Source: Scenedesmus sp. ARA3 (lineage: Eukaryota; Chlorophyta; Chlorophyceae; Sphaeropleales; Scenedesmaceae). Taken from it: a stretch of DNA of 64,000 bases. Position 1 is the stretch's first letter. Each line of letters begins with the position of its first letter. Shown piece by piece: positions 1-64,000 of this stretch. The notes under the pieces were generated by a model. The model was not told the origin of the DNA, made no database searches, and saw only the letters and a list, made by a program, of their open reading frames with translations. Where the stretch lies: positions 64,010 to 128,009 of the forward strand of contig RWJK01001169.1 of assembly GCA_004335835.1 (NCBI GenBank). The letters run 5' to 3'. A program made the translations under genes and the position numbers.

Positions 1-303
1 GCCTGCGTATGCAGTAGCGACACACGCGCAGAGCAAGAACTGCATCAGAGGAGGAGCAGCGCATCTGAATTGTTCCCTGCACCATGTTCTGGTTAGCCTG
101 CGCTTCTGGGGGAATCTGGTTCAACTGCAGCCATGCATCGCCAGACGCTTCTGGGCGGACACCAGCATCCCGCAACAGCCTGCTAGCGCATGTCAATGCA
201 CTTGCCTTTGTATATACGCTCCTGTTGACACTGCTGATATCAATCTTCAAAGCCCTACTGCTAAATGCAACAAACCTCAATCTGTCCGACATCTGTCATG
301 CAG

Positions 304-3269
304 GTGGACGCGGGCGTGGACAAGGACCTCGTGTTTGGCGACCCCACAGCGCCCCGCTTTGTGTTCTGGGAGAAGAAGCTGCGCGCCACGCCCTCAGGGC
401 CTGATGCGCTCACCTTTGACCTGCTGAGCATCTGGGGCAAGATCCGCGCAGGGCTGGGCGCAGTGGGCATCGTGAAGGGAGGGCCCATGCCAGGTGCGGC
501 CGGCAGCAGCAGCAGCAGCAGCTTCGGCAGGCTGAGCCGGCAAGGGCAAGCGGCTGCGTAGTTTCGCAGGAGATAAAGCTTGGGCTGCCTTGCAAGTGCA
601 GCATGAGGAGGCAGCTGTCGCTTGCAGCTAGACACTGGGTTGAGCAGTGTCACTGTCAGTAGGCGGCAGCGCATTCAAGCTTGTTGTGAGCCACGCTAGG
701 TTCTGGGTTATGTCTGCGCAGGCGTCCAGCACGCAAGTGTTCAGTCTTCGCAAGCTATGGTGTGAACCATCCTTGGCTGCTCCCTGGTGGCACTCAGTGC
801 ATGGCCAACCCTCCATACAGTTCTGCTGCGTCTGCACTGTGTCTGCACGCACAACATGTCGTGACAGAGTGATTACACTTTCTAACATGGTGCACAAACA
901 ACCATGCCTGTGCCTGCAGAGTATGAGGAGAGCGTGGAGCAGTTCATCCGCCGCAACCTGGGTGACGAGGTGTTTGAGCGCCTCATCGAGCCGTTCTGCT
1001 CAGGCGTGTACGCAGGCAATCCATCCAAGCTCAGCATGAAGGCGGCCTTCCAGAGGGTGAGGCGCTGATGTTGACAGCGTAAACATGCTGGTGCCAGCAG
1101 TAGCGAGCTAGGCAGGCAGCACAAACGAGCAGACGGTAGGGCAGGTGTTCTTGGGGTGTCGTTGCTGCTGTAGCAGCGCATCAATGTCAAGCTGTACGGG
1201 TGCATTGTAGCGCAAGATGCAACTGCAACATCACGGTGTTGTACCGCCACCAGCTGATGTCCTTCCGTGTATGGCTAGAACACTCAGCTGTGTCTGCCCT
1301 GCTTAAAAGCAATTGCCACAACTCCTTGCTTTGCATCGTCTTGGTGCGCTGCGCAGATCTGGATCCTGGAGAAGAACGGCGGCAGCCTTGTGGGCGGCGC
1401 CATCAAGCTGTTCCAGGACCGCAAGAACAACCCGCCTGCACCTCGTGACCCGCGGCTGCCGCCCAAGCCCAAGGGCCAGACTGTGGGCAGCTTCAACAAG
1501 GGCCTGCGCGTGCTGACAGACGCCATCGGGGCCAAGCTGCAGGGTGAGCGGCAGCAGCAGATGCCTGCTCAGCGGTCTGCTCAGCAGCTGCCTGAGCCGT
1601 CCCCTTGAAACTTTGAGCAGTAAGGTGTAAGCCATACGGCCTGGCTGCTTGCTGCATTCAGCAACTGCACAACCTCAGCGCTCCAGCTTCCTCCTCTGCG
1701 ATGGCATGAGGTTGTGTACTGCTGTGCTAGCACATCACAAACTCCATGATCACCCTTTTTCCGCCGTTTCCCTTCTCACTGCCCCACCCATACACACGCA
1801 ACAGACAAGATCCGCGTGAACTGGAAGCTCACCTCCATCAGCGGCACCCCCGAGGGCCTCTACAAGCTCACCTATGACACGCCAGAGGGTGCAGCCACCC
1901 TCACAGCACGCAGCGTGGCCATGACCATCCCCGCATGGGCCCTGGCTGATCTGCTCAAGGAGAAGGCGCCAGCAGCATCACAGGCGTTGGCCAGCTTTGA
2001 CTACCCGCCAGTGGGCGCAGTGACGCTGGCGTACCCCACATCTGCTGTGAGGGAGGACCGCAAGGCAGCAGATGGCAGCGTGCCAGGCTTTGGGCAGCTG
2101 CACCCGCGCTCTCAGGTGCGAGGGGGTGACGAGGACTGGGTGGCTGAGCTGGCACATCGCCGGCGTCTGCAGAAGCTGAATGCAATAGCACTGCTGTTTT
2201 TGCATGGGCTGTTGTGTTTGAGGGCGGGTGCATGCCAGAGGCCGATCTTCTGCCTCAGCTGCAGGGTGTGCAGCATTGCATTTGCATTCTTGGCTGTCTG
2301 TTGTCGGTGCATGCGCGTCTTTGAAGTACAACCAGTTGCATGTGCCGCATTGCTAACACCATTCGCTGCACTGCTTGCAACCATGCGCAGGGCGTGACCA
2401 CGCTGGGCACAATCTACAGCAGCAGCCTGTTCCCAGGCCGCTGCCCCAACGGCGAGATGCTGCTGCTCAACTACATTGGAGGAGCCACCAACCGCTCAGT
2501 GAAGGATGTGAGTGGCGGTGATGCTGGGTGGAGGGGGCTTGTGGACACTGTCCATGGCATGCTGTTGCGTGCATGCATTGCAGTGCTGCGACCTTTGGCA
2601 CTCTCTGGCAATCAGGCTGTGTGGCAGGGTCGGCAGCCATGTGCGCCCACAAACCTTGCAGCTGTCGTGCTTCCTCCCAACCACCAGGACTTTCCTGCCG
2701 CTGCACATTGCAACAAACCTATCAGGCACCTACCACGCCGCCTCATGTCACACTGTCCTTCTCCTCCCCTTGCAGGCCAGCCAGGAAGAGCTGGTTGCCC
2801 AGGTCGACAAGGACCTGCGCACCATGCTGCTCAAGCCGGACGCGCCGCAGCCGCGCGTAGTGGGTGTGCGCGTGTGGCCCCGCGCCATCCCGCAGTTCAA
2901 CGTGGGCCACCTGGACACCCTGGACGAGGCCAAGCAGGTGCGCCGCTGCAGCGCTGCTGCTTTGAGGGTGTTGAGGGCGGGCACACTGCATTGCTGACTC
3001 GAGCTGTGCATTGCGGGAGCATCGCATCGTTGTTTAGAGCACGCTGTTCTGTATTGTGGCGCTGCTCATCTTGTTTGCACCCTGCGGCTGCTGCACGGGT
3101 GCATCTGCAGGGCCTGAAGGCAGCTGGGCTGGATGGCGTGCTGCTGGGCGGCAACTACGTGGCTGGCGTGGCCCTGGGCAAGTGCGTGGAGTACGGCTTT
3201 GAGTTTGCGGAGCAGGTCAGCAAGTACGTGGATGCAGCAGCGCCCGCCAAGCAGAAGGTGGCTGCATGA
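304..3269 (+). CDS. PPOX: Protoporphyrinogen IX oxidase, plastid type (5' truncated)
   Basis: Oxidises protoporphyrinogen IX to protoporphyrin IX, the last step shared by haem and chlorophyll synthesis; an FAD enzyme on plastid membranes. Seven exons close in phase: 304-493, 920-1056, 1357-1543, 1805-2115, 2391-2507, 2776-2937 and 3111-3269, giving 420 visible residues. Family-typical stretches include EPFCSGVYAGNPSKLSMKAA, then GGSLVGGAIKLFQDR, FGQLHPRSQGVTTLGTIYSS across an intron, LLLNYIGG, and the C-terminal FAD-contacting GVLLGGNYVAGVALGKCVEY. The N-terminal FAD-binding GxGxxG region and transit peptide lie upstream of the window; positions 1-303 read as intron. A TGTAA motif at 3800-3804 could be the polyadenylation signal, implying a 3' UTR near 530 nt. 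Identification is firm; the N-terminus is simply not visible. Confidence 0.93.
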
Positions 3270-4882
3270 AGCGAGCTCCCTGTGAGCATGCAGGAGACGG
3301 CGTGGCTGGTTGCATTGCTTGGTGAAGACGCACAGCGCGTCTTGCTGAGGCCCATCCTGTTTCGTGCGGACGACCTGGGCTGGTAGCAAACCAAATAGCA
3401 GGTTCAAGACAGAGTTATACTCGACGCAGGTGCTGCAGGAGTTTGCTGTGCTCTTTGGTACATTCAGAGTTGGTTTATTGCAGTAGTTGATGCTGCTGTT
3501 TTGGGGCAGCGGCATGCAGCGGTGGTGCGGCCACTGCCCCACATGCATAGAGAAGCTGCAAGCCTTGCATATACCACGGCATCCGAATTGGTCAGCCTTC
3601 TGTTTGCAGCGCAAGGCAGTCCAGCAACTCAGCGTTGTGTCATGCTTCCGTCAAAGTTTGTGTCATGATACTTGCAGCCGGCTGGGCTGTTCAATGGGGA
3701 CATCAGGCAGGAACACAAGGCCAGGAGCTTCAAGCACGTTGCTCTGGCAGTGTCATTGATTGTCATTGTTTGCCCACACCTGTTGGGCGAGGTTGCTTAT
3801 GTAACTTTCAGATAATGTTGGCTAGTGCCTGTCACAGTGTGCTGTATGGGGACCCTACACAGAGGGGCCAGGGGATGATGTTGCATCATGCCTTTGATGG
3901 CATGGGCACCACTGGCATGCAGGGGGTGGTGTGCCCAACCGTCGCGTCACGGGGGCATCAAAACAGCAACAGCATGCTTCTGTAGCTTGTTATTAGTAGT
4001 CGAATTGAAGCGCATGTTCTTGGTTCATAATTGCCCTTATGTCTGCAACACTGAGCGCTGCTTGCAGGATGGTTGCTGGCACCGTGCCGGAGTGACTCCG
4101 GTTGGGGCTGGGGCTGGCCCATGGTCGGCGAGACTGCAGTTGCCAACGTCACTGATTCAAAGGTGCTGACCTGCTGCAGTTACCTGTATCTGTTTAGTCA
4201 TATTCGGCTGTACTTGAGCCAATGCATGAACATGCAGCTGTCAGCGCTGCGAAATGTACGAAACACCAACGAAACACCTGCCCGACAGGCCAAGCAAGTA
4301 CGCCCAATCCAGAGGCAATTATAGAGTTTGACAACGGTTATCGAAACAATCACAGCTGTTCATTGGCGAAGGACCCACACACAACGGACACACTACACTG
4401 CTGCACTTGGAAGGAAGGTCACACCTGGGGAGCGCCGCATGCTTCTTTGCAACAAAAAAATAATCGAAATGGAAGAGGTGATTTACGTAGTACACCTCAT
4501 GCAGGGGCTTGTTGGCGCGGCATGGCGGGCGGGACCTTCAGTGCCCATTTTGTGACAAGTGTGTCTGTCCGACATACAGGCAGCTGCCCCGTCCTATAGA
4601 CCAAAGGCAGGCCAGCGTATGCAGTCGATACATGTGCATCTTCAGGCTTTCTCACCAAACACGACGAAGGACATTTGAATACACCAGAGGAGCTGCTCGG
4701 TTGCGTGTGCACTCTGTGTAGGTGTCCAGCTCCTCAAGCTCTCTTCTACTCTTTCTTGCTGTACTATTTGTTCTCAAGTCCTTGCATAGCGGCTCGTGTA
4801 GCAGAGCACGTCATCCGCAACAGCAGCGTCGAGACGTGGCAATAGACAGAGCAGCTCCGGCAATAGCATAGACCTGGCCAGC
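3270..4882. other. Intergenic: PPOX 3' flank and transporter promoter side
   Basis: No convincing coding region on either strand; the open frames here are short and show neither splice logic nor the local codon bias. A TGTAA motif at 3800-3804 is a plausible green-algal polyadenylation signal for the upstream gene. The last part, up to 4882, must hold the promoter and 5' UTR of the transporter gene; I see no clear TATA box. Confidence 0.5.
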
Positions 4883-7058
4883 ATGCAGAGCAGCAGCCAA
4901 ACGCTGGCGCGGCAGCAGCCACGCTGCCAGCAACAGAGGCGCTGCCATGCTGGCCAGCGCAAGGCGGGAGTGTCGGGCAAGAGCAGGCTAGTGTTTCGTC
5001 CATTGGCTGTGGCTCGCCCGGACGGCCCAGTGCGCGAGTTTAGCAGCGATAGTACGCTACCGTTGCGAGCTCAGAGCAGGACTGGCAGCAGCAGCAGCAG
5101 CTACCAGTTGCCAGCTCCCAGCAGTAGTATGCCTCAGCAAGCAGCAGCAGCACCAGCAGGGCCTCTCAGCAAATATATGGAGTGGTGGGACTCCATTCCA
5201 TCGCGCTACAAGATTATCCTCGCCGGCAACCTGTCGTTTGTCATCTGCAACATGGTGAGTCAGCCTTGACAGTGGCCACAGTACTCTGGGACTGCATGCA
5301 CTGCTGTTGGCCTTTTGAGTTACTGTGCACACTGTTAGCTGTCACCATTTCTGCATGTTGCACGTGTTCTGCTGCTCTGATGCAGCCTGGCAAAGAGTAT
5401 ATGCCGTGCATGCCCAGCACGGCAGTACTTGCATGTTCAGGTAGCAGCCATGTGGTAGGCAGCTTGCAGGCAGCTTGCATGGATTGCATGGTTATGGTGT
5501 GCATGGAGCTTGCATGGTGCTCACAGTGACAAGCCCAGAAAGCTGGTAGAGAGGCTCTTGGCAGCAAACTTGTACTCAGCACCAGTTTGTGACGCACAAA
5601 AAACAGCTATGTTGACAAGCTTATGTTGTCTGTTGCTGCCACTGCATCATTTTGGTGCACTTGCAGGACAAGGTCAACATGAGCGTGGCCATCATCCCCA
5701 TGGCTCAGGACTTTGGCTGGTCTCCCAGCGTGGCAGGCCTGGTGCAATCAGCCTTCTTCTGGGGCTACATCATGAGCCAGCTGCCAGGCGGATACCTCAC
5801 CAGCAAGCATGGCGGCCGCCGTGTCATGCCAGCAGGTGTCACCATGTGGTCCCTGGCCACTGCTGCAGTGCCGCTGCTGGCTGGCACTGTGCCAGGGCTG
5901 TGCGTGTCGCGGGCAGCAGTAGGCCTTGGCGAGGCTGTGGCGCCCTCTGCAGCCACCGACATGGTGTCGCGCGTGGTGCCTGCAAGCGAGCGCAGCACAG
6001 CTGTCAGCATGGTGTTTGGAGGGCTGCATGTGGGCTCCATCCTGGGCCTGCTGGCAGCACCCTACCTCATCACCAACTTCGGCTGGGAGACGGTGTTTGT
6101 GGTGTTTGGTGCAGCTGGCCTGGCCTGGGTGCTGTGGTTTGACCAGCTGATGGCAGGCATCATGGCGTCAGACCCGGAGACAGCAGCCCTGCTCACAGCT
6201 GACAGGCTGGGCATGTCAGCTGCAGCAGCAGCAGACGCAGCAGCAGCGGACAGCCATAGTGGCAGTCATGCCGGCCATGCAGCAGGCCCTGTCAGCGGCG
6301 ATGTGCCGTGGCGTGCGTTCCTACGCAGCCGTGCCGTGCAGGCGCTGATGTACACCCACTTCTGCAACAACTGGTTCCACTACACCATGCTGGCGTGGCT
6401 GCCAACGTACTTCACAGACACCATGAGCGTGGACCTCATGCATGCAGCACAGACAGCGCTGCTGCCGCCCCTGGCAGGCATTGCAGCCAGCGCAGTTGCA
6501 GGCCCCACAGCAGACGCGCTGATTGCGCGAGGCGTGCCAGTGCCCACCGTGCGCAAGATCGCGCAGTGCACGGCATTTCTGCTGCCCACAGCGTGCCTGC
6601 TGGCAGCGTCGCAGCCGACGGACGACAGCAGCTGGACCGTGGCGCTCATCACAGCAGCGCTGGGCATCAGCAGCTTCAGCCTTGCAGGGCTGTACTGCAC
6701 GCACCAGGACCTGAGCCCCAAGTACAGCAGCGCCATGCTGGGCCTCACTAACACTAGTGGTGCTATCCCAGGCATCCTGGGGGTGGCCTTCACTGGCCTG
6801 CTGTACGACCAAACGGGCTCCTGGCCGGTGGCGCTGTTCTACCCCACCATGTTCTTCCTGCTGACCGGCGCAGCAGTGTACACAATGCTGGGCAGCAACG
6901 CGCCGGAGGATTATGATGTGCCGGAGCTGAATGCGCCGTTTGCGTTTGAGGCACGCGTGCGTGGCGTGCTGGCGCAGCCAAAGGCGGCGCTGGCAGGCGT
7001 GCGGCAGAAGCTGCAGTCGCAGCTGCCGCGCCGCGGCGGCAGCAAGAAGCAGCTGTAA
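4883..7058 (+). CDS. MFS anion/phosphate transporter, PHT4 (SLC17-like) family
   Basis: Two exons, 4883-5254 and 5667-7058, join in phase to give 587 residues. The first roughly 100 residues are Ser/Gln/Arg-rich with few acidic residues, like a chloroplast transit peptide. The mature part begins at WWDSIPSRYKIILAGNLSF and runs straight into DKVNMSVAIIPMAQDFGWS, the signature of plant PHT4/ANTR and animal SLC17 carriers; GGYLTSKHGGRR is the MFS loop 2-3 motif. About twelve hydrophobic segments follow, with a Ser/Ala/His-rich central loop around residues 315-340. Relatives move inorganic phosphate, ascorbate or other organic anions across plastid or Golgi membranes, so the substrate cannot be fixed from sequence. 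The start is the first ATG of the open exon. Nearby TGTAA motifs lie at 7693-7697 and 7910-7914. Confidence 0.9.
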
Positions 7059-9812
7059 AGTATCGGGTGTTGTTGCAGCAGGGCGGCTTTGCATTATATG
7101 ATGCGGTCGCGGCAGGTTGTGTGTTGTTGCTGGCAGGTTCAGCCGTAACATTATGCGGGTGGCTTGGCTGCTTAGGTATAGCTTGCATGCATGTTAAGCT
7201 GCTGTTTGCAGTTGTGCTGCAGCTGCTTAGCAAAGGGGTATACATGGCTTTGGTCTTGCAATGGTGGGACAATGCAAGCTGTCACTGATCCTATATTGTG
7301 GCAGCAGGGAAGCGGCGATCACCTATTTTTGCATACATCAGAACTGCATTGCACGGGTGTGTTGCTGCAGGCTGCTGCAGCGGTAGTAAACATGTGCTTG
7401 GAACCTTCATAAACTGGGCCGTGCCTGCTTTTGGCGGGCTGCAGCGTTTGTACAAGGCAGGGTGGTTGCGCTGTGCACAGCACACCCTGCTACTGCCTGC
7501 TGCGCACAGATGGCATACCATGCTCCTTTGTGCACAGGCAGGCGCTGCTGCGCCATGTTGAGCTAGGGGTCCACGTGGTAGGAGTTGCTCTGGGTGCACG
7601 CCAATACACCGGCGTGCACGAGAGCTTGTGGCGTGTTTGGTGCCTGTTGGTGGTTGGGTCGGCCGGCTGACCGCAGCTGGGGCTTGTCCGCTTGTAAAGA
7701 CGCCGGTCTGCAATGTACATACATGCATTCGGAGCAGTTTGTACTGTGGCAGCTGCTGTGCAGAGCAGGGCACGCTGGCTGCGATGCTGCGTGGGCAGTC
7801 ACTTCTGGATGAGAGACAGATGCAGTTGCGTTGGACTCTTGTTTGTGGCTGATCGGACTGGGTGGTGGTGAGATGGCATTGAATAGGCCCTGTTGGGTCT
7901 TGGGCCATCTGTAAGCGCCTTGAGCTTGTTGCGGTGAGATACTCGCATGTTGAGCCCGCGTGCTGAACAAGCACTGCGGCAGGGGTGCAGGTGGCAGCGC
8001 CCCACTACACACACCACATCATATGATGGATGATGCTGATGATGATGATGACGACAATGATCATGATGATGCTGGCTACATGTACATACGCCAAAACAAA
8101 CAGGAGGGGGCATTTCCAGCCCAAAAGGATTCGCAACAAAGGCTCAGAGGTGTACCCTGTCCACAGGCAGGTGCACCCTGGCTGGCCACTTGAATAGGCT
8201 TGCAGGGCAGCGGGTGATGTTGTTTTACCAATGCGCTCAGGCTGTTCATTGGTGTCCGTGGGCCCACCCTGTTGTTCTCCTGTGTAGCTCTTTCGCTGAG
8301 GATGTGGTTTGCATGTTGTGTACTCAGTGAAGGAGGCCGCAAACACACGGAGAGCATGGGTTGTGCCACTCACGTATAGGTATTACATGGGGCTGACACT
8401 TTCTCATTGCTTCTGACATGGATCGATTGCACATATGCTGTTTACATTATCGGGTGGCTTGCCAGTTGATGGCAGCTTCATCACCAGTGCATGCCATCAT
8501 GGTGTTTGGCAGCCAGGCTTGCCGAACGTGGGCACAGGTGTGGCTGCAGCATTGCTTCCGCTGTGGTGAATCGTGGCACACAGGGCCCGGGCATTTTGTG
8601 ACTGTATCACAGCAACATAAGACATTGGTGCAAGGCGATATGCATGGATTGTTGGCACGGCAGCCTCAGCTGCCGCTATTATGCAAGCAGCATAAGGCAT
8701 GACATGCCTGATGCAGCGTGCTGGCAGTTGGCTCGTGGGAAGTTCATTGTGTTGTGTGTGTTTTTAACATGCTGTGCCGTGTGGGACCAGCTTTCGTTGT
8801 CGAATTGGTGCATTTGTGATGCACCTTTGATGGAAGTGGTGTGACCGCTGACTACTTTGTGCATATGACACCATATGGTGTATGCTGTCCAGGGTCTCTC
8901 ACTCTGAGAGGGGTGGCAGTGCCGTGTTCATCAGAAAGTAGACACTGGTAAATTTCAAACTGCTCAATCCTTTGACCCTTGAAGACACTGCATTGGCGTC
9001 GTTACTGTACTGCTGACACGAAACCTCAGGCTGTGCGATCCTACCCTGGCTTTGGCCATGGGTATTTGCGATGCTGGCAAGCGCTTGCAGACAGCCAGCA
9101 AAGGACAGCCAACTCAGATTGATCAGTTCTGAAAACACTTGGAGTTGGCCACTTCAGGAGCCATCAATGTTACACACTGAAAGCCATGGCCAATCTGCAA
9201 TCTGAAAAAGGGCGGGGTTCTTCACGGAACCGTGTTCACAACACCGTGATGCTGCTGAATTTTGCATATCTCATCGCTGCACAAGGCCGCAAGCTACCAA
9301 GTGCCCCCAGGTGTCAGCAGCTCCAGTACTGCCATAGTCGCACAGCCCGGGCAGAGCCATCATGGCTGATGCATATCAGGGAACACCGGTGACTGCTGTC
9401 CCTGATCAGGGGGGAGCTGCTGCCAATATGCTAGTTCGGCGAATCCAGCTTCACACGATCAGTGTATGCAGCTTGATGCCACGTGGCAAAGCTGAGCTGC
9501 CATCCCATGAACGTTGCAATAATAATGATGCCTGCAAATGTACAACTAGGCAATGCAATAAGAGCACCAACAAACACTCTGGAACTGGCATTGCACGCAC
9601 GCTCCCTTTGCACATACAACGCTGCTGGCTCTATCTCTGGCAGCAGGCTCGCCACAGCAACCAAATGTGATTACCTGATGCAGTTTTTTGGCACGCAGCA
9701 CACCTGATTCTGCACATGAGTGAAGTGCATGCAGGCTAAGCAGGCAAACAATACAAATGCAAGTCAGGCATCTGGTGCCATAACGTCAGCTGCGGTTGTT
9801 ATTCGCCAACAG
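7059..9812. other. Long intergenic region between convergent genes
   Basis: About 2.75 kb between two 3' ends. No frame here shows homology that I recognise or phase-compatible exons. TGTAA at 7693 and 7910 may serve the transporter; TTACA at 9170-9174, read on the minus strand, may serve the CXC gene. Contains an imperfect GAT microsatellite at about 8027-8073. Otherwise nothing identified. Confidence 0.5.
8027..8073. repeat. Imperfect (GAT)n microsatellite
   Basis: A run of GATGATGCTGATGATGATGATGACGACAATGATCATGATGATG type, made of GAT units with scattered substitutions, in the spacer between two convergent genes. No coding role is supported. Confidence 0.7.
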
Positions 9813-10794
9813 TTACAAGCCGCCACCCGCGCCAGCTGCCGCACTGCTGCTGGTGTTGATGGCCCCATTCAGCAGCGACAGCAGCGACACACCTACGCCT
9901 GCTGGCGCAGCTGGGGCAGAACTCGCTACTGCGCTGGCAGCTGACACGGGCACAACACTGGCAGCCGCAGCCAGCGCTACTTGCTGCTGCTGCTGCTGCG
10001 CCGCGCCCGGCAGCAGTGACATGAGCGACTGCGCAGGGATGTGATGCACGCTGCCATCCTGCGCCATCACCTGCACCATCTGCTGCATGCCCATGGGCCT
10101 CAGGCCAGGCAGCACCTGCTGCATCTGCTGCATGTGCTGCATCTGCTGCATGTGCTGCATCTGCTGCATGTGCTGCATGCCTAGCGCGCCTGTGCCGCCA
10201 AAGGCCGCCAGCTGCTGCGCGCCGCTGCCAGCACCGGTCAGGTAGGCTTGCCGCGACTGCAGCTGCGCCAGCTGCGCCGCATAGTTGTTGCTGGCCGCCT
10301 GCAGCATCATCGCCTGCTGCTGCGCCATGGCCTGCTGCGGCATGCTGAGCACAGGCGGTCGGATGCCCATCTGATGCGGCTGCAGGTGCGGCACCATAAC
10401 GCAGCGCATTGCGGCAGGCCGTCAGCAAGGCGTAAAAGGGTAACAGCAAGCCGTTGACGAGCCTGCTGAAAGTGACACGGCCGAGCGCATCTTCCCCTGG
10501 CAAATCCACTATGACAGTACATGTGCTGACTCGCTAACAGACAGAAATTCCATGAAGTCTTCATGAAATCTAAAGAGGGTGCGCAATTGATCTGGCAAGC
10601 TTACATCCACTGATGTCGCTACCAGGCAGAATGCAATGGCATGACACTGGTCATACAGCCAGCCAGCACTCACCGCGGCTTTGGGCTGCTGAAGTTGTTG
10701 TGACAGCAGCTGCTGCTGCTGCTGCAACTGCTGCTGCTGTTCACTACTTTCCATGCCGCTGCTGACTGCTGCTTGTTCTTGACCTGCACATGTA

Positions 10795-10826
<32 letters not shown>

Positions 10827-13633
10827 AGCAGCAGCAGTAGCTGCAGCTACTGCATTGCTCTTCTTCTCTGCCTGTGCTATGATACGCTGCAGCAGAGAGT
10901 TGAACTCCTGCAGAACAACGGCCTCCTGCGCTGCGTAGGAAGCACTGTATTCATCTGCATCTGCAGAAGGACTGGCACGCTGCTGCTGCTGCTGCTGCGC
11001 CTGCTGCTGCTGCTGCTGTTCTGTCACTTCCTGCATAACGCTGTCGCCGTCAGCATCTTGTTCTACTTTAACTGAAGCAGCAGCAGCCTTGCCGGGTTCG
11101 TCACCAGCTGCTGCTGGCGCTCCCACCTGACGCTGCTGCTGCTGCTCTACACCATTCAGCAACTCGCCATTAGCTGCCTGGTCATGCTGCTGCTGTTGCT
11201 GTTTGTCTGCTGCATCTCCCGCTACTAGAATCAGCAACTTGCACAGCTCCTCGACCACTTCTGGCTTGACCAGCTCCTGCACCACGTCCAGCAGCGGCGG
11301 CCTGCAACAGCAGCCACACGGTCGCAGTGTCAAAGTTACGCTGATGCCAAAACACGCTTTTTTGAAACAGGAGACATGTGTATGCTGATGCATGCTAGAA
11401 CGCACGCCAGTTGTCAGGCAGCACAGAAGTCTGCATGTCATATGCTCAGCATGCAAAATCAACTGTCAGCAGCCAGTAGTTGCAAGGACAACCCACCTAG
11501 CAGGCGGCTGCAGTGGAGGCGCCAGTTGCTGCTGCTGTAACTGCTGCTGCTGCTGTTGTTGTGCTGCCGCCGCAGCGGCCTGCATCGCCTGCAAATGCTG
11601 CAGCGGCATGGTCGGTGCGTTTGGCCCGCCTGCCGCTGCCGCTGCTGCCAGGTGCTGCAGAGCGTTCTGCGCCTGCAGCAGCCCTGCTTGCCCGACTGTG
11701 GTCGTCATCTGCGGCACCTGCATCCGCGGCCGCTTCAGCGCTGCATGCGCCTGCGCTGCCTGGTGCAGCGACTGCATGTTGAACGGCTCGTGGCAGGACA
11801 GCACCTGCGCACGCGCCTCAGAGCCCTGCAGGCGCAGCAAAGCGGCGGCAGCATGTCAATGAGGCGCGCAAACAAGGGCACCACAAGCGCTGGACAACTA
11901 ACGTCAGCTACTCCGTCCCATGTCAGTGGTGTTCTCGCCTACGACTTTCGCTTAGTGTGTTGCGGCTTGGCTTCAGGGTCCTCACACCAGCTGCTGCTGC
12001 TGCTGCTGCTGCGCGCACTCACGTCGTAGTTCTTGCAGTCCACACACTTGCAGATCTCCGTGCAGAAGATACCTCCCTGGAAGCACTCGCAGTACTTCTT
12101 GAGGCAGGAGCTCTTCTTGCAGTTGCAGCCCTTGCTGTGGCGCACACTGCCGTCAGGGGCGTTGCGGACGCTCTGTGGGTGCGTGTCACCATCAGCGGTC
12201 TGAGGCGGCAGGCACAGCCAGCAGCAGCAGCATCACGTTAAAAACCATGCCAATGCCAGCCCAAGCCACAGCTGATTGCAGCAATACAACAGAGCATCAC
12301 CACTGCAAGTCAGCCTTGGTGTTGCGCTTGCCTGGTGCCCATCATGCATGCTGCTGCTGTACCTGGCTGTGTAGCCCGTTCCAATCACGCTTCGCTGCTG
12401 CTGCTGCTGCTGCTGCTGCCGTGATGCGCACCTGGATCTTTGGCCTGAACGCGTTGGGGTTGCGCTCCAGGATGGCCTCCACTGCCGACTGCCGCACCGC
12501 CTCGCTCTCCTTGTTGTTGAAGCAGCTGAGGCAGTTGCAGTTGTCGCAGTAGCGCCCGCTGGCAAAGCACTCGCAGTAGCTGCAGGCAGCAGCAGCGCCG
12601 CAAGCATGCGCACATGAGCATAAAGATAGGCAAGCTCAATAGCGTAGATGCAGAGGCCAGCATTGAAAGCATTCGCACTTTTCCATCTGCCGCCATGCTG
12701 CTGCCTGCTGCCTGCTTGCCTGTTGAGTGTTGACAGCTACTCAACTGCTATGCATGCTGTACCACTAGAAGCAGCACACAACCAATTCTGCAGAAGCTGT
12801 GGCTTCCTGCAGCCTGCACTCACAGCTTGAGGCATCTGGAGTTCTTGCAGTTGCAGTGCTTGCGGCCCTTCTGGCTGCCGCCAGACTTCCTGCAAGCAGC
12901 CAAGGATGCGCAGGACCATCACACCAAGAGCACAGGCAATTCTGCTGACACAAAGCAAGCATGCACACGTTGACTGCTCGAACAGCAAGCTTGTGAACAA
13001 CTAGTGCAAGCAGCAAGCACGGTCAGGTTGCAGCATGCAGACATCCAAGAACAACAGTCTTCCGACTGTCAGCTGCTGCATGACAAGACACCTGGCAGCA
13101 CAACAGAGATGCAGCTGCTGCAAACAGCTCACCTGGGGGGAGCCTTGAGGATCATGCCCATGCCTGGAAGGTGCACGCCAGCTGGGCGGTACTGCGCCCC
13201 AGCTGCTGCTGCTGTCCCTGCCCCCATAGGTGCTGCACCAGTGCGGGCCCTGTAGACAACGGAAGCATTGTATAAGCCAAAGTCGAGCATGAGCAGGCAC
13301 ACCGCTCGGCTGTCCTTCGACTTTGAAGTCTGGCTGTGGCTGGCAGCTTGAACACTTGAACAAGTGCCCTGACGCCCGCAGTAGATTTGAACGACCCGCA
13401 GCACTCACCCTCCAGGCATCAATGCAAGCCTCGGTGCCAGCATTTGGCCAGATATTTGCCCTGCTTGTGCTTGAAATAGAAGCGCAGCATTGTATGGCGT
13501 GCCTGCGAGGCAGCAGTGGCGTGTTCTTAAGCTGCTGCCGTTGGGAGCGCACTCATCGGCGCCTCAAACCCTCCAGGTAGCTACCTGTAGATCCTGGAAT
13601 GGCGTTCTGCTGCTGTCCAGAGCCTGCTTGCAT
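9813..13633 (-). CDS. Tesmin/TSO1-like CXC-domain protein (LIN54/TCX type)
   Basis: Nine exons close in phase on the minus strand: 13633-13585, 13502-13409, 13249-13133, 12889-12824, 12579-12432, 12199-12023, 11825-11497, 11301-10674 and 10379-9813, about 724 residues. Two cysteine-rich CXC repeats are split over exons 4-6: [17 protein letters not shown] near residue 100 and [17 protein letters not shown] near residue 185. They are joined by the diagnostic linker [10 protein letters not shown]. Such proteins bind the CHR-type element TTYGAA and act with MYB/E2F partners in DREAM-like cell-cycle complexes; that role is inferred. The C-terminal 500 residues are dominated by polyGln and polyAla tracts and a repeated MQHMQQ unit. 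The 5' end is least certain: 13633 is the only in-frame ATG I can support. It diverges from the gene at 14038. Confidence 0.88.
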
Positions 13634-14037
13634 GGCTTTGCTTACTGCAACCTCAGCTGCAGCTGCCCCTAAAACGCTTGGAAGCCTGGTACTCGTCTTA
13701 CGTGTATTGTGCCGAAGTTCATGGCATTTACGCACAGGTGGCAGGTGGTGAGTGACGAGGAAGCACTCGCACACACTTCAAGGTTCACAAGCAAAGCAAT
13801 GTCCATGCGCTACCCACATTTCGATCGCAAAATTACTAATCAGCAACCTTTCACTTCAGCGATGATGCCTGGCGTTTCGAAATTTTGCGTGTTTGAAGAG
13901 GAGGCCGGGTTTTCGCCGGGTTTACTCACGTTGACGGGGACTCAACGCGGTTGGCTTTGATGCAAGTGCGCGGAAGCTAAAGTACACAGCATGAGGATTT
14001 GAGTTCATGCACCGGGTACAGCACTGTTGTGGGAGAC
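13634..14037. promoter_or_regulatory. Divergent promoter interval, CXC gene / conserved gene
   Basis: A 404-bp interval between two start codons on opposite strands. No TATA box recognised. It may contain 5' UTR or a missed first exon of the CXC gene: a minus-strand acceptor-like TTTTAG lies just upstream of its first supported exon, but no phase-compatible ATG exon could be built. Confidence 0.5.
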
Positions 14038-16202
14038 ATGTCAGGCCACCAGGTGTACCGGCACCCTCAGGCTGCAAGGGGCTCGACGTGGCCCATTGCA
14101 ACGAGACCTGCTGCAAGCGTGTTGGTGACATGTGCCAGAGCGCGCTTTGCCTCTCGTGTGTACTGCAAAATCCGCTGCAGCACTGAAGATGGCAGCAGCA
14201 ACCGCAGCAGCAGCAGTGACATGCAGCGTGAACATCATCTAAGAATGCTGCTGGGTCAACAGTTCCCAAATGCTGTGGTGAGTCTTCTGCTTCAAGACAA
14301 TCATTGAACGCCACACTATGTGTGGCTTCCTCAGCAGGTGCCTGCCAGGTTGTTATTTTCCCCCACAGCAACAGTGACTTGGCAAGCATCAGCGTGTCGT
14401 GTAGCAGAGCTTAAGCCTACGCTGGCAGTGCCCACTGCTGCCTCTGAATTGCTGTGCTGTAAACATATGCACATATGTTTGTGGGGTCACAGCTGCTGGA
14501 GGGTTCCAGGCTGCCGCCGCTGCACGCCTCCAAGCACTTTCTCAACCTCACCAACGGCATGGAGATGGCGCCGCTGCTGCACCAGCTGCAGCTGCCTTTC
14601 AGGTGGGGCTGGGCAGCAGCCCTTGTTTGTCCAGCACGCTGATGCACTGTTTATGTTCCTACGAGCAGCCGCAGCAGGAGCAAACATTCTAACAAGGCCC
14701 TGCAGTGATTACTGGTGTAAATGCATATGTGCATTTCAGCACCTGCAGCCGCTGCTTGCCACTACTAGCACGGCAACCTCCCCTGCCACCTGCTGCCACA
14801 TGAACGCTGCATCTACCAACGAGCACTTGCAGTCATGCCGTTGACGCCACTGTCACTTCCTTGTGGCTGTGGTTCTGCTGCTGCGGGCTTCAGCGTTGTG
14901 CGCATGCGCAGCACCTGCCTTGAGCAGCAGGCCTTTGAGGCGCTCATGCTGGAGCTGGATGCAAACCTGCTGCTGGCTGCAGCACTGGGCCACAGGTGGG
15001 AGCAGCACGCTGACGTGGCGGGCTGGCTGGCAGGTTGCTGCGCTGGCAGTGTGGCTGTGCTGGCTGGCTGGCAGGCAGCTGAGCTGGCAGGCCTGCTGTG
15101 CTGGCGGGAGGCTGCCAGCTTCGTCGGCAGTGCCGATGCCTGGCACTTCCCAACAACACCGCAGCTGGCAGCTGTGGTTGGCGGCACACTGTGCAGGTTT
15201 GAATTTTGCTGCAGCTGCAAATGTACTTGCCCTGACTCGGCCAGCCATCTCACGCCCTTGCAGTACAGTCTTCTCACCTGTGCCATGGCCAAGCTTTTGC
15301 ACGCTTGCCTTGCTGCCTCGCTGTCCCGCTGCCTCACTGTCTCACTGCCTGCTGCAGCTGCGTCGTGTGGGACTGCGGCTGCCGCAACAAGCACAACGGC
15401 GCGCCGCGCGCGCTGTGGTACGGGCTGGAGTTTGTGCGCTTCGCGCTGCAGCGGTTCTGGCTGGGCGACGGCGGCCCAGCACACCTGCGGGGCCACAACG
15501 TTGCTCAGGACTTTGAGGCGGCTTGCCGGCGCTTCCACCCCAGCACCAAGAAGCGGCTGCGCTACTACAAGCGCTACCTGGCGCCGCGGGTGAGGCCAGG
15601 CTTGTTGTGCAGCTGCATGCATGCTGCACGCTGTGCCTGTTGATAGCCAGGTGGTTTGGGTTGACGGCAGTCTGTAGGTGCAGTGGTAGGAGAGCGCCTC
15701 CCTGTGAAACAGGCTTGTTTGACGAACCGCATTCTCTACTGCTTTTCTTTGTATAGCACCATGCGCAGGATTGTTTACGAGCGCTGAGTTGCTGCTGCAG
15801 CTGCTGACAGCCTGCTCTTGTTTTGTCTTGCAGGTCGTGCAGCAAGGCGTGCAGTTGCACGGCTTCTTCAAGCGCACACAGCATGACGAAGACTATGAGT
15901 TCTTTGTCGACCTTGCTCAGCAACACTGCGGCAGCGGTGCCTGGCATCAACAATCAGCAGCAGCAGCAGACGCATCGGTCAAGCAGCACCAAGTCTTGCA
16001 GACATGGGGCGAGCCTGCAGGTGCTGCAACCGCTACTGGTAGTTCAGCTGATATGCATGGTGGGCTGTCTGCTGCCGATCTTGATGCCTATGAGCTGCTT
16101 TTGTCGCAGGGGGTAGGCGTGTTTGCATCTGGCATCTCGCATCAACAGTACATAGACCTTACGGCTGACATCAAAAAATTGACAGGTGCATCAAATAACT
16201 GA
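14038..16202 (+). CDS. Conserved protein of unknown function, possibly plastid-targeted
   Basis: Five exons close in phase: 14038-14277, 14493-14602, 14912-14995, 15358-15589 and 15834-16202, giving 344 residues. The first 80 residues are Arg/Ser/Ala-rich with few acids, like a transit peptide. The body has well-formed, evidently conserved stretches: LHASKHFLNLTNGMEMAPLL, a Trp/Cys-containing CVVWDCGCRNKHNGAPRALW, and GLEFVRFALQRFWLG. The C-terminal 60 residues are Gln/Ala/Ser-rich. I sense a plant/algal family of uncharacterised proteins but cannot name a domain. The reading frame is trustworthy because all four junctions are phase-consistent and codon use matches neighbours. Divergent from the CXC gene; function unknown. 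Confidence 0.75.
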
Positions 16203-17106
16203 CGAACCATTGCTTCAGCAACGATGCTGTTGTGTATGGCATGGCTCCAGTTGTGCTAGCCAGGGTGCGTCCATTTGTTGTGTGACGCCAGAGCAGGTTT
16301 GGTCCACTGGCCCTTGGTGACAGAGGCTGGAAGGCACGCACGTTGTGTTCATTGTGTTTATATTATTCGTTGGGAACAGCAATGTGGGTAGGGGTCTGCA
16401 GTCTGCGCACTTTGTTGCCAAACGTGGCACTAGCATAGTGAAGCTTTCAATGTGAACCGAGTGTTACAGGAGTCCGCATTCCTGATGTTTCTACATACCA
16501 GCAGTTTAGAGCTTGCAGAGTCAGCGGCATCGCTATTGGATACGCAGTCACTGTCTAAGCACGTTGTTTGTCAGCCAAGCCCGACGTATGGGCTCCCAGT
16601 GCTTCCTTGCGTGGGTTTTTGTCATGTTGTGTTCGAACGCCACCACATTGAGTGCGCATCAGTGTATGGCATCTGTGGAACTATAGGATGAGCCTTGTGT
16701 ACTTGGATGGTTGCAAATTGTATTGTTTCAGCCCTTGGTTGATTTGACTTGTTAAAGGCATGCTATGTGCTGTGGTGCAGCACGTTCAGCCAGGCTCAGC
16801 AGTTGGTCTGGTATCCTGCTGACCTGCAGTACAATTGTTGCACTCGGATGTATTTTCAGCTGCATACACTTACTTTCAACCCAACGTAGCTTCTGCAAGA
16901 GAGTTAACAGAGCGTGACGCTAAAGACATCTTAGAGGTCACCACCCTTGGGTCACCTGTGCTCCCACTTGTGCTCCCACATGTTACTGCCCAGGTGTCAG
17001 GATTTGGGAGTGCTTTTTCAAGGGAAAATGTTTTCCGTTCTCAGACCGTTAATTTGCTGTTTTCCTCGTTTATCGTCAGGCCTCTGCGTTTGGCCGGCTA
17101 GCAGGC
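16203..17106. other. Intergenic: 3' flank and aspartokinase promoter side
   Basis: Roughly 900 bp, less G+C-rich than the flanking exons, without a credible exon on either strand. The 3' part must contain the promoter and 5' UTR of the aspartokinase gene. No TATA box, tRNA or repeat recognised. Confidence 0.5.
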
Positions 17107-20100
17107 ATGCAGAGCCTGAAAAAAGCGCTCGGCGACAGCCGGGCTGCCTGCAGCAGCAAAACAGGTCGCAATAATGCTTTTAGCATCAATGCATTGAGAT
17201 CGTCTGTTAGCTGCGGGCACCACCAGACGCCAGTCTCGGCAACAGCAACAGCAAGGCGCCTTGGTCAGGCGTGCCAGCGTGCGTCGCAGTCTCGCAGGAA
17301 TGTCTGCGTTGTGAAGAGCGTGCTCGCAGAGTCTACCGCGAATGCAGTGGACGGCTGCCCCAGGGGTAGCCACTGGCAGGTGATCAGGGTCAGGGCACCC
17401 AGCAATCTGTGTGGCAACTCCACTTGCGTAAACGCAGCTGAAGTCATGCCAAAGCAGTTTGCTGGCTAAAATTGAGATTTCAATTTTTTTTCTTACCAGC
17501 CTACTTAGGGCAGCAACACTAGGGTCCTGTTCAAGAAGCAGCGCTGCTGCTGCTGCTGCTGCTGCTGCCGTCACTCGGTTGCTGCAGCCACTGCTGCTCC
17601 TACAGCAATTGCTGTAGGCGCATCTTACTATACACCTGCTTCTTGAAACGACCATTCTGTTCTTTTAACTTCTGGCTGTTGTTGTGCTGTGTCTGACCGT
17701 ACATGAAGGTGCACAAATTTGGAGGTAAGCTTACAGTTGAACACTGCAGCTGCAAGAGGCCACGTATCTGTGATGCACACTCATTACAAAAAAATATTTG
17801 CAGTCAAAATTGGTTGCTGTAGTCAGAGCCAGCTGAGTGCAATACAACATGCATGTGCAGCAGTACGCTTGCCTCTGCAGCATCCACCTGCTGCTTCATC
17901 ACACTCCACATGAGTCTGACTCGCGCCCTGCCATGTGCCCAGAGCAGACGCACAGCAGCATCAGCAGTAGGCATGTATCAGGTCACTGCTGCTGAGCTGG
18001 CGCTGCTGTGTTATTATCATGCAGGCACCTGCATGGCAAGCCCTGACAGGCTCAAGGCAGTGGCTGAGCTGGTGAGCAGCGGGGCAGTGCTGCTGCAGCT
18101 CACAGCACTGCTTGCACAGGGCAGTACACAGAGGCCGTTCACAGAGAGTTTGCATATAGCATGAAAGCATGGAAGTATCCTCAGCACGTTTTAGTCGAGA
18201 AACGCGTCGAAAGCATTCATAATATCGCGACGTGAACTGGTAAAAGGTTTACGGGCGGCCGTGTGCAGTCAGCCACTTGCAAGCAGAGGACATCAACAGA
18301 AGCTCTAGCAGCTGCTGCGTACACTGCAGCATGTGGACGCCAGGTTTGCGCGGCGTAGCAGCACCAGGTCTAGCTGGTACTGCGGCAACAGCAGCCTCAT
18401 CTGTGCAGTGACGCACTTCATTTGCAGCTGATGTTGCATAGGCAGCTCTGCGGCACTACCATGCAGGCAGCTGTGCTGGCAGTGCCTCAGCTCCAGCACG
18501 CTGTGCGTTTGACTGTTACACCTGCGGCTATAGTATGCTGTAGCAGCAGCAATGATGCCCACCGCGTCCTGTGTTATTGCTGGTCTTTGTTCATTGCCCG
18601 CAGATCATCAACGAGCCTGCACAGCAGACCGTGACTGTCGTGTCAGCCATGGGCAGCTGCGCTGAGTCACCGGTCAAGGTCACCGACCTCATCCTCAACA
18701 TGATTGACAAGGCAGCACGCCAGGTGGGCGCAGCAGCAGGCAGCCGGCCGGCAGCAGCTGGTGTGGTGCAGCAGCAGTGTTGCAATGCGGAGTAGGCTGG
18801 CAGCAGGTTGTACAGCAGCAGTGGATGCAGCATTGCTGCTTACAGTAGTGGTCATAGCAGCAGAGACACTTTGGCTAACAGTCAGGCAGCGCCCAAGGTG
18901 TGACATGCTGCAGCTTGCAGCAGCAGTCCAAACCAGCAGCAGTTGCAGCCACAGCGCAAACAGCAACAGACAAAGCAACAGGTGGCAGATTCAAGCGAGC
19001 TGCAGACGCTGCAGAAGACAGCGCGAGCAGCAGTCACAACGCTTGGTGGTTTGGTGGCTGCAACTGGCACACCGCCTTCTGTCAAAACACAGCAGCACCT
19101 CTGGTACCTCTGTGTTTCCTGCAAGCACGTGCCTCACCTTGGTTTGCCCACTGGGGCTGCTATGGCTGCTGTCTCTCGCTTGTTTGCTTGCAGGACGCCG
19201 CGTTCCTGGTTGACCTGGCTGCGCTGCAGGAGAAGCACGTGGAGACGGCCAAGAAGCTGCTGGGCCAGGGCCCGGAGCTGACCGCCTTTGTGTCGCGGCT
19301 CATGGACGACATCGGCAACCTCAAGGCCATGCTGCAGGCCATCTGCATCGGTGAGTTGTGGATAGGTTGGGGGTGCTGCTGCAGGGCGCTGTTGCGCAGC
19401 AGTGCGAGCAGACGGCACGTTGCAAGGCAGCGGGAAGGAAGCAGCAAGAGTAGGGGGCTGTCCTGCAAGGCTGACAGGGCAGTTGCGGCGCTGCTGCAGA
19501 CAGGGGACATGCAGCAGTCATGTTGCAGTTGCAAGCCGCAGAGCCGTGAGCCTTCCTGCACTGCGCATCTTTAGCAGCACTCAACTGACGCTCCTCTGGC
19601 TGCGCTGCTGCCACTGGCCTTGATATCAATCAATCTCTTCCGCCGCGCGCAGCCGGCATGGCCACGGATGCGTTTGTGGACTTTGTGGTGGGCCACGGCG
19701 AGCTGTGGAGCGCGCAGCTGCTGGCGGCCACCTGCAAGCAGATGGGCGCTGACGTGGCCTTCATGGACACACGCGATGTGCTGGTGGTGACCCCCACCAG
19801 TGACGGCACAAGTGTGGACCTAGATGAGGAGGCCAGCAACAAGCGCCTGGACGAGTGGTTCAAGCAGCACGGCAACCACAAGCTGGTCATCGCGACTGGC
19901 TTCATTGCCAAGAACCAGAAGTGAGTGCAGCACTGGCATTCGTCAGCAGCAGCAGCAGCAGCGCTGGCACTCGCCAGCAGCAGCAGCAGCAGCAGCAGCG
20001 ATGGCACGTGTCAACAGCAGCTTCGCAGCATGAGCATGAGCTTGCCTGCAGTGTCAGCAGGGCAGCAGGCTGTAGTACGGGACTGTGGGTAAAGTGTCCA

Positions 20101-21514
20101 GTTCTGTTCAAGCCATTGACCTTGTACAGGTTCTGTTGTACAAGTGCTGCTGTAGCTCAGGGTGCCTCTCTACTGTGCCTCCTGCCAGTCCTCTACAGCT
20201 CCACAGCTGAGCTACAGAAAGCGTGCACTTTGGTGTTGAAGGCATTGTGGGGCTTGTGTCATGCACCAACTAGCCCAACCCTTCTTGCTGGCCAAATCTC
20301 TCTGTACCGCTGCGCAGGGGCCAGGCCACCACGCTGAAGCGCAACGGCAGCGACTTCTCCGCCACCATCATGGGCGCGCTCTTCCGCAGCGGCCACATCA
20401 CCATCTGGACAGACGTGGACGGCGTGTACTCGGCTGACCCGCGCAAGGTGAGCGGCGGCAGCAGCAGCAGAGGATCTGCTGTTTGGGGCATGTGCAGCAG
20501 CAGCAGCAGCAGCAGCATGCGGGAGAGGTGGCTTGCAAACCCCGCGCTGGCAGCAGCATCTTACACTGCAAATTACAGCAGCAGCAGTTGACATGCAGGG
20601 CTGTCCTTTGATGGTGCGGGATACAGCGCATCCCGGCAGACAGGCGAGGGACCAGCTGCACCTCTTCCATGCACCAAGAACGTGCTCACACACTGCTCTC
20701 CATACATCGCTGCTTGCTACCTTTGACCAACCTCCAACTACGCCACTGCCCCGCGCAGGTGCCCGAGGCGGTGTGCCTGCCCAGCCTGACCTACCACGAG
20801 GCCTGGGAGCTCCTGTCTGCCTGCTGACTTTCACCATACTAACAACCCCCACACCAACTGCGCTGCAGGTGCCTGAGGCGGTGTGCCTGCCCAGCCTGAC
20901 CTACCACGAGGCCTGGGAGCTCTCCTACTTTGGCGCCAATGTGCTGCACCCGCGCACCACACTGCCGGCCATGAAGTACAGCATCCCCATCGCCATCAGG
21001 AACTTCTTCAACCTGGCGGCGCCAGGTGCGTCACGGAATGACAGAAAAGCTCTTGCAGTGTGGACTGTGTGTGCGCAATGTTGAGTTTTGGGGTAGATCA
21101 GCTGTGAGGCGGGAGCGGCGAGAGTTGCTGTACATGGGGCTGCTGTTAAAAAAGCTGCATGCACCGCTGCCCACTTCCTTCGTCTACTGCATGACACTCA
21201 CAATGCTTCCGGAACCTTGGCTGCGGTGCGCCGTGGACTGTCAGCTAACCCAGCCACTGCCCCATGCCTGCAACTCTATCAACACCCCTGCCCGCTGCCA
21301 TGTGTCTCTGCTGCTGTTGTTATTTCTGCTGTCTCTCCCTCTTCCTCCCTCTCTCCAACAGGCACGCAGGTACTGGACCTGGAGGCTGAGCAGAAGTTCA
21401 GCAAGGGCGCTGTCACCATCAAGGGCTTTGCCACCATTGACAATGTGTGCCTCATCAACATTGAGGGAACAGGCATGGTGGGCGTGCCAGGTGAGCAGTG
21501 GCTGTGCGGAAGGA

Positions 21515-21546
<32 letters not shown>

Positions 21547-24500
21547 AGCCTTCCTGCACGGCAGCAGCCTGAGGACGTGAGGAACCGCATGTACAACTCG
21601 CAAGATTGTGACAGTGAAGGGTGCACTTCCATAGCCTCCACAGTTTGACAGGCCAGTGCTTCGTCTATGCATCAAACATGCTAGCTGCCGCACTGCGGCG
21701 CACCAGCCGGGCCACCCACTGACCTTTGCGCTCGCACGTCGACTTGCAGGTATCGCCAGCGCCGTGTTTAGCACGGTGCGTGATGCCGGCGTGAACGTGA
21801 TCATGATCAGCCAGGCCAGCAGTGAGCACAGCATTTGCTTTGCGGTCAAGGGCAGCGAGGGAGACACAGCAGTGGCAGTGCTCAAGAAGCGCTTCGCAGA
21901 CAGCATCAGCGCGGGACGGTGAGTGCTGCTGCTGCTGCAGTAATGTTGCAATAGGATGTGATGAGGGGCTGTTGACAGTTTGAATGTGCCGGCTGTGCTG
22001 TGCTGTGCTGTAGCACAAAGCTGTTGATTGCAGGTCACGGACAGTGCTTTTAGGTGGGTTGTGCGTGCTGGGTGATCACAATGTACTGCGCTGCCAATGC
22101 TATTTGCACGCCATGTGTGCTGCTGAGATGTCCTGCTTCCGCCTGCTGCTGCTGCTGCTGCTGCTGCTGCTATTGCTGCATCTTTGCCTGCGCCCTGCAG
22201 CGTGAGCGGCGTGGAGCGCATCGACAACTGCTGCGTGCTGGCTGCAGTGGGCCAGGGCATGGTGCGGCGCAAGGGCGTGGCTGCCACCATGATGGGGGCA
22301 CTGGCCAAGGCCAACGTGAACATCAAGGCGCTGGCACAGGTGTGCTGGCTGTGGGCTTGCTTGCTAGGGTGGTGCCTTGTGTATTGTGTGTGGTGGCTGC
22401 CAATGGTCAGCAAGTTTCAGCAAGGCTGTAGTGTGCCCCGGCAGTGAAAGGACAGCAGTGCGTCATGTTGCGTGCATACTTGCGCACAGTCTGCACACGT
22501 GCGTGTCTGACGTGCTGTCGCCACCCCCCTCGGGCTCCCCCTAGTACAACATCAGCGTTCTCATCAACTCACTGCTCATCGCGTACTGTGTCCCCCTGCC
22601 TCAGGGCTCCTCGGAGTACAACATCACCGTGCTGATCGACCAGAAGGACAGCGAGCGCGCGCTGCGCGCCGTGCACAGCCGCTTCTACCTCAGCGACGTG
22701 CCGATTGGTGTGGGCATTGTCGGCCCGGGCTTGATTGGAGGCACACTCATCGAGCAGCTGCGCGAGCAGGTGCGAGGGAGTGCAGGAGCACGTGTAGCAG
22801 CTGTGTGGTGTGACAGCATGCTGTTGATTGCATCATGTATGTTGTGGGCGCGGGCTTCTTTGGTGGCATGCTCACTGAGCAGCTGCGCGAGCAGGTGAGG
22901 CTTGCAGAGCAGCAGGAGGAGTGCACCTGTGGGGTGTGGCAGCATGCTGTTGATGTGCATGCTGTGGCAGCATGCTGTTGATGTGCATGCTGTTGATGTG
23001 CATGCTGTGGCAGCATCAGCCCCGCGGCTTGGTTGGCGGCACGCTCATCGAGCAGCTGCGCGAGCAGGTGGGGCTTGTGCAGCAGCAGGAGCGCAGCTGT
23101 GTGTGGTGTGGTGACATGCTGTTGAATTTGAGTGTACGTGGGTGTATCAAAAACCGTCCGCAGTTGTTGTGTGCTGACCGCATCTGCAACTGCTGGCTGC
23201 CGACCTGCCCGTCACACTTGCTGCCACCAACCACAGGCGGTGCAGCTGCGGGAGGAGTTCAACATCGACATCCGCGTGCTGGGCATCGCTGACAGCAAGC
23301 ACATGCTCACCAGTGAGGGAGGCATCGACCTGGCCAACTGGCGGCAGCAGTGGGAGAGCAACAAGCAGCCCAGCGACCTGCAGGTGCGCCCAGAGGCAGA
23401 CAGTGCTCCTAAGATGGGGTGTATTGCAAGGTGTGGAACAACACGAGTCACTACCAGCTGCGGCAGTTAGCGCATGTAAGCTTGCCTGCTGTTGGACAAG
23501 CCGGACATATGACGTTTTGTGCCGTGCTCGCTTCGTCCTACATCCCGCACCCTTGCCATCATGCTGCCTTCACCTCAGTGAATCAATTGCCCCCGCTCTG
23601 CTCTGTCTGCCTCCTTTTCGGTAAAACCCCTCAGGCCTTTGGTGATGCGCTGGCCTCATCCTACATCCCCAACCTGGCCATCGTGGACTGCACTGCGAGC
23701 GACGCGCCGCCTGCGCACTACCTGGAGTGGATGGGCAAGGGGCTGAACATCATCACGCCCAACAAGAAGCTGGGCAGCGGCCCGCTGGAGCGCTACCAGG
23801 CGGTGCGCCGCATGCAGCGCGAGTCCTACATCCACTTCTTCTACGAGGTGCGGCACAGCTTGGAGATGGCATTATGACGGTTGCTTTTGGTTGGGTTGGT
23901 TGTGTAGGTCGATGGTGGTGGGGCAGCTGTGGGGAGTCCTACATCCACTTCTTCTACGAGGTGCGCGCTGGGAGCTGTGCTGCTGTGAGGTGTAAATTTG
24001 TTAGATGTACGCTGGAGCTGTGCCTGCTGGTTATGAATGCCCTGCATATACTTCTTCTAGGAGGTGCGGCGTGCTGCGCGCTGCTGTGTTGGCTGCATTT
24101 GGTTTATCCCCCTGTCGTACATGCTGGTCATTCGTGTGGCTGTAGCAATGGGGCCAACCTGCGGGTAGACAACTGCTGCAGCCTGCCGTCCTGCCAAATC
24201 AATCCATGTTGCTGCCGCAATCACGTGGCGCAGGGCACTGTGGGTGCTGGCCTGCCCATCATTGGCATGCTGAAGCACTGCTGCTGCACGCCTGCCTGAT
24301 CACTGACAACTGACCTCTGCTCCCTCGCTGCCGCGCTTGCAGGGCACTGTGGGTGCGGGGCTGCCCATTATCGGCACGCTGAAGCACCTGCTTGAGACTG
24401 GTGACAAGGCGCAGCTGGTGGAGGGAGTGTTCAGCGGCACGCTGTCCTTCATCTTCAACACTTTTGGTGATGGCCGGCCCTTCAGCGAGATCGTGAAGGA

Positions 24501-26068
24501 TGCCAAGGCGCAGGTGCGGGGGCGCAGGGGCGGAAGCGGGGTGGTGCGGTGTGCATGCGTGCTGCGCCTGTTTGGGCAGCAGGCGTGCAAATACGGAGCT
24601 AGTGTGGAAAGTGTTTGCCCACACTGCAAAGACACCCAGTCAAATATTGAATGTGACATTGAGTCAAACTTGCGGTCAAAGATGCAGTCAAACATCCAGC
24701 CAAACAAGCATTACACACTCCGTGCAAGTGCCACACACACCTCGTTCCCATGCCGAAGCGTCCTTGAGACGCACCAAACTTGGCATAAAAGCGTGGCGCA
24801 CTCACCCTTTCTCCTTGCTGCTGTTGTGCACTGCCTGCTTCTGCCCTGACTTTCCCCCCACGGCTACACAAAGCCTGACCCGCGCTGCGCACTCACCTTT
24901 TCCCCTGCTGCTGTTCTGCGGTTGTGCCCTGTCTGCCTTCATCTTCCCCCGCAGGGCTACACGGAGCCCGACCCGCGGGACGACCTCAACGGCACCGACG
25001 TGGCGCGCAAGGTGGCCATCCTGGCCCGCGAGTGCGGGCTGATGCTGGAGCTGGACGACATCCCTGTGGAGTCCCTGGTGAGGGGCACTGCTGCAGCCAT
25101 GCTGACATTTGCGTTGATGCCGGCACAGTTGGTGTTGCCGCATCTAGCAGCTAAAGGTTCGGCACACAAGCAGAGCAGCTGGACAGAGCGTGAACCTATG
25201 GTGTGGTGTGCGCAACTGTAGGATGCGATTGCTGCAGCAAGGTTGACAATGCCATGTCAAGCGCGCTGTGCAGCAGGAGAACATGCGCACACACATCCTC
25301 GTGCGCTGCCTAACCATCTCCCGCCCGCGTGTACGCCTGCCATTTCCCTTTTGCTACCCTCGCAGGTGCCTGAGCCGCTGCGGTCCTGCAAGACGGCTGA
25401 GGAGTACATGTCGCGGCTGCCTGAGTTTGATGCTGACATGGCCGCCAAGCTGGACGCGGCGCGCGCCAGCGGCGAGGTGCTGCGCTACGTAGGCGTGGTG
25501 GACGTCAAGGCGGGCAAGGGCAGCGTGGAGCTGCGCAGGTGGGGCCAGCGCCGCTGCTTCTAGGGGCTCTGTAGGAATGTTTGGAATGTGTGTTATGCCA
25601 TCTGTGGTTGTCAAGTGGTGGACGTGAAGGCGGGCAAGGGTAGCGTGGAGCTGCGCAGGTGGGTTGGGCGAGAGCGTGTTTGCCATCTTCCTGCAGAGAA
25701 GTGCTCTCCATGTTGCCTTTTCATGGTTGTCCAGGCTCCGCACAGGATGGCACGCTGCTGGTCCGGATTAAAGAGCTGAACACACGCAGTGCTTAGTTCG
25801 TGGACTGATGTGTCTCGTGCTGTTGTGTACTCACTCGCACTGCCTGCCTGCCATGCCTGCCTGCTTTGATGCATGCTGCAGGTACCCTGCCAGCCATCCG
25901 TTTGCGCAGCTGCAGGGCAGCGACAACATCATCGCCTTCACCACAGCGCGCTACGGCAAGCAGCAGCCGCTGATTGTGCGCGGGCCTGGCGCCGGCGCGG
26001 CAGTCACAGCAGGAGGCGTGTTCAGTGACCTGCTGCGCCTGGCAGCATACCTGGGCGCGCCCTCATAA
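17107..26068 (+). CDS. AKHSDH: Bifunctional aspartokinase-homoserine dehydrogenase
   Basis: Commits aspartate to Thr/Met/Ile synthesis (aspartate kinase) and reduces aspartate semialdehyde to homoserine; plastid enzyme. Eighteen exons close in phase to 927 residues, normal for plant enzymes: 17107-17379, 17709-17724, 18025-18071, 18604-18723, 19194-19350, 19653-19920, 20318-20447, 20869-21025, 21362-21490, 21750-21918, 22201-22339, 22605-22769, 23237-23383, 23635-23847, 24343-24513, 24955-25077, 25366-25538 and 25882-26068. Transit-like residues 1-90; kinase VHKFGGTC near 92, VTVVSAM and [23 protein letters not shown] near 337; two ACT domains about 390-535 for feedback control; dehydrogenase Rossmann motif [16 protein letters not shown] near 571; catalytic-region [10 protein letters not shown] and [11 protein letters not shown]. 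Exon 2 is only 16 nt. Many introns hold partial copies of neighbouring exons. TGTAA at 26886-26890 could end the transcript. Confidence 0.96.
18141..18216 (+). repeat. Dispersed repeat, copy 1 (aspartokinase intron 3)
   Basis: Begins with the 24-mer ACAGAGAGTTTGCATATAGC plus ATG(A/T), and resembles 38381-38456 over about 76 bp by eye, ending near GCGTCGAAA in both. No open frame. The second copy lies in the 3' flank of the calredoxin-like gene, in the same orientation. Confidence 0.7.
20121..20217 (+). repeat. Two adjacent intronic hairpins
   Basis: Perfect 8-bp inverted repeat CTTGTACA/TGTACAAG at 20121-20144 with an 8-nt loop, followed by a perfect 11-bp inverted repeat CTGTAGCTCAG (20150-20160) / CTGAGCTACAG (20207-20217). 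Both lie in intron 6 of the aspartokinase gene. Confidence 0.7.
20759..20812 (+). repeat. Partial duplicate of aspartokinase exon 8 (5' end)
   Basis: 54 nt identical at 53 positions to 20869-20922, the first 54 nt of true exon 8, and preceded by its own CGCGCAG acceptor. The one change is silent (CCC/CCT). Offset 110 bp. Read in the gene frame it leads into LSAC and TGA, so its inclusion or retention would truncate the kinase. Confidence 0.92.
22532..22568 (+). repeat. Decayed duplicate of exon 12 (5' end)
   Basis: 37 nt resembling 22604-22640 at about 80 per cent by eye; keeps GTACAACATCA and CTCATC, but has an in-frame TAG where the true exon has GAG. Offset 72 bp. Confidence 0.75.
22709..23067 (+). 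repeat. Tandem triplication of exon 12 3' end with donor
   Basis: The coding sequence for [14 protein letters not shown] followed by a GTGxG donor occurs three times, ending at 22769 (true exon), 22894 and 23067. Copies two and three read [14 protein letters not shown] and [14 protein letters not shown]. Intron sequence (GCATGCTGTTGAT) is repeated along with them. Only the first is phase-consistent with its upstream acceptor. Confidence 0.9.
23524..23560 (+). repeat. Decayed duplicate of exon 14 (near 5' end)
   Basis: About 36 nt resembling 23647-23682 (coding for ALASSYIPN in the true exon, VLASSYIPH in the copy); offset about 123 bp, lying in intron 13. Confidence 0.75.
23934..24063 (+). 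repeat. Two duplicates of exon 14 3' end with donor
   Basis: 27 nt at 23934-23960 are identical to 23821-23847 (coding ESYIHFFYE) and are followed by GTGCGC, matching the true donor GTGCGG. A third, degenerate copy ends at 24063 (CTTCTTCTAGGAG then GTGCGG) and has an in-frame TAG. Offsets 113 and 103 bp. Confidence 0.9.
24234..24278 (+). repeat. Duplicate of exon 15 5' end with acceptor
   Basis: 45 nt coding [15 protein letters not shown] copy the start of exon 15 (24343-24387, [15 protein letters not shown]) and retain a CAG acceptor. Offset 109 bp. Downstream the copy frame reads CCCTPA and stops. Confidence 0.9.
24862..24884 (+). repeat. Duplicate of exon 16 5' end, acceptor lost
   Basis: 23 nt (coding GYTKPDPR) copy 24955-24977 (GYTEPDPR). 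Upstream pyrimidine-rich intron sequence is repeated too, but CCCGCAG has become CCCCCAC, removing the acceptor. Offset 93 bp. Confidence 0.85.
25615..25658 (+). repeat. Duplicate of exon 17 3' end with donor
   Basis: 44 nt coding [14 protein letters not shown] copy 25495-25538 with two silent differences and keep a GTGGG donor. Offset 120 bp. Confidence 0.92.
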
Positions 26069-27313
26069 ACATATTCATGCGGTTTGTGGTGTACGCTGTA
26101 ACATATAGCGGTGTGGTAGTACTGCTTTCAGGCTGGGCAGGAGAGTGGCGTGTTTATGCGGCTGAGGGTTGACGTGGATCCTGCTAGGCAACAGCAGCAG
26201 GAGCAGCAGCAACGGGTGGACTGAGAGAGGTTGTGTAGAGTCTGGGTGGCACCATTGCTGTGCTGGATCTGTTGTTGCCTGCAACTTGTGACGTCAGCTA
26301 GACGAGCTACTGGCTCGCGCAGCCTGTGTGCTGGTCATGGTTTGCAGCAAGCACCGCTGCTCTTGTCTCAGGACCCGCAGTGACGACAAATGCATCGGGG
26401 ATGGCGCATGTGTGTATCTGCAGAGGCCTCTGCCTGCTTGCTGCCAGCAGCTAGCTGCGGCAAACAGCACCTGTTGCTTTTGGCAAGGCCTGGGTCTGGT
26501 CATGCAGCGCGTGTGTGTTCTTGCAGTTGTGCTTGCCTGGCATGAGGGGCTGTGTCTGCAGCACAGCACAAGTGCGGGTTGCAGCAGGAGCAACACGTTG
26601 TTGCTGTTGCGACAAGTTCAGGACCAAAGCACCTCCAAATGCGGCCGGCCCGTGCTGCAGCACGTGCACAGCCAGCTGTCAAGGGTGTGTCGCGCCTGTG
26701 ATTGTGGTGGCTGCTTTGCCAGCACAAAGTGGGGCAATGTGGATGCAGGCGTGCCCATGCAGCATGCTCTAGAGCGAGATCTCTTGTGCTGATGTGGCTG
26801 CTGTTGGTGACGTCAGTGCGAGCTGACATCGTCCTGTCAGCAGGCCAACACGGCCAAGGACTCATGCCATGGGTATGATGCTTCTTGTAACCAGTTTACT
26901 CTTTTATCCGCACTGGTGGTGAACAGTGACCGAGCAGACTCTGGCAGGCTTAAAGCAAGAGAGAACTGTGTTCAAAGAACGTGGCCTATACGTCATTGCC
27001 GGTTACAGTCAGGCTCGTGCAGATGTTCCAGCGGGTTCAACCAGGAAGTTCAAAGGCACGAGATCTTAGAATCAAAGGTCACACTGGCAGCTGCAAATCA
27101 CCCAACTGCCAGATGCCATCAGCAGGCCATTGTTCCAAAGCCTAATGCAGTTCGCCACACCACAGCATGCGGACACAGCAGCATGGCGCTGGTGTCATGT
27201 TTGCCAGCAATTTTTAAACCGCCCACCAGGGCATTTCTTTGCACACCCACATTCACCTGTGTGCATCAGCAACCGGCACCAAGTGGTATTCCACAACATA
27301 CAACACGCAGCGA
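26069..27313. other. Intergenic between convergent genes
   Basis: About 1.2 kb between the aspartokinase stop and the KCS stop. No credible exon. TGTAA at 26886-26890 (+) and TTACA at 27003-27007 (TGTAA on the minus strand) are candidate polyadenylation signals for the two convergent genes. Confidence 0.5.
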
Positions 27314-28632
27314 CTAGCCTGAGGCCGCAATATCCACATCCTTGCTGGCAGCAGGGCCCATGACACCCATCGACTTCAGAGTCTGTGCTGTGTCTGCATG
27401 GCTGTCCTCGCCCTGCACCGCCCGCAGCGGCAGCGGCAGGTCTGCCTCTGTCACAGGCACGCCCTGCAGGTGCTGCCATGCAGGGTGCTGCTCCTGTATG
27501 TCACGCAGCGCCTGCCACACATTGACCCCAGCTTTGACGCCAGTGCCCACACTGACCTGCACACAGCGCGCAGCAACAGCCATGGCGGGTGGCGCCACCA
27601 GCGGCATCAGACCAACACACAATGCTACAAGGACAAAAGTGTCATGTTAACAGCTACCTTAGCTCATCACGAACCACGTGCACGTACATTGGGGTCAATC
27701 GGCAGCACTGTGACGAGTTCCAACACATGCCGGCAAGCAGCACTTGGGGGTGCTGCATAGGGCATGCAGCTGCTGTGCTGCGGCAGCGTCTTGTATACGT
27801 AAGAAATGAAGACAGCAAGCAGCTGCCCACCTGCATCAGCTGCTTTTGCATAGAATAGATCATGCATGATTGTGCTGAGGGGTGCATGGGCCCACCTGCA
27901 TCAGCTTCTGGCCCTTGCTGATCCCCACCAGGGACTCCAGGTAGGCCAGCACATAGTAGGTTGAGGAGGGGCTGGTGTTGCCGTAGTCCCTGCACACGAA
28001 ACGATAGAGATAACCCGAATAAATTAGTATCCAGAGGTGTTTGTTCAGTTTGGTTGAATTCAATACGCTTGAGTTAACGCACTGCTCTTCCAGGCTGATC
28101 AACCACAATTCTGCGTGTCTGCCCTGTAGTTAAGCACCTGAGCTGGGCCCTACCTGAGGGCAGCTGCTGATGGCAGGGTGTGCTGCACAGTCAGCCCCAG
28201 CCCCTTCATGAAGCCCTTCAGCAGGCCGTGGGAGCCTGCACAGGCACAGGAAAGCACAGCCACAAGGAACTACGTGTTATCTTGTACTAACACCAACCTG
28301 AGTTGCTGCTGGCTATTCAAAAAACACGTGTTTCACTGCATGAAACATTGGTGGAAGTAGCGGCTCTCTGGGCCGCTGCATGCAACGAATCGCCAAGAGT
28401 TTGGCCTGGAAATGTGTTTCCATTATGCGATTATGCGCGAAATCGCTCAGCAACTCCACACCAACTGTCTCATGCAGCTATGTACCTGGATGCAGGAGGA
28501 AGTGGTCGATGGTGCTGTCAGCAAAGCTGGGGATATAGTGAGGTGCTGCTGTTGGTCCCTTGAGCCGGCGCAGCACTGCAGCCTTTGCTGCTGCTGCCAG
28601 CTGCCCGCATGACAGCACCTTGGGAGCAACCT

Positions 28633-28669
<37 letters not shown>

Positions 28670-31466
28670 CAGAAGAAGATGATGAAGAAATATGAAGTAG
28701 CAGCAGTGGAGACAGTGACACTGAAAGATAGATGTCATACATCACACAGCGCTCCATGCTGGTGCCCCTTGCAGCAGGTGTCTGTGATGCTGCAACGCCA
28801 TGGCCACCGCAGCTGCAGCCACAGCACCTCCAGGCGGTGTAGCCTGTATTATTACCTACCATTGCCACGGCAGCGTGGATGCCGCTTGCCGCTGCCATGG
28901 GCACGTCTGCAGTGTACTTGATGCGGTCACCAGCAGGGTCTCCTTCAAAGATGCCCATTGACCTGTACACCCTGTCATCTTGGCCTACATGTGCCCTGGC
29001 CGAGTGCAGCAGCTTGTACTTTGCCCTGCTGGCCAGCGAGCGCTTGTTGGTGAGCACCAGCGCTGCAGCGCCCATGCCAAACAGGGCGTTGGCCAGGAAC
29101 TTGCTTGTGTCGCTGCCCAGGTAGCACCCTGCACAGGAGGCAGCAGCAGCAGCAGCAGCAGCAGGGTTGCAAACCACCCATCGATGATGTGTGGCATAGT
29201 TGCTCCGCGTGGCAGGCAGCCAACCGTTGCATACGCTGGCGTGCACGCTTTATAGTGCTGAAGGTGGCGCAGGCTTAAGCTGCCACGACTGCAGCTGCTG
29301 TCATTTCACTTTGAATGTGTGGCAATTAGAAAGGCGCTATGACAAATGGGTGAAGGTGGGTTAGGATCCCCCAAGCAGTGATCCTAGCACTCTGCCAGCC
29401 ACCAGTCGCACAGCGCACCTGCTGTGACGTTCTCGTGTGGCACAAAGAGCGCAATGCTGCTGCGGTTGGCCTGCATGCATGACCGGCAAAGGGCAAGGCA
29501 GGGCTTGTCAAGAGCAAGCTGTTGCCCATGTGTGGTACCTGATTGCTGTTGTGCGATGCTGTACAGATACCAACACGCAGCGACTGCCAATATGTGGCTG
29601 GGTCGCAGTCAAGTGCCAACCCGCACGTCCATTACTTCAGACCACAAGTCAGTCAGGCCCAAGCGCCTCAGCTGTCACCTTGAGCCTTTAATCTGCACGG
29701 AAGAGCATAGGCTAAAGCAGGCTCTCCAGCTTCCAGTGAGTAGAGCTAGTATAATGTGTAACTCGTGACTGTCACCTTGAGCAGGTCTCGCAGCAGGTTG
29801 ATGCCCAGGCCGCCAGCAGCGCACGCCATGCAGCCCAGGTGGTACGACTTGACGTCGCGCCGCATCTTGAAGGCGTTCACCAGCATGCAACCCAGCGACG
29901 GCACTGCACAGCATCAAAAACATGCAGGCAGGCGACAAATTAGCACAGCCTGCTTTCTGGTTGTGGTGCGGCAGGGAGAATAAGCAGCTTGAGTGCCTAC
30001 CAACTGCATGTGGGTGTTGGCGTCACAGCTGATTTGGTGGTTGTGGGGTCCTGGGGAGTTGAGGAACTTCTCAATTCAAAGCTGTGCAGGACCTTGCTGG
30101 CAACACATTTACAGCACAAGTCCTGCTGTGTGTGAGCTGGCAGACTTCACAAAGCTCAAACAGGCGTGCTTTGTAGCCACAGACTTTATGCAGGCGTGAG
30201 TGAGGCGCTGGGAACCCTACGCTCCCACGTGCACTGTATGACGCTTACTGGTAGTGGCAACCTTGAAAACCCCACCACCATTCCAGCCATAGCAACATGT
30301 TGCTGTACAGCAATGTGCACTGCCAATGGCCTTGGCACCTACCTGGGTGGAAGGTTGAGCCTGTGGTCACGAGGATGTCAATGTCTGTGGCTTTGAGGCC
30401 TGCAGGAAGAAGGGCGGGAGGGGTCTGCAGGAGTGATGAGGGCACATGCGTGGCTGCAGGTTGCCTGTCGCATGTGTGGCGCCTGCAGCGTCTAGGCAGG
30501 ACAGAAAATACCTGACATGGCGGCTTACACCACATCATGATGAGGCAGAACTTCAACAACAATGGCAATACGTGTTTGCCGCCCGCGCATCGGACTGCCT
30601 GCAACCCACAATGGCTCACTGCTGTCTCCACTGCTGCCTGCACTGCTGCGCCACACCTGTCTTAGCCAGCACCTGCTCCACAGCAGCCAGCATGCAGCTG
30701 GAGCTCTCAGCGGCAGCCGCCTCAAACGAGGTGCTGAAGTCTGCTGGGTCGGCTGGCACCTGATGGGGTTGCAACAGGGTTAGGTGTGACGAATTGCCTC
30801 AAGATGGACTACAACCACTGTTTGAATGTGGGTGAGGCACATGCAGAACCTCGCAGGAAACATGATTGCGGTGTTCGGCAACAAGCAAACAGTCGACCTG
30901 CAGGTGCTGCTGAGCTGGCTGAGGACACAAAAGCCAACACAGCGTGCTGTACAGTGCCCACATTGCTGCAACAGCCGTGCAGCTGTTTCTTCAATGCCAA
31001 ATCTCTGCGATATTCAGCAACGCTGGTCCCTGATCTGCTGCACCAAAGGGCCCTGCCTCACCAGGTTGAGTGGCACGCATCTGCTTGCCACCCCACTGGT
31101 CTCAATGACAGGCAGAATGCCCTTCACGGTCTGAGGGTCGCCGATCTGTCACGATGGAGAGAATATCAAGGGTGTTACGCACACTCAAACGACAGCAATG
31201 CCCCACAGTGGTGTGTGAAAGCTTACATTGGACTCGGTCAGGCGTTCCCAGGTGCTGACAAGATCTGCCGTTGGTATCCTGGTTGCAGGTGGAGGGCAGT
31301 ATGCCACGAAATCCAGCAGAAACATTAGAAGCCTGGCAAGAACTGTCGGCGAAAGGCCTTTTATTGGTGCACAGGGAGCAGGTTCAAATCACCACGAGTG
31401 TCACAACGAGCACCCTAACGCCCACAGCAACAGCGGTGACCTGAGAATAAGCAGGCAGCACAGCAT
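27314..31466 (-). CDS. KCS: 3-ketoacyl-CoA synthase (FAE1/KCS family)
   Basis: Condensing enzyme of very-long-chain fatty acid elongation at the ER. Twelve exons close in phase on the minus strand: 31466-31441, 31332-31227, 31145-31062, 30759-30657, 30399-30343, 29903-29776, 29470-29419, 29128-28860, 28630-28486, 28235-28154, 27989-27896 and 27556-27314; 462 residues. Family landmarks: ATDIDILVTTG, the nucleophile-cysteine region HLGCMACAAGGLGINLLRDL (Cys near 153), NALFGMGAAALVLTNKR, catalytic His in DHFLLHPG near 319 and Asn in YGNTSPSSTYYVLAYLE near 353. Plant KCS enzymes have two N-terminal membrane helices; here only MLCCLLILRLLMFLLDF precedes the domain. The 26-nt first exon is my inference from phase; a fallback start is ATG at 31325. 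TTACA at 27003-27007 may be its polyadenylation signal. The intron after exon 11 contains a short copy of that exon's end. Confidence 0.88.
27826..27841 (-). repeat. Short duplicate of KCS exon 11 3' end with donor
   Basis: 16 nt (AGCTGATGCAG then GTGGG on the minus strand) identical to 27891-27906, which spans the true exon 11 donor. Offset 65 bp. Short enough to be weaker evidence than the other copies. Confidence 0.55.
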
Positions 31467-31764
31467 ATCGATCGATGTGTTGCATGTTTGTAACAGGTGC
31501 TTCGCAGGCAGATCGGTGCTGTGTTAGGCACAGTTACAACGAAACCGGTGTCGGAGTTCAATGTCGGGGACCTCGCATTCCGGAAGCTGTGGGACCAAAG
31601 TCAGGGCCGCGCGAGCCACTAAGCCATCCTATTAGATGATCGAATGCAGAGTCTGCATCTAAAAGTCCGTCAAAGGTCAGAGATTCGCCTTTAGGCTCGC
31701 CGGTCGTCGCTCAGGCTGCTGCCCGCGGCCGCATCCACAGTTTACTGGGCTAGGCAGTTACACA
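31467..31764. promoter_or_regulatory. Bidirectional promoter interval, KCS / acyl thioesterase
   Basis: 298 bp between divergent start codons of two acyl-chain enzymes. No TATA box recognised. If the KCS gene instead starts at 31325 the interval is 439 bp. Confidence 0.55.
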
Positions 31765-33318
31765 ATGAATGCTCTCAGTGTCACCAACCTGCTGGCCAGC
31801 AAATTCCCTCTGCACACTGCAGGGGTTGACAGACACAACGTGGCGCACTGTAAGCCCGTGGTGAAGCCAAGGCAGCAGCTTGGACGGCAGCTTCAGCAGC
31901 AGCTGGCCTGCTCCTCCATCTCCACTGAGGCAGCAGTGTTTGAAGAGCTGCATACGTGCATCAGCCGGGACATTCCTCCGGCTGGATTTAATGATTCTGA
32001 TGCAGCAACATGCGGCCGGGCGTACATGACAGTGAGTAGGCTGAGTTGAACCAGGGCTGGCAAGCCGTTGTGTTGACTGCAAGCGAGACGTGTGGTTGAC
32101 AGTGGGTGAGCAGCACTGCTTCCATGGCAGTTGCACCATACAAAATCAGGGCAGACAGAGCTTTCTTTTGTCATGCGCAGGTCCCGCCGACAGATGTGGA
32201 CTCCTACGGCGTTGTGAAGAACACAGTGTATCATGAGTACCTGTATGCAGCAAGGGTGGCCTTTGGAGCCTCTCTGGGTTTCCCTCTGGAGGTGCTGCTA
32301 GAGGAGTACGGAGTAATGACAGCAACCATAAGCGTCACCACCCACTTCAAAAGGTATGAATTGCCTTCTTCTAATGCTCTCACCTGGTGCCGTTTGTGAA
32401 GGAGCTTAGCTGCAGCTGGTACAGTGCATGTGCATTGAGACAGCTGCTGCCCCACCTAGCAAGCACCGCAGCAGCAGCCACTCCCTTCCGCTGCCTCTGC
32501 AGTCGCCAGTCATCCTTGCAAAACGCCACACAGCTGCTGGCGTAGCGACACAGTTTGCATCTGGACATGTGATTTGCTTGCCATGAAGCATGCATGTAGC
32601 AGGCAGCTTGCACCACATGCTGTTCTCCACCTACCAAACATTCCAGCCGTGTATGTGTGCATGTGCGTGTTGTGCTTGCAGCCCGCTGCAGGTCGGCGAT
32701 GTGTTCTTTGCTGAGTCAGTGCCTGTTCAGGTCAAAGGCGCAACGGTCAAGGTGAGCACAGCACCTCTGTTGGTTTGTTGTTGTAGTTGAATGTGGTCAT
32801 TGCCTGCGTGCAGAGCTTTTAGATGCAGACTCTATATTCACAACACTCGACGCAGCACTCCGCAAGTATAGCATGTTGCGTCTCATGTTGCCAGTGCTGC
32901 CATGTCTCGTGCTTTTGCAGTGGCTGATTGTCGTGCATGAGTCATGCAGCATGACCAGCACATCCGGGTGACTGCTGCACACTCTGGCATGGAATGGGTA
33001 TCACTGGCATGGCATGAGAGTGGTATCACATTCAACAGCCTACAGGGCCTTCTGGCCATCCTTTGATTTTGAACAAAACAACCAGCGTTCCTCTGTGCTG
33101 CTTTCTGTGCTGTCTGCTTGCAGTTCAAGGAGCGAGTGGTGCGGCTGTCCAGCAGTGGCAGTGAGCAGCAGGTGGTTGCTGAAGGGGAGGCGACCTGTGT
33201 GGGGCTGCTGCCTGGCTGCCCACCAGTGAAGCCCGCGCGCATTCCCGCGCCATTCAGGCAGGCGCTGCTGAGGTGCATTGATGCTGCTGCAAGCGCTGAG
33301 GCTGTTGCGCGCAACTGA
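31765..33318 (+). CDS. Hotdog-fold acyl thioesterase (ALT/4HBT-like), plastid
   Basis: Four exons close in phase: 31765-32031, 32181-32353, 32682-32751 and 33124-33318; 234 residues. The first 85-90 residues are a transit-like leader (MNALSVTNLLASKFPLHTAG). The hotdog domain starts at VPPTDVDSYGVVKNTVYHEY, matching the Asp-x-x-Gly/x-Asn-x-x-Tyr helix of 4-hydroxybenzoyl-CoA thioesterase-like enzymes, and continues through TATISVTTHFKR, PLQVGDVFFAESVPVQVKG and a final strand with EGEATCVGLLPG. Plant relatives (acyl-lipid thioesterases, methylketone synthase 2) release medium-chain and 3-keto fatty acids from acyl-ACP in plastids; the substrate here is not determinable. TGTAA at 33458-33462 gives a 3' UTR near 140 nt. 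Divergent from the KCS gene. Confidence 0.88.
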
Positions 33319-34683
33319 GGTGGTGGCCCGGACTGGGTCATACAGCGGAAGTTAGCGTATTGTGCTGTGGTCAACCCCTGTGGGTTGAACGCTTGGCTCG
33401 GTTGAAGTTGTCCCGCTGCATGTGTAGTATACTTCATTGTTTTCAGCACATTCATCCTGTAAATGCAGTGGCAGCCTGCAGGAGCATGTAAGCACATATC
33501 AAATAGTTTGTTTAATTCTCTTGTTTTCCAGCACATTCGTCACTGAAGCAGCGCGCGTGCACGGATACAAACGAACATTGATGTGACGGCAGCAGTGCGA
33601 TGCCGCACTGCTGTGGCCTTGATTCGGTATTGTGGGCGGCATTGTTCAGATATGGCACTCAACGGTTCTGATGCAGATGTATGGGCTGCAGGCGTTGTTT
33701 ATACTGCGTGTTGCAATAATATTTTCATGTAGAAGGACAAACCAAGGCTCCTGGGTTTTACAGAAGCAAGGTACTTGCATAGTCACACACCTTCCAGCAT
33801 TGCTGGGATCAGGCGATCTCCGCCCCAGGTCTCCTGATGCTCCGAGTGGGCTGTCATGCAGGCACAGTCTCATGTACATGTGCTGTGCGTTGTTTCAAGG
33901 TGCGCTGGCAGCCAGTGCCGCAGCCGCTGCCAGCGCCGCCGCTGCTGCCGCCAATCCCACGTGCAATGCGCGTTTGGTTGGCGACGGATGGCAGTTTATT
34001 GCCAACAGTGACATTTTGGCAGATGCATCCGCCGGACGCTGCCAGAATTATTGGCACAGGCATTGTGAGGCTGCTCTATGTTCAACTGCTGCACAGTAGA
34101 TGGGGCATCATTTGTAACCTAAAACACGCTATTGCACGGTGATTGGTTCAACATGGTGACGTTCATAATCCAGCGTGCATGCTTTTCAGCCACTTTTTCC
34201 ATTCGAAGGACAGAGCCAAGTTGGCTCTAGGGCACGCGAGTGGTTCCTATCACCTTCTCAGCACCTCTGCAACTGGATAAGCAGTGCTTTCTACACATAC
34301 AGGCACCTGCAAGGCATGAGGCTCAAAGCAAGGGACAAAAATGGCTTTGTAGCAGGGGCTCCTTCACCAAACCCTACTGCCAGCACTAGGGCTTTGTAGC
34401 AGTGCCAGGTGACAGCCGGGCAAGCCGGTTCAAGTAGTGGCGTGATGATGACGTTCAGCAGTCAGCGTGCAACTTTTCAACCAATATCTTGCCATCGTGT
34501 CTGTGGCACGTAGCCAGGAGATGACTGCTGAAGATTAGCTGAAAGCAATCTCGTGTCTTGGGCAAGATCTCCGCTGTAACTTGGATGGTTTGATACATCG
34601 TCTACTTGTTTATCTTCGAGACGCAACGGAGCTGTGGAGGACATCGCCGGAAGTGGCCACCTGAGACTCTAGCTACGCTAGCT
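33319..34683. other. Intergenic region
   Basis: About 1.4 kb. TGTAA at 33458-33462 likely ends the thioesterase transcript. A direct repeat (GACGTTCA then CAGCGTGCA and CTTTTCA) lies at 34158-34195 and 34450-34487. An open stretch around 33890-34100 does not resemble the coding style of its neighbours. Confidence 0.5.
34158..34487 (+). repeat. Diverged direct repeat pair
   Basis: 34158-34195 and 34450-34487 share GACGTTCA, CAGCGTGCA and CTTTTCA in the same order, 292 bp apart. Their role is unknown. Confidence 0.45.
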
Positions 34684-37600
34684 ATGCAGGTGCACTTTGG
34701 CAACCGATTCAACATCCATAGCTCCACATACACACCTAGAGTAACGTTGCTCGGAGTCACCCCGCGACGATGCAAACAGAGGCAACGTGCAGCAGCTGCT
34801 GCTGACGCTGGAGAGGGCAGTCAGCAGGTGGGAGTGGGCTCAAGGGCCTGCAGCTCAGCCAAGCAACATCGTTCGTCTCTCCCTGCAGCAGTGATGCACT
34901 CCTGTTTAGCTGCTGCTGCCAGCCCTACTGTATGACTGGCACCAGTGCAGTTGCGCTCACCGATTCAACCCAGATAGTGCTGTTCCATGCAGGCACAGGC
35001 GCAGAAGCCACCATGGGCGGCACGCATGCCCACATGGTCTCCCTCCACGCGCATGCACCTCAACCACCTCATGGACCTGTTCACCATCTGCGACAAGGTG
35101 CGTGCCGCAGCAGCTGCAGCACGCAGGTGCAGCTCACTGTGACCTGCTGGCTTGCAACACACACAACCAGCATGCATGAACACAGACATGATTATGACAG
35201 GTCATGACCTGGCATGGCAGCAGGCGTGTGTGCACACTTCACACAGCGTGCATGCCCGCGCAGAACTGTGTGTGATTAGATGTTTTTTGAACCTGTCATT
35301 CTCGCAGCTGCCTGCCTTGACAAGGGGGCAAGCTTACTGGTTGGTATGTTGTCTTGCATGCCGCTCAGGACTCCGTGCGACATGTGCGGGGGCTGTTGTC
35401 ATTGCTACTGCCTGCCTGATGCTGCTGCCTCTTGCAGGACGGCAATGGCATTTTGGACAGGGAGGAAGTGCGCCACCTGCTGCAATCAGACGGGCGCTGC
35501 ACCGCAGGAATCTGCATGATAGCACAGGTGGGGCACAGCAGCAGCAGCAGCAGCGCAGTATCCTGGTGCCACAAATTTGCAGCAGTGGCAGCTACCATGA
35601 CTGATGCGAGTAAGTAGGCTGCAGCAATGGCCTGCTTTGCCTCCAGTCGGCCAGGTACAGCGTTCACCTTACCTAGGGCCACTTCTACACGCAGCAACAG
35701 CTTGATGGGCGTTGCATGCAGGCCCAGCACCATACCAGCTTCTGTCACAGTGCCACTGCTGCAAACACTTCCGCAATCAGCCGCAATCAGCATGTACTGC
35801 AAACTGTGTGCGTTATGCTGTGCAGCACCGCTGGCTGAGTGAGCCAGACCTTGACGAGATCATGAGCCTGTACGACACCACCAACAGGTGCGCGGCAGCA
35901 CTGCGGATGGAGTTGCGCGTGAGATCAGAGCCATAGCTGAAGATTTCAGCAATACTGTGCTGCAAACCACACATCATCCTAAATGGACACGTCGCTAGCA
36001 TGCTTACATGCCCCCACAGGTATGCTCTTTGTCAACACTGCCATGCCGTGCTGCTGTGGCGTGCCAGGGGCGGGCTGTCGTTCAGCGAGTTCATGGAGCT
36101 TGTGCTGGATGGCGTGCTGCTGGACGGCAAGTTCGAGGAGTACAGGTGGGACCGGGAATGAGAGCAGCAGCAGCAGCAGCTGTTGCCATACCAGCCGCAG
36201 GGAGCAGCGCCAGACACCAGGCCGTGTGTTGCTGCAAGACATGCTGACGCCATTTCTGCCTGCTCTCTGCTTGCACGCTTCACTACCAAAGCGGAACAGC
36301 CAGCAATGCTGTGCAACCTGCCACTTACTTCAATTTCGTTAGGCGTGTTATCCCTGCCGTCAGGCCGTATTATTTCTGCCTGGTGGCGTGCAGGGCGGTC
36401 TTCTCCGCTGCTGACGAGGACGGTGACGGCTTCCTGTGCATCGAGGAGATGGCCGCGGTGCTGCAGCAGCTGGGGCGGCCCATCAGCCCGCAGGAGGTGG
36501 CCGACATCATGGCGTGAGTGGCACGAGCGCTGTTGTAGATGTTGTGTATGTGCATGCTCTTGATGTGAATTATCTTGAGTGGTGAGTGCTGCAGCAGCTG
36601 GGGCGGCCCATCAGCCCGCAGCAGGTGGCCGACATCATGGCGTGAGTGGCCTGGGCGAGCTGTTTGCATTTCATCAGCATGTTGTTTGTTTTGTAATGCT
36701 CTTGAAGGCACTCATGCGACCTGGTTGTACAGCTGCATTGCACCACACAGCAATGCAGTACTGCTGACATGCAAGAGCAGCCAGGCACTCAGAAAGCTGC
36801 CTACTTACCCGCCTGGCTGCTGCTGTAGCAGCGCCGTCTTGGCTGATACAGCAACACAGCACTACTTGCAAACAAGTTCACTTGATCAAGATGCCTGCCC
36901 ACGTGCGCACCGTCGAAATCAAGATGCCTGCCCACCTGCGCACCATTGAATCGCCTGGCCGCCTGCTGCTGCAGTGCCGCTGACGTGGACGGCAACGCGC
37001 TCATAGACTTCAACGAGTGGCTGCGCCTGTTCAGGGGCCAGCTGCTGGACCTGCCGCGCATGCTGCGCTACATGAAGATGAAGCCCGTGGTGAGCCGTTT
37101 GCTTGGTCGCAGCTGAGCTGTGGCTCATCAAGCTGGAGTCACTGCTGGCATGCAGCTGCCTATGCGATGTGGACGTAGCCGGTTGTATTGCCCGCATGTG
37201 GATGCTTGAGCTTTGTCAGTCATCTGGCCTATAGCCACTGCATGCCGCACCAGCACGTATAAGCAAAGCGGCTGTCAATATGACCTCACTGTGCTGGCTG
37301 CGCACCAGTCCATTAGTTTGTATCTTAGCTCACCCACCGCCGCTGCTGCTGCTGCTGCCGCCGCCGCCGCCAGGTGCTGGGTGACGAGGTGCCGCCCGCA
37401 GCCGCCATGGCGCGCAGCCTCACCAGCGGCGGCCTCACGCTTGTATCTGGCGGGCAGCAGCTTGGGGCTGTCATGGACGGCCTGCCGCCTGCAACGCTGC
37501 TGGTGGCGCTGTTTGGGCTGAGCGGGGACCCCATCTGCCAGGCGACGGCTGGCGCTGTGCGGGTGAGGGGGCTGCGGTTGTTGACGGTGCAGGGTTGAGA

Positions 37601-38224
37601 GCTTGGTGGTGGGTTTTGTGCATTGCCTTGGCTGCAGCTGTGCGGAGTGTTGTGCTAGGTAGAGCGTCCCGTAGATGAAGCATTTGGGGTGCTGCCTGTG
37701 TGGCTTGCAGCAGCTATTGCTGCGGGCATGTCTGGCGTCGGCCCTGCTTGCATTGCCAAACGCATGCATCTGCTGCCCAGCCCACCATCGCCTTCTTGCC
37801 TGCTGTGCCTGCTGCTCACCTGCTGCGCCTGCAGGACTTGGCTGTACACTACCATAAGGCCACATTTGTAGCAGTTGAGATCGACCGTTCCCCGGAGGCC
37901 AAAGCGCTGTTCAAGCATGTGCTGCTGGGGCGCTATGTGCCGGCCTTTTACTTCTTCAGGGGCGGGCAGCTGCTGCACAGCCACGCAGATGCCTCAGCAG
38001 CAGTGCTGGAGCGGTACCTGCGGGAGCACCTGCCGGCAACAGAGCAGCCAGTGCAGCCGGTACTGCAGCAGCAGCACCAGCAGCAGCACAAGCAGCAGCA
38101 ACAGCAGCAGCAGCAAGGGCCGATGGGCCTGGCCAGCGCCAGCAGCAGCAGCAGTAGCAGCAGCACAACGATACGGGGGTACTCTGTAGCTGACCTAGTG
38201 TATGACTCACCAACCGCGAGCTGA
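34684..38224 (+). CDS. Calredoxin-like protein: EF-hands plus thioredoxin fold
   Basis: Nine exons close in phase: 34684-34827, 34993-35097, 35438-35527, 35826-35887, 36020-36145, 36394-36513, 36975-37089, 37374-37562 and 37835-38224; 446 residues. Transit-like N-terminus (residues 1-50), then EF-hand loops DKDGNGILDREE, a degenerate second loop split by an insertion (YDTTN...GLSFSEF), DEDGDGFLCIEE and DVDGNALIDFNE, followed by a thioredoxin-like domain from about residue 275 with the cis-Pro region YVPAFYFFRGG. This EF-hand/thioredoxin order is that of calredoxin, a Ca-dependent plastid redox carrier of green algae. Oddly, the expected Trp-Cys-Gly-Pro-Cys site reads FGLSGDPICQ, with a single cysteine. 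The C-terminal 60 residues are Gln/Ser-rich. An intron copy of exon 6's 3' end lies at 36586-36641. TGTAA at 38402-38406 follows. Confidence 0.85.
36586..36641 (+). repeat. Duplicate of calredoxin-like exon 6 3' end with donor
   Basis: 56 nt copying 36458-36513 with one change (GAG to CAG, Glu to Gln) and the same GTGAGTGG donor. Offset 128 bp, inside intron 6. Confidence 0.93.
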
Positions 38225-38380
38225 CGCTGAGCTGTCACGGTGTTTGTATGGATGTGCTGTTGTGCTCAGCAGTTGAGTTGTTAGGCTGTCATCTGTATAT
38301 CTCATTCCCGTTAGAGCAGTTTCAGTAAACACGAGCAGCACCTGTGTTGACCCTTCACTTCTTCAAAGCACCATCTGTTG

Positions 38381-38456
38381 ACAGAGAGTTTGCATATAGC
38401 ATGTAAGCATGCAGACATCCAGAGCACTTGCGATCAAAATGTGCGTCGAAATAATC
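38381..38456 (+). repeat. Dispersed repeat, copy 2
   Basis: Shares ACAGAGAGTTTGCATATAGC and the following ATG with 18141-18216, plus AAGCATG, ATCC, AGCAC and GCGTCGAAA in order. It contains the TGTAA at 38402 that could polyadenylate the calredoxin-like transcript. Confidence 0.7.
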
Positions 38457-39660
38457 GTCTGTGTGTTACACGACGGGAACACAGCCCGTCTTCAGTACTT
38501 GCCAGGTCTTGCGCGCATCCACTGGCCGCCTTTGTCCTTTCACACCAAGTGATGTTATTGCCTCTGATGTCTGCCAGTGGCTGATAGCTGGGTGGGCCAC
38601 TGCTGTACTTGTGCAAATGCAGACTTGAGATTGTGCTCTGGTTGCCATATTTTTGTATGAGGCACAGCAGGCCCGCCAATTGTTACAGCTGCTGCGTCAT
38701 CAAAGCTCGCGGTGGGGTACTTGGGCAGCACGGTGTAGAGCAGCGGTGGGCACTTCAAGCAGTGGTGTTATCTGTAAGCGCCATGCTATATTCAAGGGGT
38801 ATAACGTGCAAGCAGGTCAATCATTGCAAGTATAATGCAGCATAATGAGTACACACATGGCTAGAAGTGGTCCCCCAAAAGGCCACCATGGCTGCTGAAC
38901 CTCAGATTGCAAGCATGTGCAGCTCCTGCAAGGGATGAGTTATGTGCTGTGCAGCATGCCAAATCCCTGCTGGATTCTGCTCGTAAGAGATATGGAGTCA
39001 CACATCTCAGCAAGGCCAGCTTTTCACTGTTACATTCTGCACATTTGTGAAATCTCAAGCGGTATGATGCATTCAACTCTACAGACCACAATGACGCCTT
39101 CCTGTGGGGAGGCCTCTAACCAGGAAAGAATACAAGCCACAGCTGCTTGGGGCACACAGAGGGTGCCTCACACGAAATACACGTGCCACCAAAAAAGATC
39201 AAACCAGACGTCAGAAGAACACACATGGGCTGCCACGACCACGGAGTGCTAAAACCAAACAATGTACAGTGCAGGCCAGCGCTGATCCCCAACAGACCTT
39301 GCCCTGACCGACTGCAGTTGCCAAAAATACCGAATTGAGCTCGTGGAAAATAGGCCCTGGCCAGTACACCCACGCTCACCCGTCTCACGGCTGCTTGTAC
39401 CAATGAGTACATCCATCCTGCGGGAAGCAAACGGCAAGCACACTAAACATCACATCACGCAGGCGCAGCACATGCACTGCTGCCGCCCGCCCTCCAAGAG
39501 GAGGAAGCTCCCAGCCCAGACAGACACAGCACACACACGCCCCTGGCATACACACGCCAACTCACCCCGCATGCGGGAGATATGGGTCCCACAACGGCTG
39601 ATGTCACACACAATAACAGGCTACTATCACATGAAAATGGGTGCTGCTTTACAACTGGCT

Positions 39661-39697
39661 GCTTCGGAAGCCGCGCATTTAAGCGCCCATCCGAAGC
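39661..39697. repeat. Nested inverted repeat
   Basis: Outer arms GCTTCGGA (39661-39668) and TCCGAAGC (39690-39697) enclose an inner GCGC (39673-39676) / GCGC (39683-39686) around ATTTAA. Lies in intergenic DNA. Confidence 0.55.
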
Positions 39698-40704
39698 ATC
39701 GCAGCAGCCGTATGCATTGCTGGCACTTTACAGCCATCGCAGCCCATGCTGAGGACACAGACACACCCCACAACGTGCAAGGGATATCAATACAATGACC
39801 GTGTGATTGTACATTGCCATGGTAAGATGCAGGCTCAAGACAACCCCGACCAAGCCTGTATATTAGCATGTTGCAAGAGAGCAGACATACATGAGCCCAC
39901 AGACTGACCACTCGAGTCAAATTTGACCTCGCTCACACTCTCAGATGCAAGGCCTGCTGACACAGGACGGCAAAAACCAGACGGCAGACACAACCCCCAT
40001 GACCTGCAAGCCTGTTGGTACAGAGGATGTATAATTGTATAGTTGTGTGAAGAGCGCCCGTCGCTCAACAGGTGTCAAGAGCAGGCAAAAAAGTGGCAAA
40101 GTAATACGCACCAGAACCACAGCATAAACACGCTGGTTTCATTGATGCACAGGGAGCATACCTAGTAGACGCAACGGCACACATATGCGACCGCTAGCCC
40201 AGGCAAAAAGCACACAGGCCTGACTGCAGATCCACGAGGCAGCAGCTTTGCTGTCCAAAGCCCACGCAGCACCACAAATGCATAACGCGCGAGCCACATA
40301 TGCGTGGTGCAAGTGGCGGCATGTGCCGTTCCACTGCAGTCACGAGCAGCATGCGCATGAGGTGCTGCGAGACACTGCCTCTCCCCGCGCTGCTCTGCGT
40401 CAGCTGTCCATACCAGTTTCGCTAGTTTGAAAAGGAGTTCATGCTGTATAGCTGCGCAGCACTTGCGCGCAAGCGCCGCACACCCAGCAACTGCTGGAGG
40501 TGATCAGGACTCCCAGCTGCATATGCGGCTGCCCCCGCTGCTGCCCAGGCTGCTGCAGCGCATGCCTTTCCTGCCACAGCCGCTGCCAGCAAAAGCACCC
40601 CATACATTGACCGCTGCAGCGCCCTCGCCTACACCTGCAGTAGAGGGTGCTGATGCTGATGCTGCTGCTGCCGGCAGTCCTGCCTTCGCAGCCTGCGACA
40701 GCGC

Positions 40705-41330
40705 TCAGCCCAGAAAGTACTCGGTGTGGCAGGTGAACGGGGCACACTCGTTCACTGCTGTGCCATCGCTGCCTGCGTCTGAGCAATCTGCTGGGTCTGG
40801 CAAGCTGGTCTGCACGCCCAGCACCAGCTTGCCTGCACCACTGTCCTTGGCCCTAAGGAAAGACTCCCCTTCACTGTCCAGCTCTCTCAGCGCCTGCAGA
40901 TTGGTGCTGGATGCTGAGTATGCGGACAGCTTCCAGCTGCGGTCGTGCGACCATGGGTTGGCTGCACCGCCCCAGCAGCCAGAGCGCACGGGAGGAGACA
41001 CGCCTAGACAACACGGCGCGTCGCTCGGTTTCTGCACAAGCAGCAGAAGACAGAGGGTGGACGCTGTCAGCCAGCTACAAGTTGAATATACTAACAGGCA
41101 AAGCTACGCATTGAATGGAGGCTGCGTGCATCCTGGCCTTTGAGTGCTCCAGCAGGCCACAACGTGAAAACGCACAGCAAGCACCAGGCAGCGCCGCGTG
41201 CTGCCTTCAAGCTCACCAGCATAATCTCCAGCAATTCCACCTCGCTGGAGCTGCCGAAGCTGCCGTTGTGGCCATGCTGGACACCGGTCAGCCCGACGGT
41301 GCTCTGCACTCCGCTGAGCTGCGAGCAGGC
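40705..41330 (-). CDS. Hypothetical protein, partial model
   Basis: Two phase-compatible minus-strand exons: one ending 41217 (with GTGAGC donor; upstream limit uncertain, near 41330) and the last at 41031-40705 ending in TGA. The joined product reads GSFGSSSEVELLEIML then KPSDAPCC, then LRELDSEGESFLRAKDSGAG and ends CHTEYFLG. Codon use (CTG, CAG, GGC, GAG) resembles real neighbours and the peptide is mildly acidic and Ser-rich, probably disordered. No start codon or domain could be found. Could equally be a spurious open frame. It lies beyond the 3' end of the FUSC gene on the same strand. Confidence 0.3.
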
Positions 41331-43067
41331 TGAGTTGCGAGCTGAGTTCCGAGGAAGCACACGCTGTGGCCTTGGATAAGCAACGCCCTGTGCAGAGGAG
41401 CAGCGGACGAGAGCACAGAGTCAGGGTGGGTGCCGAGCGACTGAATTGGCCACGCGACCTACACTGCGCACGTCCTCACACCCAATTTTGGAAGATTGCC
41501 TACCTGGTCTAAGACACAGGGCAACTGCAGGAGTACAGGCTCATGCTGCGTTCTCGTTGCCATGGCTCTGCTCATAAGGCGTTCAGCAAGCCATGGTGAT
41601 GGTTGGTGGTTGATGTATGACGGCAAGAAGTCCAGCTAAAACCAACTGTAGCTGCTCGGAAGGCAGGCAGAATGCACAATGCATGCGCCCACCAATGATG
41701 TAGGAGACGTCTAAACCCGAACCTTCCATTCAAAGGAACGCGTTGGCCCTCCAAATGCACCGGAACAAACATTTTGTGGACAGCTTAAAGCAATGTTTCA
41801 GGAAGCACCGCAATGGCACATGCCCCGGCCGAAGAGACGTGTTGTTGACTTTCACGAGATCGTGTCGCTCAAGGTAGTTCTTTGACAGCCACAATCCATA
41901 TCTAGATTGTGCACGAGGTTGTAGCGCTTGGGACACGCCTGGTTGCAATGATCCTTCACATTCAAAAACGTTGATCCTCCCTCAAAGGCTTCAAGAGCCA
42001 TCTCCCCATGCACGTCAGCGCAAGCCAGACGTCTGCAGACACAACGCCACGACTAAGACCCCGCGTATGCAAGTGGCAGCGCTGTCCAAACTTCACCAGG
42101 CTGCTGTCACAAGTCGGGTGACTGTTGGTAGCAACGCACGTGGAAGGCAAGTTGCTGACCTTCGATTGGACATGGCTGATCAGCATTTCTCAACAGCAGC
42201 CCGCTTGTATGCCCTGCACATACCAAGTGCAGCAGCAACACACAGCACTCCGATCAGCAATCCAGCACTGTGTGCAACAGTCGTAATTGGTTCAACAGCA
42301 TTGGCACTGCTGACAAGCCAGAGACTGTGCTAAGCTCTTCAAGGCATGTGCATCATGCAGGCTGCAACCACATGCGCAGTCATGCTGCCGTACACGCTGT
42401 GGTGATAAGACACTGCTGCCAGCAGGCTCCATCTGCCACAGCAGCAGATGACTGTGCAGTGCCTGCATGCTGCTCCAGCAGCTGCACCTGCCGCAGGTGG
42501 GCGGCCCAACTGCTTCTGCCTCACCTGCGCTAGGCGCAACTGCTGCGTCCGTTTAAGGCGGGGGCCGCACACGACGTGATGTCAGCGCACCCATGTATGC
42601 TGTGCATTACATCTTCAAAAGCCTAGCCAGGGCATGGGGTTGGATGTATGAGTGTATGGCCAGCTGCCAGCTCGCACTGCCACGGTTGACCAGAGCAGCT
42701 CTGCCGCAACCCTGCGTTGCGCACAGCAACTTGGAGTAAACCAGCAGCCGCCGCTGCCCGCGGCGGGTGCTGGGCTGCAGGGTCACCACCAACAGCACAG
42801 AGTTGCAGTAAGAGCTGCTCAGCTGAAGCATGTACGTGTACCCATGCTGCAGCTTACACAAACCACCAACAGATGGCACAATGAACAGCCATCATCTCTG
42901 TCTGCACGGCTCAACCACTTACCTGGACCTCTGCCGCGTGTCAGGTGTCTGCACACACTTAACTCCCCCAAAGCACACAGGGCCAGCGCCAGCACACGCA
43001 CCAAGCGCTGCCATACGTGCGCAGCGCACTGCACTGCATTGTGCCGCAGTATGGCTGCGCCCTGCCA
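41331..43067. other. Intergenic region downstream of FUSC gene
   Basis: About 1.7 kb with no supported exon on either strand. TTACA at 42854-42858 (TGTAA on the minus strand) is a candidate polyadenylation signal for the FUSC gene about 210 nt after its stop. Confidence 0.45.
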
Positions 43068-46000
43068 TCAGCGGCTGGCAGCCAGCAGCGCCTGGCTCAC
43101 GCCCGCCAGCTTGTTGAGCACGCGCGAGGCGCCATACGTGAAGGTGAAGAAGTGCACGCTGTCGATGGGCCAGAAGCGCGCACTGGCGGGCAGGCACGAC
43201 AGCTGTGAGCCAGCAGGCGCATCAGCAGCATGTGGCGCCGCTCTTGAAGCAGCAGCAGCAGCAGCAGCCACTGAGCCTGCGTGCACGTGCTTGTGCAGGT
43301 TGGTGCGGATGTCCAGCCAGCCCCGGCGCAGCTCCAACCGGCAGGCCTCAAGCTTGCCCAGCTTGGCCAGCAGCTCAGCCCTGCTGCTGCTGCCAGACTT
43401 GCTGCTGCTGCCTCCGCTGCTGCAGCAGCTGCTGCCAGATGCTGCTGAGGTGGTGTGCATGTGGCGCAGCTGATGCGCTGTGGTTGCGGCCAGGTCTTGC
43501 ACGGCCGTAAGCACCTGCACACACAGCAGCAGCAAGCACAAAAGAAGTGCAGATGCGTGGGCGATGATGATTGCCAGCCTGAGCATATTCACTTCCATCA
43601 TTTTTCAGCACACCACGTACAGCTGCACGCACGCATCAAACAATCAGCCTGCAGGTGAAGCGCTGCCTGCGGCATCTGCAGCCGCTCCTCCGTCCCACCT
43701 GCAGCCACACAGGGTGCAGCGGCTGCGCCCACACGCTGTAGCAGTGACCGCTCACGCGCAGCAGCCCACTGGGCGCCGCAGCTTCCCCAGCAGCAGCAGC
43801 ACCGGCGCCCGATGCTGCGCTGCCGCCTTGGCGCGTGAAGGGCGCCAGAGCCAGCCGCTGGCAAGCCAGTGCCTCCACCAGCTCGATCATGGCACCCAGC
43901 ACATCCAGCACGATCTGCAGGTCAGCAATATGATGAAGATTATGCATATCAGCATTGCAGGCAGGGCAGCAGATGCATGGGTGGGAGCAGGCAACTACCG
44001 GCGTCGCGTGCTGCTGCAGCAGGTCCAGCTAGTCCAGCTGGCACAGAGGTTGCTCCTGTCGGCAACAGCGCATTGATGATGCAGCCCAGGTGTCCCAGCA
44101 GTCCCTGCACTGCAGGCTCGCGCTGACACAGGCACAGCAAAAGGTCAAGCTGACGATTGATGGGTACATGATGGGTAACATGATAATGATGATGAGCAAC
44201 AGGTCAATCGTCTCTGCAATGGCAACATGCATTTGATCACCTGTGGCGTGGCGAGCACGCCGCGCCGCCAGCTGACTGTGTCCTTAGCCAGCGCCATCTG
44301 CACCGCCACCAGCCGCTGCAGCACCTGCTGGCGCAGCGCCACGTGCAGCGCAGCCTCCGCAGCCTCCAGCGCAGCAAGCTCAGCAGCAGCAGCAGCACTG
44401 TCCAGCACACCAGAACTCGCCCCTCTTGCTGTTGCTGCTGCTGCTGCTTCGCAGTCCTTGGCTGTGGCTGGGAGCGCCAGGTCAGCGCCTGCTGCTGCCG
44501 AGCCGCCAGCTGCCAGCGCTGCTACCCTCATGCGGTTGTGCTGGCTGATGTATATCTTCTCAAACAGTGCTGCTGCCTGCTCCAGCGCGTCTGCCATCTG
44601 CTCCAAGGCATAGTCCGAGGTGTACCAAGGCAGCAGCAGCCGGTTGAGCAGCGCAACATAGATACACGCGCCCACCACCTACATATAGAAGCAGCAGCAG
44701 CAGCACGGGCACAGGCGCATCAGCTTACAGATCCAAAGCTCAGAGATGCTGCTTGAACAGTGACAGCGCCACCCTCCCCAATCCTTCAACCCCACGCCCT
44801 CATTCCAGCACAACAGAGCCCCTATCGCCCTGATCCTGAAGCAACCTTGACAGCAGCAAGCAGCAGCACTCACCGACCCCAGGCGCGCCGCAAACACAGT
44901 CATCGCGTTCATCAGGTGCGCCCCCGGCACGCAGCAGGCCAGCTCGTATGAGCACAGCGCCACAGCCAGCAGCGTGAGCACCGCCAGCGCCACCCCGGTG
45001 CGTGTTTGTGCCGTGGCCAGCATGCTCAGCGGCACGCAGGCCGCAGCCAGGCATGCTAGCAGCAGCACTGGCTGCGAGAAGATGCTGGGGATGTGTGTGA
45101 TGCCCAGGCCCAGGCAGGCGCCCACGATGGTGCCCAGCACACGCCACACCACCTGCGCAGCGTGGCGAAAGGCGGCAGGGCTGAATGTTATGCGCGTTGC
45201 GCGGCGATACACATGCAGCTGATGCTTGCATTGATGCCATGCATACGGCCTGACATTGCAGCAGCAGCGCAGCTGATGCGGTTGCACACGCGAAAGGGAG
45301 GTTGGCGCGCAGCCGCAGCCCTGCCAGGCTCACTGCCACTCAATACAATACAGCACATCTCAGGACTGAGACCTGCCTCAGGCACTCACCTTGTCTGTTG
45401 TTGCCTCCACGCGCTCCTGCATGCTCAGGCAGACAGACGTGAAGCCAAAGATGGGCGCCAGGCTGCACGGCAGCAACGGCAGCAGCAGCAGCAGCAGCAC
45501 GCAAGAAGGCAGCAATAGTTGAGGGTGCAACTGGCAGCGGCACAACGCGTGCTGCGTGCCTTGCTGCATGCCAGCCATTGCAGTGCTGGCCAAGGTCACT
45601 TCAAGGCAGACACAGGCGCAGCTGCAGGAGACAGACTGCAGGCAGGAAAAACCAGAAGGCCATGCTGTTGCTGCAATACACGGCTGCTACGGAGCTCCCA
45701 AGCACCCAGCCATGTCGCATTCCTGAAGCCCTCACCTGCGCACGCGCACGTCGTACACCATCAGCAGGATGGTCAGCACCAGCACACTGCCAGACGCCAG
45801 CAGCAGCTTGGCTCCAGCCTGGAAGGAGCGCGACGCCAGCATGCCCTTGAACGCTGCAGCAGTGAAGCAGACACATCTGGAATTTGGTTGTTTGCCAAAA
45901 TCCAGTTTGACAGGTGCAGGCTGGCCGCAAGTATGCAGCAAGCAGCTGCATGCTACGCTGCGGCATCAAAGACCCACGCGTCCACTTGCAGCCTGATGCG

Positions 46001-48302
46001 GCTGCCGTGCCACTGTTGCAGCTTGTGGTTAGTCTGTTGCCTCACTGCAACTTGCGTATGGCTTTGGCCTGCCTGTCTGCCTGCTTGCATAGGTACACGC
46101 CCGCGTGCGTGCCAGCCTGCCTGTCTGCCTGCTTCTATCACAGTTGGTGCAGCTAGCGTCACACCTTGCTTGGACGACAGCGCATGTGGCAGGTCTTTGC
46201 ACAGCGCCTGCCTCACCACCTGCAGCCCCGGCCGGATCACAAGCAGCGCCAGCAGCGGCTGCAGCCACTGCTGCCGCTCACGCCGCCACGCCTGCACATT
46301 CGCCAGCCAGCGCCGCACGCTGCTGCGCTGCTGTGGCTGCTGCTGGCGCTGCTGCTGCTGCTGCTGCTGGTGTGGCTTGTTCTGAGCGCTGAGCACGCGC
46401 TGCGCTGAGCCCTCAATGCGCTCCAATGCGTCCAGCAGGCCATTGGTGATGGGCCAGATGAAGGTTAGCGTCATCACCTGGCCCGGGTTATGCACGCAGC
46501 AGCACACCACGCGCACTTGTTACTATCAGCTGTCTTGAATGAGTGTTGAGAGCGATGTTAGGTTGCTGCATGGCTGGGTAAAATCCCATGAGCATTGGCG
46601 TGTCTCGGGGACAACGCGCTGCAGGCTCTGGTTCAGCCACTTCAATGTACCAAGCTGCCACCATGACATACCAACCAACTGCAGCCCGCTAAGACGCACC
46701 AACCAGCCCACTCAGGCGTTGACTCACCTCACGGCTGCGTGGCACCTGCACAGGCGCCGCCTTGGTGGCCCGCCGCACCGCCCACCAGTAGGACCCCACG
46801 GAGCTCTCAATCTCGCGCAGCAGCAGCTGCCGCCCCGTCTCCCAGCCGCCCTTGCGCTCCCACAGGTAGCTGCTCACCCCAGAGCCCTGCCGCTCCAGCC
46901 CAGACAGCACAGCGGACCAGCTCACGCCATCTTGCATGCTAGCGGTATCGCCACCATCCGCAGCACCTGCTGCAGCACCTGCGGATGCGGACGCGGCTGC
47001 AAAGGGAGAGGCTCGAACTGGTGACGGCTGCCCTGGCGTGTGGCGTAACTTGCCCGGTGACTGGTGCTGCTGCAGCTGCTTGCGCTGCTGCTGCTGCTGC
47101 TGCTGCAGGGGCTTCTGGTGACGGTGCTCAGCTGGTGCAGCAGCAGCAGCAGCAGCTGGCCGCATCAGCTTCGCTGCCCAGCTGGGTACATGGCGCGAGG
47201 CCTGCTGCCGCTCAACTGACTTTGCCACATGCGCCAGGAATGCAGCCAGCTGCGCGAGCGTCATGGCCATGGCATCTGCAATGTTGCGGTAGTGCTGCAG
47301 GTGGTGCAGCTGCAGGCCCTGCAGGCGCCGCTCATCAGACAGCGCCTCCAGTGTGGATGCCCTGCACATGAAGAGAGGCAGCAGTGGCCACGTGCAGCAC
47401 ACAGTCGGCAGTGCAGCAGCAACAATGAGCAAGCATGTATGTATCGTACACGATGTCAGTAGTTCAACACGTGCTGCGGCAGCCGACGCACCCAAGGCGC
47501 CTGCAGCAGCAGCGCCAACACGCACAACTACATATCTGCAACACAAGCACACATGAACAGCAGCAGCAGCAGCAGCAGCAGCATTACCTGACCAGCAGCA
47601 GCTCGGCATCCTCCAGCAGTGCCGCCCATGCATCAGCATCAAACGCCACCAGGCCCTGCGGCCGCAGCCAGTGCGGCTCTAGCCGCGCAGCAGGCAGCAG
47701 CGCCTTGGCCCTGCCCACTAGCAAGCCCAGCTGAGCAGCCGACACTGGCGCAGCCTGGTCCCACACAGCCGGCTGCTGCTGCTGCTCTAATGCGTCTGCT
47801 GCCGGCATCTGGCCGTCGCTGCCTGCCGTATCACTGGCTGCGCTGCTGGCTGCCTTTCCTGCAAGGTCTGCCCAGCTGATGCTGGTTTTGAGCCCCGTGC
47901 CGCTGCTGGGCCGCTTCGGCTGCTGCTGCTGCTGCTGCTGCTGGCTGGTGCTGCCAGCACCACCCCAGATACTGCCAAAGCTGCGGGATGCCAGCAATCT
48001 TAGCATCGAGCTGCTAGATGCCGGCCTAAGGCTGCCACGTGCTGTGCCACCCGACTGGCCTCTGCTGGCTTCCAGCTGACCTCCCAAGCCGTCGTCCTCA
48101 TCTGCCCAAGCAACATGCATGCCGCCCTGCTGCAAAAGCGAGCCTGTTGTGGCTGCACGCCTGTAGTCCTTGTCGCCTGCTGCTGCTACTGTTGCTGTGC
48201 CTGCTACTGCTGCATCAGCCAGCACCGACCCTGTGCTTGACACCACTGACGGTGCTGACTTGGGGTAGCTGCCCTGCGGCTTGGGCAGCTGCTGCTGCTG
48301 TC

Positions 48303-48334
<32 letters not shown>

Positions 48335-50493
48335 GATGACAGCTTCTGCAGCGACGGGGAAGACCCGTACGGCCTGCTCTTCGACAGCGTGCGCATCGAC
48401 GCAAGGAATGCCTGATCATCCATCTCAGCAACAAACACAAGGCTAGCTGCACCCTCCAGGCTCTGGCGCGAGTATGGCCTGGCGCCCCCTGCTGCAACCT
48501 GCGCTGCAACAAACGGACTATGTGCGCCGTCAATGCTGCTGCTGCCCTCCAACGCATCCAGGTTGATGCTTGCTTGCCTGCTGCCAGGTGCAATAGATGC
48601 TGCCGCAGCCACCCACGCAGTAGTGAATTGCTCCCGGCTCACCCCTGCCTGCTGCTGCTGCTGCTCACCAGCTGCATGCAAGCCAGCTAGCAGGCTCTCG
48701 CTCAGCCGCTGCTGCTGCTGCTGCTCACCCTGCTGCTCTTCCCGCCCTGCTATGGCTGCAGGCTGCCCCTCTGCAGCGCGGCCTGCCTCCACAGCAGCTG
48801 CCAAGCCGTCAAGGCTGCTCATGCTACGCGTGCCTGTGCTGCTGCTGCTGCCCACGCTGCTGCCAGCAATACTCTTGACGCTGCTTTTGGGCCCTGCAGA
48901 CCCTACTGTGGCGGCAACGGTCGCAGCTCCTGCTGCTGCCTGCTGCTGCTGCGCGTCAACCCAGTCAAGTGTGGCATGCTCATGCTCACGAGCCGCCACA
49001 ACAGCGGCTGCAGCTGCTGCTGCTGCCAGGTGCGCGCCCTGCGCATCGCCTTCTGCCCTGTCATGGTATGCATGCACAGCATGGCTCGCGTGCGCTGTAA
49101 CATGCACATCCGGCGCTCTCAACACAGCTGCTGCTGCTGCTCCTGCTGGCGCTGCTGTGCCTCTGCTGTTGGGCGCGGCAGCAGCAGCCCCGGTGTGGTC
49201 AGCCATGAGCACTGAGGTGTGGTATGACAGGATGGTGCCCACGCCCTGCAGCGTCTCCGCTGTCAGCCGGATGACCTGCAGGGCGCAGCAGCAGCAGCAG
49301 CAGCAGCAGCGGAGTGCAGGCAAGTTGCAAGAGTGTTTTGACTGCCGGAGTTCAGCTGCATAAAGCCATCGGATGCAGTAGCACTCAGCCGGCAACCGCG
49401 ATAGATGTCATTACACGCCACGCTCAACATAATCCCTGGCACACACATGCAAGTACATCAAGCACCCAGCCATTGCCAAGCATGCGTGCTTGGCCACAGC
49501 TGCGCCACTGTTGCTGTGCTGGCTCGCCAGCCGTGCCGTGCCACACCTCGTCAGTGGCCAGTGAGGGTGCCACCCACAGGCCCACCGCCAGGCACACCGC
49601 TGCAGCCAGCACCATGGACAGCACCACATAGGCCACTGCATTCAGCAGGAAGCCCTGGATGCTGGTGGCGGCGATGCTCAGCAGCACCTGGCAGCGGCAG
49701 CAGCAGCACCATCAGCGGCAGGGAACAGCACATGCAGATGAGGTGGCGGCAGATAGCCTTTGCTTACCAATACCAATACCAATACCAAAGTATGGGACAG
49801 ACCCACCTCAGGCACAAGCCCAGCGAGCCAATGTACCGCTCATAAGGGTTGGAAAGGTACCCAGCTCCTCCTTCATTACTTACAGTGGCACCAAGCTGCT
49901 GCAGCAAAACGGCATGCACCAGCAATTGATCTTCGCACAAACGCTAGCAGCTTCAACGGCAGACTTTAGCATGCCCTAGAAGTCCAGCTGTGATGTTCAG
50001 CCACACAGGGCGAGTGTGGGGCCCCTCCTGCACGCAAGCTCTGCAGTACAGCAACATGCCAAGCCACATAACATATAACATGCATGTTGCATAACAAGCG
50101 CTCACGATGATGCCGTAGATGACAGCAGCCAGGATGCCCATCACGCGCGCAGGCCCGGGCGGCGCTGCTGCGCGCACCAGGATGAGCACGGCCAGGCCCG
50201 CAAGGCCCAGCAGGCACGCTGCCGCCACAAAGCCTGGGTTCCAAGGCTGCTCAGGCCTCTCAGCCAGCTTGGCCAGCGTCATCTTTTGTTTGAATGGAAC
50301 GTGTGTGGAGTGTGGTGCATGTAGCAGCAGCAGCAGGGAGAGGGGGTGCAGGTGAGGCTAAAGGGAAGTGTAATTTAGTGTGTTGATTCGATGGCAGACA
50401 CTGCATTGTGCGTGCAGATAGCAGCGCATGGCGGCGTGGAGCAACACACGGGTGCACAGCTGCTCCAGGTGCAGCGTAAAGGCTGGCCAGCAC

Positions 50494-50546
<53 letters not shown>

Positions 50547-50754
50547 GGCCGCGTCTCACCGTGATGACCGCCAGCAGCACTGCCAGCCAGGCAGGCCCCA
50601 ACAGCAGCGCTGTGACCTGTATGCGCGTGCCGACATGCTGGTCCTGTGCCAGCGCTGCAATGATGATGACCACAAAGACAGGCGCCAGGCATGCATTGCG
50701 GAAGTGTATCGGCCTGCAGCAGCAGCAGTAGACGCGTTGAGAAACTTGTCGCAT
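43068..50754 (-). CDS. FUSC-family membrane transporter-like protein, very large
   Basis: Fifteen exons close in phase on the minus strand: 50754-50560, 50282-50106, 50027-49965, 49895-49803, 49687-49547, 49275-47588, 47361-46728, 46477-46165, 45853-45736, 45462-45390, 45152-44874, 44678-44241, 44122-44045, 43914-43699 and 43514-43068; about 1650 residues. First hydrophobic half at residues 20-225; then some 850 residues of mostly low-complexity, cytosol-like sequence with polyGln, Ser and Ala tracts; second half at about 1115-1280 with LLLASGSVLVLTILLMVYDV and a typical FUSC segment VVWRVLGTIVGACLGLGITH plus further helices. FUSC proteins (plant, fungal BRE4-like and bacterial aromatic-acid exporters) have this split architecture; the substrate is unknown. 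Exons 3-4 are the least certain joins. Start 50754 is the first ATG of the open exon. Confidence 0.78.
50493..50545. repeat. (CTG)n microsatellite in FUSC intron 1
   Basis: About 16 uninterrupted CTG units (CAG on the coding strand), immediately inside the donor side of intron 1. Confidence 0.9.
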
Positions 50755-52606
50755 TTGCACCAGCACTACTGGAGCTGGAACTTCCTTACAGGCATCTAGA
50801 CAGAGTGCGTTAGTATAATTCACTGCTGGACTATCAAGGCGACACGAAAGGCTGGATATCAATGAAATGCAATGTTGAGCTCTCCATTTGTCAAATCAGC
50901 AGCTGCTGCCATATGCCATATGCGACGCGCAAAGCTAGCAACAGCAGATATGGTGTTGCTCACTGTGCTACAGTGAAGACTGATGCTACAAGGATGCCAA
51001 CTACTGCCTGTGCAGTAAACTGGCACTGACGTGAGAGCAACCATTCTCGCAACATCCCCAAGCTGCGCTGAGGTTATGTGCGTGCTACTGCAGCTGCTGG
51101 TGCTTGCTGTTGCTGTGTTGCTTTAGCTGCTGCCATAGTCGGTGCCACCGATGGAACGCCTAGCAAGTTTATGGCTGATCTTTCGATCGTCATGTCTTAG
51201 AACAAAGGTAGCTGCAGCCATCAGTGTAGTGTTAGAGTTGCGATTGCTAATTCAGATGACAGTTCGACACGCCCGCCTCGGCTTCACTTTTCATGTACCT
51301 GGGCGAACACATATCAACTTGTCGAGAGTGAAAATGTTCTCCGTCCTTATAAATTGCAGGGGATGCTTGTCGCCAGCTGTCAGTCACTTTCGTAACCGCA
51401 GCACACCCTGGACCCTGTAAACATTGGCGGAAGGCTTCAATCAAATGAACGAACAGCCATCGGATGCTCTTGAAACTGCCTCGAGCATTTTGTTTGAAGG
51501 TTTTCAAGTGATTACATTCTCGAATTAGCACGCAACCAAGCTAGCAGCATTGTTCACTGCTACACAGCGTCGGCATGTACATGTTGAACACGGCGCCACT
51601 AGCACGACTTCGGCTGCCCACCTCCAGCAACAGCTGCTGCAGCCGCTCTCTCGAACCTTAGCACACTCAGCTATAATTTCAGCTGCTGCCAGCAGCACCA
51701 ATTAGCCAGCATACCCCAGGTAACACCAGGGCCTACCAGCACAACTCGCACACCCTGATCCAGCATCCAACAGGGACGATCCTTGCTTCACTAATGCCAC
51801 TGGCATCAATGCCACTGGCAGTCCATCCCATAGCTCTGCCAAGCACCCCATGCGGGCTGCAAATGTGTCAGTGTCAACCGCCTCCGAGCACTAGACAGCA
51901 AAATCAAATGGTCCATAGGTCCAGGCCTGGATGCATTGTGTTCCAGCTCAGCCGTCACACCACCAGCCAGTTGTGGCGATCAAAGCACAATGTCTGTTGA
52001 CGAGGCTGACCAGCAGCCACATGTTATTCACGCAGCTGCGCAAACTCGCACATTGTCACATAACACAACAGCCGGCCATGCGACCAGCCAGGCACAAGCA
52101 ACCCTGCTGCTGGTGGGCAGCAGCAAGCGCTGCGCATGCCACCGCGGTTCAAACAACACAGCAACACCCGCTACAACCTGCACTTGCTGCACATGACAGA
52201 TTGCACAAGCCCCGGCGTGCCAGGCAAACCTGCTGCAAACCCTTCTTGCATACAACAAGGACCAAGCGCAAGCCAACAAACACCCAACAGCTGTGCAACC
52301 CCTGCTGCATTGCTGGCTGCAATGAGGTGCACTCACTCACACGCACTGCTTGACAAGCAACCGTGAACTCCCCCAACACAGACAAACAGTCCTTGCCTGC
52401 TCAGCCGTTGAGCTAACAACACTCCCAGCCGCTGCCGTCACTGCTTGCCAAATGCTGGCGATGCACCACAGTGGTGGTGAACAGATTCGCTCATGTGCTG
52501 GCACCACTGCACTCAGACAGCTGCTGCTGCTGCTGCTGCCAGCCCAGTTGACCGGCGGAGCTAGCTCGCTGCTCCCACCACCCACACACACTCCTGCACA
52601 CCCCAC
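50755..52606. other. Intergenic: FUSC promoter side and 3' flank of next gene
   Basis: About 1.85 kb. The 51180-51540 part is visibly less G+C-rich and holds TTATAAAT near 51344, but its distance from the FUSC start makes a TATA role doubtful. No exon supported. Confidence 0.45.
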
Positions 52607-53653
52607 TCAATGATCCCTGCCGTTGCCGTTGCTGCGGCCGTTGCTCTTCCCATTCCCATTGGTGCTGCCTCCGTTGCCGTTTAGCCGCTGCAGCATCTCG
52701 TCTGACAGCTGCTGCTGCCCCGGGCTGCTGGTCACACTTATGATGCTCAAGTCTGTTGCATCTGGCTGCATCAGCGGCTGCTTCACCACAAGCCCAGCTT
52801 CCAGCATGCCCGGCTGCAGCACTTTGACCATGTTGACCGGAATGTATGCTGGCTCAGGGCCATCCCAAGGGATGTAGGACACGGTTTGTGGCCTGCCGCT
52901 GCTGCTGCCAGCTGGCTCGTCGATTTCGTACGCCAGCGGCAGCCGCATTATGTCAAAGGTGTCCATGATGCCGCCAGCAGTCCAGCTGCCTGCGCCGCGC
53001 GTTGTGGTGTTGAGCGAGCGGCCTGCGAACAGCAGCACAGGCGCGTGAACAGCAGGCGGGGCACACAGCAGACTTGCAATTGGGCTGCTGCAGCAAAAAC
53101 ATGAACTGCCTGCTGCCTGGGCATGCAGGTGCGCTGCCTGCAGCTTTGAACGTCACATAGATGGCAGCAAGGTTGAACTGTTGCTGTCCTGACGGTGGAC
53201 AACACCACATGTGCAAGCGCAAAACACAGCAGCCTTGGAAACAGCAACACCTGACCAGTTGCTGCCCGCCGCCACATGCTGCCGCAGCACCCGCTGCAGC
53301 CACAAATGAGCACCTTGCTGCGCTGCTGCCCGGCCTACGCGGCTGCAGCCGTGCCCTGTGCCCCCACCTGACAGGTGCATGATCACTCCGATAGCGGCGC
53401 TGATGGTGGCTGACAGCATGTAGAAGCCCAGGCACACCAGCACGATCATGAGCATGCTGTCATTGGGGCTGGTGACTGAGGCAGTGACTGAGGCCTGTGG
53501 CGGGATGCTGACCATGCTCTCCAGCTGCGGCAGGGACGCAGGCCTGGGCATGCGGGGCGGCAGTGAGGCCGGCAGCAGCAGCAGCAGTGATTTTGGAACC
53601 GTGGAAGAGATCAGCTCGTGCGCACAGCAGCAGTGAAGCTGTGTGCGTGTCAT
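52607..53653 (-). CDS. Small single-pass membrane protein, unknown function
   Basis: Two exons, 53653-53368 and 53022-52607, join in phase to 233 residues starting from a clear ATG. N-terminal Ser/Pro-rich region (about 65 residues), one strong membrane segment (SMLMIVLVCLGFYMLSATIS), then a soluble domain of about 140 residues: TFDIMRLPLAYEIDEPAG, YIPWDGPEPAYIPVNMVKVL and VVKQPLMQPDATDLSIISV look ordered and conserved in style, with three tyrosine/proline-rich turns. The tail is NGNGG...NGNGKSNGRSNGNG, a low-complexity Asn-Gly run. I do not recognise a family. It diverges from the CID-domain gene across 980 bp. Confidence 0.68.
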
Positions 53654-54633
53654 GTGTGCCAGGCCAAGGCAAGCTGTGCGCCTGCTATTTACTGATGAAG
53701 AATGTCCCTGGAGGGGTCGCCTGCCACCACTTAATTGGACAGCTGCTGAGGGTCAGTGTTGTTTTTGACAAAGTCGTCACCAAGCAACAGTGATAGGCTG
53801 GCTGGCAGTACTGCATGTCACCAACAACTGCGACAGCCACACCATCCCTGTGCTTGGCATGCACCAGGCTGGCCAGGCTTGACCGACCATGAGCTGTGCC
53901 TGCCTCACCTTGGCAAGATGCCGGCAGTGGCTGGAGCTGACCGGCCCAGCAGCTGCAGCAGGTTCCACCATGTCAGTGCCATGCGGGCTCATGCTGCACT
54001 GCAGTAATGCTGCGTAGGAGGGTTTGCAGGACACTCGGCGGTGCTCACCCAGAGAACTGCCAAAGCCACAGCTGGCATACATTGGGTGGCTTTGTCGAGG
54101 GCTACACGCACTGCTGTGGAGGCTGCCGCCAGCACATTTGCACCTGGGCCACACAGTTGTGCAGCATGCTTCCCAACTGCCCGCTGCTGCACCTGCAGCC
54201 TGGAGAGGTGCCTTGGCTGCAGGCCTGCTCGCAGAGGCAGAGCAGCAGCCGTGAAACTGCTTCTACTTGCGAGAAGAGACTGTCTGTAGCATGCACTTTG
54301 CAAACATTGCATGGCCATGTCGAACCCAGGGAAGTTCGTAACTGTGCGGCAGCTGCTGACACCTGGCAGCTGCTTTGTCCATCCAAATAGTCCTCCGGGT
54401 GACAAGCAGTGACGATCGGCGCTGCAAAGCACTTTAGGGACGTCCTGTTAGCTTGTCCTAGTATGTCACTGCCCATGACAGCTCGCTGTTTCAGCTGTTG
54501 TTTCGAAGTTGATCAGCGAACAGTCGTTTCACTGTTTGATTTTGTATTCATCTACCGGTACCTAACTGGCACAGCATCAACAAGGGTGATGCGGGTTTGG
54601 TGGGGTGTGTGAGCCGAACTTTGCAGTCCTGAA
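53654..54633. promoter_or_regulatory. Divergent interval, small membrane gene / CID gene
   Basis: 980 bp between divergent starts. No credible exon, TATA box or RNA gene recognised. Confidence 0.45.
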
Positions 54634-56474
54634 ATGTCCCTGCAAGTCCCCAGGTAAGCTTTGCAACAGCCCAGTGCATCAACCGGCTGCTGTGAATGCT
54701 TGCGACGCGTGCAGCTGCCAGTCCTTTCAGTGAAGCAGCAGCAGCAGGGGCAGCAACTGCTGTTGCCGAGGCATCTGCTCAGACAGCACCCCATGCTGCC
54801 TGTGCTTTGGTTCATCAGATGCTATACCTTTCGGTTTCGCGCTGCTGCACGTGCAGGGATGGGCTGGTGCAGAAGCTGCAGCGGCTGAGCAGCAGCCAGC
54901 AGTCGATAGAGTCGGTCTCGTCCTTCTGCATCTTCTACAGCAAGGACGCGCGCGGCGTGGTGCAGATATGGGAGCAGGAGTTCTACCAGGCGCAGCCGGA
55001 GCGCAAGCTGGCGCTGCTGTACCTGGCCAACCACATCTTGCAGGAAGGCCGCAAGAAGGGCATGGCTTTCCAGGAGGAGTTCTTCAAAGTGCTGCCCAAG
55101 GCAATTAGTCACATGGCTAAACATGCGGATGAGAAAGCCAAGCGCTCCCTGGTCCGCATTGTAACAGTGTGGGAGGAGCGGCGCGTGTTTGGCACGCGGC
55201 ACTGCAAATCCTTCAGGGAGGCGCTGGGCATGCCGCCATCCACAGCAGCAGCTGCAGCAGATGCGAAGCCAGCAGCGGCTGGCGGCAGCGGCAGCAAAAG
55301 CGCAGGTGCAGCACCTCCAGCAGCAGCAGCAGCGGCGGCAAAGCTGGGGCCGGTTGGTGATGCGCTGTCGCTGGTGCTGACGACGGCAGGCAGCACCGCA
55401 GCCAAGAGCAAGGAGTTTACAAGCAGCTGGTCGCAGGTAGGGGCAGGCGGCATCAGCAGCAGCAGCAGCAGCAGTCACAGCTGTACAACTGCTCATTGGT
55501 GATTAAGCCGCAGTGCGTGCCTAGTTGCAACGAAATTGGGTTGTGCAGAAGGCGCAAAGCAAAGATGCTGTGTTGGAACAGGGGGCGTGTTCCGAGCAAC
55601 TGGGTGAACGCTGCAGCTGTCAACTCTGGTACTCAAGTTTCCTCTAATCACGTAGCTGGATTCGTGCGATTGCGCACCAGATGGCTCAGCAGCACTCTAC
55701 TGCCATGCTGCTGACACACAAAGCCGCGGGTTGCCCTGCTGCTGCCTGCACCTGTGCTGCTGCTGCTGCAGAACCTGCTCACATCGGCCAGCCTTCCTGA
55801 GGTGTCGCTAGCGCACAGCAAGCTGGGCGCATACGCAGCAGCACTGCAGGAAGAGCTGTCGGCGCGGCAGGCGGCGCTGGCTGCTCTCAACGCTGAGCTG
55901 GCAAAGCAGGTGCGGGCACTGAAACAGCAGCAGTAGCAGCAGCAGCATGTGAACAGCAGGAGTGTGTGCTCACCCCACCCTTGTCAGCAGCTAGCAGCAT
56001 GGCCAGCCAAGCACAGTCATCGCTGCATCTGGGCGTTCTGTAACCTACTCTGCAAATCAAACTGCTGCCAAAGCCCATCAGCCTTCAGCATCTTCAATAG
56101 CCTTACAGTTGCTGCCTCCTGTCTTAGCACTGCTTCATCGCATCGCACCACCTGCCGCCGTGCTGCCTATTGCAGCCCTGTTACTGAAATAACCGCCTGC
56201 CGTGCTGCCCTCACAGACCGCCGAGGTGGGCCGGCTGGAGTCGCAGCTGGCCAGCGCGGGGCAGCAGCGGCAGCAGCTTGATGCGCGGCTGGGCAGCCTT
56301 GCCAGCACGCTGTCTGCTGTGGCGGGGCTGGGGCAGCTCTTCGCGGCGCAGCAGCAGCAGCAGGTGAGGCGGCGGCAGCAGCAGCAGCAGCAGCAGCAGG
56401 TGAGGCGGCGGCTGCAGCAGCAGCAGCAGCAGGTGAGGCGGCGGCAGCAGCAGCAGCAGCAGCAGGTGAGTGGC

Positions 56475-56507
<33 letters not shown>

Positions 56508-57692
56508 TGAGGCGGCGGCTGCAGCAGCAGGGGCGGGCGCGGTGCTGTGTCTGTCGCAGCGCAGGCGGTTAGGTTGCAGGAACATATCAGGTGCAGGAGG
56601 TGGATAGCAGCAGGGTGTGAGGCGGCAGCAGGGCAGCAGAAGCAAGGGCTGTGATTGCCGAACTGCAGGAGGCTGGCGGTTGCCGGGCGTTGCATGAATG
56701 GGTTTGGAAGCAGCACAGCAGGCTGGGGCATACTTGGCGTGTTGTGACCTGCCGCTCGTGCCCCGCAGCTGCACCCAGCATCCAGGTGATTGCGCTTGCA
56801 CCACCCAGCAGCAGCACTCACGCACGCACTGACCTGCTGTGCTGCTTCCTTGCCGTGCAGAATGGCGCGGCAGCAGGTGCTGATGCTGCCGCTGGAGCCA
56901 CTGCTGCTGCTGCTGCTGATGCTGGTGATGCTGGCGGCAGCCCGCAGGCGCCTGATCTGGAGCTGGAAGCAGATGACGATGACGGTGAAGCAGCAGCAGG
57001 TGAGATGCGAGAAGTAACGCATGATGTGACGCTATGCTGGTCCCTTTGTGCATGTGCGTGTTGGTCGAATAACAACCTGCTGCAGCGTTGCTTGCAAGCA
57101 CCCATCGTCACGCGGTTTGAATCCAGCATGCCTCTCTGCTGCGCTGCTGTGCTGTGCTGCTGTCACCTCTGCTGCTGCATCTGCAGGTGGCGCCATGGGC
57201 TTGCAGCCAAACCCAGTGCAGCAGCAGCAGCAGCAGCAGCCAATAATCACACATGACCTGCAGGCGCTGCTGGCCAACCCGGCAATGCTCTCGGCAGCCA
57301 TCACTGGAGCGCAGCAAGCCAGCGCAGCAGCAGCAGCAGGCATGAGCTATGCCAGTCAAGCAATGGGAATGCAGCTGGGCTTACCGTCAGCAGCTGGTGT
57401 GCAGCTGACGCTGCCGAGCGGCCCAGTGCCGCCTGCTGCTGCTGCTGCTGCTGCTGGTGCGATGCCACCTGGCGCTGCCGGCTATGCATTCTCAGCAGCA
57501 GCGCCTCCGCAGCAGCAAGCAGGCTTCAGCGGGTTTGGCGTTGGCATGGCTGGCGGCGAGTATGCAGTGGCAGGTCAGCAGCAGCAGCAGCAGCAAGGTG
57601 GTGGCTTTGGCGGGCTGATGGCGCTGCAGCAACAGCCGTCTGGGTTTGCTGACGAGGCGGACGACCCATACGACCCTGAGCATGCTGATTAG
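54634..57692 (+). CDS. CID-domain protein (RPRD1/Rtt103-like), Pol II CTD binding
   Basis: Six exons close in phase: 54634-54653, 54857-55436, 55772-55909, 56217-56363, 56861-56999 and 57187-57692; 509 residues. Exon 1 is 20 nt, coding MSLQVPR across the junction. The CID covers residues 7-130: IESVSSFCIFYSKDARGVVQ, YQAQPERKLALLYLANHILQ, and KRSLVRIVTVWEERRVFG, the helices that grip the phosphorylated C-terminal domain of RNA polymerase II during 3' processing and termination. Next come a coiled-coil (residues 200-290, rich in Leu/Ala/Gln), an acidic block (LELEADDDDGE) and a Gly/Gln/Ala-rich tail ending DPYDPEHAD. Exon 4 ends at the first of five CAG|GTGAG donors. The stop TAG is followed closely by TGTAA; another lies at 58421. 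Confidence 0.87.
56360..56512 (+). repeat. Iterated splice-donor / CAG array
   Basis: Five successive units of (CAG)n followed by GTGAGGCGGCGG or GTGAGTGGCGGC. Possible donors follow 56363, 56399, 56432, 56465 and 56506. Spacings of 36, 33, 33 and 41 nt keep the first four in the same reading frame. Confidence 0.92.
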
Positions 57693-58820
57693 CTGTAAGC
57701 TACAGCAGCAGCAGCAGCAGCAGTCTGGGGCAGCATCGGGCTCGTCACGACCCTGTGCATGCAGACTAGGCTGCTCATGCCGCAGTGGTTTGTTGTTGGC
57801 TTGTGTTGGTGTTGGTTGTGGTGGTTGGTGGTGCAACAGAAGCTTGATGGACCAGTACTTCTGCAGCAGATGGTCGGTAGCAGCTTTAGCATATGCTGAA
57901 GGGGGCCATGCATGGCACCGCTGCTGTTGAAGCTGCGGTGCTGGCAGTGCTGGCTGGTGTACTGCTGATATATCAGTCATGTGTCAAGACAGCAGCACGT
58001 GCTGTTGTGGTTTTTGCCCTGCAAGTTGTGCACAGTTGATGGTGCCGTTGGTGTTGGTTAAAATGCACAAGCAACAGTGTCTTCAGTATTCTGGTTTGTG
58101 GCAGTGTTGCTGCCGCCTCTGCATGCAACCAGCAGTTGTGTTGGGAATAGCAACTTCCAGGCGCATTGTGGTCAGCTGGTCAGCAGCGTGGGACAACTCT
58201 ACAAAGTAACATGACAGGCACTGCAGCTGCAGTAGTTGCCATGAACTGTCTGGATCACGGATGTGTGCAAGTGTGATATGTGTTCAGAAGTAGGAGTACA
58301 CTTAGGTGAAAATGATGGACATTACGCGCAGGTGCATGATCACAATGAGCACTCTGCTATTCTCATAAGCACCTCCCGCGATTGACCTGTTGAAGTCTGT
58401 ATGGTCTCACACCCATCTGGTGTAATCCACGTGCAGGGTATGATGACGCAACAACCCAAGCCTAAGACAGGTGCAACACGTAATACTAAGACAGCTGTGG
58501 CGCACACAACCGAACCTACAAGCTGCCACAAGCCCTATTTGGCTTGCCGCCTAGCTATCCCGTGCCAGCAGCTGTCTGCGCTATCTCCTGGTAGGCTAGA
58601 ATGCACAAGCATCGCCAGAGATGGCGCTAGTCCTCCGCACTGGCACAGTGCTAATGGCCACATACGCCTTGCAAGACACACGGCCTGCAATACCATAGCC
58701 GCGGCGGGATGACAACTCAGCTGCATCCACGTGCGTGGAACGCGCCATTCTACATCCATTACTAGTGATCACGAAACCTCGCTATCTGCGCTCTGCTACC
58801 AATCACCGCCACCATCGCCA
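57693..58820. other. Intergenic between convergent genes
   Basis: About 1.1 kb between the CID stop and the ABCG stop. Starts with a (CAG)n run near 57703-57722. TGTAA at 58421-58425 is a candidate polyadenylation signal. No exon supported. Confidence 0.5.
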
Positions 58821-61800
58821 CTATCTGCGCTCCCGCCTCGCCACCAGCAGCAGCGCCGCAAAGGTTGCTGCGTGCATCAGCCCCAGGTAGCCCAGCAGGA
58901 TGCCGATGGTGGTGCCAAAGCGGCGGCTCATGCCAAAGTACGCTGCAGCGCAGCAGCACGGCAGCGAACAGAACAACAAAAGATTCAGCAACAGTGATGG
59001 CAGTCAGGCTATGCAGGGCTGAACACCACCTGCTTGAGTGCGGCGTGTGTGATGGCACTGCTTGTGCTGGCACAGTAAAGCCATCAGATCTGCTGCAAGT
59101 CTGCTGAGCCGTGCCCCCGTATCACAAGCAGGCACGCTGCAACCTTTGAGTTGCTGTGAAACTGTTGCTGTATGCTGCCAGCTCGCCTGACATTGTGTAG
59201 CGCAGCAGCACTGCATGCCGCGGCGCACCCACAGCCACCAATGTGTCTCGTCTCTCAACATCTCCCGTCTGTGCTGCTATCACGCATAACACGATGCTGC
59301 TGCACGTCCGCATGCCGCGCCTCACCTGCCACCGCGCTGCTGTCCACCGCACAGCCCTGCTGCGCCCCGACAGCCTGCTGCAGCTGGCTGGGGCTCAGCA
59401 GCGACGCCGCGCCTGGCAGCAGCTGCGTGAGGAACGCTGCAGACTGCGAGTCCAGGCCGGCAGCGGGACACGCAAAGCGGCGGCCGCCCAGCTCGATCTG
59501 CACCATGCCCTCGAATGCGTAGTGCAGCGCTGACAGGAAGCGCAGGTTGGCTAGCGGCGCGAAGCGGATCTCCTGCAGAGGTGGGGGCCGGGGGAGGGAT
59601 GCACAGGGCTGCTGTCAGCAAGGGGTGCAGTTGATAATGCTGTTTGCTGTTTGCTGGGGCCACGGTGCTGGCATGACCATGCGTGCACAAGCGTGCACTG
59701 CTAGCACAATGTGTACCCTGAGCCCCAAGTTGTGCTGCTGCTCGCTCCTGCATGGCTTGACACAGGTGCATCAAGCGCAGGGATTGCAGCACAGGCAAGG
59801 CTTGGCACAGGTGGAAGAAGCACTCCAGGCTGTCGCACCTTGTAGGGAATGAAGAAGCCTGACAGCACCAGGTTGAAGGTGGTCCAGCCGATGCCCAGCA
59901 TGAAGGAGGCGTCCTGGCTGGGGGTCAGCGTGGCAGACAGGTGCAGCACCTGCAGGCAGGGGAGGCAGGCGCACAGCGCAGTGGTATGATTAGGTGCTGG
60001 GCAGGGCTCACTTGCTGCGGTGAAGCACGGTGAACATTGTTCTGCTGCCATTTTTGCAGGGAGCATGTGCTGCTGCGACAGTGGGGTCTGCTCAAAGTGC
60101 TCAGCAGTGATATAGAGCAAGCAGAGCAAATGATCAGCACGAGTGTGCTTTGCACGCAGGCATCAAGCATCCACTGCAGTGCACTGGCAGCATCGTTTCG
60201 CACCTGCACCGCGATGAGGAAGATGAGCACGCCGATGCTGCAGTGGCCGAAAATGTAATCAGCGCCGGGCCGCATGCCGGTCATGCCGTACTGCACCAGG
60301 CCTGCACACAGCGCAGTCAGCGCACTGAAGGGCACTGTCGAGGTGACCTGCATGGCAGCAGCAGCAGCAGCAGCAGCAGAAGTGAGACATCAAAGCGCTT
60401 AACATGCAAGACAGGAAGGCATGCCGCATGTGACTGGCGGTATGACCTGTTACGGCGTTCTAGGCATGGATCTGCTTGGTGCATGCGCCTGCTGTACCTC
60501 CAGCCAAGCCAGGGCATGCAGCAGCCAAACAATGCCGCACACCTTCGCCGCATAGTAGGCGCTTGGCGCGTACAGGCCAGCTGCCCTGTCAGCCAGGTAT
60601 GAACCCTTGTCCTCAGTGTAGCTGCAGCAGCAGGCACCATGGGCATCATGATGAGCAGCAGCAGACAGCATGATGGTTATGTTCGAGCGCCAGTCATCAA
60701 CATGGTGAGGCTGGCCTGCATAATGTGCTGCTTGAGCCCAGCACGCATCATGTGCACGATTGGCATGCTACTGCTAGCCCATGATACTGTGGGAGGCTTT
60801 GTATCAAATAACACAGCTTTGCCATGCTAGAACCCAACAGCCGCTGACAGCATACAGGGCAGCAGCAGATCTTTATCCAGCAGGCAGCTGCCACAGGCTG
60901 CCCAGCCAGCAAAGCACCAACACCCACGCAAACACACCAACCCCACACCGCCCAACACACTCACAGGCTCATGTTGACGAAGGGCATCAGCACAAAGAAG
61001 CACAGCGTGGCAAACAGCAGGTTGAGCCGCTGCCGAATGCTGCCCGCATCAGTAGGCAGGTCGTAGTAGATGAGCCCCACCAGCAGCGCCACCCATGTGA
61101 AGGTCAGCAGCCGCCCTGCCACGTCAGCGGGGTTGCGTGTTACTTTGACACACTCGCGCCACGCCAGCGCCCGGTACTGCTGCAGCCAGCTGGTGCGGTA
61201 TGCTGCGCTACTGCTGCTGCTGCTCCTGCTGCCTTCATCTGCTGCCGCATGGGCCACATGTTGCTGCTGCTGCTGCTGTTCCGGAAGCTCCGCCAGCTGT
61301 TGCTGCTGCTGCTGTGCTGCATGGCTGTTCTGCTGCCTGTGCCTGTGGTGCACCTGCTGGGACAGTTGCCCTGTGCCGAGCTCTACGCTGCCACCCCTGC
61401 TGAATGGGCCGCCTGGCAAGCTCTCCTGGCCCATTGCACCTGCTTCTTGCTGCTGTTGCTGCTGCCGCTCATCAGCATATAGCTGGTCACACACATACTG
61501 CAGCTTGAAGGTGTTGGCAGCTGCCTGCAGCTCTGCTAGGGTGGTCATGGTGCGGGCGTGGAACGCCTGCGCAGCACAGCCAGTGCAGCAACACAATCGC
61601 CGCTGATGCTGAGCACCAAGGCACGGTCGCGCATGCTGCTCTGCCTATTTAGATCACATGTTGCATCACACGCAGCCAGTTGCCACTAGCCGGTCATTGA
61701 GGGTGGTGTGCTGCCCTCGGACACTCGACTGATACTGCTGCTGTGGCAGTGGCATGACTGCCTGACCATTGGTTGCCTTGCCAGCAGTGGAAGCGTGATG

Positions 61801-63977
61801 TCCCAGCCCATCACAGCTGCCTCTCCCTCAATTCCATCTGGCAAGCACAGCACTGACTGATTTAGTGACACTCGCATGCATCATGCACGTACGCCGTACC
61901 AGAGCGTCACGGGCACTTTTGCAAAGCGCCCCCGCAAACTCCACCACCACCAAGTCAGTCCTCGCAGACTACACAGCATTTGCGTCACAGTTGCTATCAA
62001 CGCTACAACAGCCTGCCCTCCAGCTTTGCAAACCACTCACCGCTGGCTTGGCAACCTCCACCACCAGAAGGTGAGGGCTTGCAGAACCTACTACATATAT
62101 TGTTGAGGTTCATTCCAGACTACTACACGGCCTTGTGCACGCTTCTGGATGCGTTTGTTTGGTGAACAGCCTCACCCCTGGCTTGGCAACCTCCACCACC
62201 ACCAGGTGAGGGCTTGCAGAATCTAATAAACACATTGTTGAGGTTCATTCCCAGACTACTACACAGCCTTCTGCACGCTTCTGGATGCATTTGTTCAGTG
62301 ATCAGCCTCACCCCTGGCTTGGCAAACTCCACCACCACCAGGTCCAGCGCCCAGTCACTGGCCAGGCCCTGAGCAGCAGGCTCGTAGCTGTAGCCCAGCT
62401 GCCCTGACAGCCAGGGCACCATGCCGGACGTGGGGCCGTGGTAGATCAGCAAGCCGGACGCCAGCAGCGTGACCTGCAAGTGGATGCAAGCGTGAGGCGC
62501 GCAACTTGACCAAAGCCAGCGGCTGTGCAAGGAGGTTGCTGGACTGTCACAGGTGTGATAGTGCGTTGGGCAGGAGCACAGCTGACCGTGCCGACTCAAC
62601 ACACGCAGCAGCTGCACACTGCAAGTCAAGCAGCTTGACATGCGATGACAGCGCAGTTTGACACAGCAGGCAGGCACTGCTGGGGGGCAATCATGGAACA
62701 TGCCGTCTGCAGACCTGGCATGGCCTGCAAGTTTGCCACGCAGGTGAGCACATGTGCTGCATGTGTGTCGATGAGCTGCACCTTGTCGAACAGGCTCCAA
62801 ATGGCGCCTTGCAGCAAGCAATGCAACCCAGGCATAGCATGCGCAACAGCAGCCACATATATCAAAGCCAGCACATCATGAAGCGATGCGAGCAGCCGCG
62901 CCCGCGCACCTTGTCAAAAAGGCTCCAGATCGCGCTGCGCGGCTGGTGTATGGCCGCGACCACCGCCTTGCGCGAGGCGTGTGCCAGGCCCTGCAGGTGG
63001 CTCATCACGCTCAGCGCAGCAAAGCTGTCCAGGCCGCTGGTGGGCTCGTCTGCAGCAGGTAGCAGGGTGAGAGGCTGATGAGGCATGCAGTGAGCAAAGT
63101 GTGTTATGCTTGGTGCCAAACTGTGCTTGAAAGCTGGTGCAACACAGCTGCTGCCAGCTGGGTTGCACGCAACAGCTTGTCAGCCAGCAGCACAAACAGA
63201 ACAAGCTAGCCTCGCCGTGCAAGCCTAACAGCTCCTGCATTTCGGTCAAATCACTCCACGTCTGCACTAAGCCACTTGCAATGGAGCGACTGTACTTAAG
63301 CAAATTCGGTCGGGAAAACCACTCTTTTTTGACTAATCACGGGCCAAGAGAGTCCAGCAGCAATAGCAGCAGCAGCGCTGGCTCACCCAGGAACAGGATG
63401 CTGGGGCTGGCCAGCACCCCCACTGCAATGCTCAGCCTCCTGCGCTCGCCACTGGACAGGCCACGCAGCAGCAGGCCGCCCGGCAGGCGCCCACCGACCT
63501 GCGGCAGTGCACGGCGCATAAGTATGTACTCCACGGGTTCTACTTACGTGCCATGCTCAACTCAGTCGATGCATTGACAGTTTTAACCTAGCTGCGCCTC
63601 AAGCCTCCTTCATCAGCTCACAGCTGCCACATAAAAGGCATGTGCCCAGCATGCTGGACTGCATCTGTGCGCCAGGACAAACACCTTGCATGTGCGCAGC
63701 CCTTTCTCACCAGCGTAGAGGCGTGCTTTGACAGCCCCACAGTATTCAGCACCTCCTGCACTGCCAGCTCCCCTACTCTGCTGTGCCGCTTGGATGCTGC
63801 CTTTTGCTGCTGCTGCTGCTGCTGCTGCTGCTGGGCCTCTGAACTGCCTGCGCACACCGCAACGCCCTGCAGCTGGCACGCCTCAATCTGCTTGCTGCTA
63901 CTGACGCCCGGCAGCTGCATTGCTGCGTGGAAGGCCAGCACCTCCAGGCTGGTCATGATGGGGCTGAAGTTGTCATC
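58821..63977 (-). CDS. ABCG-type ABC transporter (5' truncated by window)
   Basis: Ten exons close in phase on the minus strand: 63977-63711, 63498-63387, 63049-62910, 62473-62312, 61566-60965, 60621-60543, 60347-60204, 59949-59839, 59572-59326 and 58942-58821; 661 visible residues. The nucleotide-binding domain precedes the membrane domain, the ABCG order: Q-loop follow-on DDNFSPIMTSLEVLAFHAAM, signature LSSGERRRLSIAVGVL, and DEPTSGLDSFAA after the Walker B position, then IHQPRSAIWSLFDK with the switch His. The linker has polyGln inserts (residues about 60-70 and 240-300). Membrane part: ECVKVTRNPADVAGRLLTFT, YLADRAAGLYAPSAYYAAK, LVLSGFFIPYKV and a final helix before ARRERR. Walker A is upstream of the window. 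Such half-transporters export lipids, waxes or hormones; the substrate is open. Exon 3 and exon 4 ends are duplicated in the following introns. Confidence 0.92.
62035..62341 (-). repeat. Tandem ~135-bp repeats of ABCG exon 4 end
   Basis: The minus-strand end of exon 4 (62312, coding VVVEFAKPG then GTGAGG) recurs with donors at 62176 and 62041, spacings 136 and 135 bp. The units share exon-like CTGGTGGTGGTGGAG, GCCAAGCCAG and about 100 bp of intron (CAGAAGCGTGCA, GGAATGAACCTCAACAA on the minus strand). A one-base difference (GAGGTT for GAGTTT) changes the residue in the copies. Confidence 0.92.
62782..62808 (-). repeat. Duplicate of ABCG exon 3 3' end with donor
   Basis: Minus-strand sequence coding AIWSLFDK followed by GTGCAG copies the end of exon 3 at 62910-62936 (IWSLFDK then GTGCGC). 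Offset 128 bp, in intron 3. Confidence 0.88.
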
Positions 63978-64000
63978 CTGCAGCCAAATGACATGGCAGT

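Follow-up and report, generated by a model that had tools for sequence, protein, structure and literature searches.

Copies of exon edges in adjoining introns of a Scenedesmus genome, probably placed there by frequent tandem duplications of about 117 bp

Why do several genes of Scenedesmus sp. ARA3 carry partial copies of their exons in the neighboring introns, and why are so many of these copies displaced by nearly the same distance? The window, that is, the whole stretch of 64,000 nucleotides that was analyzed (C837:64010-128009), comes from an assembly of 87.3 Mb in 1567 contigs. One of its genes, W, encodes an aspartokinase-homoserine dehydrogenase (AK-HSDH) and was modelled on the plus strand (17703..26068) as 14 exons, from start exon to stop, with a frame that remains open up to the final stop. 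The protein joined from these exons is 100% identical over 99% to a Tetradesmus obliquus record, so the alga is T. obliquus or a very near relative. At least two additional AK-HSDH exons lie within the first modelled intron of W (1928 bases); these two were left out of the border test described below. For the full T. obliquus protein matching W, Pfam gave AA_kinase, ACT and Homoserine_dh; the ABCG model has ABC2_membrane and the KCS model FAE1_CUT1_RppA. In the calredoxin-like model, a fragment model, Pfam found EF-hands and no thioredoxin domain at E<=0.001. When Pfam was run on five raw open frames, one had a match.

All 14 offsets between exon edges and intronic copies that a first-pass annotation had reported were recovered. 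Those of 110, 72, 125, 173, 113, 109, 120, 65, 128, 128, 135 and 136 were found by a diagonal scan, most of them also by self-BLAST, and those of 123 and 93 by a border scan. On recounting, 10 of the 14 fall within 109-136, as had been claimed. On the plus strand of W, 20755..20812 repeats the first part of exon 4 together with its AG (real sequence at 20865-20922, offset 110, 57/58 identical), and 24230..24282 likewise repeats the start of exon 11 with its AG (24339-24392, offset 109). The AG has been lost in the acceptor copies of exons 8, 10 and 12, namely the intronic copies of the exon 8 start (22532..22568, offset 72, with an in-frame TAG) and the exon 10 start (23515..23563, offset 123), and the copy of the 3' part of intron 11 with the exon 12 start (24796..24884, offset 91-93). 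Exon ends were copied with their donor sites: exon 8 has two such copies that include intron sequence (22842..23125, offsets 125 and 173, 297 from the exon), exon 10 has one that is 32/32 identical to the real end (23934..23965 versus 23821-23852, offset 113), followed at offset 103 by a third, decayed copy, and exon 13 has one at 25615..25663 (25495-25543, offset 120). Elsewhere on the plus strand, the EF-hand (calredoxin-like) gene contains an exon end and its copy with a donor site (36458..36650, offset 128, 64/65 identical). The minus strand holds a 2.3-copy array in an ABCG-type gene (62036..62343, period 136, alike across the whole unit), a 30-base pair in an ABCG-type gene (62778..62935, offset 128) and a weak pair of 20 bases within the KCS gene region (27825..27909, 19/20, offset 65), the last two from the diagonal scan. 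By self-BLAST the window contains only nine families, and in the majority of its predicted genes there is none.

To each exon edge of W and of a second gene, P, we aligned the adjoining intron, the other introns of the same gene, 100 shuffles and the reverse complement. P is a homoserine dehydrogenase paralogue of W (locus L006, contig C1262); the two are old paralogues, 32-84% identical in the principal exon-level matches, and their intron positions partly differ. Eight of the 26 borders of W beat all controls, scoring 31-103 with their own intron, as compared with maxima over the 26 borders of 27 for other introns, 27 for shuffles and 22 for the reverse complement. For P the figure was 8 of 14 borders, with scores of 58-113; other introns reached at most 28 bar one value of 62, shuffles 26 and the reverse complement 31. 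The outlier of 62 comes from an exon of 61 bases; the start of this exon itself has a copy in the intron before it. This self-alignment, put forward in the first-pass annotation as a genome-wide check and run here on the two genes, bears out the copies, and the case for them is stronger than could be made there. Of the 16 copies in W and P, 13 retain their splice dinucleotide (one read by eye). Introns of these genes that carry copies are longer, with a median of 458 versus 282 (n=12 versus 7, p=0.005, first intron of W excluded). Copies in both genes were found at 3 of 8 homologous borders against about 2.5 expected (a hand count), which gives no support to ancestral copies common to W and P.

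Genome-wide, 25 sequences from 18 contigs (289,423 bases, including some N) yielded 74 families of short-offset direct repeats by self-BLAST, low-complexity pairs having been filtered out of every family count. The families are present on 13 of the 18 contigs. In orientation and closeness they are tandem duplications: 154 pairs are direct and one is inverted, and block-shuffled sequence gave none. Chance similarity is ruled out by the border controls, the shuffles and the offset scan, and an inverted-repeat origin by the single inverted pair among 155. Stretches fetched beside known hits count toward the 74 families and were excluded from the rate subset, which consists of 16 stretches on contigs chosen by number; this subset held 36 families in 145.7 kb, with 6 of the 16 stretches holding none. 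Short tandem duplications over exon-intron borders, proposed at first from the window, are frequent across the genome sample. No viral contig was found as an origin of related loci. The number of families in a stretch rises with its number of CTG/CAG runs (Spearman 0.66, p=0.0004). As a cause, these repeats were rejected, the runs being no nearer to families than random placement (19/72 versus 27.7).

The unit length is narrowly distributed, as the window had hinted. The smallest offset by self-BLAST was 80-140 in 53 of the 74 families and 100-140 in 42. An ungapped scan over each offset from 18 to 400, with families binned by smallest offset, gave 78 families: 19 at 18-59, none at 60-79, one at 80-89, 43 at 90-139, 6 at 140-179, none at 180-199 and 9 at 200-299; the last group fits double units. 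The empty gap at 60-79 splits the 18-59 bp class from the 90-139 bp class and sets the latter apart from minisatellites. Detection power was nil at 40 bp or less and about 0.6 at 60, then rose to 0.92-0.94 at 80 and to 0.96-1.0 for offsets of 100-300 bp; the short offsets rest on the ungapped scan. Weaker pairs at 65-72 do occur, including two of the offsets first reported, and short-unit arrays also give longer periods.

Thirty-six border units, chosen by eye from the 74 families, were curated by hand, leaving aside families whose junction was unclear or absent, those of about double unit length, the pairs in ABCG and KCS, and part of the families with a junction. Their offset was 117.5 +/- 16.2, with 34 of the 36 in 91-141, and comprised an exon part of 46 +/- 16 (16-80) and a remainder of 71.5 +/- 19. 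The two parts are anticorrelated (r=-0.60), to which any error in reading the exon part would itself contribute. When the parts are paired at random, the SD of the offset is 25.2 (p=1e-4); the offset thus varies less than independent breakpoints predict. The duplications are direct, local and about 117 bp long. Such uniformity of unit length is surprising, and the offset distribution fits a length-setting mechanism, for which Okazaki-fragment or nucleosome scale, as conjectured in the first-pass annotation, would be candidates.

How closely are these units tied to splice junctions? Our junction caller combined codon usage with splice sites and identified 25 of 26 known junctions, an in-sample figure accompanied by extra calls. 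A called junction was present in 40 of 72 families versus 22.8 expected from random placement within the same locus, and a second count gave 38 of 55 versus 26.6. The enrichment of families at borders is moderate. Survival bias may account for part of it, since divergence leaves the intron parts hardly recognizable in the end.

That divergence was seen directly when the two parts of a unit were compared. In 22 units, the exon part was on average 89% and the intron part 62% identical, with mismatched introns at 53-55%; the exon part was the more alike in 22/22, with junctions in W and P placed by protein homology and the exon figure inflated by the choice of pairs by similarity. The intron part exceeded the 95% level of the mismatched-intron null in 13 of the 22 units; in the nine where it did not, duplication of the whole unit is putative. 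Pairs of copies, neither of them coding, gave 0.86 for exon versus 0.65 for intron parts, and the exon part was higher in 19/20, although these pairs are non-independent, three include the first copy of an array, for which the flank may fall beyond the unit, and in one the frame is weakly supported. The intron part was the more alike in one real-copy pair and one copy-copy pair. A model of half-rate decay, with a constrained exon and a neutral copy, was rejected because copy-copy pairs show an equal exon excess; it is also contradicted by eight units in which the exon part is 94-100% and the intron part only 57-67% alike.

At the protein level, the copies look neutral, judging from their substitutions. 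Variable sites in copy-copy pairs are spread over codon positions as 22/22/28, with 22 synonymous and 49 not, and lend no support to protein-level selection on the copies. This spread, and the fact that the copies are partial exons, also distinguish them from mutually exclusive exons. Real-copy pairs lean synonymous, with differences of 36/32/85 by codon position, 82 synonymous and 71 not. The third-position excess is partly the real exon's own constraint. The proportion of 82/153 nevertheless exceeds the value of about 41% that was estimated by hand for the case of a constrained exon and a neutral copy next to it; third-position mutation bias could account for this, but the excess still counts against full neutrality.

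The copies are of widely differing age: the ABCG array is about 90% alike, and exon edges range from 73% to 100%. Young arrays are similar over the whole unit. The ABCG array, one pair of which gave 0.92 versus 0.88 and was alike over the entire unit, is probably young. Kinship conflicts within a six-member array of P, where one pair is 0.75 alike in the exon and 0.90 in the intron part and another 0.95 and 0.52, as expected if exon edges are exchanged. That exon edges stay more alike than intron parts suggests homogenization, as far as it can be read from the sequences.

The reading we favor, with a probability of about 0.6, is that this genome often undergoes tandem duplications, preferably of about 117 bp, which are tolerated in introns and lengthen them, and that the exon edges of the copies are homogenized. 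The genome would be prone to head-to-tail duplication; the preferred unit itself is shown by the length distribution. Where a unit falls over an exon-intron border, the intron would receive the exon edge, the splice site and some intron sequence. As long as the original outer splice site is still used, as the intact gene models suggest, the protein would stay the same, the copy would be tolerated and the intron would grow. The duplication step was most likely an error of DNA repair or replication; candidates are a staggered break about 117 bp wide that is filled in and ligated, or a backward template jump of the same size. Exon edges may most simply be kept alike by short gene conversion or template switching between neighboring copies. 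The similarity of young arrays over the whole unit supports this reading. Borders are non-randomly placed within the unit, and a plain repair error does not predict such placement.

The placement of borders leads to a different possibility, namely, that a process tied to junctions (transcription, R-loops, the spliceosome or RNA-templated copying) makes units of set length around them. We consider this unlikely, though arguable. It would explain the excess of families with a called junction (40/72), the resemblance between donor and acceptor units, the arrest of similarity close to the splice site and the exon part of 16-80 bases, which is at most 0.67 of the unit in all 36 units (KS p about 1e-7). 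However, some families have no recognized junction, junction-spanning units remain recognizable longer, and the limit on the exon part could stem from selection, because an acceptor unit needs enough intron for a second working acceptor. A duplication process peculiar to this lineage, fixed at a length of about 117 bp and active mainly at splice junctions, which continually re-copies exon edges onto intronic duplicates and would be an engine of intron growth and splice-site movement, seems doubtful to us.

Selection might instead retain the copies as alternative or regulatory splice sites. The intact dinucleotides in the two AK-HSDH genes (13/16) and the conserved exon edges speak for this, as does a copy that is included as an exon in one T. 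obliquus protein record, but copy-copy differences are without codon bias, copies contain in-frame stops, and three have lost their AG; we judge selection of this kind improbable. Least probable, in our estimation, is that diverged haplotypes or unmerged overlaps were joined end to end during assembly. Sharp ends, high exon and low intron identity, narrow offsets and an assembly in 1567 contigs are what such joins could leave behind; arrays of three to six diverged copies, the spread of families over 13/18 contigs and copy-copy differences without synonymous bias, unlike those between two functional alleles, are not. Moreover, the residues of one copy in P recur unchanged in a deposited T. obliquus protein, which departs from this genome at another residue, although that record may share the assembly.

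A literature search, mostly outside subscription papers, returned no description of fixed-length exon-edge duplications for this alga. Intron gain by tandem duplication, a potato case, intron sliding and small end-joining tandem duplications are already known, and we compare them here as they appear in the sections of the sources consulted. In the potato RdRp gene (PMC4974935), the duplicated stretch also spans an intron-exon boundary and the splicing signals are copied, but a single gene is concerned and a new intron results, whereas in the alga many genes carry copies of uniform length, mostly inside existing introns. The general model of intron gain likewise involves local head-to-tail duplication that includes splice-site sequence; there the new intron has the length of the duplication, whereas the algal introns that carry copies are 251-943 bases long, with offsets of 72-166 and the copies inside them. 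Fill-in end joining by CST and Pol alpha-primase (PMC8355091) yields direct, local, short duplications of limited size range and is a plausible route, but it was described for induced breaks in mouse cells, with a length that follows the overhang, and the part consulted gives neither a natural 117-bp preference nor a link to exons. Drosophila intron sliding (PMC2891723) moves intron positions with duplicated splice sites, and positions partly differ between W and P too; those events are rare and, in the sections consulted, lack fixed-length exon-edge copies. Introners (PMC9860276) likewise enlarge the intron content of particular lineages and are common in algae, yet they form dispersed families of similar introns, whereas the algal copies match their own neighboring exon; within W and P, other introns were at control level bar the one explained value.

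The T. obliquus protein record P0001 matches gene P apart from its start, a single residue, two residues at exon edges and an insertion of 22 residues, which equals one of P's intronic copies. The presence of this copy in a public record as 22 extra residues is a warning to gene predictors. The copied splice sites, most of whose dinucleotides are intact, are putative decoy or alternative sites. By published values (PMC5966456, Table 1), introns average 462 bp in T. obliquus UTEX393, as opposed to 230, 302 and 284 in three further members of the Sphaeropleales. If 36 families per 146 kb is typical, some 20,000, as an order of magnitude, would exist genome-wide, an extrapolation from a very uneven spread. 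A sharp mutational length could be traced to a single step of repair or replication. Were the family rate typical, tandem duplication would be a main source of intron length in this alga, and new splice sites would constantly arise beside old ones.

The short-offset direct repeats, with units of ~117 bp that often copy an exon edge into the adjacent intron, were spread unevenly. By self-BLAST, no duplication families were found in eight stretches of the assembly (L004, L005, L009, L010, L012, L013, L015 and L016), whereas their density elsewhere reached 13 per 10 kb. CTG/CAG runs of at least 4 units were very frequent, numbering 369 in the 289 kb that comprise the window and all other loci. 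Across this same sequence, duplication families were more numerous in CTG/CAG-rich stretches, and the runs lay no closer to the families than expected at random. Ordinary minisatellite arrays with units of 25 to 36 bp, found at L014:6798-7019, L024:4454-4879, L025:2756-2939 and L026:4087-4268, are a class separate from the ~117-bp duplications.

The homoserine dehydrogenase gene on L006, an old paralogue of the AK-HSDH gene in the window, was compared with the latter for intron positions (L006:5002-9733 versus 22605-26068 of the window). Intron placement was not identical: two introns were unique to the paralogue and one to the window gene, and one more was shifted by ~33 bases. The extra introns of the paralogue contain exon-edge copies. 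At L006:6687-7427, one exon end forms a six-member array with a period of ~120 bp, among whose members exon kinship and intron kinship are in conflict. One member of this array is present as an extra exon in a deposited protein of Tetradesmus obliquus.
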